A stretch of DNA of 64,000 nt. Origin: Gemmatimonadales bacterium (GTDB taxonomy: Bacteria > Gemmatimonadota > Gemmatimonadetes > Gemmatimonadales > GWC2-71-9). The stretch lies in contig DASYCE010000032.1 of assembly GCA_036500345.1 (NCBI GenBank), forward strand, positions 124,001-188,000. Direction: 5' to 3'. Below, one piece after another: positions 1 through 64,000 of this stretch (positions within the stretch are counted from its first letter, which is position 1; each line of letters opens with the position of its first letter). The notes below the pieces were generated by a model. That model did not search any database. It was not told the DNA's origin and was given only the letters and a program-made list of their open reading frames with translations. A program made the position numbers and the translations under genes.

Positions 1-2591
1 TGCAGCGGCGGCGCTCCGTCCCCGGCGTCGCGGTGGTGACGCACGTCCGCGCCGGGTTCCTGGACGAGCCCGACGAGATCGCCGGGATCTCGCACGTTGT
101 CGAGCATCTCCTCTTCAAGGGAACCCCGTCGCTCGCCCCGGGTGAACTGGCGCAACGCACCAAGGCGCTCGGCGGATCACTCAACGCCTACACCGCGTAC
201 GACCGGACCGTCTACTTCGTCAACGGGCCGGCGCGCCACGCAGCCGAGCTGATCGCGCTGCAAGCCGATCAGGTCCGAAATCCGACGGTCGATCCCGACG
301 AACTCGCGCGGGAACTCGGCGTGATCATCCAGGAAGCGCGCCGCAAGCTCGATACACCCGGCGCCGTCGCGGGCGAAGCGCTGCACCAGCTGCTCTTCGA
401 GCAGCACCGGATTCGCCGCTGGCGGATCGGGGAAGAAGCGGTGCTCGAGCGCTTGACTCGCGATGACATCCTCGGATATCACCGCTCGCGATACGTCCCG
501 TCGCGGACGATCGTCACGGTCGTCGGCGATCTCGACGAAGCTGCCGCGCTCGATATGGTGCGCGCGTCGTGGAGCGACTGGGAACGCCCGTCATCATCGA
601 TCAGCACGGGCCCCTACGAGACATCCGCCCCGACAATCCGCGCCCGCCGTCTGGACGGCGACGTCATGCTCGCCGATCTCGTCATCGGCTGGCGCGCCCC
701 CGGGATGTTGAGCGACGACGCGCCGGCGCTCGAGCTCGCCACCGCGCTCCTGGCGCTCGGCCGGGGCGCACGACTCCCGCAGCTGCTGCGCGAGCCCGGC
801 CTGGCGACCGACGTCGGTGCGTCATGGTACGGCGTCTCCGATCTGGGTGTCTTCGCGATTGGCGCCGAGGTGCCCCCGGCAAACATCGACCGGGTACTGG
901 AGGAGATCGCGGCGGCAACGACCGATCTCGCGCGGCGCGAGGTGAGCGCCGCGGAATTCACCCGCGCGCAGCATCTGGTGCTGGCCCGCATCAGCCGAAG
1001 GCTCGAGCGCTTCCAGAGCCGTGCCGTCGCACTCGCCGACGCCGAGGCAATGGGCGACGTGAGCCGCCTCGACCGGGAACGCGCCGAACTTCTCGCGGTG
1101 TCACCGATGCATCTCCGGGAGGTTGCTGCCGGCATCTTCAACCTCGACGCGATGTCCGGCGTGGCATACCTGCCGCGCAACAGCGAGGCGGCGTTCGACG
1201 TCGATTCGCTTCGGCGTGCAGCTGCAGTCGCAGCATCAGCCACGACCGCAACCGCATCGACTGGGGACGATGCCGGTGTCGATCTTTCCGGCGTTGCAAC
1301 GACCTCTGACGCAACGTCGCCGCCGAAGCGGCGCACCGCGACCGCCGTCAAGCACGGCGTCCATCATCTCGCCCTCGACGGCTGCGATATTCTCGCCGCA
1401 CGCTTCGGCGATATCGGCCAGACGGCGATCACCTTGTACCGGCCGCGTCTGCTGCGCGAGTCGGCGGCGAATGCCGGCCTCGCGGCACTCGGTCTCCGCT
1501 CCATGCTCCGCGGCAGCGACCGGCTCGACGCCGTACAACTTGCCTTCGCAATCGAGTCATTGGGGGGAACGATCTCTCCCAGCCTCGGTGCTGACACCCT
1601 CGGCCTCGGCGCAACGGTGCTGACCGAACATCTCCATCGAGCGACAACCCTCCTCTGCGACGTGTTGCATCGCCCGCGCTTCGACGAGCCGGCGGTCCTG
1701 ATCGAACGTGGACTCCTCGCCGATGATGCGCGCGGCGTCGCCGACGATATGGTCCGCTTTCCGGTCCAGCTCGCGCTTGGCGTGGCGTTCGGCGACGCCG
1801 GGTACGGTGTGCCGACACTCGGAACGCCGGCATCGGTGCTGGCACTCGACACGTCTGCAGTTCGACGCTGGCATCAGCAGATGCTCGGTGGCGGAACGAC
1901 CACGATCATCGCGGTCGGAGATGACGACCCCGCGCGGGTCGCCGAGATGATCGCCGGCATTGTCGATCGTCACGGCACGGCATCCACCGCCGACGTGATC
2001 GGGGGATCGGCCGAGCCGATGACATCGATTCTTCCCGGCACGCGAATCGAGCGCCGCGACCGGCGGCAGTCGGCGCTGGCGATGCTCTTTCCCGGGCCGT
2101 CGCGCGGCGAGCACGAGCGGTTCGCGGCGGAGACCTGGAGCGCCATCGCCGGCGGCCTTGGCGGGAGGCTCTTCGAGTCGCTCCGGAGTGCGCGCTCCCT
2201 GGCGTACACGGTGATGGCCAATTCGTGGCAGCGAAAAGAGGCCGGTGGCCTCCTGACCTACATCGCGATGGCGCCGGAACGCCTCGACGAGGCCCGCGCC
2301 GCGATGCTCGAGGAACTGGCGCAGTTCCGCCGGGAGCCGCCGTCCGCGGAGGAAGTCGAACGGGCGCGGGCGCAGCTGATCGGCGAGGTCGAGCTGTCGC
2401 GGCAGACCGCCAGCGCCTTCGCCGGCGAGATCGCGGATGCATGGATCCTGGGTGAAGGTCTCGCCGAGCTCGACGATCCCGCCGCGGGATACCGCGCCGT
2501 CACGGTCGACCAGGTCCACGCCGTGGCGCAGCAGTCGTTCGATCCGGCAGTCCGCGCCGAGGGCGTCGTCGCCGCGGTCGCCGCGGAGTAG
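1..2591 (+). CDS. M16 family zinc peptidase, two-domain, 5' end missing
   Basis: The reading frame is open from base 3 and the protein clearly begins upstream, because the usual M16 N-terminal strand is already under way at the edge. The inverted zinc motif HVVEH lies at visible residues 31-35 (H31, E34, H35). The third ligand is probably Glu111, in the IIQEARR segment 76 residues after H35. About 860 residues are visible, which fits two fused M16 halves. The second half lacks HxxEH but has the LFESLRSARSLAY segment typical of the partner subunit, so one half is catalytic. Such enzymes degrade peptides in the periplasm or cytoplasm. The gene is followed after 10 bases by a CDP-alcohol phosphatidyltransferase gene and is probably co-transcribed with it. 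The family is certain; the substrate is unknown. Confidence 0.93.
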   Translation, partial: QRRRSVPGVAVVTHVRAGFLDEPDEIAGISHVVEHLLFKGTPSLAPGELAQRTKALGGSLNAYTAYDRTVYFVNGPARHAAELIALQADQVRNPTVDPDELARELGVIIQEARRKLDTPGAVAGEALHQLLFEQHRIRRWRIGEEAVLERLTRDDILGYHRSRYVPSRTIVTVVGDLDEAAALDMVRASWSDWERPSSSISTGPYETSAPTIRARRLDGDVMLADLVIGWRAPGMLSDDAPALELATALLALGRGARLPQLLREPGLATDVGASWYGVSDLGVFAIGAEVPPANIDRVLEEIAAATTDLARREVSAAEFTRAQHLVLARISRRLERFQSRAVALADAEAMGDVSRLDRERAELLAVSPMHLREVAAGIFNLDAMSGVAYLPRNSEAAFDVDSLRRAAAVAASATTATASTGDDAGVDLSGVATTSDATSPPKRRTATAVKHGVHHLALDGCDILAARFGDIGQTAITLYRPRLLRESAANAGLAALGLRSMLRGSDRLDAVQLAFAIESLGGTISPSLGADTLGLGATVLTEHLHRATTLLCDVLHRPRFDEPAVLIERGLLADDARGVADDMVRFPVQLALGVAFGDAGYGVPTLGTPASVLALDTSAVRRWHQQMLGGGTTTIIAVGDDDPARVAEMIAGIVDRHGTASTADVIGGSAEPMTSILPGTRIERRDRRQSALAMLFPGPSRGEHERFAAETWSAIAGGLGGRLFESLRSARSLAYTVMANSWQRKEAGGLLTYIAMAPERLDEARAAMLEELAQFRREPPSAEEVERARAQLIGEVELSRQTASAFAGEIADAWILGEGLAELDDPAAGYRAVTVDQVHAVAQQSFDPAVRAEGVVAAVAAE

Positions 2592-2601
2592 CTTTGGCGC
2601 C

Positions 2602-3144
2602 ATGACTCCCGCGCAGACGGCGGTGCACCGTCAACCCTCGTCGTTCTCCACCGCGGACGCGATCACCCTCGTCAGGATTCCGCTGGCGATCGCCTTTCCG
2701 CTGGTGACGAGCGTGCCGGTCCGCCTCGCGATTCTCGGCGTCGCGGCGGCGACCGATCTCGGCGACGGCTGGGTGGCGCGCCGCTTCGGCGGGTCGCACA
2801 TCGGTGCTGTGCTCGATCCGATCGCCGACAAGCTCTTCGTCACGGTGGCGTTCGCCGTGGTCTGGGCGTCAGGACAGCTCACCTGGTTCGAAGTCGTTGG
2901 CGTGCTGGCGCGCGATATCATCGCGACGGTCGCCTTTGTCATCACGATCATCACGGGGAAGGCGACGGCGGTGCCTGCGCGCCTCGGTGGGAAAGCGGTG
3001 ACGCTGCTGCAGATGGTGACGCTCGTGCTCTTCGTGCTCCAGCTCAATCTCGTGCGGCGATTCGCGTGGGCAACCGCGGCTGTGGCGCTCTACGCCATTT
3101 ATGATTATCACCAACCGTTTTTCAGGAAGCTCAAGACGCGATGA
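2602..3144 (+). CDS. CDP-alcohol phosphatidyltransferase family membrane protein
   Basis: This 180-residue protein carries the family signature D52, D55-G56, A59-R60, G68, D72 and D76, which binds the CDP moiety and the metal ion. Several hydrophobic membrane segments follow. The size fits PgsA-like enzymes, which move a phosphatidyl group from CDP-diacylglycerol to glycerol-3-phosphate or a related alcohol in the inner membrane. The ATG at 2602 is preferred over upstream in-frame starts because those would run back into the M16 gene. The stop overlaps the start of the osmC-like gene (ATGA). The exact alcohol acceptor cannot be read from the sequence, so no symbol is given. Confidence 0.88.
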   Translation: MTPAQTAVHRQPSSFSTADAITLVRIPLAIAFPLVTSVPVRLAILGVAAATDLGDGWVARRFGGSHIGAVLDPIADKLFVTVAFAVVWASGQLTWFEVVGVLARDIIATVAFVITIITGKATAVPARLGGKAVTLLQMVTLVLFVLQLNLVRRFAWATAAVALYAIYDYHQPFFRKLKTR

Positions 3145-3554
3145 CCGACGATCACAAGCGGTACGCCGACCTCGACTGGATTGGTGGCTTGCGTTTCACC
3201 GCGGGCGCGCCCGGCGGCCCGCAGATCCTCCTCGACGGCGACGGGAAGGAATCGACGTCACCAGTCACCACGCTGCTCTGTGCGGCAGGGGCGTGTTCCG
3301 GCGCGGATGTGGTGAGCATTCTCGAAAAGAAGCGGATCAAGATCACACGCTTCCATGTCGAGGTAGGCGGACGCCGCGCCGAGGAGTATCCGCGGCGCTT
3401 CCTCGAGATTTCGTTGCGATTCGTGTTGTCGGGCGAAGGGCTGACCGAGGCTGCGGCGCGGCAGGCGGTCGACTTGTCGGTGCAGAAGTACTGCAGCGTG
3501 CTGCTCTCGCTCAATCCGGATATTCCGATCCGGACCGACATCGTCATCGACTAG
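3141..3554 (+). CDS. OsmC family peroxiredoxin-like protein
   Basis: The 137-residue protein matches OsmC-type thiol peroxidases in length. It has Cys52 (in LCAAGACSGAD) and Cys118 (in VQKYCSVLL). The 66-residue spacing equals that of the redox pair Cys59/Cys125 of E. coli OsmC. A further Cys47 lies just before the first. The family reduces organic hydroperoxides in the cytoplasm. The start overlaps the upstream stop as ATGA, so translation is probably coupled. A strong palindromic terminator follows at 3559-3582. The family call is firm; whether it prefers lipid peroxides, as its lipid-synthesis neighbour might hint, is a guess. Confidence 0.9.
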   Translation: MTDDHKRYADLDWIGGLRFTAGAPGGPQILLDGDGKESTSPVTTLLCAAGACSGADVVSILEKKRIKITRFHVEVGGRRAEEYPRRFLEISLRFVLSGEGLTEAAARQAVDLSVQKYCSVLLSLNPDIPIRTDIVID

Positions 3555-3558
3555 CAGA

Positions 3559-3582
3559 ACGGGCCGCCAGATGGCGGCCCGT
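3559..3582. terminator. Bidirectional palindromic terminator
   Basis: The 11-base arms ACGGGCCGCCA and TGGCGGCCCGT are perfect inverted repeats with only two bases between them. It sits between the convergent osmC-like gene and the small minus-strand gene ending at 3588, so it can serve both. There is no long T run. Confidence 0.75.
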
Positions 3583-3587
3583 CGTCG

Positions 3588-3890
3588 TTACTCCTGGCCC
3601 ACCTCGACCGGTTCCGGCTCGGGCACCTGGGCCCGTTTCACCACCGGCTGGCAGAAGCGATCGCCAAGGACCCGGACCTGGGCCAGTTCTTCCGGCTTCA
3701 GGTCGGAATACCGCTCGGCGATGTACTGCATGGTGTCGTCCAACCACTCCTTCTGGTGCTCGGCCGCGGCTTCGAGGACGCCGCAGCGCAGGATGTGACT
3801 GAACAGCTCGTCGCGTGCCTGATCCAGTGCCGTCGGCATCGACGGGGTACGGGGGGCCGCCTTCTTCTTCGTCAATCGACCTTCCTTCAT
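3588..3890 (-). CDS. Conserved-looking 100-residue hypothetical protein
   Basis: I do not recognise this protein. It is 100 residues long, with a basic N-terminus (MKEGRLTKKKAAP), a mostly helical acidic middle (residues about 22-70) and a Pro/Glu-rich tail (PEPEPVEVGQE). There is one cysteine in the middle (ILRCGVLE) and one near the end (DRFCQP). No signal peptide or membrane segment is visible, so it is probably cytoplasmic. It stands alone on the minus strand between a terminator and its own promoter (3941-3970). That placement, plus clear coding character, supports a real gene. Confidence 0.72.
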   Translation of the reverse strand: MKEGRLTKKKAAPRTPSMPTALDQARDELFSHILRCGVLEAAAEHQKEWLDDTMQYIAERYSDLKPEELAQVRVLGDRFCQPVVKRAQVPEPEPVEVGQE

Positions 3891-3940
3891 GGGTTGTTCA
3901 GGGCGTCGGTGCCCCAGTCTCGCATTTTGCTCGGCACAAT

Positions 3941-3970
3941 AATATAGAGAATCGAGGTACCTCGGGGCAA
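3941..3970 (-). promoter_or_regulatory. Sigma-70-like promoter with a palindromic operator-like spacer
   Basis: Read on the minus strand, the -35 box is TTGCCC (3970-3965) and the -10 box is TATATT (3946-3941), with an 18-base spacer. The spacer contains a perfect 12-base palindrome, CGAGGTACCTCG (3953-3964), where a repressor could bind. It lies about 50 bases upstream of the start codon at 3890. The rest of 3891-4116 holds no gene that I can support. Confidence 0.6.
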
Positions 3971-4116
3971 TTCCGCCCTCGCGGACGTTAGATTGCCGTC
4001 GGCGCCGATGCAGTTCTTTTCCGGCGCGAGCGCGGCATCATCGAAGGTTTCCGCGCGTTGGCCGCCGCGATCCCATCCGGGGTCCTGCGCTCGCCGGCCA
4101 TCGCGATTGAGGCAGC

Positions 4117-4818
4117 ATGGCGTCCGGCCAGAAACAGTTCTACATCGCCCTCGCGGTCATTGCCATCGGCGGTGCCGCGTTCATTGTTTCCCGGATCGTG
4201 AGCCATCCTGCGATCTCGATTCCCGCCAACGTGGTGGTAACAGCAGGCGACACCTCCGGGTTCCATGGCTACGAGCTGGGCCTGCCGAGCGCGCCGATCG
4301 AGATCACCGAGTACGCCGACTTCCAGTGTCCCCACTGCGCCGATTTCGACCAGGTGCAGTTTCCGGACGTGAAGGCGCGCCTGATCGACAACGGCAAGGC
4401 ACGGCTGCGCTTCCGCGATTTCCCGATCGAGGGCGATCAGAGCCGCGTCGCCGCCCACGCCGCGGCGTGTGCCAACGATCAGGGGAAGTTCTGGGAGGTC
4501 AAGGGATCGCTCTTCCAGCGCCAGGCCGACTGGGCGTTCCATTCCAATCCGATGTCGACGATCAGGGATATCGTGCGCCAGGCCGGCGTCGATGTCGCCA
4601 GCTGGGAGGCGTGCATGAAGTCGGCGAAATACGCCGGCCGCATCCAGGCCTCGTATGACGAAGGGGTCAAGCTCGGTGTCACCGGTACCCCGACCTTCCT
4701 GATCGACAAGCACCTCTATGTCGGCGTCGGCAGCGACCGGCTGGTCAAGATCGTCGATTCGCTCACGGCGCTGGGACCTCAAACGACGGCGGGCACCGCG
4801 AGCACAACAGGGCAGTGA
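4117..4818 (+). CDS. DsbA-like membrane-anchored thiol-disulfide oxidoreductase
   Basis: The protein has 233 residues. An N-terminal hydrophobic segment (about 7-27) without an obvious cleavage site suggests a membrane anchor with the rest in the periplasm. The thioredoxin-fold domain carries the active site C71-P-H-C74, the pair used by DsbA, and a cis-proline loop GTPTF with Pro192. The family forms or exchanges disulfide bonds in exported proteins. The last four bases overlap the GTG start of kup (GTGA), an unusual partner. The upstream side (3891-4116) has no recognised gene. Confidence 0.88.
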   Translation: MASGQKQFYIALAVIAIGGAAFIVSRIVSHPAISIPANVVVTAGDTSGFHGYELGLPSAPIEITEYADFQCPHCADFDQVQFPDVKARLIDNGKARLRFRDFPIEGDQSRVAAHAAACANDQGKFWEVKGSLFQRQADWAFHSNPMSTIRDIVRQAGVDVASWEACMKSAKYAGRIQASYDEGVKLGVTGTPTFLIDKHLYVGVGSDRLVKIVDSLTALGPQTTAGTASTTGQ

Positions 4819-6743
4819 GCACCGATTCCGCTGACCCGTCGGGGAAAGTCCCGGCGGGACTCGCCCTGGCGGCGTTGGGCGTGGTGTACGGCGATATCGG
4901 GACGTCGCCGCTCTACTCGCTCAAGGAATGCTTCAATGGTGACCACGCTGTTCCGCTGACGCGGGACAACGTCCTCGGCGTCCTCTCGCTGGTCTTCTGG
5001 GCACTCAACTTCATCGTCTCGTTCAAGTACATCGCCATGGTCCTCCGCGCCGACAATCGTGGCGAGGGAGGAATTCTCGCGCTCCTCGCGCTGGTGCGCC
5101 CCAAGGGAAAGTCGGGGCACAGGCGTGAGATCCTCCTGATCCTGGGACTCTTCGGCGCGGCACTCCTCTACGGCGACGGCGTCATCACGCCGGCGATCTC
5201 GGTGCTGTCGGCGGTCGAAGGGATTCACATCGCGACGCCGGCGTTCCAGCGATTCGTGATCCCGATCACCGTGGTGATCCTCTCCGGCCTCTTCTGGATG
5301 CAGAAGCGCGGCACCGCCGGCGTCGGTGCGGTGTTCGGTCCGCTGATGGTCCTCTGGTTCGTCTGCATCGGCGCGCTCGGTATCTACGGCCTGTCGCGAG
5401 ATCCCGGCGTCATTGCAGCGATCAATCCCGGATATGCGCTGGAATACTTCCGGCATACCGGCTTCCGCAGTGTCTTCGTGCTCGGGTCGGTCTTTCTCGT
5501 GGTGACCGGCGGCGAAGCGCTCTATGCCGATCTCGGCCACTTCGGCCGCCGCCCGATCCGAATGGCGTGGTGGGGACTCGTCCTCCCGGCGCTGTCGCTC
5601 AACTATCTGGGCCAGGGCGCGCTCCTGCTGCACGATCCCCATGCGGCGGTCAATCCGTTCTTCTCGCTGGTGCCGCAGTGGGCACTCTATCCGATGGTGA
5701 TGATCGCGACGATCGCGGCGGTGATTGCGTCGCAGGCACTGATCTCCGGGGCGTTTTCGCTGACGCAGCAGGCGATGCAGCTCGGGTTCGTGCCGCGCAT
5801 GCGGCTGGTGCACACGTCGCGGACGGCGATCGGACAGATCTTCATGCCGGGGATCAACGGCGCGCTCTGGGTCGCGTGCGTGGTGCTGGTGCTCGTCTTC
5901 GGGTCGTCGGATGCGCTCGCCGCAACGTACGGCGTGGCGGTCACCGGGACGATGATGATCACCACCATCCTCTTTGCGGTCGTTGAACGGAAACTCTGGC
6001 ACTGGCCGATGTGGCAGGTCGCGGCGCTCACCTCGGTCTTCCTCGTCGTCGACATCACCTTCTTCGGCGCGAACATGGTGAAGTTCTACGAGGGAGGGTG
6101 GTTCCCGCTCGCGGCGGCGGCGGTGGTCTACCTGCTGATGAGCACGTGGCGGCGCGGCCGGCAGCAGGTCACGTCGATCCTGACCGAGAGCTCGCTGCCG
6201 CTCGATCTCTTCATCCCCGACATCGAGCGCCGCAAGCCGACTCGTGTCCCCGGTATCGCGGTCTTCATGACGTCGATCCCGAACGTGGCGCCGCCGGTGA
6301 TGCTGCATCATCTCAAGCACAACAAGATCCTGCACGAGACAGTGATCCTGATGACGCTGGCGTCGCAGGAGATCCCGCAGGTGGACGACGGCGAGCGGGT
6401 CCAGGTGGAATCGCGTGGTGCGGGGTTCTACCAGGTGAAGGCGCAGTACGGCTTCATGGAGTCGTTCAACGTGCCGCAGCTGCTGCAAGCGGTTGCACCA
6501 TACCTGCACGAGGACGGGAGGGCGACACCGTCGCTCAACCTTCACGACGTGACCTTCTACCTCGGGCGCGAGACGCTGATTGTTCCGCCGAGACCGCCGG
6601 GGTCGCGACGGCCGCCGGGGACGATGCCGGCATGGCGAGCGGAGTTGTTCGCGATCATGAGCCGCAATGCGATCAGTGCCGCGTCGTTCTTCCGCCTGCC
6701 GCCGAATCGGGTGGTGGAGTTAGGAGCACAGATCCAGGTCTGA
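4815..6743 (+). CDS. kup: KUP/HAK/KT-type potassium uptake transporter
   Basis: The 642-residue protein begins with the hallmark segment GVVYGDIGTSPLYSLKE of Kup permeases. It has about twelve hydrophobic membrane segments over the first 430 residues and a C-terminal cytoplasmic domain, matching the family length. Kup imports K+ by proton symport across the inner membrane. The start is a GTG that overlaps the stop of the DsbA-like gene (GTGA), so the two are probably translationally coupled. A long open frame on the opposite strand over the same bases is a GC-composition artefact. Confidence 0.96.
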   Translation: MSTDSADPSGKVPAGLALAALGVVYGDIGTSPLYSLKECFNGDHAVPLTRDNVLGVLSLVFWALNFIVSFKYIAMVLRADNRGEGGILALLALVRPKGKSGHRREILLILGLFGAALLYGDGVITPAISVLSAVEGIHIATPAFQRFVIPITVVILSGLFWMQKRGTAGVGAVFGPLMVLWFVCIGALGIYGLSRDPGVIAAINPGYALEYFRHTGFRSVFVLGSVFLVVTGGEALYADLGHFGRRPIRMAWWGLVLPALSLNYLGQGALLLHDPHAAVNPFFSLVPQWALYPMVMIATIAAVIASQALISGAFSLTQQAMQLGFVPRMRLVHTSRTAIGQIFMPGINGALWVACVVLVLVFGSSDALAATYGVAVTGTMMITTILFAVVERKLWHWPMWQVAALTSVFLVVDITFFGANMVKFYEGGWFPLAAAAVVYLLMSTWRRGRQQVTSILTESSLPLDLFIPDIERRKPTRVPGIAVFMTSIPNVAPPVMLHHLKHNKILHETVILMTLASQEIPQVDDGERVQVESRGAGFYQVKAQYGFMESFNVPQLLQAVAPYLHEDGRATPSLNLHDVTFYLGRETLIVPPRPPGSRRPPGTMPAWRAELFAIMSRNAISAASFFRLPPNRVVELGAQIQV

Positions 6744-6765
6744 GACGAAGAGGGCGCGGGCCGAG

Positions 6766-6796
6766 CGCGGGCTCTAGCCGGTGACCCGAGCCCGCG
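6766..6796. terminator. Possible convergent terminator after kup
   Basis: CGCGGGCTC (6766-6774) pairs with GAGCCCGCG (6788-6796), a 9-base stem with a 13-base loop. The right arm lies inside the 3' end of the convergent SnoaL-like gene. There is no T run. Confidence 0.45.
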
Positions 6797-7217
6797 GCTG
6801 GTCGGGGCGTTCGCGAACCGCAGTGTTGTGGCACGCCACGATCGCCCACGCGCCGCCCGATTTCACGAACACCTCCAACATCCTCGTTCGCAGGCGGCCA
6901 TCGGCATCGGCCGGAATTCCAGGCGGAAGTCCGCGAAAATCGCTCAGCTCGGTCAGCAATTCCGCGACGGCCACTGTCGAACCGTGGAACCGCAGTCGTT
7001 CGACGACGATCGAAAGCCGGCTGCCGGAAAAGACGTTCCGGAACATCTCGGCATGGCGCTGGTTGAACCCCGCGCGGGTTTCCCACCGCATGCCGAGGAT
7101 ATTCGTGAAGCCGACGTCGTCGCTGCAGGCCGCGCCGTAACCGTCCGCATCGCCCCGGGTCCAGGCGGCCGCCTGTTGTGCGATGATACCGTGGATCTCC
7201 TCTTCGTCAGCATTCAT
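6774..7217 (-). CDS. SnoaL/DUF4440-like (SgcJ/EcaC-type) protein
   Basis: From the ATG at 7217 the protein has 147 residues and the typical layout of small NTF2-fold proteins. The N-terminus reads EEEIHGIIAQQAAAWTRGD, the middle contains the VGFTNILGMRW segment, and a strand near the C-terminus (GGAWAIVACHN) closes the cone. Members of this superfamily bind or isomerise small hydrophobic molecules, and many have no known role. The start overlaps the TetR stop as ATGA, so the pair is one operon with the regulator first. In-frame codons upstream of 7217 lie inside the TetR gene and are not the real start. Confidence 0.85.
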   Translation of the reverse strand: MNADEEEIHGIIAQQAAAWTRGDADGYGAACSDDVGFTNILGMRWETRAGFNQRHAEMFRNVFSGSRLSIVVERLRFHGSTVAVAELLTELSDFRGLPPGIPADADGRLRTRMLEVFVKSGGAWAIVACHNTAVRERPDQPRARVTG

Positions 7218-7873
7218 CTGTCGCGTTCCGCCTCTGCCACGCTGGCCGCCAGCAGTGCCTGCGCGGTCCAGAGCGTCACCCGCTCGGCGGCAGCGGGTGT
7301 CAAGCCCTGAGTGTCCTGCAGCAGAAAGAGCGAATCCATCCCGACGCACGAAACCAGGGCCGATATCAGCCGGGCGAACCGCCGGTGGCCGAGTCGAGCG
7401 CGCACGGGCGAGACGGCTGACGTCAGCCATTCGATGCGACGATAGCCGCGGACCGGGCGGGTTCCGGTCGTCCGCCCGGTGGTGAGCCGAATCATCGTTC
7501 GCAGCAGCGCGGCGTGCTCCACCGCGAGGCGATGCATCACGTGCACCGTGGCGGCCAGTTGCAGCTCAGCCTGTTCGATATCGTTCAGCGCGGTGGTCGT
7601 TGCCGGCAGGGCGGCCGCGACGGCGGTTTCCACTTCAGGTCGCAGCCCCTCGAGCGCGGCTTCGACCAGCAGCTGGTCCTGTGTCGGGAAATACCGATAG
7701 GCGGTGCGCCGCGAGATGTCGGCGGCATCGGCCACTTCGGTCACCGACGGCGTCTGCCCCATGGCGATGAGCCGCGCTGCGGTCGCCAGCAGTGCGCCCC
7801 GGGTGCGCCGTTTCTGGCCGCCGCGCGGGTCCGCCGGAGAAACGTTGCCACCCCCACTTGATGATCGGGACAT
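7214..7873 (-). CDS. TetR/AcrR family transcriptional regulator
   Basis: Starting at the ATG at 7873, the protein has 219 residues. An N-terminal DNA-binding domain has a helix-turn-helix at about residues 44-63 (VTEVADAADISRRTAYRYF), followed by a helical ligand-binding domain without a recognisable ligand motif. The basic segment GGQKRRTRGALL just before it is also typical. The gene precedes and overlaps the SnoaL-like gene, so it probably controls that gene and itself. It may also control the divergent lipoprotein gene at 8044, because both start from the same 170-base intergenic region. The ligand is unknown. Confidence 0.88.
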   Translation of the reverse strand: MSRSSSGGGNVSPADPRGGQKRRTRGALLATAARLIAMGQTPSVTEVADAADISRRTAYRYFPTQDQLLVEAALEGLRPEVETAVAAALPATTTALNDIEQAELQLAATVHVMHRLAVEHAALLRTMIRLTTGRTTGTRPVRGYRRIEWLTSAVSPVRARLGHRRFARLISALVSCVGMDSLFLLQDTQGLTPAAAERVTLWTAQALLAASVAEAERDR

Positions 7874-8043
7874 CGATGGCTCCGGCTTGACGGGGACCGG
7901 GACGAAACGTAAACTTGGCCGCAAATGGCACAACAGTGTCATTGTGACATTTCGTTGCCATTCCGTCTGGATCCGGTCCGCGGCCGGCATCGGTGCGATC
8001 CAGGCCCATCCGTCGATGCCGGTCTCCGCGCAGGGAGGGGTTC

Positions 8044-8841
8044 ATGACCAGGAATCAGAAATCCGCGGCGGCAACACGTGTCGCTGCCGGTGTGCTCGCC
8101 GTGGCAACCGCCATCATCACGATCGCGTGTTCCGGAGACTCCGCCACCGATCAGGCTCCCGTGACTCAGTACGGGACTACCGTCACGGTGGGCAACGGCA
8201 TCGCCCGGTCGTATCTCGTGCTGCGGAACGGCACGCCGATCGAGTTGGGAGTGGCGCTGAGTCAGGGCGCGCTGGACGGCCTGCCGACCGCACCCCAGAT
8301 GGGCGGCTACGAGTATCTCCTACCGCTTCCGGCTGGCAACACGACGCAGTACCAGGTGGTGGGATTGAACTGGAACCCGACGGGCCATCCGCCGCCGATG
8401 GTGTACACCGTGCCGCATTTCGACTTCCACTTCTACATGCAATCGCTGGCGGACCGAAACGCCATCGATCTCTCGGATCCGTCCTTTGCCACCAAGGCCG
8501 CCAATCTGCCGACCGCCGACTTCCGTCTGGCCGGCTACGTTGCCGACCCTCCGGCGAACGCAATTCCACACATGGGCCTGCACTGGACCGACTCAAACGC
8601 CCCGGAATTCCACGGCCAGGCGTTTACGCGGACCTTCATCACGGGATCGTGGAACGGCCAATTCACCTTCTTCGAACCGATGGTGACGCGCGCCTATCTC
8701 CTGACCGATCCGAACGACTCAGTGCCGGTAGCGAGCGCCACCGAACGCGCCATCAGCGGGTATTATCCGACGGCGTACCGGGTCAGCTGGGATCAGACCA
8801 CGACGGAATGGCGGATTGGGTTGGCAGGGCTCACCAAATAG
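8044..8841 (+). CDS. Putative lipoprotein, DUF5602/TTHB210-like
   Basis: From the ATG at 8044 (preceded by GGGAGGGG) the protein has 265 residues. A basic N-terminus and hydrophobic stretch lead to ITIAC (Cys29), a slightly degenerate lipobox, so it is probably a lipoprotein. The central motif PHFDFHFYM and the MGLHW and GQFTF segments resemble the DUF5602 family named after Thermus TTHB210. I assign that from memory of the FDFHFY motif, so treat it as tentative. The function is unknown. It is divergent from the TetR gene and could belong to its regulon. Confidence 0.72.
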   Translation: MTRNQKSAAATRVAAGVLAVATAIITIACSGDSATDQAPVTQYGTTVTVGNGIARSYLVLRNGTPIELGVALSQGALDGLPTAPQMGGYEYLLPLPAGNTTQYQVVGLNWNPTGHPPPMVYTVPHFDFHFYMQSLADRNAIDLSDPSFATKAANLPTADFRLAGYVADPPANAIPHMGLHWTDSNAPEFHGQAFTRTFITGSWNGQFTFFEPMVTRAYLLTDPNDSVPVASATERAISGYYPTAYRVSWDQTTTEWRIGLAGLTK

Positions 8842-8859
8842 CAGGGATGTAGTGGTCGC

Positions 8860-8881
8860 GGGCCAACGCCCTTGCTTGGCC
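8860..8881. terminator. Weak hairpin between convergent genes
   Basis: GGGCCAA (8860-8866) pairs with TTGGCCC (8875-8881) around an 8-base loop. It lies between the convergent lipoprotein and acetyl-CoA synthetase genes. The stem is short and there is no T run. Confidence 0.35.
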
Positions 8882-8900
8882 CACGTCCATCTCCGATGCG

Positions 8901-10847
<1,947 letters not shown>

Positions 10848-11062
10848 CAGAGGAAGGTGCGGCCGGGCCGGGCGGAGGAAAAGGGGGTGAGGGGGGACGG
10901 TGGGGCGGCAAGGATCGGCACGGGGCGGCGATATGGCAGGGGTCGGACCGATGCGCCGTTGCCACAGTCATCCCGGTTCCGGTCACCCTGCCGATTGCCG
11001 CGCCCCATTGGCAAGGCCCTTGCTGTTTTGGGCCATACCAGCGGGGTGGAGGCCCTTTGACC

Positions 11063-11374
11063 GTGTCGACCGTACAGCCCCAGAATCGGGTGCTGTTCGC
11101 ACCAGAAAACCTCGGACTTGCGACCCGTGAGGGATTTCGCGAGCAGGCCAACGTCCTGCTCGACGAAATGGGCGCGGGGCGTGGCCAACTGGTGATCGAC
11201 CTGGCGCAGACCCGCGAGATCGATTCGTCGGGGCTGAGCGCACTGGTGATGATCCATCGGCACGCGACCGAGCGCCGCCAGCGCGTGGTGCTGAGCAACG
11301 TCGGCGCCGAGATCCAGTTCCTCCTGGTCCTCACCAAGCTCGACGACCTCTTCGTCTTCGCCGCCGAGGAGTGA
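11063..11374 (+). CDS. STAS-domain protein, anti-sigma-factor-antagonist type
   Basis: The protein is about 103 residues and consists of a single STAS domain. The conserved loop is D54-S55-S56-G57-L58, and Ser56 matches the serine phosphorylated in SpoIIAA. Such proteins take part in partner-switching control of a sigma factor or other target. Two starts are possible: GTG at 11063, used here, with GGTGGAGG ten bases upstream, or TTG at 11057, which would be very close to that site. No anti-sigma kinase or sigma gene is adjacent. The next gene is ccmA, 70 bases downstream. Confidence 0.82.
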   Translation: MSTVQPQNRVLFAPENLGLATREGFREQANVLLDEMGAGRGQLVIDLAQTREIDSSGLSALVMIHRHATERRQRVVLSNVGAEIQFLLVLTKLDDLFVFAAEE

Positions 11375-11444
11375 TCGGGAGGGGCGCCACCACGCCCTTT
11401 CGCGCTGATCAGCCGCGTTCTCCACCACTATAATTCCGCCGCAG

Positions 11445-12155
11445 ATGACCCCAACCGGCACCCCTCTCGTCGAGGTCCGTGGGCTCGGCCGCCGTTTCGG
11501 CGCGGTCCGGGCGCTCCGGTCGGTCGACCTCGTGATCGGTCCGGGCGAGGTCGTTCTCCTCGCCGGCCCGAACGGCGCCGGGAAGTCGACGCTCCTCCGG
11601 TCGCTCGCCGGGTTGTCGCGCGCCGACACCGGCTCGGTGCGAATTCTCGACCGCGTTCTCGCCGGGAATCCGGCGGCTCGAAGCGCGGTGGGATTTCTTT
11701 CCCATCAGAGCTTTCTGTACGACGATCTCACTGCGCGGGAGAACCTGCGTTTCGCGGCGACACTGCACGGAATCGCGTCATCGGAGCGCGAACTCACCGC
11801 ACTCCTCGATGCAGCGGGACTGTTGCAGGCGGCCGACACCCGCACCGGGACGCTGTCGCACGGGTTACAGCAGCGGCTCGCAATTGCGCGCGCCACGCTG
11901 CATGCGCCGGTGCTCCTCCTCCTCGACGAACCGTTTACCGGACTCGACGCCGCGTCGTCGGATCTGCTGCGAAGCAGGATCGCCGATGATCGCGCCCGCG
12001 AACGGACGGTGGTCTGCGTCACGCATCAACCGGCCGAGATCTGGGAGCTCACCACACGGGTGGTCGTGCTGGCGCGCGGAATGGTTGTCTTCGATGGGCC
12101 GCGGCCGGCGTCGCTTGACGAGTTCGCGGCAACGTACCGCGGCGCGATCATATGA
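11445..12155 (+). CDS. ccmA: Heme exporter ATP-binding protein CcmA
   Basis: This 236-residue ABC ATPase has Walker A GPNGAGKST (41-49), the signature LSHGLQQR (137-144) and Walker B LLLLDEP (157-163). General ABC features alone would not name it. The overlapping ccmB and ccmC genes downstream identify it as the ATPase of the cytochrome c maturation (System I) CcmABCD complex. That complex releases holo-CcmE at the inner membrane. The stop overlaps the ccmB start as ATGA. Confidence 0.92.
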   Translation: MTPTGTPLVEVRGLGRRFGAVRALRSVDLVIGPGEVVLLAGPNGAGKSTLLRSLAGLSRADTGSVRILDRVLAGNPAARSAVGFLSHQSFLYDDLTARENLRFAATLHGIASSERELTALLDAAGLLQAADTRTGTLSHGLQQRLAIARATLHAPVLLLLDEPFTGLDAASSDLLRSRIADDRARERTVVCVTHQPAEIWELTTRVVVLARGMVVFDGPRPASLDEFAATYRGAII

Positions 12156-12829
12156 CGTTCGGTCGTGCCGTGCTGGCGATCGCCGGCAAGGATTTGCGGA
12201 TCGAATGGCGACACCGCACCGCCTTCACCAGCGCCGTGGTGTTCGCGGTGCTGGTGCTGGTGATCTTCGTCTTCGCCCGAGACCAAGGGAGCGTGCGGCT
12301 CGCCGACGTGGCGCCGACGGTGCTCTGGGTGATGCTCGCCCTCGCGACGGTGGTGACGCTCAATCGCGCATTTCTCCTCGAGCGGGAGCATCGCGCCCTC
12401 GAGGGGATTCTCCTCGCACCGATTCCCGTCGTGGCGCTCTTCTGGGGAAAGTGGCTTGGGAACCTGGCGCTGGTGCTCGTGGTCGAACTGGTCGCGATTC
12501 CACTCTGGGTGCTCTTCTTCAACGTTGCGCCCGACACAAGAATCCTCGGCATCGGTGTCGTGGCGATCCTCGCATCGATCGGATTCACTGCACCCGGGAC
12601 GTTGTTTTCGGCGATCGCGGTGCGGACGCGATTCGCCGAGCTCCTGCTGCCGGTGTTGTTGCTGCCGTTCGTCATTCCGCCGCTCTTCTTCGCGGCGCAG
12701 GCGACGGTGCGACTCCTCGAAGGTGCGCCGGCAGGGGAGCTTTTTGGCTGGCTTAGATTGCTGGCACTCTATGACATCGCATTCCTTGCGCTGGCCAGCA
12801 TCCTCTTTCCCGCGGTGATCGACCAGTGA
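12152..12829 (+). CDS. ccmB: Heme exporter membrane protein CcmB
   Basis: The 225-residue protein has about six hydrophobic membrane segments and the CcmB features REHRALEGILLAPIP and WGKWLGN. It is the membrane subunit paired with CcmA. The N-terminus RAVLAIAGKDLRIEWR is typical. It overlaps ccmA upstream (ATGA) and ccmC downstream (GTGA), so the three are translated as a unit. Confidence 0.93.
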   Translation: MTFGRAVLAIAGKDLRIEWRHRTAFTSAVVFAVLVLVIFVFARDQGSVRLADVAPTVLWVMLALATVVTLNRAFLLEREHRALEGILLAPIPVVALFWGKWLGNLALVLVVELVAIPLWVLFFNVAPDTRILGIGVVAILASIGFTAPGTLFSAIAVRTRFAELLLPVLLLPFVIPPLFFAAQATVRLLEGAPAGELFGWLRLLALYDIAFLALASILFPAVIDQ

Positions 12830-13521
12830 CATCGGGGAACAATGTCGACCGTGTCATCACTCGCGGCCGCGTGATCACGATCGTGGGACTGATCGGAGTT
12901 GCCGCGGTCTACGTCCTCTCGCTCGGCTTCACGCCGCCCGAGGCGAACCAGGGACTCGCCTTCAAGATCCTCTACGTGCACGCGCCGTCGGCGTGGGCGA
13001 TGGAAACGTCGTTCGTCATGGTCGGCGTGACGGGAGCACTCTTCCTCTGGCTGGGCGATCGGAGGCTCGACGTCTTCGCCGAAGCGTCGGCGACGGTCGG
13101 GATGGTCTTTGGCGCAATTTTGCTGCTGAGCGGACCGATCTGGGGGAAGACGATCTGGGGCGCGTGGTGGGTCTGGGATCCGCGGCTGACGTTCACGTTG
13201 CTGCTGTATTTGTTGTTCGCGGGTTACTTCGCGCTGCGCTCGTCGCTGCGCGATCCGATCGAGCGGGCGCGCTTCGGTGCGGTGATCGGAATCATGGGCA
13301 CGGTGCTGGTCCCGTTCATTCATCTCACGGTGTACCTGTTCAACTCGCAGCATCCGATGCCGGTGCTGATGGCGCCGCAGAAATCGCCGTTGCCCTGGGT
13401 GCTATTGCGGCCGCTGCTGTTGTCGCTGGTGGCGTTCACCGTGCTGTACGTCGGCTTCGTGACCACGCGGTACGGCATCGGGCTGCGACGACTGGCGGAG
13501 GAGATGCGCGATGCCGAATAA
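12826..13521 (+). CDS. ccmC: Heme handling membrane protein CcmC
   Basis: The 231-residue protein has six membrane segments and the heme-handling WWD motif WGAWWVWD (111-118). His52 (VHAPSAW) and His176 (FNSQHP) are spaced 124 residues apart, exactly as the two heme-ligand histidines of E. coli CcmC. It loads heme onto CcmE in the periplasm. The start is a GTG overlapping the ccmB stop. No ccmE, ccmF, ccmG or ccmH lies within the window, so the rest of the pathway must be elsewhere. Confidence 0.95.
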   Translation: MTSGNNVDRVITRGRVITIVGLIGVAAVYVLSLGFTPPEANQGLAFKILYVHAPSAWAMETSFVMVGVTGALFLWLGDRRLDVFAEASATVGMVFGAILLLSGPIWGKTIWGAWWVWDPRLTFTLLLYLLFAGYFALRSSLRDPIERARFGAVIGIMGTVLVPFIHLTVYLFNSQHPMPVLMAPQKSPLPWVLLRPLLLSLVAFTVLYVGFVTTRYGIGLRRLAEEMRDAE

Positions 13522-13609
13522 CGGCAACTATCTCGCGGCGGCGTACATCGTGGCGGCGGTGATTCTGGTGGGGTACACGATCGCGTTGTGGAGAGCTGGA
13601 AGGAAGTAA
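13511..13609 (+). CDS. ccmD: Small membrane protein CcmD
   Basis: This 32-residue gene overlaps the end of ccmC by 11 bases in another frame and is too short for most gene finders. It starts MPNNGNYLAAAY, has one hydrophobic segment (IVAAVILVGYTIALW) and ends in the basic tail RAGRK. That is the plan of CcmD, which stabilises holo-CcmE release by the CcmABC complex. Position, size and topology all agree. Confidence 0.82.
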   Translation: MPNNGNYLAAAYIVAAVILVGYTIALWRAGRK

Positions 13610-13719
13610 TTCCGCTCAGGCGGTCATATCGGTCGATCAATCTGTCATAGGCTCAATTCGTCATAGCGGCGCATAACGCGTTGCGCATATCGTCACGCTC
13701 CTTCAACAGCGAGGACGCT

Positions 13720-15429
13720 GTGACCAATGAGCATCCGGCAGGACCGGCGCGAATAGCGCAATGCATGCGCCGGGGAATTGAGCTGCTCCAGCGGCGGCTC
13801 GGAATCGTTCTGGCACTCGGGATTGTCGCGTGGGTGGTTGCATGCAATCCGGACAACGCCGTGCCGGCTCCGAAGAACACGACTGCTGTCCTGCATCCGG
13901 GGAAGCGCGCCAACGCGACCACCGATCCAGTGGTGACCCCCATCGCCGCATACGGTTCGAGAATCAACGTCGAGGACTTCAGCGGATTTGCGCGCATCGG
14001 AGCGGCGATTACCGTTGCCGAGTCGTTGTGGGGCGGCGCGCATGCCGATGCGGGCGGAAAGAGTCGGACGTTCTTTACCTTCGGTGGATCACCGTTTGCC
14101 GCAGCGATCTTCGTCGTCTCGGACGGTTCGGTCCACAGCAACTCGAATTCCTTCTGCGGAGCGACCTCCGCCGACACGATCACCGTTTTCGCGGGCGCCG
14201 CGTGCGGGTCGGGCGACGACGGGACGATCACTGTGGATAGCCTCCACCTCGCATTGCTGCTACAGCACGAACTCGGACATGCCCTTGGGTTCGGCGGCGA
14301 AACCGGCCATCTCCAAACCGCCATGACGAACAACTGCGTGATGAATACGGACCGGGGCTTGTTCAATAACGGGCCACTCTGTATGCACGAAATCGAATTC
14401 TTCAAATACGCATTCGGGCAGCGCGATAGTGCGCCGCATCAGATCGAGAACCTCCTTGACCCCGGAGTTGGCGGGTCGATCGTAGCCTCACCCAGCGCGC
14501 CGATGCTCGGAGACACAATCGGTCTCAGTATTCCGACGATCTACGCATTCGCCGACGGAGACGACGCGGCCAGCGGCGGCATTTCGACCACCGGCAGCGA
14601 TGATTTCAACTGGTATTCGTCACTTGCGGGGGGCGCGACGTCGGCAGGGCCGAGCTTCACTCTGATTCCATCGTCTGCCGGATCGGTTTCAGTCTGGGCC
14701 AGGCTGGTTTCGCAGCACAGCGGGAACTGGATCCCCGAAGACGCTGACTCAATTCCACTCTCGGTCACCGTCGCCGGGGTGCCGACGCCGAGCGGGCTGG
14801 CGGCAAGTTCCGTCGACTCGACGCACGCGATCATCAGCTGGACCAACGGTAGTGGCATCGTAACGGCCGGGGGTCGCACCGTTGTGCAGATCGAGGCGGA
14901 CACTTCAGGTGCTTCATGGGTGACGGTTGATTCGACCGTGGTGACGAACACGGCAGACACGTTGAGTTCGCTCGCCAAGGGCATGTCCTACAACGTTCGC
15001 ATCAAGCATATACACAAGGGTATTTCGGGCTCGTGGCAGACGGAGTCCGATCTGTTCTCGACAACCGGCGGCGACCCGGTCATCACCTCGTTCTTTGTCG
15101 CTTCGTGCAGCACATTCTCAACCAACAAAGTCTTCAACGACTGGATTCTCGGGTGGACGAAGACGGGATCGACCACGGGCTGGACCTGGGAGATCTACAT
15201 CAACAACGTCAATAACCCCTCGACCGCGTCGCTGCAGACCTCCGGCACCACCGGCACTTCGAACTCCTCCGGCACGATCGATGACTGGTCGCAGAATCCG
15301 ACACCCGCGTACTTCTATTTCTGGGTGCGGTATACCAATGGAGGATCGGCTACGGCATTCGAACCTCTCGACGCCAATCCGCTCAATGTTGCGGACGAGT
15401 CCTGCGGCATGGCCGAAGATCGGCGCTGA
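13720..15429 (+). CDS. Metzincin-like lipoprotein with a fibronectin III-like domain
   Basis: From the GTG at 13720 (GAGGA four bases upstream; ATG 13765 is an alternative) the protein has 569 residues. A hydrophobic segment ends at VVAC, a lipoprotein-type cysteine. A zinc-peptidase-like site HELGH lies at residues 183-187, followed by ALGFGGETGH and a later CVMNT that could be a Met-turn. The classical third histidine of HExxHxxGxxH is replaced by Gly, so activity is uncertain. A fibronectin type III-like region covers about residues 350-450. The C-terminal part is rich in Ser, Thr, Trp and Asn. Its base use is less GC-skewed than the neighbouring ccm genes. A terminator follows. Confidence 0.75.
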   Translation: MTNEHPAGPARIAQCMRRGIELLQRRLGIVLALGIVAWVVACNPDNAVPAPKNTTAVLHPGKRANATTDPVVTPIAAYGSRINVEDFSGFARIGAAITVAESLWGGAHADAGGKSRTFFTFGGSPFAAAIFVVSDGSVHSNSNSFCGATSADTITVFAGAACGSGDDGTITVDSLHLALLLQHELGHALGFGGETGHLQTAMTNNCVMNTDRGLFNNGPLCMHEIEFFKYAFGQRDSAPHQIENLLDPGVGGSIVASPSAPMLGDTIGLSIPTIYAFADGDDAASGGISTTGSDDFNWYSSLAGGATSAGPSFTLIPSSAGSVSVWARLVSQHSGNWIPEDADSIPLSVTVAGVPTPSGLAASSVDSTHAIISWTNGSGIVTAGGRTVVQIEADTSGASWVTVDSTVVTNTADTLSSLAKGMSYNVRIKHIHKGISGSWQTESDLFSTTGGDPVITSFFVASCSTFSTNKVFNDWILGWTKTGSTTGWTWEIYINNVNNPSTASLQTSGTTGTSNSSGTIDDWSQNPTPAYFYFWVRYTNGGSATAFEPLDANPLNVADESCGMAEDRR

Positions 15430-15445
15430 TATTCCGCTGAACGTG

Positions 15446-15483
15446 CAACGGCGCCGCGAGAGAATATCCTCGCGGCGCCGTTG
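15446..15483. terminator. Bidirectional terminator
   Basis: CAACGGCGCCGCGAG (15446-15460) and CTCGCGGCGCCGTTG (15469-15483) form a perfect 15-base stem with the loop AGAATATC. It sits between the convergent metzincin-like and aquaporin genes. Confidence 0.85.
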
Positions 15484-15510
15484 TCCGTTCGTCGCAGGAC
15501 TGAGCCGCCC

Positions 15511-16197
15511 CTACCCCGCGATCTCTTCCTTCCCCCAGATCCCGTACTGAAAGAGCAGTGCTGCGAGCACTGCGCCAACGATCGGCCCGATGATCCACAC
15601 TGCCAGCGCCGTCGAGGTGCCGCTGATCACCGCCGGCCCGATCGCGCGGGCCGGATTCGCCACGCCACCGGTGAGCGGTCCGCCCACCATGATGATCGGA
15701 ATCAGCGTGAGCCCCACGCCGAACCCGGCGATCCGCGGCGCATTCCGCGCGACGATCGTCCCGAGCACACCCGACATCAGCAGGAAGCCGAAGATCGCTT
15801 CGAGGACGATGCCGTTGCCGAGGGTGATGGTCGAATTGAGCGTTGGCGTGCCGTAGGCGACCACATGGCCCACGTTCGGCGCGAGGAAGCTCCGCACCAG
15901 GAACGCCGCCACGAGGGCACCGACCAGCTGCGAGAGGATGTAGACGAACGCATCGCGTCCATCGATCTTCCGGATGGCGAGCAACCCCAGCGTCACCGCC
16001 GGATTGAGCTGCCCCCCCGAGACATCCATCGTGACCGAGATCGCGATCGACAGGATGATCGCATGCACCATCGCGATCCCGAAGACGTGATAACCGGCGC
16101 CGGGGAAGAAGTCGGCGACGATCACGCCGCAGCCGAAGAAGACGAGGAACGCGGTGCCGAGCATTTCGGCAATCGCCCGGCGGGCAAGGGTTGGCAT
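15511..16197 (-). CDS. MIP family aquaporin
   Basis: The 228-residue protein has six membrane segments and both pore motifs: NPA at 65-67 (SGGQLNPAVT) and NPA at 181-183 followed by Arg184 (GVANPARAIGP). It conducts water or small neutral solutes across the inner membrane. The length and the narrow-filter arginine fit a water-type aquaporin rather than a long glycerol facilitator, but the class is inferred. It lies 57 bases after the ketosynthase gene on the same strand, with a hairpin between, so it may be a separate transcript. Confidence 0.93.
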   Translation of the reverse strand: MPTLARRAIAEMLGTAFLVFFGCGVIVADFFPGAGYHVFGIAMVHAIILSIAISVTMDVSGGQLNPAVTLGLLAIRKIDGRDAFVYILSQLVGALVAAFLVRSFLAPNVGHVVAYGTPTLNSTITLGNGIVLEAIFGFLLMSGVLGTIVARNAPRIAGFGVGLTLIPIIMVGGPLTGGVANPARAIGPAVISGTSTALAVWIIGPIVGAVLAALLFQYGIWGKEEIAG

Positions 16198-16223
16198 CAG
16201 GCCAGGTCTCCTGCAGATCGAGG

Positions 16224-16260
16224 GTGTAGATGGTTCGCGGGAACAACCGCGAATCTACAC
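16224..16260 (-). terminator. Hairpin at the end of the sigma-ketosynthase operon
   Basis: GTGTAGAT plus TCGCGG on one side pairs with CCGCGA plus ATCTACAC on the other, with a 3-base bulge and a 6-base loop. The stem overlaps the last codons of the ketosynthase gene. No T run follows, so termination is likely but not certain. Confidence 0.5.
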
Positions 16261-17505
16261 GCCCGGATCGCGAAGCAGGAGCGTCGCGTTGCAGCCGCCG
16301 AAGCCGAACGAATTCTTGAGGACCGCCCGGGGGCTGCGCTCGAGGCCGCACGGCGGGACGCGATGCAGCTCGCCGGCGGGGTCGGGGTCGATGCAGTTGA
16401 GCGTCGGCGGGATCCAGCCACGCTGCATCGACATGCAGACGATCGCCGTCTCGATCGCACCGGTCGCGCCCAGGGCGTGCGCGTGCCAACCTTTCGTCCC
16501 GCTGACAGGGAGGCGATCGGTATGGTCGCCGAAGACCTCGCGGATCGCGCGCGCCTCGGTGCTGTCGTTGAGCGGCGTCGACGACCCATGCGCGTTGACC
16601 CACTCCACGTCGTTCGGGGCGCAATCGGCGCTGTCCAGCGCCAGCCGCATCGCACGGATCGCCTCCCGCCCGTCGGGGCGCGGCTGCGTCATATGGTAGG
16701 CGTCGTTGGTGAGTCCGAAGCCGGCGATCTCGGCGTAGATCGGCGCGCCGCGCGAGACGGCGCGTTCCAGCTCCTCCACCACGACGAACCCCGCGCCTTC
16801 CGCCATTACGAAGCCGTCGCGGCCGATGTCGAACGGGCGCGATGCCGTGGCGGGATCGGCGTTGCGGGTGCTCATGGCGCGGATCAGCGAGAACGATCCG
16901 TAGCACAGCGGATAGAGCGGTGCTTCGCTCCCGCCGGCGATCATCACATCGGCGTCGCCGCGGACGATCGCATCGCGGGCGCTGCCGATCGCCAGCGTTC
17001 CCGAGGCGCAGCTCATCGCGTTGGTGGAATTGACGCCGACGACTCCATGCGTGATCGCGATGTTGCACGAGATCGCGCCGCCGAAGACGGTGAGCGCGAG
17101 CAACGGATCGACTTCGCGCGGACCGCCGGTCGTGTACTTCATCATCTCCAACTCGGCAAAACCGACGCCGCCGAGCGCGGTGCCGGCGAAGACGCCGACG
17201 CGATCGGGTTGTTCGCGGGCGAGATCGAGCGACGCGTCGTCGATCGCCATCTGTGCCGCGGCCAGGGCCAGTTGCGAGCAGCGGTCGGTGCGGCGTGCCT
17301 GCTTCGACGACAGCATCTCGACCGGATCGAAGTCGTTGATCTGCGCCGCGACGTGCGAGCGAAACGGCGACGAGTCGAAGCGCGTGATGCATTGCACCGC
17401 GGAGCGCGGTTCGTGCAGCCGCTGCCACACCGCGTCGGTGCCGATGCCGATCGGCGTCACCAGTCCGAGCCCGGTGATCACCGCACGACGGCGTGACTCA
17501 GTCAT
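16255..17505 (-). CDS. Beta-ketoacyl-ACP synthase II-like ketosynthase (FabF type)
   Basis: The 416-residue protein has the complete Cys-His-His triad of elongating ketosynthases: Cys166 (NAMSCASGT), His306 (NAHGSSTPLND) and His343 (HAHALGATGA). These match E. coli FabF C163, H303 and H340 almost position for position. The last histidine is preceded by an extra His341 in place of the usual Thr. It condenses an acyl thioester with malonyl-ACP in the cytoplasm. No acyl carrier protein, ketoreductase or malonyltransferase gene is adjacent, so it is not in a normal fab cluster. Its neighbours are a cyclase-like protein, a methyltransferase and oxidoreductases, all behind an ECF sigma gene. The symbol fabF is withheld because a secondary-metabolism role is more likely. 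Confidence 0.93.
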   Translation of the reverse strand: MTESRRRAVITGLGLVTPIGIGTDAVWQRLHEPRSAVQCITRFDSSPFRSHVAAQINDFDPVEMLSSKQARRTDRCSQLALAAAQMAIDDASLDLAREQPDRVGVFAGTALGGVGFAELEMMKYTTGGPREVDPLLALTVFGGAISCNIAITHGVVGVNSTNAMSCASGTLAIGSARDAIVRGDADVMIAGGSEAPLYPLCYGSFSLIRAMSTRNADPATASRPFDIGRDGFVMAEGAGFVVVEELERAVSRGAPIYAEIAGFGLTNDAYHMTQPRPDGREAIRAMRLALDSADCAPNDVEWVNAHGSSTPLNDSTEARAIREVFGDHTDRLPVSGTKGWHAHALGATGAIETAIVCMSMQRGWIPPTLNCIDPDPAGELHRVPPCGLERSPRAVLKNSFGFGGCNATLLLRDPGV

Positions 17506-17974
17506 CGGCCACCGCGCCGGCCGATGCGGCGTGGTCGATCCCTGCGAGCGTGCGCGACGCGATCCCGTGGATGAAGACCGGCCCGATGATCGTCTTCGCC
17601 ACGATTCCGCCGATCAGCGGCCACTGCGGGCCATTCCACTCGTGCACGATCGTCACGTCGCTCCATCCTTCCGGCGTTGGCTCGATGGTCCAGAGCACAT
17701 CCATTCCCTTCGTCATCCCGCCGATGTGGCGGTAACCGATCCGGTGCCGCTCGGCATCGGTCGTCATCGCGGACCGCCACCAGGTCGGCCAGCGAAAGAG
17801 GCCGAACGGACGCCACGCCGCCATCTCGACGGTCCCGGCGCTCCCCGCGTCACCGCTCTCCCGGGTGACCCACCGGTAATGGGAAAGGATGTCTGGCCAC
17901 CGCTCAACTGCTACCGCATGGCGCCAAACGACGGCAGGGGAGGCACGAACGACGCGTCGGTCCACCGTGCGCAT
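17498..17974 (-). CDS. SRPBCC (polyketide cyclase/START-like) protein
   Basis: The 158-residue protein starts with the usual first strand and helix of the fold (VDRRVVRASPAVVWRHAVAVE). It contains WPDILSHYRW and a C-terminal helix (IVAKTIIGPVFIHGIASRTL). This hot-dog-shaped fold binds hydrophobic ligands. In polyketide pathways it guides ring closure or aromatisation. It overlaps the ketosynthase gene by 8 bases and follows the methyltransferase by 6, which argues for a shared pathway. Catalysis cannot be shown from sequence alone. Confidence 0.85.
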   Translation of the reverse strand: MRTVDRRVVRASPAVVWRHAVAVERWPDILSHYRWVTRESGDAGSAGTVEMAAWRPFGLFRWPTWWRSAMTTDAERHRIGYRHIGGMTKGMDVLWTIEPTPEGWSDVTIVHEWNGPQWPLIGGIVAKTIIGPVFIHGIASRTLAGIDHAASAGAVADD

Positions 17975-17980
17975 GACTGG

Positions 17981-18727
17981 TCAGCCGATCGAGGGCGGCG
18001 AATCGACATCGGTCCGCCACCACGCCACGATCCGGCCGATCCCGAACGGGACGACCGACGCGTGCCCCGCGCCTGCCCCCGCGCAGAGCGACCGGAGTGC
18101 CGCGACAGTATACCCGCGGCGCAGCGACGTGACGCCGTCACGGATCGTGATGCGATGCATCGCCAGTGCGGCACCGGCAACGCAGAAACCGGCGGCGGCG
18201 AAATAGCCGGGACGGAGATCGGCGACGAGAACCCCACGCCGGGCGACGGCGCTGCTCGCGCGAAAGAGATCGATCGTCGCGTCGCGGCCGAGATGATGGG
18301 CGACCTGGGAGAGCAGGACGATGTCGACGCTTCCGGGGCGCAGCGGCAGCGAGCCGGCGCATCCGACGATAGACGGCAGGCCATTGTGCATCGCGAGCCG
18401 CGCCGCGACCGGCGTCCGTTCGAGACCGATCGACCGCAGCGTCACGCCGCGCTTCCTTGCTACCGCTGCCGCGCGCGGCGGCAAGTCGCCGGCGCCCGTG
18501 CCGATGTCAACGAGGGTGAGCGTCGCCCCGCGGTCCTCCGGAGTGAGCAGCTTTCCGATTCCGTATCGCACCGCTGCGGCGCCGCCGAGCCAGCGATTGG
18601 CGCGCGCGATGTCGGTGAGCATCCGGCGAACCAGCGCCGGATCGGTCGACGGATCGTCGAGCGCCTCGGTGCCGATCGGCGAGAGGAGCATGCCCTGACC
18701 GGCAGTCTGCGCGCCGCCGTGGGTCAC
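17981..18727 (-). CDS. SAM-dependent class I methyltransferase
   Basis: The GTG at 18727 overlaps the flavin reductase stop as GTGA and is the best start, giving 248 residues. SAM-binding motif I is LVDIGTGAG (about 72-80). VDIVLLSQVAHHL fits the motif IV region. The N-terminal helix region (DDPSTDPALVRRMLTDIARANRWLGG, positions 24-49) resembles methyltransferases that, from memory, sit beside type III polyketide synthase and FAD oxidoreductase genes; this is a recollection, not a search result. It probably O- or C-methylates the product of the operon. Confidence 0.87.
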   Translation of the reverse strand: MTHGGAQTAGQGMLLSPIGTEALDDPSTDPALVRRMLTDIARANRWLGGAAAVRYGIGKLLTPEDRGATLTLVDIGTGAGDLPPRAAAVARKRGVTLRSIGLERTPVAARLAMHNGLPSIVGCAGSLPLRPGSVDIVLLSQVAHHLGRDATIDLFRASSAVARRGVLVADLRPGYFAAAGFCVAGAALAMHRITIRDGVTSLRRGYTVAALRSLCAGAGAGHASVVPFGIGRIVAWWRTDVDSPPSIG

Positions 18728-19230
18728 AGGGCGTCGCCGTCGGCGTAGCCGCCGCGGTAGTGGAGGAGCGGCCGTCCGTGATCGGCGGCGTCGCCACCGG
18801 TGACCCGGCCGATGAAGAGGGTATGATCGCCCGCCTCGACCTGTCCCCACATCTCGCAGCTGATGTGCGCCAGCGTCCCCGACAGCACCACGTCGTTGTC
18901 GCTGCTTCGCGTCCACCCGATCCCGTCGAACCGATCGGAGAGACCGGCGGCGAACCGCCGCGACAGCGCCTCCTGCGAGGCTTCGAGGATGTTGACGGTG
19001 AAGCGTGTCGCGACCAGCATCGCCGGGTGCATCTCGGCGGCGTGATCGACGGCGATGGAGATCAGCGGCGGTTCGAGCGACACCGATGCGAACGAATTGG
19101 CCGTCATCCCGGCGGGGTGGCCCCGGTCGTCGAGTGTGGTGACGACGGCGACTCCGGTGGCAAAGCGCCCGCAGAGCCTGCGGAAGTTGTCGGGGTCGAT
19201 CGGCGGCATGGTGCCGCGTGGTGCGGTCAC
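18724..19230 (-). CDS. Flavin reductase (FMN-binding split-barrel family)
   Basis: The start is the GTG at 19230, which overlaps the upstream stop (GTGA), giving 168 residues. ATGVAVVTT, HPAGMTANSFASVSLEPPL and the C-terminal GDHTLFIGRV are classic for the flavin reductase-like domain that supplies reduced FMN or FAD to two-component monooxygenases. HYRGGYADG at the end is also typical. Its place directly after the FAD oxidoreductase gene suggests that the two work together, or that reduced flavin feeds another enzyme of the pathway. Confidence 0.92.
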   Translation of the reverse strand: MTAPRGTMPPIDPDNFRRLCGRFATGVAVVTTLDDRGHPAGMTANSFASVSLEPPLISIAVDHAAEMHPAMLVATRFTVNILEASQEALSRRFAAGLSDRFDGIGWTRSSDNDVVLSGTLAHISCEMWGQVEAGDHTLFIGRVTGGDAADHGRPLLHYRGGYADGDAL

Positions 19231-20447
19231 CAGACCATCCGCGTGAGGTACACCGGATTGATCACCCGCCACGGCGAGACGAATTGTCCGGTGACACCGA
19301 TCAGCGTATCGGCCATTCCCTTGCGCTCCAGCCGCGACACGGCGCGATCGAAGAGCGCCGGCGCGATCATCCCGTAGCCAACCAGCCGCTCGACCAGCCA
19401 TTTGCCGAGAAAGGCGCGGCGGCGATCGTGGCGATAGCGTGCCAGGCGGCGCGCGGTGATCGGTCCGGGGCGCGACAGCGCCTCGTCGATCGCGATCGCG
19501 GCGAGCGCGGCGCCCCGCAGCGCGCTGCAGATCCCTTCGCCGGTAAAGGGATCGAAGAAATCGGCCGCGTCGCCTACGAGGAGAACGCCGTCGGCGGTGC
19601 TTCGGCGCGACATCGCGTCGAACGGACCGGTCACCAGCACCTCGCGCGTCATCCGCGAGAAGTCGATCCGGTCACGCACGCCCGGAAACGCGGCGACCCG
19701 ATCGCGGAAGAACTGCATCGAGTTGCCGCGGGCATGCGCCGCACTCGCCGCCGGAACCACCAGCGCGACGTTGGTCATCCCGGAATCGAGCGCATTGATC
19801 CCGGCATACCCGTCGGGCGACACGTGCAGTTCGGTGACCGGCGTCACGTCACGCACGCCGTCGAAATGCGCCACGAACGCCACGCGGCGCATGGCGCCGC
19901 GACGGTGCAATCCAGCGCGCCGCGCCACCACGCTGCCGAGGCCGTCGGCACCGACGACGACGCGCGCGGCGAAATGGCAGAGCGCGCCGGTGCGGTCCCG
20001 GGCGGCGACACCCGACACCGCGCCGCTGCCGTCGTGGAGCAGTTGCTGCACCGTCATCTCTTCCATCACGACCGCCCCGGCCTCGCGCGCCGCATCGACC
20101 AGGATTGCATCGAGGATCCGGCGGCGGAGGCCGAGACCGGTGGCGCGGAACGGCGTGCCGCCGGCGCGGACGAAGCGGCCGGCGAGCCGCGACCCGAACG
20201 GACCGATCACCTGCGAGCCGTCGAGCGCCGCGCCACAGGCTGCGTCGACCGCATCGAGGACGCCGAGCTGATCGAGGTGCCGGACCGTCTCGGGACTCAT
20301 GTATTCGGAACACGCCTTGTCGCGCGGGAAGCGAGCGCGATCGAGCAGCACGACCCGACGGCCGGCGCGCGCGAGATGAAGTGCCGCCGCACTCCCCGCG
20401 GGACCTGCACCGATCACCAGAACATCGGCGATCGGCTCAGTTGTCAC
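19227..20447 (-). CDS. FAD-dependent oxidoreductase, geranylgeranyl reductase-like
   Basis: The 406-residue protein has an N-terminal dinucleotide fold VLVIGAGPAGSA (GxGxxG at 13-18) with Asp36 after the second strand. FPRDKACSEYMSP matches the family segment PRxKxC. The second FAD motif LLVGDAADFFDPFTGEGI lies in the C-terminal half. Relatives reduce isoprenoid double bonds or hydroxylate aromatic polyketides; the exact reaction is open. The start overlaps the anti-sigma gene by 11 bases and the stop overlaps the flavin reductase start, so it is firmly inside the operon. Confidence 0.92.
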   Translation of the reverse strand: MTTEPIADVLVIGAGPAGSAAALHLARAGRRVVLLDRARFPRDKACSEYMSPETVRHLDQLGVLDAVDAACGAALDGSQVIGPFGSRLAGRFVRAGGTPFRATGLGLRRRILDAILVDAAREAGAVVMEEMTVQQLLHDGSGAVSGVAARDRTGALCHFAARVVVGADGLGSVVARRAGLHRRGAMRRVAFVAHFDGVRDVTPVTELHVSPDGYAGINALDSGMTNVALVVPAASAAHARGNSMQFFRDRVAAFPGVRDRIDFSRMTREVLVTGPFDAMSRRSTADGVLLVGDAADFFDPFTGEGICSALRGAALAAIAIDEALSRPGPITARRLARYRHDRRRAFLGKWLVERLVGYGMIAPALFDRAVSRLERKGMADTLIGVTGQFVSPWRVINPVYLTRMVW

Positions 20448-20688
20448 GCGATTCCTTGGCCATCATCTGATAGATCGTGGCGCGAAGTTCGTCGGGACAG
20501 GTCGCGTTGTGCGCCGCCGAGACGAGCCGGTCGAGGAACGCTTCCTCGTGCATCTTGATGCAGAGGCACCGCCGGCAGCCGTCGAGGTGCAGGCGGAGGA
20601 GCGCCGCTTGATCAGGCGGAAGCTCGCCGCGACGCAAGGCGTCGAGTTGATCCACGGCGGCTTCACATTCAGGTGGGAGCATGGTCAT
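20437..20688 (-). CDS. Zinc-finger anti-sigma factor (RsrA-like)
   Basis: The 83-residue protein shows Cys8, His34, Cys38 and Cys41 in the spacing C-x25-H-x3-C-x2-C of the ZAS anti-sigma domain. Cys43 lies next to the motif and a further cysteine (ATCPDELR) nearer the C-terminus. In RsrA-type factors oxidation of these cysteines releases the sigma factor, so redox control is possible. There is no membrane segment, so it is cytoplasmic. Its ATG overlaps the sigma stop (ATGA), the normal arrangement for a cognate pair. Confidence 0.88.
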   Translation of the reverse strand: MTMLPPECEAAVDQLDALRRGELPPDQAALLRLHLDGCRRCLCIKMHEEAFLDRLVSAAHNATCPDELRATIYQMMAKESRDN

Positions 20689-21236
20689 TCCGAATTCGGG
20701 TGCGTAAGAATTCCCGTCGACTCTGCATAACGTCGCAGCCGACCCTGAAGGATCCTGCGGGCGCGGAAGAGCCGCGACTTGACCGTCCCCACCGGGATCT
20801 CGAGCGATGACGCGATCTCGGCATACGGCAACCCCTCCATGTCGCTCAGGACCAGCACTTCACGGAACTCCTCCGGGAGCGCGTCGACGGCCTGCAGCAC
20901 TTCGTCGTCGACCAGTTCGTTGAAGAATCGACCCTCGGGATCGGGGTCGTTCAGGTCGGCCGGTTCGGGAACGCTTTCCATGTCGATCCCTTCCGGTGCC
21001 CGCTTGCGCGAACGCCAGCCATTGATGAACTGGTTCCTGAGGATGGTGACCAGCCAGGCACGGGCGTTCGATCCGGGACGGAAGGAGTTCCAGGCGCGGA
21101 GGGCGCGGAGCATCGTGTCCTGCACCAGGTCCTCTGCCGCCGCGGGGTCGCCGGTCAGGCGAAGGGCCACGCGGTACAGCGTGTCGAGGTGCGGAACGGC
21201 TTCATCTTCAAACAGCGCGATGGGGGCGGCAGCCAT
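20685..21236 (-). CDS. ECF RNA polymerase sigma factor (SigR-like)
   Basis: From the ATG at 21236 the protein has 183 residues. Region 2 includes YRVALRLTGDPAAAEDLVQD and the DNA-melting segment ARAWLVTILRNQFING. Region 4 has LPEEFREVLVLSDMEGL and the helix-turn-helix IPVGTVKSRLFRARRIL. It heads a seven-gene overlapping operon and most likely transcribes it. I could not find a convincing GGAAT-type autoregulatory promoter in the 78 bases between it and the divergent gene at 21315, so the target sequence is unknown. Confidence 0.94.
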   Translation of the reverse strand: MAAAPIALFEDEAVPHLDTLYRVALRLTGDPAAAEDLVQDTMLRALRAWNSFRPGSNARAWLVTILRNQFINGWRSRKRAPEGIDMESVPEPADLNDPDPEGRFFNELVDDEVLQAVDALPEEFREVLVLSDMEGLPYAEIASSLEIPVGTVKSRLFRARRILQGRLRRYAESTGILTHPNSE

Positions 21237-21314
21237 GAGCAAAGCTCGTTGGAGTCGAGGGGAGACGCCAGCGCGCCGGTGGCCGGACACGCCTCCGCTA
21301 TCTTCTCACCACTC

Positions 21315-21935
21315 ATGCACCCCACGCCGGCGCTGATCCCGCTCTCACTGCTCGAAGCCGTCCAGAATATCGATACCCCAGCCGACGACGGGCTGGGCGC
21401 CCTGGAACAGGAGCTCGCCGCCAAGCGACTTGGCCTTTCGCCGACGGTCGCGGCGCAGGTGGCGCGCTACCGGCAGCAGGTGCGCGCCGGAACCGACGTC
21501 GCCGCCGACGATGTGCTGGCGATCTTCCGTCTGGTGGGACGCCGGCCGGACGCGGCGCTGGTCTACGCCGATGCGGGACGCCGCGCAGCCCGCTACGCCG
21601 CGAAGCGCCGCTCCCTCGGCCAGCGGATCGGGATCGCCGCCGCACCCGGGAAATTCGGCGTCTCGCTGGCGTTGCGCGCCTCGTCGCGGATCGGACAGCG
21701 ATGGCTTGGCGCCGACCTGCGGACCACCGACGGCCGGCTGCGCTGCGAGATGCACGACACGATGGCCTTGCAGGCGCGCGAAGATGGCGCCGCATGCCAG
21801 TTCTACACCTCGGCGTTTGCCGAGCTGTTGCGGCAGGTTGGTGGACTCGAGTGGAGTGTCACGCACGAACTCTGTTGCGGCCGCGGCGATCGCCACTGTC
21901 TCTGGCGCGCGATGCGGACGGAGGGATACGAATGA
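21315..21935 (+). CDS. V4R-like domain protein
   Basis: The ATG at 21315 gives 206 residues. The N-terminal half is helical and not recognised. The C-terminal half resembles the V4R (4-vinyl reductase) small-molecule-binding domain: GKFGVSLALRASSRIGQRW, FAELLRQVGG, and a cysteine-rich end HELCCGRGDRHCLWR. V4R domains bind metal ions or small hydrocarbons and often act as sensors. The gene is divergent from the sigma operon and overlaps the M24 peptidase gene (ATGA). The domain call is by eye and should be treated as probable. Confidence 0.65.
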   Translation: MHPTPALIPLSLLEAVQNIDTPADDGLGALEQELAAKRLGLSPTVAAQVARYRQQVRAGTDVAADDVLAIFRLVGRRPDAALVYADAGRRAARYAAKRRSLGQRIGIAAAPGKFGVSLALRASSRIGQRWLGADLRTTDGRLRCEMHDTMALQAREDGAACQFYTSAFAELLRQVGGLEWSVTHELCCGRGDRHCLWRAMRTEGYE

Positions 21936-23107
21936 CGGCGCTGGCGGAACTCGATCGCGACGAAGTCGCGCGGATGCTCACGCAGGTCGGAGCCGACGGC
22001 TGGCTCCTCTTCGACTTTCACGGCTGCAACCCGGTGGCGCAGCGGATTCTCCCCGGAGGGATGGGGACGCGGCGCGTCTTCGTCTGGGTGCCGCGACAGG
22101 GAGAGATGACGGCGATCGTGCATCGGATCGAGATGCAGCCGTTCGAGACATTCACCGGCACGATCATTCCGTTCTCGCGCCACGCCGAGCTGCACGAGGC
22201 ACTGCGGAGCACGCTCGCGGGAAAGACGGCAGCGATGGAGATCTCCGCGAAGGACGCCGTGCCGTACCTGGACCGGATTCCCTGGGGAGTGATCGACCTG
22301 TTGCAGTCGCTCGGCGTGAAGATCGTCTCGAGCGCCGACCTGGTGACCCGGTTCGCCGCGACATGGACCGCGGCGGAAACTGCCGAGCACGTGAAGGCTG
22401 CCGAAATCCTGCGCGAGGTGGCGCTGGCGGCGCTGGCGAAGGCGGTGAAACTGGGGGGGGCAGGGTATACCGAATCGGCGATGCAGCAGGAGGTCGTCGG
22501 TGCGATGACCCGGGCCGGTCTGTCGCTGACCACGCATCCGATCGTCGGGTTCGGGCCGAACGCCGCGATGCCGCATTACGAGCCGCACCCCGGCGCCGAC
22601 CGGACCCTGGCGAAGGATGAAGTGGTCCTGCTCGACCTCTGGGGCGGGATGCGTCCCCGGGCAGTCTTTGCCGACCAGACCTGGATGGGGTTCTCCGGAA
22701 GTGCTGTTCCCGCAAAGGTTTCCGAGGTCTGGGGAGTGGTCCGCGATGCCCGGGACGCGGCGATTGCGATGATGCAGGGGCGGCAGCAGCGGGGTGAACC
22801 GGTGCTGGGGTATCTCGGCGATCAGGCAGCGCGGGGAGTGATCGAAAAGGCGGGGTATGGGGAGTACTTCGTTCATCGGACCGGCCACAGCATCGACCGC
22901 GACCTTCACGGGTCGGGACCGCACCTGGACGACTACGAGACGCATGACGACCGGGGGCTGCTGCCGGGGACCGGCTGTTCGGTCGAGCCGGGGATTTATC
23001 TCCCCGGGGAATTCGGGGTCCGGAGCGAGGTCAACCTCTATTGGGGGGACCGGGGGATTGCGGTCACGCCACACCAACCCCAAACCTCGCTCGTGACCAT
23101 AACTTGA
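21932..23107 (+). CDS. M24 family metallopeptidase (Xaa-Pro peptidase-like)
   Basis: The ATG at 21932 overlaps the upstream stop and gives 391 residues. A creatinase-like N-terminal domain is followed by the pita-bread catalytic domain. The metal-ligand segments are visible in order: VLLDLWGG, AVFADQTW, HRTGHSIDRD, CSVEPGIYLP and VRSEVNLYWGD. This gives the expected D, D, H, E, E set. The family cleaves Xaa-Pro dipeptides or related bonds. The last codon and stop overlap the -35 box of the next operon's promoter. Confidence 0.93.
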   Translation: MTALAELDRDEVARMLTQVGADGWLLFDFHGCNPVAQRILPGGMGTRRVFVWVPRQGEMTAIVHRIEMQPFETFTGTIIPFSRHAELHEALRSTLAGKTAAMEISAKDAVPYLDRIPWGVIDLLQSLGVKIVSSADLVTRFAATWTAAETAEHVKAAEILREVALAALAKAVKLGGAGYTESAMQQEVVGAMTRAGLSLTTHPIVGFGPNAAMPHYEPHPGADRTLAKDEVVLLDLWGGMRPRAVFADQTWMGFSGSAVPAKVSEVWGVVRDARDAAIAMMQGRQQRGEPVLGYLGDQAARGVIEKAGYGEYFVHRTGHSIDRDLHGSGPHLDDYETHDDRGLLPGTGCSVEPGIYLPGEFGVRSEVNLYWGDRGIAVTPHQPQTSLVTIT

Positions 23108-23132
23108 CACTTTTCCGGGGGGCCGACATATT
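23104..23132 (+). promoter_or_regulatory. Sigma-70-like promoter of the surface-protein operon
   Basis: TTGACA (23104-23109) matches the -35 consensus exactly. After a 17-base spacer comes CATATT (23127-23132) as the -10 box. The -35 box contains the stop codon of the M24 gene. The start codon of the TonB-dependent receptor is at 23334, which leaves an untranslated leader of about 195 bases with no gene of its own. Confidence 0.7.
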
Positions 23133-23333
23133 CTCGGCAACCCGACAAAGCTCCGTACACCGCACCAAGCACCTCACCACTTCGCTCCATGATGCGCGAC
23201 CATGATGTCGCGTCGCAGTGGTTTCAGTGTGGTTCCGCACCAGCGGAACATCGCAGGATCAGTCCCGTGCAGCTTCGGCGGGCGCTGAACACGAAGGATT
23301 GCTCCACCTCGTACCACGCCTTCGGAGGTTTCC

Positions 23334-26300
23334 ATGACGCAGCGTTGTTTGAGAAGTCTGGCCCGCGCACTGTTTGCGACAGTGGCGCTGGTCACCACCG
23401 CCGGGATTGCGTCGCTCAGCGCGCAGTCGACCGGCAAGGTGCAGGGCTACGTGAAAGACGCGCAGGGGCAGCCCGTGGCGAACGCCAGAGTGACGGTGGT
23501 CGGCACGGCGTTCAGCGCGCCGGTCAATGCCCAGGGGTACTACTTCATCGAGAACATCCCGGCAGGGACGTATTCGCTCTCGGCGAAGTTCATCGGGTAC
23601 AAGGAGAAGATCGTTGCGGGTCTCCGTGTCCTCGCGGGTCAGACGGTCAACCAGGATTTCCCGCTCGAGGCCCAGCCGGTCAACATCGCTGAACTCGTGG
23701 TGCAGACCTCCGCGGCGCAGAACGCGCTGGTCCCGCGCGACGAACCGACGACCAAGCAGGTCGTCACCGGCGACATGGTGGACAAGCTCCCGGTCGATCG
23801 TATCGGCCAGGCATTGGCACTCCAGCCCGGTATCGTCCAGGTGACGAGCTGCGCCACCAACTCGCCGTGCACGCCACTCTTCTCGGTTCGCGGCGGCCGC
23901 GTCGACCAGAACGCCACCTACATCGACGGCGTTCCGGTGCAGAACGGCATTCACACCGGCCAGGCGACGGCGACTGGCGGCAATGCGGTGGCAGGCGCAC
24001 CGCAGCTGCAGGTCGCGACCAACGGCTTCGAAGAAGCCGACGTGACGACCGGCGCCAACTCGGCGTCGTTCGGTAACGCGCAGGCCGGTATCATCAACAT
24101 TTCGACCCGCACCGGCGGCAGCAAGTTCACCGGCAATCTGTCGTACGAGACCGGCATGCTTGGCGGCGCGTACTACGGTCAGGGGAACAACAACTTCGCC
24201 GGTTCGTTCGGTGGTCCGATCACCAAGCGGCTGACCTTCTTCGCATCGGGCCGGCTCGAAGGCAACAATGCGCAGAACGGCGGCCCCTACGGCTGGCTCT
24301 TCCCGAGCTACTCGGCGGTCAGCATCGACACGACGTACCGGATCGCCAACGCGTCGAAGGTCGGTCCCGGCCTCAGCTCCGGTGTCACGGACAGCGTCGA
24401 CGTCAAGGTCTACAACTACGCCGTCACCGAGGGTCCGTGCAGCTCGTTCCAGGGGAGCAGCTCGACGTACGCTCCGATCGCGAACAACTACGGCGCGACC
24501 TGCCACGCCAATCAGTCGTACCAGAGCCCGAACACGAACTACTTCACGACCGACAAGCTGAACTACACCTTCGGTCAGGGTTCGCGTCTCGCGCTGAGCT
24601 ACCTCTATAGCGGCAACCAGCGTCGCAACACGCTCAGCGACGGGACGGCAACCGGCACGATCGATGGTTCGAACGTCGCCACGCTCAACTGGACCCAGAC
24701 GATCATCCGCCAGGCAAACCACCAGCTGACGCTCGATGCCTACATCTCGCGCCAGTGGAACAACACGACGGTTGGCAAGCTGACGCAGTCGTCGGAGTCG
24801 GCAACGCGGTCGTCGCCGCTGGGGATCATCACTCACAAGCTCGACTTCCGGATCAAGCCGTCGGATTTCCCGATCGACTCGACGCTGATCTACAACGTGC
24901 TGCTCAACAACGTCGGCCACCGGATCGGCCTCACCGATCCGAAGAACACCGGGCAGTACGGTGCCGTGCCGTCGTACACCGCGAACCTTCCGCCTGATGG
25001 CGTCTGCGGCTGCGCGGCAGGAGGCAACGGTGCCGATGACACGCAGCTCTCGTACGACATCGAGAATCGCTGGGTCGGCAAGGCCGATATCGACTTCCAG
25101 GCCGATCGCTACAACCGCCTCAAGATCGGCGGCGAATACACCGGCTACAACCTGACCGACTTCCAGAACTCGTCGACCGGTTCGACGACCTTCACCGGCA
25201 AGCCGGTTCGGTACGATGCCTACGCCGAAGATCATCTCGATCTCGGTGACGTCGTCCTCGTCGCCGGCGTCCGCTACGACTACTACTGGTCGAAGGCGTG
25301 GCGCTGGAACGAATTCCCGAACATCTCGTCGCGTGCGGTACCGGCCAACAGTGGCGGGCCGGCTCGGACGCTGACGCAGTTCGGCACCGACTCGCTGTTC
25401 TGCCCGGCCGGCCAGGCGCCAAGCGCCGACGCAGTCTGCGGCCTGGTGCAGGATCCGTCGCACAACTACGTGTCACCGCACATCCAGGTCTCGTTCCCGG
25501 TGACCGACAAGACCAACTTCCGGCTCTCGTACGCGCAGGATGTGGAAGCGCCGGACTTCGGTCTGATCTACGCGAATTCGCTCTCCGACATCAACACCAG
25601 CGGCCAGAACTCGCGTTCACGCTGGGGCCAGGACCTCGACTTCGGCAAGACGGTGGCCTTCGAGTTCGGCGCCCGTCACGCCTTCAGCGAAGACATGGTG
25701 CTCGACGTGGCGGTGTACAACAACGACATCGTTGCCGACCCGTCGTTCGCCTTCGAGCACCCGATCAATCCGCAGACGCTCGCGGGGCAGGTGCTGTACG
25801 AGGTCGAGAACACCGACTTCGGCAACACCCGCGGTATCGACGTCCGCCTCGACCGTCGTATCGGCAATTACTTCAACGGCTCGCTGGCGTACTCGTTCCA
25901 GGATTCGAAGAACACCGGTACCGATCCGTTCTCGTACCTCGGCTTCTTCGAGCCGCTGTCGGGCTTCACCGGGACGCCGCCGACTGCGGCGCTTCCGACC
26001 GGCACGTCGCGGCCGCACTCGTTGACTGCGCTCTTCAGCATCCAGCTCCCGGGCGATTGGGAGAAGGGGACGCTCCTCAACACGATCCTCAAGCGGACCG
26101 GCTTCTACGTGACCGGACGCATCGCATCGGGGCTGCCGTACACGCGCTGCAATCCGACTGACCCGGGCTCGGTGGGTGTCGTGACCGGTATCGTCAACGG
26201 CGCAAACCAGACCGGAACCTGCGGCGACCTTGGCGCAGCAGAAGGCTTCAACACGTCGCGGTTCCCGATGCTGAAGCAGCTCGACCTCCGGGCCACCAAG

Positions 26301-26738
26301 GACTTCCGGGTCGGCCGGTACCAGTTCACCGGCTACGTCGACGCGCGCAACCTGCTCAACCTGACCAACGTCGTCGGCGTCTTCTCGCAGACCGGCACGA
26401 CGAACTCGGGCGCGAACGCAGCGGTCAACTACACCAACGACTCGACCACTTTCGCCACCTTCGGCAAGACCACCGGGTTGTACAACGCAGCCGATGGCTC
26501 GTTGAACCTCCCGAAGACGATTGCCGGCTGCGGTGCGGTGAACAACGGGCAGGTATCGTTCGCGCCGGAATGCTTCTACTACATCCGGTCGGAACAGCGG
26601 TTCGGCAACGGCGACGGGGTATACACGATCGCCGAGCAGAAGGCTGCGTCGAATGCGAACAATGCCAAGATCAACAGCGTCTATGACTTTGTCACCGGTG
26701 GGCGAACGATCAGGTTCGGACTTGAAGTAAACTTCTGA
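23334..26738 (+). CDS. TonB-dependent receptor with carboxypeptidase-like N-domain
   Basis: The ATG at 23334 has GGAGG five bases upstream; the protein has 1134 residues. A signal peptide ends SLSA before Gln (predicted +1). A carboxypeptidase-regulatory-like Ig domain (about 35-120, GKVQGYVKDAQGQPVANARV) precedes a plug domain (FSVRGGRVDQNATYIDGVPV) and a long beta-barrel ending in RFGLEVNF with a terminal Phe. It imports a substrate across the outer membrane using TonB. No SusD-type partner gene follows. It heads a five-gene operon behind the promoter at 23104, so the substrate may be handled by those proteins. Confidence 0.93.
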   Translation: MTQRCLRSLARALFATVALVTTAGIASLSAQSTGKVQGYVKDAQGQPVANARVTVVGTAFSAPVNAQGYYFIENIPAGTYSLSAKFIGYKEKIVAGLRVLAGQTVNQDFPLEAQPVNIAELVVQTSAAQNALVPRDEPTTKQVVTGDMVDKLPVDRIGQALALQPGIVQVTSCATNSPCTPLFSVRGGRVDQNATYIDGVPVQNGIHTGQATATGGNAVAGAPQLQVATNGFEEADVTTGANSASFGNAQAGIINISTRTGGSKFTGNLSYETGMLGGAYYGQGNNNFAGSFGGPITKRLTFFASGRLEGNNAQNGGPYGWLFPSYSAVSIDTTYRIANASKVGPGLSSGVTDSVDVKVYNYAVTEGPCSSFQGSSSTYAPIANNYGATCHANQSYQSPNTNYFTTDKLNYTFGQGSRLALSYLYSGNQRRNTLSDGTATGTIDGSNVATLNWTQTIIRQANHQLTLDAYISRQWNNTTVGKLTQSSESATRSSPLGIITHKLDFRIKPSDFPIDSTLIYNVLLNNVGHRIGLTDPKNTGQYGAVPSYTANLPPDGVCGCAAGGNGADDTQLSYDIENRWVGKADIDFQADRYNRLKIGGEYTGYNLTDFQNSSTGSTTFTGKPVRYDAYAEDHLDLGDVVLVAGVRYDYYWSKAWRWNEFPNISSRAVPANSGGPARTLTQFGTDSLFCPAGQAPSADAVCGLVQDPSHNYVSPHIQVSFPVTDKTNFRLSYAQDVEAPDFGLIYANSLSDINTSGQNSRSRWGQDLDFGKTVAFEFGARHAFSEDMVLDVAVYNNDIVADPSFAFEHPINPQTLAGQVLYEVENTDFGNTRGIDVRLDRRIGNYFNGSLAYSFQDSKNTGTDPFSYLGFFEPLSGFTGTPPTAALPTGTSRPHSLTALFSIQLPGDWEKGTLLNTILKRTGFYVTGRIASGLPYTRCNPTDPGSVGVVTGIVNGANQTGTCGDLGAAEGFNTSRFPMLKQLDLRATKDFRVGRYQFTGYVDARNLLNLTNVVGVFSQTGTTNSGANAAVNYTNDSTTFATFGKTTGLYNAADGSLNLPKTIAGCGAVNNGQVSFAPECFYYIRSEQRFGNGDGVYTIAEQKAASNANNAKINSVYDFVTGGRTIRFGLEVNF

Positions 26739-26749
26739 CCCGGCCCGGA

Positions 26750-26775
26750 GCGGCGGCAGCGTGAGCTGCCGCCGC
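26750..26775 (+). terminator. Intercistronic hairpin, partial terminator or attenuator
   Basis: GCGGCGGCAGC (26750-26760) and GCTGCCGCCGC (26765-26775) form a perfect 11-base stem with a GTGA loop, 12 bases after the receptor stop codon. There is no T run. It could trim transcription or stabilise the upstream message. Confidence 0.55.
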
Positions 26776-26809
26776 GTCCGGACGACTATTCAGACCCGAG
26801 GAATCATCA

Positions 26810-29800
26810 ATGCACGCACTGCGTAGTATGCGGAAACTTTCCGCCGGGGTTGCCTTGGCGGCGTTCGCGGCAGCACTCCTCCCCGGCACGGCCTCGGCCT
26901 GGCCGGCGCCGGGAGCGAAGCCACAATTCAAGCTCTTCGCTCGCGCCCTCGGATCGATCGGGGTCAACCGCGTCGAGCTCGGATTGGCGAGTCTGGGCAA
27001 CATCGGTGTTGACTCGTCGGGTCGCGGTACGACGCAGGGCGGCTTCTGGCCCCGCGGTACCATCGACAACTACATCTTCAACTCCGGTATTCAGGTCGCC
27101 GGCCAGATTCAGGGGACCAAGCCGACCAATCCGTGGGGCGGCGACACGGCGGGCGGCCTGTTCTTCGACGCCACCGGTCTCCATGAGCATTCCGAAGGTG
27201 TCGAGAACGTCTTCAACTCGGCGAACTCCGCCGACGTCGCGTCGTGGCCTTCGGACGCCTTCGTGCCGCAGGGCGACGCGGTCGCCGATCTGTACGCTAC
27301 GCCGCTGCAGGGATTGGTCAGCGCGTCGCAGGGCGACGTGCACTTCGTCGCGTGGGAAGGGAATCCGGCGCTCATCAACGGCCGCGCCCACCCACTCGGC
27401 ATTCTCGCCGACCACCGGCTCCTCGCGTGGAACTATCCGGCCGGCAACCAGGACGTCGTCTACGTCGTGGTGACGCTGTACAACGTCACCTCGGCCAACT
27501 GCTCGGATTACGCCGCCGCACGTGCCGGAATTCGAGACCTCCTCTGCGCCCAGGGGCAGAAGTTCCAGTCGCTCAACAACGCCAAATACGGCATTACGCT
27601 GCCGACCGGTGGCTACACCATCGGCCCGATGCTCATGGCGTATGCGGCTGATCCAGACGTCGGCAACGCCAGCGACAACTACGCCACGGTCAACCTGCCG
27701 TTCGCGATGGGGATGGCCTACGACGCGACGTTCGGCAAGGGGACCGGTGGGTGGTCGTTCGATCCGGCGATCTTCGCACCGCCGTTCTTCGCCGGCGTCG
27801 GCTTCGTCGGCATGAAGTACCTCAAGGGACCTGATGGCCCGGGGGCGATCCAGCTCTTCACCAACTCGGTGAACGGTGCCGGGAACGCCGACCCTGCCAA
27901 CACGACGATCCTCTACCGCATCCTCGCGGGGACGCCGACTCAGACCGATGGTTCATGCGATGTCCCGGGCGACCCGAAGGTCACCCACATCTGCTTCGTC
28001 AAGAAGGGAACGTTCACGGACATCCGGATGATCGAGTCGTCGAGCCCGCTCACGCTGGCGCCGGGTGAATTCCGTACGATCGTCGTCGCGCTGATCTTCG
28101 CACCGCCGGTGGCATTGCCGGGCTTCGTGCCGAACGCGACGACGAACGTTGATCCGGGTGATCCGACCTGGACCTCCTCGTCCGACTCGATGGTGAAGTA
28201 CAATGGTGCCAACCGGATCGACTCGCTGGCAGGGTTCGCCGGATACAACGGCGGATTGACCAATGGCGACGGCAGCCATCACGACCCGGTCCAGACCGAC
28301 TTCTCGGTGATCAAGGGTTCGGTGATGGCGAAGGCGCTGGTGGCGCAGGCCGTCTTCAACGCGAAATTCCTCCAGGAATTCGCGCCTGACGCACCGCAGT
28401 TCTTCCTGATTCCGGGTGACAAGCAGGTCACGGTCCTCTGGAAGCCGTCAGACACCGAAACGCTGGGCGATCCGTTCTTCGCCGTCGTCGGTTCGCCGCT
28501 GACGAAGGACGCGGACGGCAATTCCATTCCGAATCCGCTCTACGATCCGAACTATCGTCAGTTCGATGTTGAGGGGTACCGGATCTACCGCGGCCGCAGC
28601 GACTCGCCAACCGGCCTTCAGCTCCTGGCGCAGTTCGACTACGCCGGCACGACGTTCAAGGATTTCACCGGCACCGTGGTCAGCGGAAACTGTGCCCCGG
28701 AACTCGGCATCGAGACCGATTGCCCGGTGACCTTCCCGACGCCGACGAATCCGACGCATGCGGGAACGGCGCCGACCAAGTTTGGGACCTTCAACATCGG
28801 GCCGCAGCCCTCGGGCGCTCCGCTGATCTTTGAAGACCAGAGCTGCACGACCTGCCGCGTTCCGCTGGCAGGTGGGACGACGTCGCTCACCGTGACCGCC
28901 GATACGGCGGTCTCTGGTGCACTCGACGGCTCATTCCCCCCGCTCGCGGACACCGGTGTACCGTTCGTCTTCATCGACCGCCTCGGCGCCTGTCAGATCT
29001 GCGGCGTCGTGAACGGCATCAACTACTTCTACTCGGTCACTGCATTCGACGTGAACGCACCGGGCCACGGCCCGACGTCGCTCGAATCGGCGCGTGTCAC
29101 CAAGCAGGTCACGCCGCAAAGCGCGGCCGGGAACACGTCGTCAAGCGGCACCATCGCGGTGAGCGGGCTCAGCGGCCGCGGTGTCGCATTGACCGACACG
29201 ACGCAGCCGACGATTGATACCCTCACGGGCGAATTCTCGAAGAAGATGCCGATCAGCAACTCGGCCTCGCTCTCGGTCGGCATTCTCGTGACCCAGGTCC
29301 TCAAGACTGTCACGGCCACCGTCAAGCTCGACTCGATTCTGCTCAATACCGCTGCATCCGGCGGTGGTGGCAACGAAGTCTTCACCGAATACATGTCGGT
29401 GACGAATACGGCCGGGACGAGCGTATTCTCCATTCCCGCCACGATGAACGAAGCGGACTACGGCGGTGGTGCGACGACGACGTTCTCAGCCGGGTTCGGT
29501 GCGCTGGCAGTCGATTCCGCGTCGTCGAGCGTCTTCGGCGGCGGCAACGGGTTCTCGATCCCCGCAACCATGACCATCCACGTTCCCGGCGGCTACACCA
29601 CAGGGATCATGGGCCGTGGCTGCATCAACGGCGGTACCAGCGGGACGCCGTTCGCAACCAACCCCGCGCGTCTGTGCGCCTATAACGGACCGCGCTGGTT
29701 CATCGGCGACAACGAAACCACGGCCAATCCGAACAGCGACAACGGCGATGCCTTCAATGACGGTTCGCTGCCGGCAACGCTGAACAATGCAGGCGCGCTC

Positions 29801-30847
29801 GCCGGTGTGACTCACATCTGGCGGCCGATCGAGTACTTCATGGTCCCGACGAACTATCGCGATGTGGCTGGTGCGATGTCGCCGTTCATCACGGATGCGG
29901 ATTACCGGATGTACTGGGGCGCCGGCGGCAAGGTCGATTCGGTCATCGATCTGACTGACAACACCGTGGTGCCGTTCGACACGCGAATCACATCCTCGTG
30001 GGGCTTCCTGAATCCATCTGCGGTTACTCAGGCGGGGACATTCGCCAATCGCTCGGATGGCGCCTTGACGTGGACGGCGATCAGCTGCGTTCAACCGCTC
30101 AAGAGCCAATCCGCAATCACGTCGCTGTATCCATGCAGCGGCGCCGCGGCAGCGCTTTCGCAGACCGCTGTTCCAGGACCGGTCCTGATCTGCGTCACAG
30201 GTGACGCGGTCGTTGGGACCTCTGGTCCCTCGGCGGCTTGCGACCAGGCCGTGACGCAGGATCCTTCGTCGGTTTCTGCGACTGGAACCGGCTTCATCCT
30301 GTACCTCAAGGGTCACTACTACATGATGACGCTCGCCGCCGGAGTGCCGGCGTCGGGGACCCAGTGGACCGTGCGCGACTACACCGGGGCAATCACCGGC
30401 GGCAATGGGCGAGCCGGTGCTGGCGGGAAGTATGTGTTCCACCCCGATCCATTCCGGCCGTTCACGGCTCCGGGAATCGGCTTCCAGCTCACGGTCAACA
30501 CGACCAACACGGTCGCCGACGTCACGGGTGACGTCCTGGCGAAGGTGCACACGGTCCCGGATCCGTACTACGTGACCAGCGCGTTCGACCAGTCGGTCGA
30601 TACCAAGGACATCCAGTTCGTGAATGTCCCGGCAAACGCGATCATCCGGATCTACACGGTCAGCGGCGTCCTCGTTCGGGTGCTGCAGAACAACACCAGC
30701 TCGTTCTCGGCGATCGTCCACTGGGACGTGCGTAACCGCACCAACCAGTTCGTGTCCAGCGGCGTGTACTTCTACAACATCGAAGCCGGCGGCCTCAACC
30801 GCACTGGCCGCATGACCATTGTCAACTACGCGAGCACCGTCCAGTAA
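26810..30847 (+). CDS. Large secreted protein with C-terminal FlgD/T9SS-like domain
   Basis: The protein has 1345 residues and a clear signal peptide ending PGTASA. Here +1 is Trp, unlike its neighbours. The bulk is Ser, Thr, Gly and Asn-rich. A fibronectin-like stretch lies near residues 530-625 (KQVTVLWKPSDTE, YRIYRG). The last 95 residues (from about 1250) read like the FlgD-Ig/type A sorting domain of exported proteins: VPDPYYV, NAIIRIYTVSGVLVRVL, SGVYFYNIEA and RTGRMTIVNY. The repeat-rich body is not recognised. PorV lies immediately downstream, which fits surface export by a SprA/PorV route. Confidence 0.8.
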   Translation: MHALRSMRKLSAGVALAAFAAALLPGTASAWPAPGAKPQFKLFARALGSIGVNRVELGLASLGNIGVDSSGRGTTQGGFWPRGTIDNYIFNSGIQVAGQIQGTKPTNPWGGDTAGGLFFDATGLHEHSEGVENVFNSANSADVASWPSDAFVPQGDAVADLYATPLQGLVSASQGDVHFVAWEGNPALINGRAHPLGILADHRLLAWNYPAGNQDVVYVVVTLYNVTSANCSDYAAARAGIRDLLCAQGQKFQSLNNAKYGITLPTGGYTIGPMLMAYAADPDVGNASDNYATVNLPFAMGMAYDATFGKGTGGWSFDPAIFAPPFFAGVGFVGMKYLKGPDGPGAIQLFTNSVNGAGNADPANTTILYRILAGTPTQTDGSCDVPGDPKVTHICFVKKGTFTDIRMIESSSPLTLAPGEFRTIVVALIFAPPVALPGFVPNATTNVDPGDPTWTSSSDSMVKYNGANRIDSLAGFAGYNGGLTNGDGSHHDPVQTDFSVIKGSVMAKALVAQAVFNAKFLQEFAPDAPQFFLIPGDKQVTVLWKPSDTETLGDPFFAVVGSPLTKDADGNSIPNPLYDPNYRQFDVEGYRIYRGRSDSPTGLQLLAQFDYAGTTFKDFTGTVVSGNCAPELGIETDCPVTFPTPTNPTHAGTAPTKFGTFNIGPQPSGAPLIFEDQSCTTCRVPLAGGTTSLTVTADTAVSGALDGSFPPLADTGVPFVFIDRLGACQICGVVNGINYFYSVTAFDVNAPGHGPTSLESARVTKQVTPQSAAGNTSSSGTIAVSGLSGRGVALTDTTQPTIDTLTGEFSKKMPISNSASLSVGILVTQVLKTVTATVKLDSILLNTAASGGGGNEVFTEYMSVTNTAGTSVFSIPATMNEADYGGGATTTFSAGFGALAVDSASSSVFGGGNGFSIPATMTIHVPGGYTTGIMGRGCINGGTSGTPFATNPARLCAYNGPRWFIGDNETTANPNSDNGDAFNDGSLPATLNNAGALAGVTHIWRPIEYFMVPTNYRDVAGAMSPFITDADYRMYWGAGGKVDSVIDLTDNTVVPFDTRITSSWGFLNPSAVTQAGTFANRSDGALTWTAISCVQPLKSQSAITSLYPCSGAAAALSQTAVPGPVLICVTGDAVVGTSGPSAACDQAVTQDPSSVSATGTGFILYLKGHYYMMTLAAGVPASGTQWTVRDYTGAITGGNGRAGAGGKYVFHPDPFRPFTAPGIGFQLTVNTTNTVADVTGDVLAKVHTVPDPYYVTSAFDQSVDTKDIQFVNVPANAIIRIYTVSGVLVRVLQNNTSSFSAIVHWDVRNRTNQFVSSGVYFYNIEAGGLNRTGRMTIVNYASTVQ

Positions 30848-30866
30848 CGTCCAACGTTCTACACCT

Positions 30867-30899
30867 GGTCCGGCGCACCGCGTGGGCGGGCGCCGGACC
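30867..30899 (+). terminator. Intercistronic hairpin before porV
   Basis: GGTCCGGCGC (30867-30876) pairs with GCGCCGGACC (30890-30899), a 10-base stem with a 13-base loop. It ends just before the AAGGAG ribosome-binding site of porV. A role as mRNA stabiliser or attenuator is as likely as termination. Confidence 0.5.
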
Positions 30900-30916
30900 G
30901 AAGGAGACAAAACCAG

Positions 30917-32053
30917 ATGATTCGGTTCTCTGTTCTGAAGGGCGCTACTGCAGGCATGCTCCTCCTTGCTCCCGCCATTGCCGCGGCGCAGTCCACGACC
31001 GGCAATGACAACACCGGCTACGGCACTACTGCCGCCGAATTCCTTCTTCTTGGCGCCAACGCCAGGGGGATGGCGCTCGGTGGCGCCTATGCCGCGGTCG
31101 CAACCGACGTCGGCGGCCTCAACGCCAATCCTGGCGCCGTCGCGCTTCTCAAGCGACCGGCGATCCAGGGATCGCAACTGCAGTACGTCGGCGACACCAA
31201 GCTCGATTGGGGTGCAGTCGCACTCCCGTTCGGCGGCGGCTCGAGCGTCCTGGGATTCCAGATCGGGACCTTCGGCTTCTCCGACCAGCCGGTCTACACC
31301 GTTGGCGATCCGGAAGGCACGGGCGCCTTCTACTCGGTCAACGAAACTTTCATCGCCGGTACACTGGCGAAGAACTTTTCGGACCGATTCTCGGTTGGTA
31401 TCACAGCCAAGGGCGTGATCGATCACCTCGGTGACGTCAACGGCAGCGCGTTCGCCGTGGACTTCGGGACGCACTTCCATTCGCAGCTCGGGGGCAAGGC
31501 AGTGCAGTTCGCCTTCTCACTGTCGAACCTCGGCACCAACATGAGTTATTCCGGTGAAGGGCTGAATCAGAAGATCGACCGCGGCGCGACGCGCGATACC
31601 ACACCGGGCCAGGGCGGAATCGTTTCGCTCCCGGTCCCCGTCGGATTGCTCGCCTCGTCGTTCGGCCTTCCGACCCTCTTCCGGGTGGCACTCGCCTACG
31701 ATGTGGTCGAAACGAAGGGCGCCAAGCTGGCGCTGATGGGTGAATTCAACCAGATGCGGTCGAATCGCGGCGCCTTCGGTGGCGGTGCGGAGTTCGCGGC
31801 CGACCACATCGGTGGATCGGGATTCGGCGTGGCGCTGCGCGGGTCATACACCTACAACCCGTCGCTCAGCTACGGCAACACCGGCCTGGTCGGATACGTC
31901 GAGCCAAGCGATGACAAGAACGCCGGCATTGCCTACGGCGGAGGGGTCTGGCTCGCGTCGAAGGGTGGATTCCAACTCGGCTTCGATTACGCCTGGAAGC
32001 GGATCGGCGTGATCGGCGACGTGAACTTCTACACCATTACGCTCGGCTGGTAA
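30917..32053 (+). CDS. porV: PorV/PorQ family outer-membrane protein
   Basis: The protein has 378 residues and a signal peptide ending AIAAA before Gln. The N-terminal segment AAEFLLLGANARGMALGGAYAAVATDVGGLNANPGAVALL (about 37-76) is diagnostic of the PorV/PorQ (UPF0164) family. A beta-barrel ending ITLGW follows. In Bacteroidetes PorV shuttles type 9 secretion cargo from the SprA translocon to the surface. Here it directly follows a large protein with a type-A-like C-terminal domain. The symbol marks the family; whether it is functionally PorV or PorQ is not settled by sequence. Confidence 0.88.
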   Translation: MIRFSVLKGATAGMLLLAPAIAAAQSTTGNDNTGYGTTAAEFLLLGANARGMALGGAYAAVATDVGGLNANPGAVALLKRPAIQGSQLQYVGDTKLDWGAVALPFGGGSSVLGFQIGTFGFSDQPVYTVGDPEGTGAFYSVNETFIAGTLAKNFSDRFSVGITAKGVIDHLGDVNGSAFAVDFGTHFHSQLGGKAVQFAFSLSNLGTNMSYSGEGLNQKIDRGATRDTTPGQGGIVSLPVPVGLLASSFGLPTLFRVALAYDVVETKGAKLALMGEFNQMRSNRGAFGGGAEFAADHIGGSGFGVALRGSYTYNPSLSYGNTGLVGYVEPSDDKNAGIAYGGGVWLASKGGFQLGFDYAWKRIGVIGDVNFYTITLGW

Positions 32054-32117
32054 CGACACCCATGACGGGGATTCTGCCACGGGGCATTACGGCCGGGATT
32101 TGCAAGGGAGACAATCC

Positions 32118-33536
32118 ATGCTGATCGCTGCCGTACTTGCTGCCGCGCTCGCGAGCCAACAGGCTCCCGCGCCTGGCGGAATCCAGATGCGCGCCGTGCG
32201 GTTCTGGCTACCGGAAGCGCACAAGACAAGTGTGCTGACGATGGTCGAAGTGCCGTACTCGCTGACCACACCGGTCGGCACGGGGCCCGACGCCTACCTC
32301 GCATACCAGGTCGTGGTACGCGTCAAGGACGATGCGGGGAAGCTTCTCGACGCCGACCGGTGGACCAAGCACGCGGCTGCATCGTTGCGCACCGACAATG
32401 CATCCGCCATCGAGCAGATGAGTTTCGGAGTGCTCCCGGGGCACTACTGGGTTCAGGTCGAAGTCACCGACTCCGCAACCGGGCGCGTGACCACGGACAG
32501 CGTTCACTTTGACGGGTACATGCAGTCGCCGGGAGCATCGGACCTCCTCCTGGCAAACCGGATCCGCGTCGTTCCGTCGGGAGACACTGCCCTCGATCCG
32601 GGGGAAATCGCTCGAGGGAACTATCGGTTCGTGACGGCGCCGCAAGTACATGTCGACGTGTCGCAACCGGTGGTCGGATTCCTGATGGAAGCGTATTCGC
32701 CCGATTCGACCAGTGCCACGCTCACGCTCAAGGTCGCGATGGCCGACGGCAAGGAGATCGCGACACTGATTCCGGTGCAGAAGTCGATCCCGGCGGGCGG
32801 CGGCGTGATTGCGTCGCAGTTCTCGGTGGAGGGGCTTCCGGCGGGGTCGTACCTGATCAAGGCGGCGCTCGCCGTCAATGGCCAGACGATCGACCGCCAG
32901 GCATCGTTTGTGGTCAACGCCATCGAGCCGTCGTTGCAGCGTGAAATCGCGGTCAACAACGCATCACGCGGACTGGACGAGTCGTATTTCAACTCGATGC
33001 CCGAAGATTCGCTCGACGCCGCGGCGGAAGAACTCCAGATCCTTCCGGAAGTGACCAGGCGCGATCTCGAGCCGTACAAGCGCGACGAGCTCACCCTGGC
33101 CGCGAAGCGCCGTTTCCTGATCGAGTTCTGGGCCAAGCGCGACAACAACAAGGCGACACCGGAGAACGAAGCGCGGATCGCATTCTACAATGCGATCGCG
33201 TACGCCAACGCCCATTACGCGGTGCGATATGTCCCGGGGTGGAAGACGGCGCGCGGCCGGGTCTTCGCCAAGTACGGTTCGCCAACCGATTCGCTGAACG
33301 ACAACCTGGGTGGCCAGAGCAAGGTTCGATATCTCGTCTGGCGGATTACCCGGTCAAAGGATCGCTGGTTCATCTTCGGCGATCGGGACAACAACGGCAA
33401 CTACGTCCTGCTCCGTTCCAACGAGACATCGGAGCCGGGGACGCCAGGGTGGCGCGAGCTCATCGACCCGCAATCGGTCATGGATATCGCGAGCTGGTTG
33501 GGATTGCCGCGGGCCTATTTCAACAACGACAACTAG
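32118..33536 (+). CDS. GWxTD-domain secreted protein
   Basis: The ATG at 32118 is chosen because AAGGGAG lies seven bases upstream; this gives 472 residues. A short signal peptide ends ALAS before Gln-Gln. The C-terminal third contains LAAKRRFLIEFWAKRD and the family motif GWKTARGRVFAKYGSP (about 374-389), in which the fourth Asp of GWxTD is Ala. The family is found in Gemmatimonadota and related groups and has no proven function. The gene is the fourth member of the surface operon, 64 bases after porV. Confidence 0.85.
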   Translation: MLIAAVLAAALASQQAPAPGGIQMRAVRFWLPEAHKTSVLTMVEVPYSLTTPVGTGPDAYLAYQVVVRVKDDAGKLLDADRWTKHAAASLRTDNASAIEQMSFGVLPGHYWVQVEVTDSATGRVTTDSVHFDGYMQSPGASDLLLANRIRVVPSGDTALDPGEIARGNYRFVTAPQVHVDVSQPVVGFLMEAYSPDSTSATLTLKVAMADGKEIATLIPVQKSIPAGGGVIASQFSVEGLPAGSYLIKAALAVNGQTIDRQASFVVNAIEPSLQREIAVNNASRGLDESYFNSMPEDSLDAAAEELQILPEVTRRDLEPYKRDELTLAAKRRFLIEFWAKRDNNKATPENEARIAFYNAIAYANAHYAVRYVPGWKTARGRVFAKYGSPTDSLNDNLGGQSKVRYLVWRITRSKDRWFIFGDRDNNGNYVLLRSNETSEPGTPGWRELIDPQSVMDIASWLGLPRAYFNNDN

Positions 33537-33598
33537 CACAGCGTTACACAACGGACTGGTGTCTGGTGGCACCAAGGACCTTTCCTCAGGAGTCCAGC

Positions 33599-35041
33599 AT
33601 GAAGCAGATCACGTGTGGTGCGGTCGCGGTTCTCGGGATGTTCACGCTGGCAGGCTGCTATAGCTATGCCAGCAAGGATATCAACAACAGCAACTACGAT
33701 CTGGTGCAGGCGAATCCGGTCTTCGCCACGATGAATGCCGGCGATTCGGACGAAGTCATTTTTCGCCTCGTCAACGACGCCAACCTCGGCGCACTGACCA
33801 GCTACACGATCACCGGCGTCCCGGCCGGAATCGCGGTGAACCCGATCCCCAATTATCGACCGCAATTCCTGAACGACACGCTCAATCCGACCGGCGACAA
33901 GACGGCACAGGCGTATTACATCAGGGGCATCACGCCTGGGCGTTACACCTTCGTCGCCACACCAACCTCGGTCAACACCGGGATCTCGACGACGGTGACG
34001 GTGCTGGTCCGCCCGATCACGCTCGGATCAGCCTTGTCCAAGCACACCGTCTCCTTCGGCGACACGCTGGTCCTGAGCGCACCGGCCGGGTCAGTCTTTT
34101 CGCACGCGTCAGCGGTGACCTTTACCACCGGGGCCGTCGGGATTGTGTCGCTCTCGGCCGATTCGACGAAGCTCACCCTGGTTGCAGGCCCGGGAATCAC
34201 CGGACCAGCATCGGTCACCAACGTCGGTGAACTTGCCGCTCCGACGATCGTCAAGAAGACGCTCGTGACGCAGGATTCGCTGGTATCGAACCTGCTCACG
34301 ACGGCGCCGACTACGTTTTCCACGACCACGCCGGATATCGGCGTTCCGATCACCGTGGCGCTCGGCAGCGCGCTCCGCTTTACGTCGACCTCGCAGGTAC
34401 TGGTCGGCGGGACAAAGGCTGGCATCGAATCGATCTCGGCCGACAGCTCGACGGCGCAGGTTGTACCGCTCGCTGGAACGACCGGTGCGGTCACCTACAC
34501 CGGTATCGTGCTGAGCTATCTCCCGGGCACCGCGCTCTCTCTGCCGTCTGGCCAGTCCGTGACCCCGACTTCAGTCTACGGGGGTCCGAGCAGCACGCAC
34601 CCCAATTCGATCGCGACCGCTGACACGATTCCTCTGACCGGAAGCCGCTCTTACGTCGTGAGCAATGGCGGCGGAATTCCGACCGCGTGCTCCGCCGGCG
34701 CGGTGGCTGCCTTCGGTGGCGGTATCACCTGCGCATATTGGATTGTGACGATCGGGACTAACGCCAAGATGTCCGGCGACATTCGGTGGACTGCTTCGAC
34801 TACGGACGATCTCGGCCTGATCCTTCAGAGCGCGGACGGTTCCGGCTGTCTCGCGGTTCTCGCGGATAACAAGGGTCCTGTGCTCGGCAACGTCGGCGAT
34901 GATGCAACAACGCCACTGAATTGCGGTGAGTCTGCTACCCAGACGCTCACAAGCGGCACGTACCTCTTGACGCTGGTGAGCTTCAACGAAGGTGGGACGA
35001 CGATCCCGTCATGGTTCCAGTTCAGGATTTCGCAGCCCTGA
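33599..35041 (+). CDS. Putative surface lipoprotein, last gene of the operon
   Basis: The ATG at 33599 has AGGAG six bases upstream. The 480-residue product starts MKQITCGAVAVLGMFTLAGC, a clear lipobox with Cys20. The rest is Thr, Ser and Val-rich and probably made of beta-sandwich repeats. No enzyme motif was found. Four cysteines in the C-terminal third (IPTACSA, GITCAYW, GSGCLAV, PLNCGES) could form disulfides. The terminator at 35067 ends the operon. I do not recognise a family. Confidence 0.78.
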   Translation: MKQITCGAVAVLGMFTLAGCYSYASKDINNSNYDLVQANPVFATMNAGDSDEVIFRLVNDANLGALTSYTITGVPAGIAVNPIPNYRPQFLNDTLNPTGDKTAQAYYIRGITPGRYTFVATPTSVNTGISTTVTVLVRPITLGSALSKHTVSFGDTLVLSAPAGSVFSHASAVTFTTGAVGIVSLSADSTKLTLVAGPGITGPASVTNVGELAAPTIVKKTLVTQDSLVSNLLTTAPTTFSTTTPDIGVPITVALGSALRFTSTSQVLVGGTKAGIESISADSSTAQVVPLAGTTGAVTYTGIVLSYLPGTALSLPSGQSVTPTSVYGGPSSTHPNSIATADTIPLTGSRSYVVSNGGGIPTACSAGAVAAFGGGITCAYWIVTIGTNAKMSGDIRWTASTTDDLGLILQSADGSGCLAVLADNKGPVLGNVGDDATTPLNCGESATQTLTSGTYLLTLVSFNEGGTTIPSWFQFRISQP

Positions 35042-35066
35042 TCAATTGCTGATCGCAGGGACAAGA

Positions 35067-35107
35067 CAACCGCCCCCGTCCGGTCATCGGACGGGGGCGG
35101 TTGGTCT
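35067..35107 (+). terminator. Rho-independent terminator of the surface operon
   Basis: AACCGCCCCCGTCCG (35068-35082) and CGGACGGGGGCGGTT (35088-35102) form a perfect 15-base stem with a 5-base loop, followed by GGTCTTT. Confidence 0.88.
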
Positions 35108-35141
35108 TTGGGCGATGGGTACAGCCTCACCTGTCGCGCCG

Positions 35142-35555
35142 TCAATGCCGATGTTCAAGCACCAGCGCGACGAACTCGTCGTGCGAGAGATGCCGCACTT
35201 CAGACCAGCTTCTTCCCGTGAGTCGTCGGACCGCGCGGTACGCCCACGCCGGTTCGTAGTTCACGTCGATCGTCTCGGCGCAAAAGGAACGATGATGCGC
35301 CTCCGCCGCATCGCGAAGTGCGAGGATCCGCGTCAGCGTGGAAAGCACCCTGAACGGCGGCAATCCGACTCGATGCAGCACACGATTGAGGTGATGTCGA
35401 TTCCGTAGCCCGACGCGGTGCGCAAAGCCATTGGCCGATTCGTACGCGTATGGGCAGGAGAGGATGGCGAAGAGCAGACGAGTCGCCATCTCAACCGAAT
35501 CCTTCGGAGCGGCAACGGGTGCAACAGGGTTGGACAATGGCCTGAATGGCAACAT
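35142..35555 (-). CDS. Small AraC-like helix-turn-helix protein
   Basis: This 137-residue protein (ATG at 35555; an internal ATG at codon 23 is an alternative start) shows two AraC-like halves. One helix-turn-helix is near GFAHRVGLRNRHHLNRVL. A second is near NYEPAWAYRAVRRLTGRSWSEVRHL, where the RLTG and SEVR segments match the usual end of the AraC domain. There is no separate ligand domain, so it is DNA-binding only or a truncated relic. It lies alone between the surface-operon terminator and a gene-poor stretch. Confidence 0.6.
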   Translation of the reverse strand: MLPFRPLSNPVAPVAAPKDSVEMATRLLFAILSCPYAYESANGFAHRVGLRNRHHLNRVLHRVGLPPFRVLSTLTRILALRDAAEAHHRSFCAETIDVNYEPAWAYRAVRRLTGRSWSEVRHLSHDEFVALVLEHRH

Positions 35556-36369
35556 GTCTTACGCCTGAGATGGGACAACAAACGGTCAACTGATCTGACT
35601 GATGCCATGGACTATCGGTACTGCCGCTGCCATTTGAAAGGGGGATGATCAAAACGTCATAGGCGACCAATTTCTATACATGTGGAGTACGGCGCGGTCG
35701 CAATTGCGATTGGATACAATGTCACTGCGCGGTGAAGCCTCGAGGCCAGTGATGCCTCGGCGGATTGGTGATCATTGAAGAAGCTCTCGCTGCGCGGAGT
35801 GTTCGTTCCCGTCTCGGGTGTTCTTGACGACAGCAACTTTCATCTCGTAATCGGCTCAACTGGTTTCGTTTGCTGACCGCGATATCCCGTTTCCGTCCTG
35901 GCGGTATCTGGAGCGCGTCGTTGGCGAATAAAGATCGTTCTCTCTCCTTCGGGAATGTGCCGCGATGGTTTGGCTCCCGGTATGATTGTGTTGGCCAGCG
36001 TCACGACTGCTCTTGCCGGCATGTCGATTGGTTTGGCGTCCAGGTCGCGAAGAGTGATCGCCGGACCCGGAGGTTTGGGCGTTCGGCGCCGTGGTTGGGA
36101 GGTACGGCGCGGTGGTTTGGATGTTCGGCGTATTGGTTAGAACATTCGGCGCAGGGGTTTGGACGCGCGGCAACGCGGATTCGGTGCCGGGTCGAGCTGG
36201 ATGGCTGTCAGCCGCGGAGGAAGACCGATCAATGCAACAGTCTCGACAGGCGTGCTCACCCGGGTGAGGCGCAGTCGCGGAAGATCAGCGGTGCGGCGCA
36301 GAGTATTGCCCAGGCGGCGCGCGTCTCGCCCCACTCGCTCCGGTCGCGGACCCTGCGGCACCCCCGATC
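35556..36369. other. Gene-poor, lower-GC region with a minisatellite
   Basis: No convincing gene was seen on either strand in these 814 bases; the open frames here lack ribosome-binding sites and natural protein composition. The two lines covering 35641-35760 count to about 53% GC, well below the neighbouring genes. A 21-bp tandem repeat lies at 36072-36176. A CGCAATTGCG palindrome lies near 35699. Confidence 0.6.
36072..36176 (+). repeat. 21-bp tandem repeat, five imperfect copies
   Basis: Consecutive 21-base units start at 36072, 36093, 36114, 36135 and 36156. All begin GGTT, and the first four share a CGGCG core at the same position. Because 21 is divisible by three, open frames on both strands show seven-residue periodicity. 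That makes them look protein-like without proving that they are coding. Confidence 0.8.
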
Positions 36370-38168
<1,799 letters not shown>

Positions 38169-38169
<1 letters not shown>

Positions 38170-39185
38170 CACCGTCCCGAATCCGCCATTGGCATCGACA
38201 TCGGGGTCGGCGTGGCGTTGGCGACCGGCGCCTTGTCGAGGATGTACATCTGCGGCGGCGGGGCGCGATGCCCGAACGGAATCCACCGGTCGGCCGCCAT
38301 CGCCACGAACAGGAGCGCCAGGTACGAGAGCGAGTACTTGTACAGCTTCCACGTCGTTGGAGTGACGCCGTCCTCGCGCATGATTCGCCAGCAGAGCTGC
38401 ACGAAGCGCGCACCAAGGAGGACCGCGGCGACGCCGTAGACGAGCCCGGTCACGCCGACGATCGACGGCATGATCGTGAGCGGGATCAGCATCAGCGTAT
38501 ACAGGAGCATCTGGCGCTTGGTCTCGTGCACGCCATGGACATTCGGCATCATCGGGACGCCGGCTGCGCCGTAGTCGCGCTGCTTGTTGAGCGCCAGCGC
38601 CCAGAAATGCGGCGGTGTCCAGTAGAAGATGATCGCGAAGAGGTAGGCCGCGCCGAGGGAAAGTGATCCGGTCATCGCCGCCCAGCCGACCATCGGAGGG
38701 AAGGCGCCGGCGGCGCCGCCGATCACGATGTTCTGCGGCGAGGAGCGCTTGAGCCAGATGGTATAGACGAGGACGTAGAAGGCGAGCCCCGCGAGGGCGA
38801 GCCCGGCGGAGAGCGGATTCACGAAGTGCCAGAAGAGGACGAACGAGACCGCGCCGAGGGTCAGGCCGAAGAGGAGCGCCGCGTTCGCCGGGATCCGCCC
38901 CGACGGGATCGGCCGGGTCCGGGTGCGGGTCATCTTGTCGTCGATATCCCGGTCGAACCACATGTTGATGGCGTTGGCCCCCCCCGCCATCAGGTAGCCG
39001 CCGAGGGTCACCCACGCGACTTGCTGCCAGGTCGGCAGTCCGGCCGGGGTGATGAACATCGGAGCGATCGTCGTGATCAGGAGGAGCGAGATGATGCGCG
39101 GCTTCGTCAGCGTGACGAGGTCGGCGGCGAGCGACGGGTTCCGGACGGCGGTCGCTTCCGCGCGCGCACCAGCTGGGTTTGACAT
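38169..39185 (-). CDS. ctaB: Protoheme IX farnesyltransferase
   Basis: The 338-residue protein is a UbiA-superfamily prenyltransferase. The first aspartate-rich motif NMWFDRDIDDKM has Asn74, Asp78 and Asp82. The second region contains YGAAGVPMMPNVHG. About nine membrane segments are present. It makes heme O from heme B and farnesyl diphosphate for cytochrome oxidase. The C-terminal tail of about 30 residues, rich in Pro, Ala and Met, is not part of the core family. The gene overlaps the ABC exporter and is divergent from the permease gene. Confidence 0.95.
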
Positions 39186-39302
39186 CAGTCTGACGGACCT
39201 TCCAGCCTCCCCCTAGGCGGGGCGGCAATTCAGTGGCAGTTTTGGGCACCGCAAAATACTTGGTGTGATCCGGCTGTGCAGGGCAAACACGAAGGGAGAT
39301 CG

Positions 39303-40634
39303 GTGACCGAGCCTGCCGTGTCCGAAGACCGTCTCCCGCGCAATCTGGGGCTCTGGAGCGCCGCTGCCGTGCTGATCGGGACGACGATCGGGAGCGGCAT
39401 CTTCCGGGTGCCAAGCGTCGTGGCGAAGGACGTCGGCGCTGCCGGCCCGATGCTCCTGGTCTGGGTCCTCGGCGGGATCGTGACCCTGACCGGTGCCTTG
39501 TCGATTGCCGAGATGGCGGCGGCATTCCCGCGGTCGGGGGGGATCTTCGCCTACATCCTCGAAGCGGAGGGGCGCTTCTGGGCCTTTCTGTACGGGTGGG
39601 CCGAACTCACAGTGATCCGGGCGTCGGCGATCGGCGGGATATCATCAGTCTTTGCCACCTACCTCGCCCATTTCATCCCGCTCGACGCCCAGCAGCAGCG
39701 CTACGTGGCGGCGATCGCGGTCGTCCTGATCGCCGGACTCAACTACGTCGGGATCTCCTACGCCGCGGTGCTGATGAACTTCACCACCGTCCTCAAGTAC
39801 GGCGCGCTGGTGGGGTTGGGGCTCTTCGCCTTCGCGGCGGGAACACCGGCTGCGGCCGCGGCCCCGGTGACGGCGGTGGTCACGACCTCGGCGCTGCTGA
39901 CCGCGCTCGTTCCGGTGATGTACACCTACGATGGCTGGTCGAACCTCTCTTTCATCGGCGGCGAGGTGAAGAATCCCGGCCGCTACATGCCGCTGGCGCT
40001 GATCCTCGGCACCGGCGCGATCGTGGTGATCTATCTCCTGATGAATGTCGCGTACCTGCATCTCCTCCCGGTCTCGGTGATCGCAGCGACCGATCGCGTC
40101 GCCGACGCTGCGGCTGGGCGGATCCCGCTCTTTGGCGCGGCCGGCGGTGCGATCGTGTCGGGGATCGTCATGGTTTCATGTTTCGGGTCGGTGAACGGGT
40201 CGCTGATGACCGGGCCGCGGGTCTTCTTCGCGATGAGCGACCGCGGACTGCTTTTTCCGGTGGTGGCGCGGGTTTCACCGCGATTCAAGACGCCGTCGGT
40301 GGCGATCTGGCTCGCCGCCGCGCTGGCGGTGCTCTACGTGCTGCAGAACTCCTTCGCCCAGCTTGCCGACCGTTTCGTGCTCGGCACGTGGCCGTTTTAC
40401 GCGCTGGCAGTGGCGGGGGTCTTCATCCTGCGGCGCCGGCGTCCGGAGATGCCGAGGCCGTACCGCACCTGGGGGTATCCGATCACGCCGGCGCTCTTTC
40501 TGGTGGCGTCGGTGGGGATGATGGTCAACGCGGTGGTGACCAATCCGCGCGACAATGGGTTCACCTTCGGAATCATTCTGGCGGGGGTCCCCGTATACTG
40601 GCTCTGGCGTTGGTGGGAGTCGCGCCGGGCCTGA
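39303..40634 (+). CDS. APC family amino-acid permease
   Basis: The GTG at 39303 follows AAGGGAG by four bases and gives 443 residues; an upstream GTG at 39276 is possible. The first membrane segment carries IGTTIGSGIFRVP, the substrate-binding signature of the APC superfamily. About twelve membrane segments follow. RRRRPEMPRPYRTWGYP near the C-terminus is typical of LAT-like members. It transports an amino acid or polyamine across the inner membrane; the substrate is unknown. Confidence 0.92.
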   Translation: MTEPAVSEDRLPRNLGLWSAAAVLIGTTIGSGIFRVPSVVAKDVGAAGPMLLVWVLGGIVTLTGALSIAEMAAAFPRSGGIFAYILEAEGRFWAFLYGWAELTVIRASAIGGISSVFATYLAHFIPLDAQQQRYVAAIAVVLIAGLNYVGISYAAVLMNFTTVLKYGALVGLGLFAFAAGTPAAAAAPVTAVVTTSALLTALVPVMYTYDGWSNLSFIGGEVKNPGRYMPLALILGTGAIVVIYLLMNVAYLHLLPVSVIAATDRVADAAAGRIPLFGAAGGAIVSGIVMVSCFGSVNGSLMTGPRVFFAMSDRGLLFPVVARVSPRFKTPSVAIWLAAALAVLYVLQNSFAQLADRFVLGTWPFYALAVAGVFILRRRRPEMPRPYRTWGYPITPALFLVASVGMMVNAVVTNPRDNGFTFGIILAGVPVYWLWRWWESRRA

Positions 40635-40689
40635 TCTGGCGCCAATGTCACCCTCCTGCCACGGCTGCGGTTTTTCCGGGTTTCCCAAC

Positions 40690-40720
40690 TTGCAACTCCC
40701 GGCTTTGGGAACGACATTAT
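40690..40720 (+). promoter_or_regulatory. Possible promoter of the second TonB-dependent receptor
   Basis: TTGCAA (40690-40695) and CATTAT (40715-40720) are separated by 19 bases, slightly long for a sigma-70 promoter. The start codon is 57 bases downstream. Confidence 0.35.
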
Positions 40721-40777
40721 CCCCCGGCGGTGCCACCGCCCACACGCGTTCACCATCTTGACAAAACAGGAGCAGGC

Positions 40778-43700
40778 ATGCAGCGGATAGTGCGTCTGAT
40801 GCTGGCCAGTGCGGCCGCGTTTCTGGTGCTGCTGATCGCGCCGGGAACGGCGATGGCCCAGGGGGCCACGACCGGTGCCATTGGCGGCTTCGTCCAGGAC
40901 AGCGCCGGGAATCCCATTCCGAATGCGACCGTCCGGGCTGCGAGCAGCAGCACCGGGCTCACGCGGTCGGCAGTGAGCGGGTCGAACGGCCGCTACGTCA
41001 TCAGCGGACTCGAAGTTGATCACTACAAAGTCTCGGCGACCGCGATCGGCTACAAGCCGAAAGAGGAAGGTGATGTTCGCGTCACGCTGAGCAACACCAC
41101 GCAGCAGAGCTTCAGCATGGAGCACCTGGCGGTCCAGCTCCAGGAGATCGTGGCGAACGCCGCGCCGTCGACCGGTGATTTCGGCACCTCACGGACCGGC
41201 GCGCAGACGACCGTTTCCGACACGATGATCCGCCGGCTTCCGACCCTCAATCGCCAGCTGGAAGACTTCATCCGATTGACGCCGGAAATCACCACGACCC
41301 CGCAGGCGAGCGGCGGCACCACCGGCCAGGCGATCTCGATCGCCGGCCAGAACAACCGCTTCAATTCGATCCAGGTCGACGGGACCGATCAGCAGGACCG
41401 TTTCGGCCTCGGCAACACCGGTGAACTCGGTGGCCAGGCGAGCGGGCGCGGTATCTCGCTCGAAGCGGTCAAGGAGTTCGACGTGGTGCTGGCGCCGTAC
41501 AACGTGACCCAGGGCGGCTTCACCGGCGGTCTGGTCAACGCCGTGACGAAGAACGGCACCAACACGGTGGCGGCGACGGCGTTCTACACCTTCCGCAACC
41601 AGGACATCGCCAGCAACGTGCCGTTCATCGCGAACTCGCAGTTCTCCATCAAGGAGTTCGGCGGGTCGATCGGCGGCCCGATCATCAAGGACAAGCTCCA
41701 CTTCTTCGTGGCCGGCGAACTCAACCGCGCCACCAAGCCGGCGGCGGGACCGTACCTCGGCCAGTCCGCAAGCATCACCCCTGGGCCGCCGATCGACCAG
41801 GCAACGTTTGACCGGTTCACGCAGATCCTGGGAACGTACGGTATTCCCGGTGGCTCGGCGGGGCTGATCAACGACCAGAATCCGATCACCAACCTCGTCG
41901 CCCGCGTCGACTGGACGCTGAGCGACAAGTCGCGCATGGTCTTCCGCAACATCTACGACAATGCCAAGGGCGACGATTTCTCGCGCTCGGCGTCGACCTT
42001 CTCGTTGACGTCGAACCAGTTCCGCCGCGCCGAGATCGACAATTCCAATTCGTTCCAGTGGTTCCACAACAGCACCAATGGTGGCAACAACGAATTCCAG
42101 CTCGGCTACATCCACCAGAACTTCTCGCGGGCGCTGAGCTATGTCGGTCCGCAGATCCGCGTCTTCTCGGTGCCAGTGGCGTCGGGGTCGGGGACGTATT
42201 CGCTGATCGCCGGTGCGGACTCCAACTCGCACATCAACGGCCTGCAGCAGGACATCTACGAATTCCACGATGACTACACCTTCCCCTTCAAGGGGAATGC
42301 GGCGCACCTCGTCACCATCGGTACCCGCAGCGATCTCTACAAGTCGGTCGACTTCTTCGAACAGAATCTCTATGGCGCCTGGTCGTTCAACGGGCTCGAT
42401 TCGCTGGCGGCGGGGAATGCGCACAGCTACGCGGTCGGTCTCCCGCGCGGCGGCGTCGATCCGGCGGCGCGATTCAAGACCGCCGATCTGGCGTTCTACC
42501 TGCAGGATCAATGGACGGTAAGTCCGCGCTTCAATGTGGTGTACGGTCTCCGGGGCGAGGCGCCGGTCTTCCTCGACAAGCCGGTGCACAGTGATTCGAT
42601 CGCGAATCATTTCCAGCGCAACACCGAAGAAGTTCCGTCGAACTGGCTGATTTCCCCGCGGGTCGGCTTCAACTACAACAGCGCCGACGGTTATACGCAG
42701 ATCCGCGGCGGTATCGGGACGTTCGCCGGGATTCCGCCGTACGTCTGGATGGCGAATCTCTTTACCAACAACGGCTTCGGCCTGGGCCAGCTCACCTGCG
42801 CCAGCGGGAGCACCGCGGGTCCGGCGCCTGGGCTCACGGCGGGTGAAGTGGGACCGGGGAACAACCCGCAGGAGTGCGCCAATGGTGCCGGCCTCAATTC
42901 GGGCCAGATCGGCGTCGTCAACACCGTCGATCCGTCGTACAAGCAGGCCGAAAATCTCCGCGCGACCCTCGGCATGGACCACAAGCTGCCGATGGGCTTT
43001 GTCGGGACGATCGACCTGACCTGGACCAAGGTTCTCGAGGCGCCGTTCATGACCAACCTCGACCTCGATCTGGCGCAGTCGTCGATCGCGGTGAAGACCG
43101 ATCCGAATGGGCGGGTGATGTACGGCACGATCGCCGCGAACGGTGCCTCAACCAAGGCGCTCAAGCCGGGCGTGCCGAATATCTACAGCGGCGGCGCCTA
43201 CGACCTCGAGAACACGACGCACGGTCATGCGTACAGCGCCGCGTTCTCGCTCAAGAAGGCGTTCTCGCGTTCAATCGCCATCAACGCGTCGTACACCTAT
43301 TCGCGGTCATACTCGGTGCAGGACTTCACGTCGAGCGTGGCGGCGTCGAACTTCAACTTCGGCTGGGAAACCGCAGGGAACCTCCTCGACAAGACGACGA
43401 CCGCTCCGGCGGCGTGGGATCAGCCGTCGCACCTCGTCGCTGCGGTGACCTACACCGCGCCGTGGAAGAAGCTCCCGACCGACATCTCGTTCATCTATCA
43501 GGGATTCTCGGGAATCCCGTTCACCTATACTTATGGCAAGGTTGGAAGTGCGAGCGGCGACCTCAACGCCGACGGCGTGAGCGGCAACGACCCGATCTTC
43601 ATCCCCAACACGACGAACATCGACACCACCATGTTCGTCAACTTCACCGGATCGGTCGGTGGCGGCGCCTCGCGCAACATTTCGCGCGAAGAGCAGGCCG

Positions 43701-44086
43701 ATTCGTTCAAGTCGTTCGTCAACCAGATGTCGTGCCTGCAGGACCAGCAGGGGAAGCTGATGTCGCGGCGCAGCTGCCGGAATCCGTTCTTCAGCACGCT
43801 CGACCTCTCGGTGCGGCAGTCGCTGCCGTCGCTCAGCGGCCACAAGCTGACGCTCGAGGCGGAGATCTTCAACTTCCTCAACTTCCTTGACGGGAGCTGG
43901 GGCCAGTACCGTTCCAACGGCACCTTCCAGGACGTCTTCCTCTTCACCCAGACGGCGATGAAGGCGGACGGAACGCCGATTGTCCGCTTCGACCCGAATC
44001 TCGCGAACCTCAACACCCGGTTCCCGAAGGTGGTCAACGCCAACAACTTCTGGCAGGCACAGCTGACATTGCGGTACGCCTTCTAG
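40778..44086 (+). CDS. TonB-dependent receptor, carboxypeptidase-regulatory type
   Basis: The ATG at 40778 follows AGGAG by five bases; the protein has 1102 residues. The signal peptide ends PGTAMA before Gln. A carboxypeptidase-regulatory-like domain (GGFVQDSAGNPIPNATVRA) is followed by a plug domain (SIAGQNNRFNSIQVDGTDQQD) and a barrel ending LTLRYAF with terminal Phe. This layout matches Oar-like surface receptors. No SusD-type gene is near. It has its own terminator at 44103, so it is probably a single-gene transcript. Confidence 0.93.
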   Translation: MQRIVRLMLASAAAFLVLLIAPGTAMAQGATTGAIGGFVQDSAGNPIPNATVRAASSSTGLTRSAVSGSNGRYVISGLEVDHYKVSATAIGYKPKEEGDVRVTLSNTTQQSFSMEHLAVQLQEIVANAAPSTGDFGTSRTGAQTTVSDTMIRRLPTLNRQLEDFIRLTPEITTTPQASGGTTGQAISIAGQNNRFNSIQVDGTDQQDRFGLGNTGELGGQASGRGISLEAVKEFDVVLAPYNVTQGGFTGGLVNAVTKNGTNTVAATAFYTFRNQDIASNVPFIANSQFSIKEFGGSIGGPIIKDKLHFFVAGELNRATKPAAGPYLGQSASITPGPPIDQATFDRFTQILGTYGIPGGSAGLINDQNPITNLVARVDWTLSDKSRMVFRNIYDNAKGDDFSRSASTFSLTSNQFRRAEIDNSNSFQWFHNSTNGGNNEFQLGYIHQNFSRALSYVGPQIRVFSVPVASGSGTYSLIAGADSNSHINGLQQDIYEFHDDYTFPFKGNAAHLVTIGTRSDLYKSVDFFEQNLYGAWSFNGLDSLAAGNAHSYAVGLPRGGVDPAARFKTADLAFYLQDQWTVSPRFNVVYGLRGEAPVFLDKPVHSDSIANHFQRNTEEVPSNWLISPRVGFNYNSADGYTQIRGGIGTFAGIPPYVWMANLFTNNGFGLGQLTCASGSTAGPAPGLTAGEVGPGNNPQECANGAGLNSGQIGVVNTVDPSYKQAENLRATLGMDHKLPMGFVGTIDLTWTKVLEAPFMTNLDLDLAQSSIAVKTDPNGRVMYGTIAANGASTKALKPGVPNIYSGGAYDLENTTHGHAYSAAFSLKKAFSRSIAINASYTYSRSYSVQDFTSSVAASNFNFGWETAGNLLDKTTTAPAAWDQPSHLVAAVTYTAPWKKLPTDISFIYQGFSGIPFTYTYGKVGSASGDLNADGVSGNDPIFIPNTTNIDTTMFVNFTGSVGGGASRNISREEQADSFKSFVNQMSCLQDQQGKLMSRRSCRNPFFSTLDLSVRQSLPSLSGHKLTLEAEIFNFLNFLDGSWGQYRSNGTFQDVFLFTQTAMKADGTPIVRFDPNLANLNTRFPKVVNANNFWQAQLTLRYAF

Positions 44087-44102
44087 ACATCACGATTGTT
44101 CG

Positions 44103-44142
44103 ATGAAAAGGGTTCCGCAGTTCGCGGAGCCCTTTTCATTTG
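44103..44142 (+). terminator. Rho-independent terminator after the second receptor
   Basis: ATGAAAAGGGTTCCGC (44103-44118) pairs with GCGGAGCCCTTTTCAT (44124-44139), with one G-T pair, and is followed by TT. It lies 17 bases after the stop codon. Confidence 0.85.
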
Positions 44143-44204
44143 TCCGTCACGTCGCGACGATCTCGCGTTGACCCGCTGTTGACGGTGGCGCGGTCAACTT
44201 GGTC

Positions 44205-44591
44205 ATGGACGCGGTCATCATCTCACTTCGGCTCGTTCCCGGATCGCCGGTGCTGGCGACTGACACCGGCCGCGCGACCCTCTTCGGGGTCTGGCTCCGC
44301 GAGCGGGTGATCGCCGCCGCGGCGCAGTCGCCGGCGATTCGCTGTCACGTCATCGCGCTCGAGGGCCGCGCGATGTCCGTCGTGCTGGTCCCGGCCGTTC
44401 CGCTCCGGACAAGATCTGCGATTCGCGGATGTGCCGATCGGATCCGTCGGAGGACCGAGCTCGCCGCGCTGGCGATGTGCGGATTGTCCGAGGGCAATCC
44501 GCTCTGGCTACCGGATTACGACTTCACTCTGGCGAGGAGCACCACGGCGATGAGAAGGAAGACGACATTCATCGACCACGCGGCGACGTGA
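44205..44591 (+). CDS. Doubtful 128-residue hypothetical protein
   Basis: This ATG-started frame in the 44143-44515 gap gives a protein beginning MDAVIISLRLVPGSPVLA with no recognised domain. It runs 76 bases into the 3' end of the lptG gene on the other strand, and its C-terminal part (FTLARSTTAMRRKTTF) reads like antisense of that gene. No ribosome-binding site is obvious; GTTGAC and GTCAAC inverted repeats lie just upstream (44178-44198). It may be a real small gene with a wrong end, or non-coding. Confidence 0.3.
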   Translation: MDAVIISLRLVPGSPVLATDTGRATLFGVWLRERVIAAAAQSPAIRCHVIALEGRAMSVVLVPAVPLRTRSAIRGCADRIRRRTELAALAMCGLSEGNPLWLPDYDFTLARSTTAMRRKTTFIDHAAT

Positions 44592-45607
44592 TAGTCGATG
44601 ATTCCCTTGCCGCCGACCGCCTTCATGATCTGCAGGCCGGTGAGGTACGCCAGCGTCGTGCCGAGCGCGATGGCGAGGCCGATCGCGGCGCCCGCGCGGG
44701 CGTTGGTGATGGCAAGCGGGGCGCCGAAGAGGGCCACGATAAGGCAGGCAACCGGCACGGCGTACTTGAGCGGCAATTCGACGCCGAGAGCTCCCGGGTC
44801 GGCGCCTGAGAGCTTGAGGCGCTTGAGATAGTCCCGCAATTCGGCGGTGGTCATCTCCTCGGCCTTCTTGTCCTGGGTCATCAGCGCGGCCGGTGATTCG
44901 CTGAACGGCCTGAGCCGCATGCTCCTGAACTGGAAGGTCGCCAGGACGTCGAGAGAATCCGACACGAGATAGGCGTTGCCGCGCCGGAGTGACCACCACC
45001 CCTTCGACGGGATCCACACAGCGCTGTCGGCGGCGACAGTCCAGCGCTGCCCGGCCGCTGTCTGCGCGCCTTCGCCGACAAAGCCGATCGCCCGCGGCGG
45101 CTGGGCGTGCATCTCCTTGATCCCCCAGGTCCATCCGCTCGGCGATGCGTACGCGAAGGAGCTCCGGAATTGATCGCGCGCCGACGCCTTCTCATGGTGC
45201 AGCTCCTTCTGGCGCGTCGTGCTGTACGACGCCAGCTCCTGCAATTCAAAATCCGCCGGTACCGCGATCGTGGCGAGGATCAGCATCGGCGCGATGAGGC
45301 GGTAGAACGAAATCCCGCCACCCTGGACCGCCGTCAGCTCGCTGTGGCGGCCCAGCGCGTTGAGGGTGAAGACCGTCGCGAAGAGGACTGCGGCGGGGAC
45401 GAGGATCGCCATCTTGGATGGGAAGAGAAAGAGCTCGCCCAGGAAGATCTGGTTGACGGGAACGTGCGCGTCGGAGAGGCGCGCAAAGCGTTCCGACAGA
45501 TCGATGATGACCGCGACCGCCGGCACGCCGAAGGCGGAGATGACGAAGGTGATGCACCATTGCTTCAGGACGTAGCGATCGAGGACGCCGAAGGAACGAA
45601 GACTCAT
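44516..45607 (-). CDS. lptG: LptG-like permease of the lipopolysaccharide exporter
   Basis: The 363-residue protein has the YjgP/YjgQ layout: VLDRYVLKQW before the first membrane segment, two more segments, a periplasmic beta-jellyroll domain (about 130-265), and three C-terminal segments (KYAVPVACLIVALFGAPLAI). With LptF and LptB it pulls lipopolysaccharide out of the inner membrane. It follows and overlaps the lptF gene (ATGA), the normal order. No lptB is in the window. Confidence 0.9.
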   Translation of the reverse strand: MSLRSFGVLDRYVLKQWCITFVISAFGVPAVAVIIDLSERFARLSDAHVPVNQIFLGELFLFPSKMAILVPAAVLFATVFTLNALGRHSELTAVQGGGISFYRLIAPMLILATIAVPADFELQELASYSTTRQKELHHEKASARDQFRSSFAYASPSGWTWGIKEMHAQPPRAIGFVGEGAQTAAGQRWTVAADSAVWIPSKGWWSLRRGNAYLVSDSLDVLATFQFRSMRLRPFSESPAALMTQDKKAEEMTTAELRDYLKRLKLSGADPGALGVELPLKYAVPVACLIVALFGAPLAITNARAGAAIGLAIALGTTLAYLTGLQIMKAVGGKGIIDYHVAAWSMNVVFLLIAVVLLARVKS

Positions 45608-47205
45608 CGTCCCCGCCGCAATCCGCGCACGAATTCGGCGATCGCCGTGAACGGTCCGCCGGTGCGTGACGTGCCCATCTCCCGGTTCGCCGATGCGAGC
45701 GCGAGGATACCGGCCGCAGTAAAGAGGATCAGCGGCGAGTAGAGGGCGACGGCGGGGTTGAGCGCCCCGGTGCGCGCGATGTTCTCACCACCCTGCAGCA
45801 GGATGTAGAAGCCGAGGAAGATGACCAGCGACCCGCCGATGACGAGTCCGATCCCGCTGCCGGGATACTTGAGCGCCAGTGCCATGCCGATCAGGACGAA
45901 GCAGAATGACGCGAGCGGAATCGCAAAACGCTGGTGATACTCCACCTGGTACCGGCGAACCGTCTCCACGGTGCTGTGGAGGCCGTCGCGCAGATCACTG
46001 ACCTGTTGCGCGGTGGTGCTGAGGCCGTTCGTCACGGGAACGATCGGCGGCACGAGGAAACGTTGCGGCTGGAGGACGGTGCCGTTTGTATTGAGTGGCG
46101 ACCCGTGCGGTGCAGTTGATGGCGGTGCCACTGGTTGCTGCGGTGTTGGAGCCACCGGCTTCTGCGGTGATTGTGCCACTGGCTTCTGCGGTGTCTGTGC
46201 CGCCGCCTGCTGCGGCAGCATCAACCGCTTGAACCACGCCTCGACCTTGCGATAGGCGCCGCAGTGCGGTGCGAACTTGACCGGTGCGCGGGCCGACGGA
46301 GGCGGAAGGGCGCCGAGGCCCGAGAGGATCCGCAAGTCGCTGGCGGTGTACTGTTCGATCTGTCGTCGCTGGTTGTCGACGCTCCATTGCTGCGGACCGT
46401 TCATGTCGAGGAGTTCGCAGCTGCTCAGCTCCTTCTCACCGCGATTGGTCTGGTTGCCGGCCAGGTCCAGCTGCGTCTGGACATTGCGAATCGTGACCTT
46501 GTTGTTGACGAACTGCGTCTGCTGCAGCTGGCCCGATTGATCGTTGGCGAATTCGTAGATCTCGCCGTGGTGCAGGAGGAGGACCAGGTCGGTACCGTTC
46601 GCCGATTCGGACATGGTGCCGCTGTCGGCGATGATCAGGCGCCGGGTGTTCTCATAGAAGGGGAGATCGAAGATCGTGACATTGTGCATCCCGCCACTGA
46701 CCGGATCGATGCGGTCGGCGCGGAGGACGTATCCCGACGGGGCCGGCAGGACGTTGAGCACCTGCTGCTGCAGCGCCAGCGTCGGTGACTTGCTCATCGC
46801 CGCTTGCTGGAGGTTGACCAGGCGGGCGTTGCTGCGAGGGCAGAGCTGATCGTACACCAGGAAGTTGACGACGGCGACGCAGGTGGCTGCGAGGAGTGCC
46901 GGGCGCGCCATCCGCCAGACGGAGATGCCGTTGGCGTACATCGCCACCATTTCGAGGGCGGCGGCGAGCTGGCTGTAGCCATATAGCGTGCTGACGAGGA
47001 CCGCCATTGGCAGGGTGAGCGCCACCAGCGCCGGCAGGAAGAGAAGTACAGCTTCGACCATGATCCAGGCGGGGAGCGATCGCCCGCCGAAGCGCTCGAT
47101 CAATGGCGGGAGTGACTGCAACAGCATCATCCCCGTGAGCGCCGCAACACCCCACAGAAAGGGGCCCGTCAGAGACCGCAGGATGTGGCGGGAAATCAGG
47201 CGCAT
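45604..47205 (-). CDS. lptF: LptF-like permease with repeat-containing periplasmic insert
   Basis: The N-terminus LISRHILRSLTGPFLWG and the membrane segments at both ends fit the LptF/LptG family. The 533-residue length is well above the usual 360 or so. The excess is a low-complexity stretch at about residues 328-360 built from Pro-Gln-Lys-Pro-Val-Ala units, inside the region expected to face the periplasm. It precedes and overlaps lptG and is divergent from sprA, with only about 35 bases between the two start regions. Confidence 0.88.
   Translation of the reverse strand: MRLISRHILRSLTGPFLWGVAALTGMMLLQSLPPLIERFGGRSLPAWIMVEAVLLFLPALVALTLPMAVLVSTLYGYSQLAAALEMVAMYANGISVWRMARPALLAATCVAVVNFLVYDQLCPRSNARLVNLQQAAMSKSPTLALQQQVLNVLPAPSGYVLRADRIDPVSGGMHNVTIFDLPFYENTRRLIIADSGTMSESANGTDLVLLLHHGEIYEFANDQSGQLQQTQFVNNKVTIRNVQTQLDLAGNQTNRGEKELSSCELLDMNGPQQWSVDNQRRQIEQYTASDLRILSGLGALPPPSARAPVKFAPHCGAYRKVEAWFKRLMLPQQAAAQTPQKPVAQSPQKPVAPTPQQPVAPPSTAPHGSPLNTNGTVLQPQRFLVPPIVPVTNGLSTTAQQVSDLRDGLHSTVETVRRYQVEYHQRFAIPLASFCFVLIGMALALKYPGSGIGLVIGGSLVIFLGFYILLQGGENIARTGALNPAVALYSPLILFTAAGILALASANREMGTSRTGGPFTAIAEFVRGLRRGR
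46127..46222 (-). repeat. 24-bp in-frame repeat inside lptF
   Basis: Four 24-base units start at 46127, 46151, 46175 and 46199; the last is diverged. Three of them read on the minus strand as eight-residue PQKPVA-type units. The repeat keeps frame, so copy-number change would lengthen or shorten the periplasmic linker without breaking the protein. Confidence 0.8.
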
Positions 47206-47239
47206 TCTGGCTCAAGTCGCGGTAGCTTTGGACGTTACC

Positions 47240-50200
47240 TTGCAAACTAATCGGCCCAACCTTCGTTTCGTGGCGCGTCTCGCGCTCTTCGTTGCCGTGG
47301 CCGTCGCGGGGCGGTCGCTCCCGGCGGCGGCCCAGGGCGAAAGCCGCGTCGTGCCGGCCGATAGTGCGGGCTTTCTCAATCGCTCGCTCCTCTCCCAGTA
47401 CGTCACCTCGATCCCGACACTGGAACCTCGCCTGCTCCGCGGGCCGCTGTTGCACGATCCGGCGCGGCGCCTGGAGCCGCAGGTCCTCTCGGCCTTCGAC
47501 TCGGCGCTGGCGGCCACCGCCGCCCTGGTCACGACCGGCGTGCGACACCAGTCCGTGATGCGCCGGCTCATGATCCGGTCGCTGGCGGTCGACACGGCGG
47601 CACAGGACACCCATCACGGCCTCTTCGGACTTTCGCCCAACACCGCCGACGTGCTGTTCGACGGCAACTGGGAGGCGCAGCTCAGCTCCACGAAGCAGCG
47701 GAACCTCTCATGCACCCCGGCGCAGGCGGCGCAGCTGTCGTCGGGATGTTTCGGCGGATTCGGCGCGCCGAAGATCGACAACTCGGTGCAGCTCCGCTCG
47801 GCCGGCGTCTTCGCCCAGCGCTTCCACATCAACATCGATTTCGATTCGAAGCGCGACTACGCCGCAGGGAACATCGTCAGCGGCTACTACCAGGGGCTGG
47901 AAGACGAGAAGCTGCAGCGGGTCAACATCGGAACGGTGCAGTTCATCGCGCCGCCGTCGCGCTTCCTCACCGCCAGCATCCCGTCGAACAACTTCGGCAT
48001 CAGCGCGCTGGCGGTATTCGGCCCGGTCTCGGTGCAGGCGATCGCCGCGACGCAGAAGGGGAGCGTCGTGGCCGACAAGCACTACGTGGTGGGAAGTACC
48101 ACCGTCGAACCGCAGGACCGGCTGGTCCGCGACCTCGACTACGAGCAGGGGCGCATTTTCTGGGTGGTCGACCCGCGGACGATCCCCGGCTACCCCGCGG
48201 TCGACATCCTCAACAGCAGTGCGATTTCGCTTCCGACCGATCAGCAGCCGGCGGAGGTCCGCATCTATCGGTACGTGTCGGCCAATCAGGTTGCCGGCGC
48301 GAACTCCAACTATGACGGCGTCACGGCGACCGGGCTCAATGGGTCGGAACACGTCGGACCGCTGCGCTGGCGCCTGCTCAAGCCGAACGTCGACTACTGG
48401 ATCGACCCGTCGGGCCTCTGGTTCATCCTCAAGACGCGGATCGATCCGAACGACAATCTGGCGGTCAGTTACACGACGAAGGCAGGAACGCAGGTCGGAT
48501 CGATCCCGGTCACGGACAACCCCGCCGCGCGCGACTCGGTCCGGCTGATCTACCTGCCGAACCGCGGCCCGGCGTCACCGATCTTCCCCTACGAGATGCG
48601 CCAGGCATATCGCGTGGCAGGAACATCGCTGGTGCGCAGCTCGCTCACTGCGTCGATTCTCGTCGCCAACTCCGAGCGCCCGGCCAATTCGCCCGGGACA
48701 TTTCTCTCGCTCCTTGGCCTGGCGGTCCCCGCTGATCCGGCGGCGCTCGATGTCGACAACCGCCTCTTCCCGAGGGTTCGTGACGCCGGTGCGAGCCAGG
48801 TGATCCAGGATGCTTTGCTGATCTTTCCGAGTGCACAACCATTCAGCAGTACCGGCCTGAGCACGGCGGAGCGGAACGATTCGCTGTATGCCACCCCGGA
48901 GTACCTCCTCCTCAGCCAGGGGCCGCCGTCGAAGTTCCAGTTGCATCTGCAATACAACGCGGCGGGCGGCGCGGGGAATTCGATCACCCTTGACGCGGTG
49001 CAGATCACGGAGGGAAGCGAGCACCTGACGGTGAACGGGCAGCCGCTGGTGCGGAACGTCGACTACACCATCGACTACATCACCGGCCGAGTCACCTTCC
49101 TGAACCCGACGGCGCTCTATGGCAACGGGACCGCCGACGTGGAAGCGTCGTTCGAGCAACGCGGTCTCTTTGCGGTTGCTCCGACGAGCATCGGAGGGCT
49201 GACGGCGACATGGAACCTCGGCCTGCGAAAGTCGATCTCCTTCGCCGGGCTCTACCAGGCCGAAGCGACCGGGTACACTCGTCCCGAAATCGGGTACGAG
49301 CCGAGAGCGTCGCTGCTGCTGGGGATGACCACGGATCTGCAGTGGGACACACCAGCGATCACCCGGTTGTTCAACCATTTCCTCCCGAAAGCGTCGACCG
49401 CGCCGTCGTCGGTCCAGGTCACCGGCGAGCTGGCGATCTCGCGGCCTGATCCCAACCGGTCGGGCGACGCCTATCTCGAGGAGTTCGAGAACAACAACGA
49501 TATCAAGGTCCCGGCGAGCCAGAACTTCTGGCTGATGGGTTCTCTGCCGCAGTCGAATGCGGGAGTGGAATCAACCATTCCGCAGGGATTCGATTCGACC
49601 AACGCGGTGCAACTGATTCTGCAGAATCTGGTGCCCAGCACCCACGATTCCATCACGCAGCTCACGCCCACCGACATCGATCCGACGGTGGCGCTGACGA
49701 AGTCGAGCACGCCGACGATCGAGCCGGTGCTGTGGACGACACTGCACGCCGACACCGCCGGCGGCATCGTGGATTTCCAGTCACGGTCGCACTGGACCCA
49801 GCCGGCGCGGCCGGGGCAGCCCCGGTTCCGCTCGATGACGACCGCGCTCTCGGCGACGGGGACCGACCTCAGCCGCAACGACTATTTCGAATTCGCGCTG
49901 TACCAGTCGAGCGACCATCCGATCGACAAGGCGCAGATGAAGATCGTCATCGATCTCGGCCGTGTCAGCGAAGACGAACTCTCTATCGCGCCAACCTCCT
50001 TCCACGTGCTGGGGCCGGGTGACGCGATTCCGAAGGGCTTTGCGGTCGGGGACACCATCTATACCGGCAGGCAGTACATCGGCTCGGGGCGTCTCGATAC
50101 GGAGAAGAGCTCGTTCGGCACCTGGAACGCCACAACCGATGACAACGGCATTCTCGCCGACCGCCCCGATTCGCTGCTCGGGCCCAACGGCAGTGTGGTC

Positions 50201-53200
50201 CACTTTCCGACGCTCTGCGAGGATTCGCTCGGCACGACGATCTCGTTCTTCCCGTGGGGCGATCTCGGTGCGCGATGCTCGCGACACAACGGCGTGGCGG
50301 ACGCCGAGGATCTCGATGGCGACAACGTCCTCGATGCCCAGGGTTCCGCTGACAATGTCTTCCGGTATGTCGTCGACCTGCACGCCGATTCAGTCCGCAG
50401 CCATGTCATCGTCGACCCGACCTCGGGGGCGAGCGCCTCGTGGACGATCTATCGGGTGCCGCTCCACAACGCCACCGACACGATCGGCTCGCCCGACATT
50501 CATCTGGTCAAGCAGCTGCGGATGACGTTCGTCGCGCCGGGGACGACCGCCGATGCCGAACTCCCGGTGCGATTTGCGCTGGCGTTGATGCAATTCACCG
50601 GCGCGGCGTGGGCGGCACGCGCCGACCGGCCGATCGCCACATTGTCGGGGCCGACCGCAGGATTTTCCGGTTCGGTCCTGGTGGGGAGCGTCTCGACGCA
50701 GGACTCGGCGTCGTCGGGGCTGGGGTACACCTCGCCGCCCGGGATCGGCGACGCCGCGGCGACCGTGTCCGTGACGCAGACGCAGGCGGCAGAGCAGATC
50801 AACGAGACGTCATTGCGGATCCAGGTGGCGTCGCTCGACAGCGGTCAGCGCGCGGAAGCGTATACGCGGCTCGCGAGCGGAACGCGAAACCTCCTCGCCT
50901 ATCGGGAACTTCGCGTCTGGATGCACGGTCACGGTCCCGGCTGGGACAACGGACAGCTGCAGGCGTATGTGAAGGTGGGGAGCGACGCCTACAACTTCTA
51001 CCTGTACCGCGCGCCGGCGCACACGACGACGTGGGATCCGGAGATGCTGATCGACTTGCAGCAGTGGCAGGACCTGCGCGATCAGATCGAGAACGCCCGA
51101 TTGCGCGGCGCGTTGCCTGACCCGGCGGCAGCGCGCGCGTGCGGTGGCGATTCGACGGCGTACGTCGCCTGCAACGGCAACTACATGGTCCAGGTTCGCG
51201 ATCCGCAGGTCAACCCGCCGAATCTCGCCGCCGTGCAGGAACTGGCGGCAGGGATCTACGATCCGGGCCCGAGCGCCATTCCGATCGCGCAAACCGAACT
51301 CTGGGTCGACGATATCCGTGTCTCGCAGCCGGTGTCGTCCATGGGGGTCGCCGGTGCATTCACCGGCCATGTCAGCGCGTCGGATGTTGCCACCTTCGAC
51401 GTGGCCGGCGTGTACGAGAATGGCCAGTTTCACCTGATGGGACAGGATCCGACGTACCAGAACACCTCGTCGCTGACCACCAATGCCACGGTGCATTTCG
51501 ACAAGTTCCTGTCGCCGCGGCTCTGGCTCCGGATTCCGTTCAACATCGCGAGCTCATGGGGATGGGTGGCGCCGCAGCTGATCAGCGGTACCGACGTCAA
51601 CGCGACCGGTATCGATGGGCTCCGGCTGCCGCGCAACGATGCGACGACCTGGTCGTTGAGCGTGAGCCATGTGTCGCACGTCGGCGAAGCGAACCTGACT
51701 CGGCTGATGTTCAACCCGATCTCGTTCAACCTCAACGGATCCGGCGCGACGAACATCTCGTCGCTCTCGGATGTCACGTCGTCGTCGTGGAGCGCGACGG
51801 TCGGATACTTCCTGAACAATCCACGCCGCACCTACCGGCTGCACCTCGGAGGGCTGACCAGCGGACTGCCGCGCTGGCTCCGCCAGAGCGCCGCGGGCCA
51901 GGGAGTGACGAACGCCGCGTTCGCGCCATGGCCGACGGCGATCCAGTTGCAGTCGTCGCTGTCGCACACGATGGGCGACATCGCGTCGTTTTCCGTCCCG
52001 ATCCGGACGCTGGCCGATACCATTCTCAAGCCGGTGACGTCGGAACAGTTTCTCTGGCGCAACCTGGCGGGAATGAACTGGGATCCGCTCGGCATCCTGC
52101 ATTTCACCAGCAGCTGGTCAAGCACGCGCGATCTGCGCCAGTACAGCGACTCCACCACCCTTGGCCGCGTGGTGAACGCGTCGCATCAATCGCTGTTCGG
52201 AACCGACGTCGGTGTTGAGCGCGACCGCACCATGGCCAATACCTTCGGCTTTGCGCCGAGGATTTCGAGCTGGCTCGCGCCGCAGGTGACCGTCGGCACC
52301 AACTTCATCCTGTCGCGCTCCCTGACGACCCGCAATCCGGTGCAGATCGTCGGCGACACGGCGGGTGCCTACATCCTGCCGCAGACGCTCGACAATTCGC
52401 GCGCCACCGAATTCCGGCTGTCGATGGATCCGAGGATCCTCGCGCAGCGGATCTTTGGTGATTCGGGCGGATTGTCCAAGGCGCTGGTCCGCGTCCGGCC
52501 GATCGAATTCTCGCGCCGCTCGACGATCAGCTCGACGTACGACCTCGCGACGTTCTCCCCGGACCTGTCGTACCAGCTCGGTCTCGGGTCATTCGATTCG
52601 TTCCTGCACCACCAGGGGCAGGACGCGATTGGCGCGGCGAAGGGGACCACCACGAATGTGACGGCATCGGTCGATCTGCCGTCGGGCTTCTCGGCGCAGC
52701 TTGCCTATTCGGCGAGTACCAACGACCAGTCGCAGCGGCTGAGCACCGGCGCATTTCTCACCACGACCGGCACGACGCAGAGCTGGCCGCAGGGGCGGTT
52801 CAACTGGTCGCACGTCTTTGCCTCGGGGCCGCTCCTCCAGATGGGGGCAAGTTCGGGGGTGCAGCGTGATCACTCGACGTCGATCTCTCCCTTCACCGAC
52901 GGCACGGTCAGCAGCGCGGCCCAGACCAGCAGCCGTGTGACGCCGAGCCTGACCCTCGCGTTCCGGAACAACGTCCAGTTCATCGCCAGCGGCGAGAACG
53001 ACCAGAGCAGCACGGTCTCCGACGGGAACATCACGCAGACGACGTCGTTGATGCTGAACGGCACGCTGTCGTGGAGCACCAGGTTGCCGAGCTTCATCTC
53101 CGCGACCCGGCGCAGCATCACGCTCAACTTCACCGTGAGCCAGAACAACAACAATTCCTGCATCCAGCGGAGCACCGATTCGACCTGTGTCCCGTATTAC

Positions 53201-53374
53201 GACCTGCGGCGGTTCGAATTCCAGTCGGGATTTGCGGCGTCGCTGCAGCACGCGATCCGGACCGGCTTCCAGTTGAGCTACGTGCTGAACAACGTCGTCT
53301 CGCTCGGCCAGCCGACCCAGACCATCACGCTCAATGTATTCTTCAGCGTACCCCTCAACAGTCTGGGGATGTAG
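47240..53374 (+). CDS. sprA: SprA-like giant outer-membrane translocon protein
   Basis: The protein is about 2044 residues. A signal peptide region (FVARLALFVAVAVAG) ends SLPAAA before Gln. The body matches SprA, the pore of the type 9 secretion system: SIPSNNFGISALAVFG, YEQGRIFWVVDPRTIPGYP, YLEEFENNND and WLMGSLPQSN are in the expected order. SprA forms a 36-strand barrel in Bacteroidetes. The start is unsure: TTG 47240 is used here, while GTG 47270 and TTG 47228 are alternatives, and none has a good ribosome-binding site. The M28 gene starts on the base after the stop. Other T9SS core genes (GldK-N, SprE) are not in the window. Confidence 0.88.
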   Translation: MQTNRPNLRFVARLALFVAVAVAGRSLPAAAQGESRVVPADSAGFLNRSLLSQYVTSIPTLEPRLLRGPLLHDPARRLEPQVLSAFDSALAATAALVTTGVRHQSVMRRLMIRSLAVDTAAQDTHHGLFGLSPNTADVLFDGNWEAQLSSTKQRNLSCTPAQAAQLSSGCFGGFGAPKIDNSVQLRSAGVFAQRFHINIDFDSKRDYAAGNIVSGYYQGLEDEKLQRVNIGTVQFIAPPSRFLTASIPSNNFGISALAVFGPVSVQAIAATQKGSVVADKHYVVGSTTVEPQDRLVRDLDYEQGRIFWVVDPRTIPGYPAVDILNSSAISLPTDQQPAEVRIYRYVSANQVAGANSNYDGVTATGLNGSEHVGPLRWRLLKPNVDYWIDPSGLWFILKTRIDPNDNLAVSYTTKAGTQVGSIPVTDNPAARDSVRLIYLPNRGPASPIFPYEMRQAYRVAGTSLVRSSLTASILVANSERPANSPGTFLSLLGLAVPADPAALDVDNRLFPRVRDAGASQVIQDALLIFPSAQPFSSTGLSTAERNDSLYATPEYLLLSQGPPSKFQLHLQYNAAGGAGNSITLDAVQITEGSEHLTVNGQPLVRNVDYTIDYITGRVTFLNPTALYGNGTADVEASFEQRGLFAVAPTSIGGLTATWNLGLRKSISFAGLYQAEATGYTRPEIGYEPRASLLLGMTTDLQWDTPAITRLFNHFLPKASTAPSSVQVTGELAISRPDPNRSGDAYLEEFENNNDIKVPASQNFWLMGSLPQSNAGVESTIPQGFDSTNAVQLILQNLVPSTHDSITQLTPTDIDPTVALTKSSTPTIEPVLWTTLHADTAGGIVDFQSRSHWTQPARPGQPRFRSMTTALSATGTDLSRNDYFEFALYQSSDHPIDKAQMKIVIDLGRVSEDELSIAPTSFHVLGPGDAIPKGFAVGDTIYTGRQYIGSGRLDTEKSSFGTWNATTDDNGILADRPDSLLGPNGSVVHFPTLCEDSLGTTISFFPWGDLGARCSRHNGVADAEDLDGDNVLDAQGSADNVFRYVVDLHADSVRSHVIVDPTSGASASWTIYRVPLHNATDTIGSPDIHLVKQLRMTFVAPGTTADAELPVRFALALMQFTGAAWAARADRPIATLSGPTAGFSGSVLVGSVSTQDSASSGLGYTSPPGIGDAAATVSVTQTQAAEQINETSLRIQVASLDSGQRAEAYTRLASGTRNLLAYRELRVWMHGHGPGWDNGQLQAYVKVGSDAYNFYLYRAPAHTTTWDPEMLIDLQQWQDLRDQIENARLRGALPDPAAARACGGDSTAYVACNGNYMVQVRDPQVNPPNLAAVQELAAGIYDPGPSAIPIAQTELWVDDIRVSQPVSSMGVAGAFTGHVSASDVATFDVAGVYENGQFHLMGQDPTYQNTSSLTTNATVHFDKFLSPRLWLRIPFNIASSWGWVAPQLISGTDVNATGIDGLRLPRNDATTWSLSVSHVSHVGEANLTRLMFNPISFNLNGSGATNISSLSDVTSSSWSATVGYFLNNPRRTYRLHLGGLTSGLPRWLRQSAAGQGVTNAAFAPWPTAIQLQSSLSHTMGDIASFSVPIRTLADTILKPVTSEQFLWRNLAGMNWDPLGILHFTSSWSSTRDLRQYSDSTTLGRVVNASHQSLFGTDVGVERDRTMANTFGFAPRISSWLAPQVTVGTNFILSRSLTTRNPVQIVGDTAGAYILPQTLDNSRATEFRLSMDPRILAQRIFGDSGGLSKALVRVRPIEFSRRSTISSTYDLATFSPDLSYQLGLGSFDSFLHHQGQDAIGAAKGTTTNVTASVDLPSGFSAQLAYSASTNDQSQRLSTGAFLTTTGTTQSWPQGRFNWSHVFASGPLLQMGASSGVQRDHSTSISPFTDGTVSSAAQTSSRVTPSLTLAFRNNVQFIASGENDQSSTVSDGNITQTTSLMLNGTLSWSTRLPSFISATRRSITLNFTVSQNNNNSCIQRSTDSTCVPYYDLRRFEFQSGFAASLQHAIRTGFQLSYVLNNVVSLGQPTQTITLNVFFSVPLNSLGM

Positions 53375-54283
53375 ATGCTCGGTCGAATCCGCTGTGTTGC
53401 TCTTGCGACGCTCGCCACCCTCATCGGTTGCGGGGCGGGGAGCCCGCCGGCCAAGGAGTTCAACGGCAAGGCGGCGCTCGAGTACCTGACGACGCAGGTG
53501 GCGTTCGGTCCGCGGATCCCCGGAAAACCGGGCCACGCCGCGATGCTGACGTGGCTCGATTCGATGGCTCGCGTGCGCGCCGAGAGCGTCACCGTGCAGC
53601 GGTGGTGGCATCACACGGCGTCGGGCGATTCGATTCCGCTGGCCAACGTGCTGGCGCAGTTCAATCCGAAGGCGACCCAGCGCGTCCTCTATGTTGCGCA
53701 CTGGGATACCCGCCCGCACGCCGACAACGACAAGACCGACAAGAACGGCGTGATGCCCGGCGCGGATGACGGCGGTTCGGGAGTGGCGATCCTCCTCGGA
53801 GTGGCCGATGCGCTCAAGAAGGCGCCGCCGACCGTTGGCGTCGATCTCCTCTTCGTCGATGGCGAAGACTACGGCGATTTTGGTCCGCCGATGGTCGACG
53901 TGCTTCTCGGTGCGGCGTATTACGCCAAGCATCAGCTCGCGCCGTCGCCGATGTTCGCCGTGCTCTGGGACATGGTCGGACACAAGGATCTCAGGATTCC
54001 GCAGGAACAGTTTTCGACCATCGCCGCTCCGGACCTCGTGAGCCGCGTCTGGAAGATCGCCGACCAGATGGGGTACGGTCACATCTTTACCGATGAGAAA
54101 TACGGCGGGATCACCGACGATCACATACCACTGATCGATGCCGGCATTCAGGCGATCGACATCATCGACATCAACTATCCGTACTGGCACACCACGCAGG
54201 ATACGCCCGACAAGGAGTCGGTCGAGAGTCTCGAGGCGGTGGGCAACGTCGCCGTCGGCGTGATCCGTCGCGCCGGGAAGTGA
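53375..54283 (+). CDS. M28-family lipoprotein, glutaminyl-cyclase-like
   Basis: The 302-residue protein starts on the base after the sprA stop. Lipobox TLIGC gives Cys19. The M28 fold segments are AHWDTRP (108-114), PGADDGGSGVAILL with Asp131, FVDGEDYG with Glu164, DDHIPLIDAG and YWHTTQD with His272. The last two resemble glutaminyl-peptide cyclotransferases, where a Trp-His-Thr and a single zinc (Asp, Glu, His) form the site. The His of human QC after DDHIPF is not conserved (DII here), so aminopeptidase activity is the alternative. Its neighbour sprA and the many +1 glutamines in this window favour the cyclase reading. Confidence 0.82.
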   Translation: MLGRIRCVALATLATLIGCGAGSPPAKEFNGKAALEYLTTQVAFGPRIPGKPGHAAMLTWLDSMARVRAESVTVQRWWHHTASGDSIPLANVLAQFNPKATQRVLYVAHWDTRPHADNDKTDKNGVMPGADDGGSGVAILLGVADALKKAPPTVGVDLLFVDGEDYGDFGPPMVDVLLGAAYYAKHQLAPSPMFAVLWDMVGHKDLRIPQEQFSTIAAPDLVSRVWKIADQMGYGHIFTDEKYGGITDDHIPLIDAGIQAIDIIDINYPYWHTTQDTPDKESVESLEAVGNVAVGVIRRAGK

Positions 54284-54360
54284 CGACGACCGCGCGAACG
54301 AGAACCGCCTTGCGCTGAATCCGCCCTCGCGACGGCCGCGCCCGCGGCATCGTCGAGGGG

Positions 54361-54996
54361 ATGAAAGACCTCTTCGCCGCTCTCTCGCGCCGCGAACGCC
54401 GCGCGATCTCGATCCTCCTCGGGCTTGCGGTTGCCGGCCATCTCCTCCGCGCCTTCGCAGCCGCACCCTCGGCGCCAAGGGTTGCCGCGCAACTCTTCGC
54501 ACCGGGGTCGGATGGCGACCCCATCGCACACCGCGACTCGATCCGGCGGCTCTCGCGGCCGCTGGCCCAGGGAGAGCGGGTCGACGTGGACCACGCCTCG
54601 GCGGAGGAGCTGGCACGGCTTCCAGGAATCGGGCCGGCCCTGGCCAGGCGAATCGTGGCGGATCGCGAGAGCCATGGTGCGTTCGGCGGTGTGTCGGGGC
54701 TCTCCCGGGTTCACGGAATGGGGAAGGCGTTGATCACGAAGCTGATATCGCGCCTCAGCTTTGGGGGCGTCCCGGCCGAAGCTCAAGTGACCAGCGAGAC
54801 CGACTCCGTCGACCTCAACCATGCCACTGTTGCGGATCTGGTGGGTTTGCCGGGGATCGGACCGTCTCGCGCCAGGGCAATAATCGCATTTCGCGACAGC
54901 GTAGGGCCATTTCGCGAGGTGGATGACCTGAAACGTGTACCTGGGATCACTGGAGCCCTGGTCAAGCGGCTGGATGGCCGAGTGGTGGCCCGCTGA
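54361..54996 (+). CDS. ComEA-like helix-hairpin-helix protein with two HhH pairs
   Basis: The 211-residue protein has an N-terminal membrane segment (ISILLGLAVAGHLLRAF) and two DNA-binding helix-hairpin-helix regions, LPGIGPALARRI and LPGIGPSRARAI, each followed by a second half (LSRVHGMGKALITKL; LKRVPGITGALVKRL). ComEA-type proteins bind incoming DNA during transformation. Most have one such pair, so the duplication is unusual. It lies 60 bases before pilB and may belong to the pilus/competence group. Confidence 0.85.
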   Translation: MKDLFAALSRRERRAISILLGLAVAGHLLRAFAAAPSAPRVAAQLFAPGSDGDPIAHRDSIRRLSRPLAQGERVDVDHASAEELARLPGIGPALARRIVADRESHGAFGGVSGLSRVHGMGKALITKLISRLSFGGVPAEAQVTSETDSVDLNHATVADLVGLPGIGPSRARAIIAFRDSVGPFREVDDLKRVPGITGALVKRLDGRVVAR

Positions 54997-55056
54997 CCGA
55001 CAACCCGGCGAGCTGACTCGCCAGTCAAGGCATCCCCTTTGCACCCACGGGCCGGG

Positions 55057-56802
55057 ATGACCGCGCCGAATCCGTCTGCCGCCCCTCCCGCCGATCCCCG
55101 TCACGCCACGGATCGGCTGGGCGAGCTGTTGCTGGCCCAGGGGCTGGTCACCCGCGATCAGCTTGCCGCCGCATTGCAGGAGCATCGTGCGTCGCACCAC
55201 CGCCTGGGGCTGATCCTGGTCCGGCAGGGAGCGATTGACGAACTCGAGCTGACGAAGGTCCTCGCCCGCCAGTACCGGATGCCTGCGGTCGACCTGTCGC
55301 GTTTCGAGGTTGATTCGCGGATTCTCCGGCTGATCCCGGCCGACCTCGCCCTCAAGCGAATGGTTCTTCCGCTCAAGCGCGAGGGGCGGACGCTCACGGT
55401 CGCGGTGGCAGACCCCGCCGACCAGGGGCTGCTCGAAGACCTCAAGTTCATCACCCGCTACGACCTCTTCGCGGTCCTCGCCGGCGAGCAGACGCTGCGC
55501 GCGCTCCTCGAGCGCCACTATGAGAGCGGCGACGAGCAGCTGCAGACGATCCTCAAGGAGATGGAAGGAATTGGCGAAGACGTCGAGGTCGTCTCCGACG
55601 AAGATGAAGACGCGGCGGCCGCGGCCCAGCAGCTCGTCGATGATGCACCGGTCGTCAAGCTGATCAACGGGATCCTGACCGACGCCGTCAAGCGCGGCGC
55701 CTCCGACATTCACATCGAGCCGTTCGAGCACGAGATCCGGATCCGCTATCGGGTCGACGGCGCGCTGCAGGAAGTGATGAAGCCGCCGCTCAAGATGAAG
55801 GCGGCGCTGACCTCGCGCATCAAGATTCTGGCGCAGCTCAACATCGCCGAGCGGCGGGTGCCGCAGGACGGGCGGCTCAAGCTGAAGATGGGGACGCGGG
55901 TGATCGACTTCCGCGTGTCGACGCTGCCGGTCCTGTTCGGCGAGAAGATCGTGCTCCGGATCCTCGACAAGGGGAACCTGACGCTCGATCTCACCAAGTT
56001 CGGCTTCGAGCCGAAGGCCGAAGAGGACCTGATGCGCGCCATTCTCAACCCGTACGGCATGGTGCTGGTCACGGGGCCGACCGGTTCGGGGAAGACCACA
56101 ACGCTCTACTCGGCGCTGCAGCGGATCAACACCGTCGAGACGAACATCATGACCGCCGAAGATCCGGTGGAGTACAACCTGCCGGGGATCAATCAGGCGC
56201 CGATGCGTCCGGAGATCGGCCTCACCTTCGCGGCGGCGCTGCGTGCATTCCTGCGCCAGGATCCCAACATCATCATGATCGGCGAAGTCCGCGACCTGGA
56301 AACGGGCGGGATCGCGATCAAGGCGGCGTTTACCGGGCACCTCGTGCTATCGACGCTGCACACCAATGACGCGCCGAGCACCGTGATCCGCATGATCGAC
56401 ATGGGGATCGAGGCGTTCAACGTGGCGAGTGCCGTCAACCTTGTGGTGGCGCAGCGTCTGGTCCGCCGGATCTGCACCTCGTGCCGGGCGCCGGCGACGT
56501 ACACCAACGCCGAACTCAAGTCGCTTTCGGCCGACATCGAATCGCTCCGCGGAATCGCCTTCCAGAAGGGGACCGGCTGCGAGCAGTGCGGCGGGACCGG
56601 CTATCGCGGCCGCGCCGGCCTGTACGAGGTCATGGCAATGTCGCCGGCGCTTCGCCGCATGGTCCTCACCGGTGCGTCGACGGTGGAGCTGCGCGATCAG
56701 GCGGTCAGCGAGGGGATGCTCACGCTGCGGATGGACGGGATGAAAAAGCTGGAGCGGGGAATCACGACACTCGAAGAAGTCGTCAAGGAGACCGCCGAAT
56801 GA
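55057..56802 (+). CDS. pilB: Type IV pilus assembly ATPase PilB (GspE family)
   Basis: From the ATG at 55057 the protein has 581 residues. An N-terminal MshEN-like domain (LGELLLAQGLVTRDQL and on) precedes the GspE core. Walker A GPTGSGKTT is at 340-348. The Asp-box (MTAEDPVEY), Walker B (IIMIGEVRD) and His-box (STLHTNDA) follow. A zinc site CTSC and CEQC lies near the C-terminus. It drives pilus extension. The stop overlaps the pilT start (ATGA). Confidence 0.94.
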   Translation: MTAPNPSAAPPADPRHATDRLGELLLAQGLVTRDQLAAALQEHRASHHRLGLILVRQGAIDELELTKVLARQYRMPAVDLSRFEVDSRILRLIPADLALKRMVLPLKREGRTLTVAVADPADQGLLEDLKFITRYDLFAVLAGEQTLRALLERHYESGDEQLQTILKEMEGIGEDVEVVSDEDEDAAAAAQQLVDDAPVVKLINGILTDAVKRGASDIHIEPFEHEIRIRYRVDGALQEVMKPPLKMKAALTSRIKILAQLNIAERRVPQDGRLKLKMGTRVIDFRVSTLPVLFGEKIVLRILDKGNLTLDLTKFGFEPKAEEDLMRAILNPYGMVLVTGPTGSGKTTTLYSALQRINTVETNIMTAEDPVEYNLPGINQAPMRPEIGLTFAAALRAFLRQDPNIIMIGEVRDLETGGIAIKAAFTGHLVLSTLHTNDAPSTVIRMIDMGIEAFNVASAVNLVVAQRLVRRICTSCRAPATYTNAELKSLSADIESLRGIAFQKGTGCEQCGGTGYRGRAGLYEVMAMSPALRRMVLTGASTVELRDQAVSEGMLTLRMDGMKKLERGITTLEEVVKETAE

Positions 56803-57902
56803 CGCTCAACCTTCGCTCGCTCCTCGAAGAGATGATCGCCAAGGATGCGTCCGACCTTCATCTCACCACCGGGGTGCGCCCCAAGTTGCGCATCGACGGC
56901 GAACTCGCCGACGCCGACGGGGAAGAGGTGCTGGCACCGAAGGACACCCTGTCGCTCGCCTATTCGGTGCTGACCGAAGCGCAGAAGAAGCGGTTCGAGC
57001 AGGAAGACGAACTCGACTTCTCCTTCGGCATCCAGAACCTGGCGCGCTTCCGCGGCAACGTCTTCAAGCAGCGCGGCTGTGTTGGCATGGCGATCCGGAT
57101 GATCCCGTTCATGGTGAAGTCGTTCGACGAGCTCAAGCTCCCGCCGATCACCGCCAAGCTCGCCGAGCGGCCGCGCGGCCTTGTCCTCGTGACCGGGCCG
57201 ACGGGATCAGGGAAGTCGACGACGCTGGCGGCGATGATCGACAAGATCAACAAGGAACGGACCGGCCACATCATCACGGTGGAAGATCCGATCGAGTTCA
57301 TTCATCGTCACCAGAGTTGCATCGTCAACCAGCGGGAAGTCGGTACCGACACGCCGTCCTTCTCGTCGGCGCTCAAGTACGCATTGCGCGAGGATCCCGA
57401 CGTGATTCTCGTCGGCGAAATGCGCGATCTCGAGACGATCTCGGCGGCGCTCACCATCGCCGAAACGGGCCATCTCGCGCTGGCGACGCTGCACACCAAC
57501 TCGGCGCCGGAAGCGATCAACCGCATCATCGACGTCTACCCGAGCAACCAGCAATCGCAGGTGCGGGCCCAGCTCGCGTTCGTCCTCGAAGGGGTGATCA
57601 CCCAGACGCTCCTGCCGCGCGCCAAGGGCCGCGGCCGGGTGATGGTCGCCGAGATCATGGTCGCCACGCCGGCGATCCGTGCGGTGATCCGTGACGACAA
57701 GGTGCACCAGATCTACTCGCTGATGCAGGCCGGCAAGAAGCATGGCATGCAGACGATGAACGATTCGCTCTATCAGGCGTACATGAGCCGGGAAGTCGCC
57801 AAGGAGGACTGCATCCGGGTGTCGCCCAACTCGGCCGAGTTCCTCCGGTCGATCGGCGAGACGCCGATGGAAGAGGGCGCCATCATGGAAGCGAAGCGAT
57901 GA
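56799..57902 (+). CDS. pilT: Type IV pilus retraction ATPase PilT
   Basis: The 367-residue protein has Walker A GPTGSGKST, the Asp-box TVEDPIEF, Walker B VILVGEMRD and His-box ATLHTNSA. The PilT-specific segment AIRAVIRD near residue 290 replaces the usual AIRNLIR and identifies it as the retraction motor rather than PilB. It starts inside the pilB stop. The tail of about 30 residues is extra and unremarkable. Confidence 0.95.
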   Translation: MTLNLRSLLEEMIAKDASDLHLTTGVRPKLRIDGELADADGEEVLAPKDTLSLAYSVLTEAQKKRFEQEDELDFSFGIQNLARFRGNVFKQRGCVGMAIRMIPFMVKSFDELKLPPITAKLAERPRGLVLVTGPTGSGKSTTLAAMIDKINKERTGHIITVEDPIEFIHRHQSCIVNQREVGTDTPSFSSALKYALREDPDVILVGEMRDLETISAALTIAETGHLALATLHTNSAPEAINRIIDVYPSNQQSQVRAQLAFVLEGVITQTLLPRAKGRGRVMVAEIMVATPAIRAVIRDDKVHQIYSLMQAGKKHGMQTMNDSLYQAYMSREVAKEDCIRVSPNSAEFLRSIGETPMEEGAIMEAKR

Positions 57903-57943
57903 GCCGACGCTATTAAGAATGATTCATAGCCACTGGAGTCCCC

Positions 57944-59149
57944 ATGCCCGTCTTTGAATACACGGCGAAGAACGCCACCACCGGCCAGATCATGAAGGGG
58001 AGCTACGACGCTCCCACGCGTGATGAGGTCATCGGCCACCTGCGGAAGAACCGGCTCCTGCTGGTGTCGCTCCGCGAGGCGCCGCGGGAGATCAAGCTCG
58101 CCCTGCCGGGGCGGAGCATCAGCACGCGCGATGTGGTCATCTTCACCCGCCAGTTCGCGACGATGATCAACTCGGGTCTCCCCCTGGTACAGTCGCTCAC
58201 GATTCTGGCGGCGCAGACGCAGAATCCACGGCTCAAGGACGTGACCCGGTCGGTCGTGTTCGACGTCGAGGCCGGCAATACCCTCGCCGACGCGCTCGCC
58301 AAGCATCCCAAGGCGTTTCCGCAACTGTACGTCAACATGGTGGCGGCCGGCGAAGCGGGCGGTATTCTCGACACGATTCTTCTGCGCCTGGCCGCGTTCC
58401 TGGAAAAGAACGACAAGCTGATCCGCAAGGTGAAGAGCGCGATGATCTACCCGGCGGTGATCTTCACCGTCGCGCTGGGCGCCATCGCGATCCTGCTCAT
58501 CTTCGTGATTCCTGTCTTCCGCACGATGTTCGACTCGGTGCACATGGAATTGCCGCTGCCGACACGGATCGTGATCGGGCTGTCGGACTTCCTGCGCTCG
58601 TTCTGGTGGGCCGTGGCCGGTGCGGTCGCCCTGGGCGGTTTCCTGTTCAAGCGGTTCTACGATACACCGATCGGTCGCCGCCGCGTCGACGGCCTGCTCC
58701 TGGCAATGCCGGTGCTCGGCGACGTGTTGCGCAAGTCCGCGGTGTCGCGATTCACCCGGACCCTCGGTACGCTGGTATCGTCGGGCGTGTCGATTCTCGA
58801 CGGACTCGAGATCACCGCCAAGACCGCAGGCAACACCGTCATTCACGACGCGATCATGGCGGCGCGCACGTCGATCGCCGGCGGCGACACGATCGCCGCT
58901 CCGCTCGACAAATCCGGCGTCTTCCCGCCGATGGTGATCTCGATGATCGCAGTCGGCGAACAGACCGGCGGCCTCGACGAGATGCTCAGCAAGATCGCCG
59001 ACTTCTACGACGACGAAGTGGACGTCGCCGTGAGCGGCCTCCTGTCGCTCCTCGAGCCGATCATGATTCTCTTCCTCGGCGTGATCGTCGGCGGGATGAT
59101 CGTGGCGATGTACCTCCCGATCTTCGGAGTGATGCAGACAGTGCAGTAA
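57944..59149 (+). CDS. pilC: Type IV pilus inner-membrane platform protein PilC
   Basis: The 401-residue protein has the two-fold GspF layout: two cytoplasmic helical domains, each followed by membrane segments (IYPAVIFTVALGAIAILLIF; the last at LEPIMILFLGVIVGGMIV). The N-terminus VFEYTAKNATTGQIMKGSYDA is typical. It couples the PilB and PilT motors to the pilus. It follows pilT by 41 bases, and a terminator follows. Confidence 0.95.
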   Translation: MPVFEYTAKNATTGQIMKGSYDAPTRDEVIGHLRKNRLLLVSLREAPREIKLALPGRSISTRDVVIFTRQFATMINSGLPLVQSLTILAAQTQNPRLKDVTRSVVFDVEAGNTLADALAKHPKAFPQLYVNMVAAGEAGGILDTILLRLAAFLEKNDKLIRKVKSAMIYPAVIFTVALGAIAILLIFVIPVFRTMFDSVHMELPLPTRIVIGLSDFLRSFWWAVAGAVALGGFLFKRFYDTPIGRRRVDGLLLAMPVLGDVLRKSAVSRFTRTLGTLVSSGVSILDGLEITAKTAGNTVIHDAIMAARTSIAGGDTIAAPLDKSGVFPPMVISMIAVGEQTGGLDEMLSKIADFYDDEVDVAVSGLLSLLEPIMILFLGVIVGGMIVAMYLPIFGVMQTVQ

Positions 59150-59174
59150 TCGCGGCATCCGCGGTGATACGGAG

Positions 59175-59207
59175 CGGGAGAAGGGGCCATGCCTCTTCTC
59201 CCGTTTC
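59175..59207 (+). terminator. Terminator after pilC
   Basis: CGGGAGAAG (59175-59183) pairs with CTTCTCCCG (59195-59203), followed by TTTCG. It is a 9-base stem with an 11-base loop. Confidence 0.65.
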
Positions 59208-59283
59208 GCGTTCCGGGCCATCCCCCGCCCCATTGAGCGCCCGTTCGCGTAATATTCGAGACCCTCTTCCCGGACAACTTTGC

Positions 59284-60078
59284 ATGCGCGTTTCGCGTTG
59301 TGTCGTCGCGGCAATCGCTCTTGGCCTGGCCGCCGCCCCGCTGGCGGCGCAGGACAACTACGAGATCCAGGTGTATGGCTCCGAGCTCGTCGCCCCCGGC
59401 GCGACGATGGTCGAGCTCCACAGCAACTACACCAACCATACCGGCGTCGACATCGGGCCAGGGATGGTGTCGACGTATCACGCGCTGCACGAGACGGTCG
59501 AGATCACCCACGGCTTCAATTCGTTCTTCGAACTGGGGTACTACAACTTCACGTCGATCAATCCCGATGGCGGATTCAACTGGGTCGGCACCCACCTGCG
59601 GCCCCGGTTCTCGGTCCCCGCCAGCTGGCACTGGCCGGTCGGCGTGTCGATCTCCCAGGAGTTCGGCTACCAGCGGAAGGAATTCTCCCCGGATACCTGG
59701 ACGTACGAATTCCGTCCGATCATCGACCAGAAGCTCGGGCGCTTCTACTGGGCGGTCAATCCATCACTGGAGCTCTCGCTCAAGGGCGAGGGGCAGCACA
59801 ACGGCTTCGAATTCTCGCCCAATGTGCAGGTGGGCCTGGACGTGAGTCGCCGGGTCAACCTGGCGCTGGAGTATTACGGCAACTTCGGGCCGCTGTCAGG
59901 GTTCGATCCGGTGTCGCAGACTGAGCAGGAGCTCTTCCCGGCGATCAACTACGATTTCGGGCCGGACTGGGAGTTCAACCTCGGCGTCGGGATGGCGCTC
60001 ACCAGCCACACCGATGTGGTCGGTCTCAAGATGATCATCGGGCATCGATTCGGGATCACCAACCGGAAAACGCCGTAG
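59284..60078 (+). CDS. Outer-membrane beta-barrel-like protein
   Basis: The ATG at 59284 gives 264 residues. The signal peptide ends APLAA before Gln. The rest alternates aromatic and charged residues in short strands (HETVEITHGFNSFFELGYYNF, VGVSISQEFGYQRKEF) and lacks enzyme motifs. This fits a small barrel or periplasmic beta protein. The N-terminal part YEIQVYGSE is reminiscent of Gemmatimonadota proteins, but I cannot name a family. It lies between the pilus genes and an M1 peptidase, with its own short upstream region. Confidence 0.75.
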   Translation: MRVSRCVVAAIALGLAAAPLAAQDNYEIQVYGSELVAPGATMVELHSNYTNHTGVDIGPGMVSTYHALHETVEITHGFNSFFELGYYNFTSINPDGGFNWVGTHLRPRFSVPASWHWPVGVSISQEFGYQRKEFSPDTWTYEFRPIIDQKLGRFYWAVNPSLELSLKGEGQHNGFEFSPNVQVGLDVSRRVNLALEYYGNFGPLSGFDPVSQTEQELFPAINYDFGPDWEFNLGVGMALTSHTDVVGLKMIIGHRFGITNRKTP

Positions 60079-60123
60079 CCATCCAGTATTAGTTTTTTCC
60101 CCGACTCTTTCGGAAAGTTTTCC

Positions 60124-62097
60124 ATGTTCCGCATGGCTTGTGTCGCGTCATGTATCCTGGCGATGCCGCTTGGTGCCCAGGTGGTGCAAGGGCTTCCTCC
60201 CAATCCGCCGCTTCGGCCATCGGAGGCGGTGGCCGACACGTCGATCTTCGCGCCACTGGTCCTGCCGAGCGCGAACCTGATCCGGACGGGGAGCGGGGCT
60301 CCCGGCGCGCGCTACTGGCAGAATCATGCCGATTACGACATCGCGGCGACGCTCGACACGGCGGCGAAGACGCTGCACGGGCAGCTCACCCTTCGCTACA
60401 CCAACAACTCGCCCGATACGCTGCAGTACATCTGGATCCAGACCGAACAGAACGCGTTCAAGGCGAATTCACTGAATTCGTACATCTTCCCCGCCGATTC
60501 CCGATTTGGCGCCAAGAATTTCGAGGGCGGGGACGTCATCGAACACTTCAATCAGGTCCTTCCCGGTGCCACGCGGACCGCGGCGGGTCGGCACCTCCCG
60601 CTCCACCTGCGCGACAACGAAACAGTCACCAAGGTTGATCTCGCCGAACCGCTCGCGCCGGGACACACCGCCACGTTCGATGTCGCCTGGCACTTCCTGA
60701 TTCCCGAGCACGGCGCCGACCGGATGGGTCGCGACGGCTCGCTCTACGAACTGGCGCAGTGGTATCCCAGAATGTGCGTCTACGACGACGTCCGCGGCTG
60801 GAATACCGAGCCGTATCTCGGCCAGGGCGAGTTCTATCTCGAATATGGTGATTTCAACGTCGCCGTGACCGTCCCCGCCGGCTACATCGTCGCCGCAACC
60901 GGCACGCTGCAGAATGGCCCCGAGGTGTTGACGCCCACCGAGATCTCGCGGTTGGCGGCGGCGTCCAAGTCGGCGACGCCGGTCCACATCATCACCGCCG
61001 ACGAACTGAAGAGCGGTTCCGCGCGCCCACGGGCCACGGGGACGATGACGTGGCGCTTTGCTGCGAAGGATGTGCGCGACGCCGTCTGGGCCGGATCGCC
61101 GGACTACCAGTGGGACGCGTCGAGCTACAAGGGTGCGATGGCGAACGCGTATTTCCGTCCGTCCGCGGCGTTCAACTGGAACGATGCGGCCGACCAGGCC
61201 CGCATGTCGATCATGGAATACTCGGAACGCTGGTATCCATATCCGTGGCCGCAAATCTCCGCGGTCGAGGGACCGATCAGCGGGATGGAGTATCCGATGC
61301 TCGCGATGGAGACGGTGAGTCGCGACAAGTACGATCTCTACAACGTGGTCACCCACGAGATCGGCCACATGTGGTTCCCGATGCTCGTGGGGTCGAACGA
61401 GCGGGAGTACATGTGGCAGGACGAAGGGTTCAACACCTTCATCAATACCTTCTCCGAAGCTCGCCGCTACCCCGAAAAGGGCGATCAGATGGCGCGCGCC
61501 GCCGAACAGCGCACCGAGATCGAGTATGTGATGCGCGTCGGTGCTGACCAGCCGGTGATGATCAATCCTGACCGGATCGACCCGAACCTGCTGGGGATCT
61601 CGGCATACGACAAACCGAGCGTCGGCCTGCAGCTTCTGCGGCAGGAGATCCTCGGGCCGGCCACGTTTGACGACGCCTTCCGCACCTACGTCAAGCGCTG
61701 GGCGTTCAAGCATCCTACCCCTGCCGATTTCTTCCGCACGATGGAGGATGTGAGCGGTCGCCGGCTCGACTGGTTCTGGCGCGAATGGTTCATCGAGAAC
61801 GCGCGCTTCGACCAGGCGATCGACACGGTGGCCATCCGGCAGTCAGGCGATACCAGTCAGGTCGCCGTGATGTACGGCAACCGGATGCGCGGCGTGCTGC
61901 CGATTCACGTCCGGTTCACCTTCGCGGACAGCTCGAAGCAGGACTTCACCTATCCGGCGGAGGTGTGGAGCACCAACACCAGCCACTACGTGCGCGAGTA
62001 CGCGTTCGTCGGCAAGAAAGTCGCGAAGATCGAGCTCGATCCCGATCACCTGCTGGTGGATGTGGAACGGACCAACAACTCCTGGACGCCGAAGTAG
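60124..62097 (+). CDS. M1 family zinc aminopeptidase, secreted
   Basis: The 657-residue protein has a signal peptide ending PLGA before Gln. The exopeptidase motif GMEYP starts at residue 387. The zinc site HEIGH is at 411-415, with the third ligand Glu434 (QDEGF) in the HExxH-x18-E spacing. TYVKRWAFKHPTPADFFRTM is typical of the C-terminal part. It removes N-terminal residues from peptides in the periplasm or outside the cell. A strong bidirectional terminator follows at 62121. Confidence 0.94.
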   Translation: MFRMACVASCILAMPLGAQVVQGLPPNPPLRPSEAVADTSIFAPLVLPSANLIRTGSGAPGARYWQNHADYDIAATLDTAAKTLHGQLTLRYTNNSPDTLQYIWIQTEQNAFKANSLNSYIFPADSRFGAKNFEGGDVIEHFNQVLPGATRTAAGRHLPLHLRDNETVTKVDLAEPLAPGHTATFDVAWHFLIPEHGADRMGRDGSLYELAQWYPRMCVYDDVRGWNTEPYLGQGEFYLEYGDFNVAVTVPAGYIVAATGTLQNGPEVLTPTEISRLAAASKSATPVHIITADELKSGSARPRATGTMTWRFAAKDVRDAVWAGSPDYQWDASSYKGAMANAYFRPSAAFNWNDAADQARMSIMEYSERWYPYPWPQISAVEGPISGMEYPMLAMETVSRDKYDLYNVVTHEIGHMWFPMLVGSNEREYMWQDEGFNTFINTFSEARRYPEKGDQMARAAEQRTEIEYVMRVGADQPVMINPDRIDPNLLGISAYDKPSVGLQLLRQEILGPATFDDAFRTYVKRWAFKHPTPADFFRTMEDVSGRRLDWFWREWFIENARFDQAIDTVAIRQSGDTSQVAVMYGNRMRGVLPIHVRFTFADSSKQDFTYPAEVWSTNTSHYVREYAFVGKKVAKIELDPDHLLVDVERTNNSWTPK

Positions 62098-62120
62098 CGG
62101 TTCGCTGACGGGATGGCCAG

Positions 62121-62165
62121 AAACGAAGAGGGATCTCGATCGCCGGTCGAGATCCCTCTTCGTTT
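62121..62165. terminator. Bidirectional terminator
   Basis: AAACGAAGAGGGATCTCGA (62121-62139) and TCGAGATCCCTCTTCGTTT (62147-62165) are perfect 19-base arms with a 7-base loop. It separates the convergent M1 and Met/Arg-rich genes and ends in a T run on both strands. Confidence 0.9.
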
Positions 62166-62181
62166 GTGCGGTAGCTGCTGG

Positions 62182-62799
62182 TCAACGATCGATCGGCTGG
62201 GCGGCGGAACTGTCTGGCCGGGCGCGGCGCCGCATGCCGAGCGAGTCGCCGAACGGGCGCCGTCCGCCGCGGCCGCGGAACGCCATCGCCGAATCACCGG
62301 GCCGCCCGCGGCGCAGCATCGCTCCGTTTCCCATCGACGGGGCGCCGAACCGTCCTCGGGGCCCGAGTGCTGCAGGGCCGCGCATCATGCCTGGACGCAT
62401 CAGTCCGCGCCGCATCTCCATCGGTGCACCTCGCATCGCCATCGGTGGCCTGCGGTTCGCCATCGCATTGCGTCGCATCGCCATGCCGCCGCGTCGTGGT
62501 CCGCGAAAGCGCGCCATCCGGGCCCGCATCACGCCGTTGGCGCGGCCGAACCTCCGTCCATGCCAGCCGGCGGCGTCGAGCTCCTTGCGCATCCGGTCGC
62601 GGGTGCGCCGAAGCGATGCGCGCTGATTGTCGAGCTCCTGCTGATACCGTTGCCGGATCGCGTCAAAGCGCTTGGCCGAGTCGGCGCTCGACCGTGGCGC
62701 TGCGGCGCGGGCTCTCGGCGCGGGACGAGCCGGCACCTGCGCCGTGAGAGGAACTGCAAGAAAGGTTGCTGCTGCCATCACCATCCACGCGTTGCGCAT
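62182..62799 (-). CDS. Secreted Met/Arg/Gly-rich protein
   Basis: The 205-residue protein has a signal peptide ending VPLTA before Gln. After a helical, coiled-coil-like region (RFDAIRQRYQQELDNQRASL) come about 100 residues rich in Met, Arg, Gly and Pro, with many short MR, MAMR and RRG units. Such tails can bind metal ions or nucleic acid. It is not a clear member of the Spy/CpxP family because no LTxxQ motif is present. The role is unknown. The base composition is biased but the frame is clean. Confidence 0.72.
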   Translation of the reverse strand: MRNAWMVMAAATFLAVPLTAQVPARPAPRARAAAPRSSADSAKRFDAIRQRYQQELDNQRASLRRTRDRMRKELDAAGWHGRRFGRANGVMRARMARFRGPRRGGMAMRRNAMANRRPPMAMRGAPMEMRRGLMRPGMMRGPAALGPRGRFGAPSMGNGAMLRRGRPGDSAMAFRGRGGRRPFGDSLGMRRRARPDSSAAQPIDR

Positions 62800-62864
62800 C
62801 GGATCCTCGTCGTTGGCGTGTCGTGTCCTTCAGATCGTACGCGCGCGAGATGGTGGTGGTTGTC

Positions 62865-64000
62865 CTACTTGTCGATCCCCGACCACGCGGACCATCCGCC
62901 CAGGAGATTCGTGACGTTGCGAAATCCCATCTGCTCGAGCATTGATGCACCGATCGCCGAGCGCGATCCTCCAGCGCAGTGCAACGCGACCGGCGTGTTG
63001 CGATCGATCGACGCCATCGCCCGGGGGAGCGTGCCGAGCGGATGATGCTCGGCGCCATCGAGGTGTCCCGCGGCCCATTCATCGGGATCGCGCACGTCGA
63101 CGATGACCACTCCGTGCCGCTGCAGCTGCTCCACCTCGGCCATCGGAACCTGCTTGCCGCGGACCAGCGATCCGTCGCGCTTCCCGGCGTCGAGCAGCCC
63201 TGGTCCGAACATCCCCTTGACCCGGTCGATGCCGATGGACGCCAGTGCCGTCCGGGCGCCGGCGCCAATCGCCGGAGTCGGTGCCAACAGGTAGATGTCG
63301 CGATCGTAGGGAACCAGCCATCCCGCCCATTTGGTGAACGCGCGTGCGAACGGGATGTTAAGCCACCCCTCGCGGTGCGCCTCGGCAAACGCTCCTTCGA
63401 GCCGGACATCGATGAGGAATGCCTTGTCGCCAAGGGTGTCGAGCGTGGCCGGATCAAGGATGGGGAGATCGGTGGACGGCAGGACCGGCGGACCTTCGCG
63501 GTTGAGTCGTTTCATTTCGGCGAAATACACCGGCGGCTCCGATTGCCCCTCGAGCACCGATGCGACGAACGCTGCTTCGTCCCGAGCGATGAACGCCCAG
63601 CTGGAGAGCCGCTCGTACCCCAGCGTCGATGACGGCACCGAGCCGAGTGCCTTGCCACATGCGGAGCCGGCGCCGTGCCCCGGCCAGACCTGCATGTAAT
63701 TGGGATACGGCGCGAGGCGTTGCAACGAACGGAACAACGCCGCCGCAGCGGCGCGCTTCGAGTCGGCAACTCCCGCCGCACGTTCGAGGAGATCAGGACG
63801 GCCGACATCGCCAACGAAGACAAAGTCCCCGGAGAGGATCGCAAACGGCTCGTTGCTCCGGGCGAGGTCGGTGACGATGAAGGAGATGTGCTCGGGTGTG
63901 TGTCCGGGGGTGTGGAGGACGTCGAGGCGGACGCGTCCGAACGAGATCGAATCGCCGTCATGCAGCAGTACCGCGCCATCCGACGCCGCGAACTGGTATT
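62865..64000 (-). CDS. MBL-fold hydrolase with two rhodanese domains, 5' end missing
   Basis: The frame is open from 63998 to the stop at 62865, so the N-terminus lies beyond the window; 377 residues are visible. HTPGHTPEH and GDFVFVGDVGRPDLL belong to the metallo-beta-lactamase fold of persulfide-dioxygenase-like enzymes. Two rhodanese domains follow. The first (AFLIDVRLEGAFAEAH) has no catalytic cysteine loop. The second (VVIVDVRDPDEWAAGHLDGA) has the active loop HCAGGSRS. Such fusions handle sulfane sulfur. A start codon inside the visible part would cut the metal site, so none is chosen. Confidence 0.88.
   Translation of the reverse strand, partial: YQFAASDGAVLLHDGDSISFGRVRLDVLHTPGHTPEHISFIVTDLARSNEPFAILSGDFVFVGDVGRPDLLERAAGVADSKRAAAAALFRSLQRLAPYPNYMQVWPGHGAGSACGKALGSVPSSTLGYERLSSWAFIARDEAAFVASVLEGQSEPPVYFAEMKRLNREGPPVLPSTDLPILDPATLDTLGDKAFLIDVRLEGAFAEAHREGWLNIPFARAFTKWAGWLVPYDRDIYLLAPTPAIGAGARTALASIGIDRVKGMFGPGLLDAGKRDGSLVRGKQVPMAEVEQLQRHGVVIVDVRDPDEWAAGHLDGAEHHPLGTLPRAMASIDRNTPVALHCAGGSRSAIGASMLEQMGFRNVTNLLGGWSAWSGIDK

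What the first reader, a model, noticed from the sequence alone, without database searches (positions are those of the whole stretch)
23334..62799. Q-rule: eight of nine signal peptides put glutamine at the predicted +1 site
By eye, signal peptidase I sites are followed by Gln in the receptor at 23334 (SLSA/Q), PorV (IAAA/Q), GWxTD protein (ALAS/Q), receptor at 40778 (TAMA/Q), SprA (PAAA/Q), barrel-like protein 59284 (PLAA/Q), M1 peptidase (PLGA/Q) and the Met-rich protein 62799 (PLTA/Q). The only exception is the 1345-residue protein (ASA/W). Glutamine is not common enough for this to be chance. The same bias is known in Bacteroidetes, where it feeds pyroglutamate formation; I know of no description for Gemmatimonadota.
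Basis: partly seen in the sequence, partly recalled or inferred. Interest (0 to 1): 0.82.

Follow-up and report, generated by a model that had tools for sequence, protein, structure and literature searches.

The report
Glutamine-capping rule outside Bacteroidetes
In Gemmatimonadota bacteria, as in Bacteroidetes, many exported proteins appear to begin with glutamine once the signal peptide is cut off, and the enzyme that would seal that glutamine is encoded in this same stretch of DNA, next to the gene for a protein-export channel.

Summary
The nine junctions exist. A signal-peptide scorer blind to the +1 residue ranks the named Gln site first in only 3 of the 7 Gln genes it could score. The bias nevertheless holds beyond the window. 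In a 406-kb sample of the same genome, 35 of 45 predicted SPI substrates carry [AVSTILG]x[AGS]Q near the signal-peptide junction. Controls: 12 of 44 (E. coli plus S. meliloti pSymB), 17 of 30 (Bacteroidota loci), 19 of 24 (named Gemmatimonadota loci). PorV orthologues keep it in 20 of 20, the window's own included.

Window 53375-54283, abutting sprA, encodes a type II glutaminyl cyclase lipoprotein with its active-site residues present. Of 121 genomes of the phylum, 85 have type II, 42 type I, 114 at least one. Two Q-rule papers call it Bacteroidetes-specific and do not mention Gemmatimonadota.

Against a simple story, genomes with no cyclase detected keep the Gln bias (52 of 84 proteins). Pyroglutamate itself is inferred. 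Verdict: a known rule in a phylum where I found no report of it, plus a sprA-cyclase gene pair found in several phyla.

The parts
23334..23423 (+). signal peptide of receptor, SLSA/Q (Gln codon 23424-23426)
   Evidence: Gln site rank 4 of blind sites
26810..26899 (+). signal peptide of 1345-residue protein, TASA/W, the exception
   Evidence: W site rank 1; weak T9SS sorting tail (below cut-off)
30917..30988 (+). signal peptide of PorV/PorQ-family protein, IAAA/Q
   Evidence: rank 2; orthologues keep the junction motif in 20 of 20, own included; family hit
32100..32156 (+). signal peptide of GWxTD protein, ALAS/Q (weakest site)
   Evidence: rank 5; ALA/SQQ scores higher; GWxTD hit
40778..40858 (+). 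signal peptide of TonB-dependent receptor-like protein, TAMA/Q
   Evidence: rank 1
47270..47332 (+). signal peptide of SprA, PAAA/Q, Gln codon at 47333; true start uncertain (47183-47270)
   Evidence: site not listed by the scorer
47270..53374 (+). sprA, type IX secretion outer-membrane translocon (start uncertain)
   Evidence: TIGR04189, 439.9 bits against a cut-off of 200
53375..54283 (+). type II (animal-type) glutaminyl cyclase, 302 aa, lipobox LIGC at residues 16-19; start codon directly abuts the sprA stop
   Evidence: best structures are P. gingivalis, T. forsythia, Parabacteroides and Bacteroides enzymes; D132, E164, D165, D199, H272 present
59284..59349 (+). signal peptide of barrel-like protein, PLAA/Q
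   Evidence: rank 2
60124..60177 (+). signal peptide of M1 peptidase, PLGA/Q
   Evidence: rank 1; homologues keep the junction motif in 19 of 27 scored, own included
62740..62799 (-). signal peptide of Met-rich protein, PLTA/Q
   Evidence: rank 1

Best explanation
Gemmatimonadota follow a Q-rule like that of Bacteroidetes. Signal peptides are selected so that signal peptidase I exposes Gln (sequence statistics: shown on samples). A membrane-anchored periplasmic glutaminyl cyclase then closes that Gln to pyroglutamate, giving a blocked N-terminus that aminopeptidases cannot attack (inferred from homology and from published P. gingivalis work). In this genome the enzyme is the type II cyclase lipoprotein at 53375-54283, the only type II copy found at E <= 0.001; no type I copy was found at E <= 1e-10. 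In other lineages a type I (plant-type) cyclase takes its place. Translation of the cyclase coupled to sprA is inferred from the abutting stop and start.
For: Gln at the junction: own genome 35 of 45, named Gemmatimonadota loci 19 of 24, Bacteroidota positive control 17 of 30, negative controls 12 of 44. Unsupervised +1 estimate for Gln: 0.55 (bootstrap 0.37-0.70) in the own genome, 0.17 (0.05-0.29) in controls, 0.50 in Bacteroidota and 0.49 in named Gemmatimonadota. Homologue conservation: PorV 20 of 20, M1 19 of 27 with the junction motif, own proteins included. Enzyme: phmmer E 4e-48 to 6qql, the P. gingivalis cyclase; model pLDDT 85.7; Foldseek TM 0.83/0.91 to 7cjg. D132, D165, H272 match the zinc ligands PgAsp149, PgAsp183, PgHis299 and E164 the human Glu201 counterpart (motif mapping by me, residue roles); all are invariant in 14 of 14 aligned proteins. 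Lipobox pattern in 28 of 30, own included. Distribution: type II only 72, type I only 29, both 13, neither 7 of 121 genomes, echoing the two cyclase lineages reported in Bacteroidetes.
Against: Genomes with no cyclase detected keep the bias: pooled 52 of 84 proteins by motif and 0.40 (0.28-0.51) by the unsupervised estimate, so Gln does not track the enzyme. On the strictest measure (blind top site) pooled type II genomes give 27 of 79 against 8 of 44 in controls, only p = 0.045; type I (11 of 48, p = 0.38) and neither (25 of 84, p = 0.11) are not significant by that measure. The blind top site is followed by Gln in only 11 of 20 PorV and 10 of 27 M1 homologues. Single genomes are thinly sampled: G013 1 of 4, G109 1 of 3, G059 0 of 1 by motif. 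G079 (type I only) is weak: 0.24 (0.06-0.43), motif 12 of 23. Trp271 of the substrate pocket is kept in 8 of 14 aligned cyclases, His in the other 6 (counted by hand). Type I cyclase also occurs in 3 of 14 control genomes, Caulobacter, Deinobacterium and Corynebacterium, so its presence alone proves nothing. No activity or mass-spectrometry data.
Confidence: 0.75

Rival explanations
1. Gln at +1 is favoured by signal peptidase I itself, or by export, and cyclisation is incidental; the cyclase serves other substrates.
For: Genomes without a detected cyclase keep Gln. Proteobacterial controls already show 8 of 44 Gln at blind top sites.
Against: 114 of 121 genomes carry a cyclase and the two unrelated types largely replace each other, which suggests a needed activity. 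Published P. gingivalis work reports the cyclase essential and lower protein abundance on Gln to Asn change (PMC10653852, passages).
Confidence: 0.17
2. The 53375-54283 protein is an ordinary M28 zinc aminopeptidase.
For: Pfam reports only Peptidase_M28; NCBIfam reports only weak aminopeptidase or desuccinylase hits below cut-off.
Against: The best sequence and structure matches are cyclases, some deposited as peptidases and since proposed for renaming; it has the Asp (D165) reported as specific to bacteroidal cyclases and the Trp before His reported as shared with animal cyclases and Tyr in aminopeptidases.
Confidence: 0.07
3. The Gln pattern is an artefact of picking sites by eye in Ala-rich signal peptides.
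For: The blind scorer ranks the named Gln site first in only 3 of 7 scorable Gln genes.
Against: pSymB, treated identically, gives 6 of 29 by motif; shifted windows give 12%; PorV orthologues keep the motif in 20 of 20.
Confidence: 0.02

Closest known systems
Bacteroidetes Q-rule (Bochtler et al. 2018, PMC5837995; Szczesniak et al. 2023, PMC10653852)
   Same: Gln at +1 in many SPI substrates; type II cyclase lipoprotein; type I cyclase in other lineages; few species with both
   Different: Different phylum; sprA and cyclase genes adjacent here; several genomes keep the Gln bias without a detected cyclase; pyroglutamate not yet measured
P. gingivalis and T. forsythia type II glutaminyl cyclases (6qql, 7cjg, 6qro)
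   Same: Fold, about 35% identity, Asp-Asp-His zinc set, Glu base, lipobox
   Different: Trp before the zinc His is replaced by His in 6 of 14 aligned Gemmatimonadota proteins
Non-Bacteroidetes type II cyclases with solved structures (7d1b Fimbriiglobus ruber, 7d18 Acidobacteriales bacterium)
   Same: Bacterial type II cyclases outside Bacteroidetes were already known structurally
   Different: No Q-rule data seen for them here
High-Gln outliers named by Bochtler et al. (Ignavibacterium album, Chloroherpeton)
   Same: High Gln at +1 outside Bacteroidetes
   Different: Reported as scattered outliers with no obvious pattern, not as a phylum-wide rule with the enzyme

Membership tests
Q-rule (as defined in Bacteroidetes) | about half or more of SPI substrates with Gln at +1 | tested here: met
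   0.55 unsupervised, but its interval 0.37-0.70 reaches below half; any admissible site 29 of 45; motif 35 of 45; blind top site alone only 17 of 45. Bacteroidota scored the same way: 13 of 30 blind, although the published mean is 71%
Q-rule (as defined in Bacteroidetes) | glutaminyl cyclase encoded in the genome | tested here: met
   window 53375-54283; 114 of 121 genomes of the phylum have type I or II
Q-rule (as defined in Bacteroidetes) | cyclase is a lipoprotein | tested here: met
   LIGC lipobox; lipobox pattern in 28 of 30 loci, own included; pattern only, no predictor
Q-rule (as defined in Bacteroidetes) | exposed Gln is cyclised to pyroglutamate | not testable with these tools
   needs N-terminal proteomics
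Q-rule (as defined in Bacteroidetes) | confined to Bacteroidetes | tested here: not met
   the bias is present in Gemmatimonadota samples
Type II glutaminyl cyclase | M28-like fold closest to cyclases | tested here: met
Type II glutaminyl cyclase | zinc ligands Asp/Asp(Glu)/His and catalytic Glu and Asp | tested here: met
   D132, D165, H272, E164, D199, invariant in 14 of 14; residue roles, mapped by motif; D199 as the human Asp248 counterpart is my inference
Type II glutaminyl cyclase | Trp before the zinc His | tested here: met
   W271 in the window protein; only 8 of 14 in the alignment
Type II glutaminyl cyclase | single zinc and cyclase activity | not testable with these tools
   needs purified enzyme
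Type IX secretion system | SprA translocon | tested here: met
   439.9 bits against a cut-off of 200; 88 of 121 genomes at E <= 1e-10, 86 over the cut-off
Type IX secretion system | GldKLMN/PorKLMN motor and PorU | not tested
   not searched

The most novel reading that the evidence does not exclude
The Q-rule is not a Bacteroidetes invention. It is an old trait of a wide group (Gemmatimonadota, KSB1, Marinimicrobia, Calditrichota, Bacteroidota) that arose beside the SprA translocon, where a sprA-cyclase gene pair is still kept, so that N-terminal capping was originally part of type IX export. Where the known cyclases were lost, an unrecognised third kind of cyclase, or spontaneous closure, maintains the rule.
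Probability: 0.2. Interest if true: 0.78.

Novelty: new member of a known kind. Interest (0 to 1): 0.6.

Why it matters
Two papers present the Q-rule as specific or exclusive to Bacteroidetes. Showing it across another phylum, with the enzyme, changes where and why the rule arose. It turns a question left open there (is the coincidence with type IX secretion meaningful?) into a testable one through the sprA-cyclase gene pair. It also offers natural genomes without a detected cyclase in which to ask whether Gln or its cyclisation is what is selected. Practically, signal-peptide predictors and N-terminal proteomics searches for Gemmatimonadota should allow pyroglutamate.

Tried and rejected
A first scanner tried only starts in the first 60 codons of the longest ORF and missed several window genes; it was replaced. 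Codon training on the longest ORFs failed in some GC-rich genomes, giving no signal peptide in G069 and G059 and one in G079; it was replaced by composition-guided training. Simple correlation 'cyclase present = high Gln' was tested and not supported: neither-genomes are close to the others. Cyclase absence in the 7 neither-genomes was rechecked with a profile and with PF05096 at loose thresholds: the profile gave matches in 5 of 7 (best 1.6e-14, partial, in G092; none in G034 and G009), which I take for M28 peptidases without having tested it, and PF05096 gave one match below cut-off. A strict link of cyclase to type IX secretion was considered and rejected: 22 genomes have type II cyclase without a SprA match and 25 the reverse. 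The E. coli control is small (15 proteins), so pSymB was added (29); whether S. meliloti has a cyclase was not checked.

Rows dropped before counts: proteins with a lipobox-like pattern or a further TM segment were removed everywhere (own genome 72 to 45). Loci with too few training ORFs were skipped. The Bacteroidota and named Gemmatimonadota loci were all fetched around a cyclase gene, so they are not random samples. In one search, PorV used 20 of 22 matches (two partial ones left out) and 3 of 30 M1 loci had no scored signal peptide; both sets include the window's own protein, and two M1 N-termini (L291, L292) are identical over the stretch shown.
Full report
What was claimed and what is there. 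The window carries the nine signal peptides described (SprA junction). Eight have Gln after the junction; the 1345-residue protein has Trp. It places 16 of 18 recalled cleavage sites exactly. With it the named site ranks first in 40778, M1, 62799 and the Trp protein, second in PorV and 59284, fourth in 23334 and fifth in the GWxTD protein; SprA's site was not listed. So the eight-of-nine count is partly a matter of choice.

Is there a bias beyond choice? Yes. I sampled 20 stretches of the same genome plus the window (406 kb). Of 45 predicted SPI substrates, 17 have Gln after the blind top site (38%, against 3.9% Gln in the mature regions), and 29 have Gln after some admissible site. An unsupervised estimate of the +1 residue gives Gln 0.55 (0.37-0.70). 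Negative controls treated identically (E. coli 15, S. meliloti pSymB 29) give 8 of 44, 10 of 44 and 0.17 (0.05-0.29). The motif [AVSTILG]x[AGS]Q near the junction is in 35 of 45, against 12 of 44 in controls, 17 of 30 in Bacteroidota loci and 19 of 24 in named Gemmatimonadota loci; shifted windows in the own genome give 12%. Bacteroidota give 13 of 30 by blind top site, although the published mean is 71%, so the blind count probably underestimates, or my loci are not typical. Of the 10 own-genome proteins without the motif, several look like membrane anchors or cytoplasmic starts, one is the GWxTD protein from a later start, and others look like real signal peptides without Gln (my reading of the list).

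Is it selected? In PorV orthologues from the order (20 of 61 genomes matched), the residues around the cut vary but the junction motif with Gln is present in 20 of 20 proteins used (20 of 22 matches; own included). In M1 homologues from the phylum it is present in 19 of 27 scored of 30 loci. The blind top site itself is followed by Gln in 11 of 20 and 10 of 27.

The enzyme. The gene at 53375-54283, whose ATG directly follows the sprA stop, encodes a 302-residue protein with a lipobox. Its best solved relatives are the P. gingivalis and T. forsythia glutaminyl cyclases (E about 4e-48 to 7e-48; names). A model with mean pLDDT 85.7 matches 7cjg at TM 0.83/0.91. The zinc ligands and general base described for PgQC (PMC7948796, passages) map by motif to D132, D165, H272 and E164, all invariant in 14 of 14 aligned proteins, including the Asp that replaces human Glu202. 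Trp271 is present here but His in 6 of 14. One copy was found in this genome. Pfam alone would have called it M28.

Distribution. Type II cyclase: 85 of 121 genomes at E <= 1e-10. Type I (PF05096): 42 of 121. Both 13, only II 72, only I 29, neither 7; Fisher p about 1e-11, not corrected for kinship. This mirrors the statement for Bacteroidetes that the two types segregate by lineage with few species holding both (PMC5837995, section 17).

What does not fit. Genomes with no cyclase detected keep the bias: 52 of 84 by motif, 0.40 (0.28-0.51) by the unsupervised estimate. By blind top site alone only the type II pool differs from controls (27 of 79 against 8 of 44, p = 0.045); type I (11 of 48) and neither (25 of 84) do not. 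G079 is weak at 0.24 (0.06-0.43). So Gln and the known enzymes are not tightly coupled. Late loss, spontaneous closure, a missed enzyme, or a peptidase preference are all open.

Link to type IX secretion. SprA was found in 88 of 121 genomes; 63 have both SprA and type II cyclase. Reading places by hand, in 43 of the 63 they lie on one contig and strand within 4 kb; in 2 they are far apart on one contig (G068, G074); in 16 they are on different contigs, which in broken assemblies does not always exclude adjacency; in 2 the SprA place was not listed (G011, G112). All 43 belong to families f1, f2, f3, f4 and f8; none of the f5 or f9 genomes is among them. In named loci with at least 2.5 kb upstream of the cyclase, a SprA match ends within 3.5 kb upstream in 15 of 26 Gemmatimonadota, 3 of 3 KSB1, 5 of 5 Marinimicrobia, 1 of 2 Calditrichota, 1 of 3 Zixibacteria and 2 of 13 Bacteroidota, and in 0 of 5 Armatimonadota, 0 of 4 Poribacteria and 0 of 1 each of Glassbacteria, Ignavibacteria, Cloacimonadota, Sericytochromatia and an unclassified bacterium. 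In Zixibacteria loci L127 and L140 SprA matches also lie upstream but end further away. Twenty-two genomes have type II cyclase without a SprA match. The pair is therefore widespread but not obligatory.

Other phyla. Blind Gln at +1 in the cyclase loci of other phyla is uneven and the samples are tiny: KSB1 3 of 6, Armatimonadota 4 of 9, Marinimicrobia 6 of 16, Calditrichota 2 of 6, Poribacteria 1 of 2, Zixibacteria 1 of 7, Glassbacteria 0 of 5, Cloacimonadota 0 of 2. By motif, Armatimonadota, Marinimicrobia and a KSB1/Calditrichota/Zixibacteria/Ignavibacteria pool do not differ significantly from controls.

Literature. [quoted passage not shown] it does not mention Gemmatimonadota. PMC10653852 (passages) says 'Exclusively in the Bacteroidetes phylum'. 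On type IX secretion, PMC4793230 (passages) found it only in Bacteroidetes, but PMC11285876 (passages) lists Gemmatimonadetes among phyla where it may be present, so SprA here is not new. Searches joining Gemmatimonadota with pyroglutamate, glutaminyl cyclase or N-terminal glutamine, and SprA with glutaminyl cyclase, gave no paper that by its listing describes this (one search listed 20 of 22 papers and 20 of 39). The library lacks most subscription journals.

Judgement. A known rule, extended to a phylum in which I found no report of it, with the enzyme in the same window. Pyroglutamate formation and protection from aminopeptidases are inferred.

Noticed in passing
26810-30847: The one exception to the Gln pattern is a 1345-residue protein whose C-terminus weakly matches the T9SS sorting tail (E 3.2e-4, 20.6 bits against a cut-off of 23), so it may be a type IX cargo.
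   Followed up: no
L091, L092, L099, L100, L104 upstream of 10001: In these Gemmatimonadota loci an lptF match begins within about 400 bases upstream of the cyclase, in the place where sprA stands elsewhere, suggesting loss of sprA with retention of the cyclase.
   Followed up: partly
L110, L121, L124, L134, L135, L137, L142, L160: Close type II cyclase relatives are encoded in Armatimonadota, KSB1, Poribacteria and Marinimicrobia; tiny samples there give blind Gln at +1 in 4 of 9, 3 of 6, 1 of 2 and 6 of 16, while Zixibacteria (1 of 7) and Glassbacteria (0 of 5) do not.
   Followed up: partly
G034, G033, G095, G119 (no window coordinates): Genomes 90-96% complete with no recognised type I or II cyclase that keep the junction Gln motif (22 of 37, 6 of 12, 7 of 11, 9 of 13); a place to look for an unknown cyclase.
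   Followed up: partly
62182-62799: Short exported protein very rich in Met, Arg and Gly with no Pfam match.
   Followed up: no
32100-33536: The GWxTD protein seems to start at TTG or at an ATG 18 bases later (32118, chosen by the scanner); the start choice affects its predicted cut.
   Followed up: no

What the first reader, a model, noticed from the sequence alone, without database searches (positions are those of the whole stretch)
53375..54283. Glutaminyl-cyclase-like lipoprotein abuts sprA
The M28 lipoprotein gene begins on the base after the sprA stop. It has a WHT motif and DDHIPL segment close to glutaminyl cyclases. A cyclase that caps +1 Gln would complete the Q-rule, and its linkage to sprA suggests coupling to surface export.
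Basis: partly seen in the sequence, partly recalled or inferred. Interest (0 to 1): 0.68.

Follow-up and report, generated by a model that had tools for sequence, protein, structure and literature searches.

The report
N-terminal-capping enzyme gene beside sprA
The gene right behind the outer-membrane export gene sprA in this bacterium almost certainly makes a glutaminyl cyclase, the enzyme that seals the first amino acid of exported proteins; the bacterium's exported proteins start with glutamine far more often than chance, so a 'Q-rule' described as special to Bacteroidetes is probably at work in Gemmatimonadota too.

Summary
Confirmed: a 302-aa M28 lipoprotein gene (53375-54283, +) starts on the base after the sprA stop. 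It is a type II glutaminyl cyclase (QC) by sequence, predicted fold and active-site signature: best PDB sequence matches are PgQC and TfQC, the top 50 Foldseek hits are all QCs or Bacteroidetes homologues reassigned as QCs, and the D-G/E-D/DDH/W-H signature is absent from 19 other M28 proteins of the same genome. Activity is untested. Gln is strongly over-represented at the predicted signal-peptidase +1 position in this genome and eight relatives (pooled 41-46% versus 4-6% at +2..+12). Across 249 Gemmatimonadota genomes the M28 QC (166) and the unrelated type I QC (86) tend to exclude each other (odds ratio 0.06; by genus 0.17, p=2e-4), pointing to QC as the conserved function. The sprA-QC pair is old (six phyla), but within Gemmatimonadota QC and sprA occur independently (odds ratio 1.06), and QC stays in place where sprA is gone. 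So 'a QC that completes a Q-rule' is well supported; 'coupled to SprA export' is not shown. New here: Q-rule and QC exchange outside Bacteroidetes, and the deep sprA-QC linkage.

The parts
53375..54283 (+). Type II (M28) glutaminyl cyclase gene, 302 aa lipoprotein
53420..53431 (+). Lipobox L16-I17-G18-C19 of the QC
   Evidence: read from the translation
53768..53773 (+). Predicted Zn ligand D132 followed by the QC-diagnostic G133
   Evidence: aligned with PgQC D149-G150
53864..53869 (+). Predicted catalytic E164 and Zn ligand D165 (E-D, not E-E)
   Evidence: aligned with PgQC E182-D183
53969..53971 (+). D199, counterpart of human QC D248
54116..54130 (+). D248-D249-H250-I251-P252 segment
54185..54193 (+). 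WHT motif: W271 and Zn ligand H272
   Evidence: aligned with PgQC W298-H299
47270..53374 (+). sprA (T9SS outer-membrane translocon homologue); start uncertain (TTG 47240 or GTG 47270); predicted mature N-terminus Gln at 47333 (AAA|QGES)
44516..47205 (-). Divergent lptF/lptG-family pair upstream of sprA
   Evidence: PF03739
54361..54996 (+). ComEA-like helix-hairpin-helix gene downstream of QC
   Evidence: PF12836
55039..59149 (+). Type IV pilus/type II secretion-like ATPase, ATPase and PilC-like genes (rest of the conserved block)
   Evidence: PF00437 twice, PF00482
30917..32053 (+). PorV-family gene, predicted mature N-terminus Gln (AAA|QSTT)
   Evidence: NF033709

Best explanation
The gene encodes an exported lipoprotein glutaminyl cyclase of the bacterial type II family. 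After Sec export and signal peptidase I cleavage, many envelope proteins of this bacterium expose an N-terminal Gln; this enzyme is predicted to cyclise it to pyroglutamate using one Zn (D132, D165, H272) with E164 and D199 as acid-base residues, and so protect the proteins from the cell's own many exported exopeptidases. Its place behind sprA is an old gene order of an envelope locus lptFG-sprA-QC-comEA-pil; the substrates are exported proteins in general (SprA and the PorV-family protein among them), not only SprA clients. Shown by computation: family, active-site signature, predicted fold, +1 Gln bias, exchange with type I QC, gene order. Inferred: cyclase activity, periplasmic side, protective role.
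For: Best PDB matches PgQC 6qql 4e-48 and TfQC 6qro 7e-48; the aminopeptidase YwaD only 4e-6. AF2 model pLDDT 93.8; the top 50 Foldseek PDB hits are all QCs or Bacteroidetes homologues reassigned as QCs (reassignment in PMC7948796). D-G/E-D/DDH/W(or H)-H signature in the window protein and, with two D-A exceptions, in all orthologues compared; 19 M28 paralogues of the same genome read D-[N/D], E-E (one gapped), [STAG]-D and mostly Y. Gln at +1 in 55/134 predicted substrates of five QC2 genomes versus 5.8% at +2..+12, p=1e-32. QC2 and type I QC (PF05096) exchange: 141 QC2 only, 61 QC1 only, 25 both, 22 neither of 249, p=1e-19; by genus OR 0.17, p=2e-4. Several type I QCs also show lipoboxes.
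Against: No enzyme assay and no N-terminal proteomics. The loop before WHT is short and PgQC F294 and W193 have no clear match; some orthologues have HHT in place of WHT, so substrate preference may differ. The signal-peptide caller is home-made. About 20 genomes have neither QC, yet a small sample of three of them still shows some +1 Gln excess (6/24), so either a third QC exists or the bias does not strictly need one.
Confidence: 0.88

Rival explanations
1. It is a di-zinc M28 aminopeptidase that trims exported proteins or imported peptides.
For: M28 family name; the two extra ligands of the second Zn site (H109, D199) are present; QC-type proteins have been annotated as aminopeptidases in the PDB (3tc8, 4fuu).
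Against: D-G and E-D in place of D-[N/D] and E-E; 19 aminopeptidase-type M28 proteins already in the genome; sequence and fold nearest to QCs; exchange with the unrelated type I QC.
Confidence: 0.05
2. It is a QC dedicated to SprA-dependent surface export, acting on SprA or its clients.
For: sprA-QC pair adjacent in 75 of 95 Gemmatimonadota genomes with coordinates for both and in loci titled Calditrichia, Zixibacteria, Marinimicrobia, KSB1 and Bacteroidota; SprA and the PorV-family protein are predicted +1 Gln substrates.
Against: Presence of QC and sprA is independent (OR 1.06); QC is kept in place without sprA; G127 with neither sprA nor PorV hit still has Q+1 at 46%; the cargo-like protein at 26810-30847 has no +1 Gln by eye.
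Confidence: 0.15
3. The +1 Gln bias is only a signal-peptidase or composition preference and the QC acts on something else.
For: Some +1 Gln excess in genomes with neither QC (6/24).
Against: Peak confined to +1; one or other QC present in 227 of 249 genomes, with complementary distribution.
Confidence: 0.08

Closest known systems
PgQC of Porphyromonas gingivalis and TfQC of Tannerella forsythia (6qql, 6qro)
   Same: M28 fold, lipoprotein (PgQC per PMC7948796), D-G / E-D / DDH / W-H active-site residues, 35-37% identity in the structural alignment, +1 Gln substrates in the same cell
   Different: Gemmatimonadota clade; shorter loop before WHT with no clear F294; Val where PgQC has W193; W200 is Tyr and the P204-H205 loop is not kept; gene sits behind sprA
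QCs from Fimbriiglobus ruber (7d1b) and an Acidobacteriales bacterium (7d18)
   Same: Bacterial type II QC fold outside Bacteroidetes
   Different: 27-32% identity; no paper on them found in the held library, so no sprA or Q-rule link known here
Animal type II QC (human, Drosophila, Ixodes)
   Same: Fold and acid-base residues
   Different: About 20% identity; Zn ligand Glu202 of human QC is Asp165 here; Gly133 where human has Ser160
Type I QC (PF05096)
   Same: Known to catalyse the same reaction in its named members; several here also look like lipoproteins; complementary distribution
   Different: Evolutionarily unrelated enzyme
Bacteroidetes Q-rule (PMC5837995, PMC10653852)
   Same: Strong +1 Gln in signal peptidase I substrates plus an exported QC
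   Different: Described as a Bacteroidetes feature; Gemmatimonadota not mentioned in the two papers; here either type I or type II QC is present

Membership tests
Bacterial type II glutaminyl cyclase | M28 alpha/beta fold nearest to QCs | tested here: met
Bacterial type II glutaminyl cyclase | Zn ligands Asp, Asp, His (PgQC D149, D183, H299) | tested here: met
   D132, D165, H272 align
Bacterial type II glutaminyl cyclase | Gly after the first Zn Asp where aminopeptidases have Asn/Asp | tested here: met
   G133; 19 paralogues have N or D
Bacterial type II glutaminyl cyclase | Catalytic Glu and Asp (human E201, D248) | tested here: met
   E164, D199
Bacterial type II glutaminyl cyclase | Pocket aromatics W298 and F294 of PgQC | tested here: inconclusive
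   W271 matches; F294 falls in a shortened loop (NYPYWHT); some orthologues have HHT
Bacteroidal QC subgroup | Residues conserved in bacteroidal QCs: Q90, R118, D175, W200, P204, H205, Y209 | tested here: not met
   R118 and D175 match, Q90 probably; W200 is Tyr and the P204-H205 loop is not kept. This limits membership of the bacteroidal subgroup, not of type II QC.
Bacterial type II glutaminyl cyclase | Glutaminyl cyclase activity with one Zn | not testable with these tools
   Needs enzyme and structure
M28 aminopeptidase | D-[N/D] and E-E double-zinc signature | tested here: not met
Q-rule | Position-specific Gln excess at +1 of signal peptidase I substrates | tested here: met
   (home-made predictor)
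Q-rule | Pyroglutamate at these N-termini | not testable with these tools
   Needs N-terminal proteomics
QC as a dedicated part of a SprA/T9SS locus | Presence of QC depends on presence of sprA | tested here: not met
   OR 1.06, p=0.88

The most novel reading that the evidence does not exclude
Pyroglutamate capping of exported proteins is an ancestral envelope trait of a broad group (Gemmatimonadota, Bacteroidota, Marinimicrobia, Zixibacteria, KSB1, Calditrichota) that carried a sprA-QC gene pair, and Gemmatimonadota have repeatedly swapped the type II QC for an unrelated type I QC while keeping the Q-rule.
Probability: 0.55. Interest if true: 0.75.

Novelty: new member of a known kind. Interest (0 to 1): 0.62.

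Why it matters
The Q-rule is described as a Bacteroidetes feature and explained by heavy proteolysis around those bacteria. The same +1 Gln bias with a matching QC in Gemmatimonadota, and exchange with an unrelated type I QC, would make N-terminal capping a wider envelope strategy and turns 'why is QC essential?' into a comparative question. It also gives a residue signature (D-G/E-D/DDH) for telling QCs from aminopeptidases where such genes are annotated only as M28 peptidase.

Tried and rejected
Aminopeptidase reading: rejected on signature, fold and paralogue comparison. SprA-only role: weakened by independent occurrence and by the kept locus without sprA. Hidden QC2 in genomes with neither QC: the fetched M28 hits whose active site could be aligned carry the aminopeptidase signature; three (L184, L186, L189) gave no usable alignment, and of these G173 (L184) is a partial QC2 hit, residues 4-84, just behind sprA, probably a broken-off gene. 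QC2 remnant behind sprA in the QC1-only genus g31: none found in the loci fetched. GldM search rang nowhere, so it is uninformative. E. coli and Prevotella controls were small (8 and 7 proteins); the main control is positional (+2..+12). No paper on QC in Gemmatimonadota in the held library.

Full report
Observation. The ORF at 53375-54283 (+) is 302 aa, starts with ATG on the base after the sprA TAG (53374), and carries a lipobox (LIGC) and the motifs TDDHIPL and YWHT. It is Peptidase_M28 (5e-32). Upstream is SprA (TIGR04189, 1.9e-131).

What it is. A sequence search of the PDB puts bacterial glutaminyl cyclases first (PgQC 6qql 4e-48, TfQC 6qro 7e-48), animal QCs next, and an aminopeptidase only at 4e-6. 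PgQC's Zn ligands D149, D183, H299 and the following Gly150 (PMC7948796) align with D132, D165, H272 and G133; E164 and D199 match the acid-base residues. The same genome has 22 M28 matches; the 19 other proteins I aligned read D-[N/D], E-E (one gapped), [STAG]-D and mostly Y-H, whereas the window protein and its orthologues read D-G, E-D, D-D and W-H, with HHT in some and D-A in one. The same signature holds in homologues from loci titled Gemmatimonadota, Bacteroidota, Marinimicrobia, Zixibacteria, KSB1, Calditrichota, Poribacteria and Armatimonadota; the Cloacimonadota row has D-A. An AlphaFold2 model (pLDDT 93.8) finds QCs, or Bacteroidetes homologues that PMC7948796 reassigns as QCs, in all of the top 50 PDB matches. 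A tree puts these proteins in one clade apart from four of the genome's own M28 paralogues (100/100) and the Gemmatimonadota rows together (95/89). Differences from PgQC: a shorter loop before WHT with no clear F294, Val for W193, and the W200/P204/H205 patch not kept.

Substrates. With a home-made signal-peptide caller that ignores +1 except to penalise Pro there, Gln at +1 is 38% in the window's genome (18/47) and 21-57% in eight relatives with type II or type I QC. Pooled: 55/134 (41%) in QC2 genomes and 31/68 (46%) in QC1-only genomes, against 5.8% and 3.5% at +2..+12 (p=1e-32 and 4e-27). Counting any acceptable cleavage site gives 57-60%. In the window, by eye, SprA (AAA|QGES), the PorV-family protein (AAA|QSTT), a TonB-type protein (AMA|QGAT), 59284-60078 (LAA|QDNY) and the M1 peptidase (LGA|QVVQ) fit; the cargo-like protein 26810-30847 does not. 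The two Q-rule papers do not mention Gemmatimonadota; they call the feature Bacteroidetes-specific while noting scattered high values elsewhere (PMC5837995, PMC10653852).

Exchange of QCs. In the same 249 Gemmatimonadota genomes the M28 QC is found in 166 and the unrelated type I QC in 86: 141 QC2 only, 61 QC1 only, 25 both, 22 neither (OR 0.064, p=1e-19). By genus the OR is 0.17 (p=2e-4), and in genera g10, g34 and g37 species with both sit beside species with QC1 only, as expected if one replaces the other after a gain. Several type I QCs have lipoboxes too. One genome counted as neither, G173, has a partial QC2 hit just behind sprA. These counts are not corrected for phylogeny beyond the genus step, and f6 QC2 matches are weaker, so a few may be paralogues.

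Link to sprA. Of 95 genomes with listed coordinates for both genes, 75 have QC just behind sprA on the same strand; 18 have them on different contigs, where adjacency often cannot be judged, and 2 are unlinked on one contig. Loci from a second, named collection show sprA directly upstream (gaps of -7 to 313 nt) in Gemmatimonadota, Calditrichia, Zixibacteria, Marinimicrobia, KSB1 and one Bacteroidota MAG: an old gene pair. Yet presence is independent (118 both, 48 QC2 only, 58 sprA only, 25 neither; OR 1.06, p=0.88). Without sprA the QC sits in the same block between the lptFG pair and the pil genes (G017, G131, G117, G127, G071); in genus g31 sprA stays, the pil block follows and no QC is found there. 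The lpt and pil names in other genomes rest on N-terminal resemblance to the window genes typed. G127, with QC2 but no sprA or PorV hit, still has Q+1 at 46%. So the linkage is real but does not show a SprA-specific role. G018's contig (4,636,964 bases) is, from memory, the size of Gemmatimonas aurantiaca T-27; that is a lead, not a test.

Mechanism. Shown by computation: family, signature, predicted fold, +1 Gln bias, QC exchange, gene order. Inferred: that the lipoprotein faces the periplasm, cyclises +1 Gln after signal peptidase I, and so guards exported proteins against the cell's own exopeptidases (22 M28 matches, an M1-family protein with a signal peptide). The guarding role follows work on P. 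gingivalis (PMC10653852).

Limits. No activity data; small samples for the neither class (24 proteins, Q+1 25%, not distinguishable from carriers) and for the E. coli and Prevotella controls; signal-peptide caller not benchmarked; MAG labels as deposited.

Noticed in passing
window 26810-30847 and 30917-32053 (+): A 1345-aa exported-looking protein with a T9SS type A sorting-like C-terminus (TIGR04183; over the cut-off in the genome search, slightly under it in the whole-protein scan) directly followed by a PorV-family gene: a possible SprA cargo and shuttle pair.
   Followed up: partly
Genomes G032, G033, G159 and others (mostly families f5 and f7): Gemmatimonadota with neither type I nor type II QC; a small sample of G159, G033, G148 and G032 still shows some +1 Gln excess. 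A third QC or an uncapped bias is possible.
   Followed up: partly
L213:7668-8861 (G156): A short ORF directly upstream of QC that looks like a SprA C-terminal remnant, although another sprA lies elsewhere in that genome.
   Followed up: no
window 45604-47205 (-): LptF/LptG-family permease with a long repeat-like Pro/Gln-rich insert (AQTPQKPVAQSPQKPVAPTPQQPVAPP).
   Followed up: no
G000, 22 matches: Very many M28 peptidases for a 3.3 Mb genome, most in open frames over 500 aa.
   Followed up: partly
window 62182-62799 (-): Arg/Met/Pro-rich 205-aa ORF with a signal-peptide-like start and +1 Gln (LTA|QVPA); no family search made.
   Followed up: no
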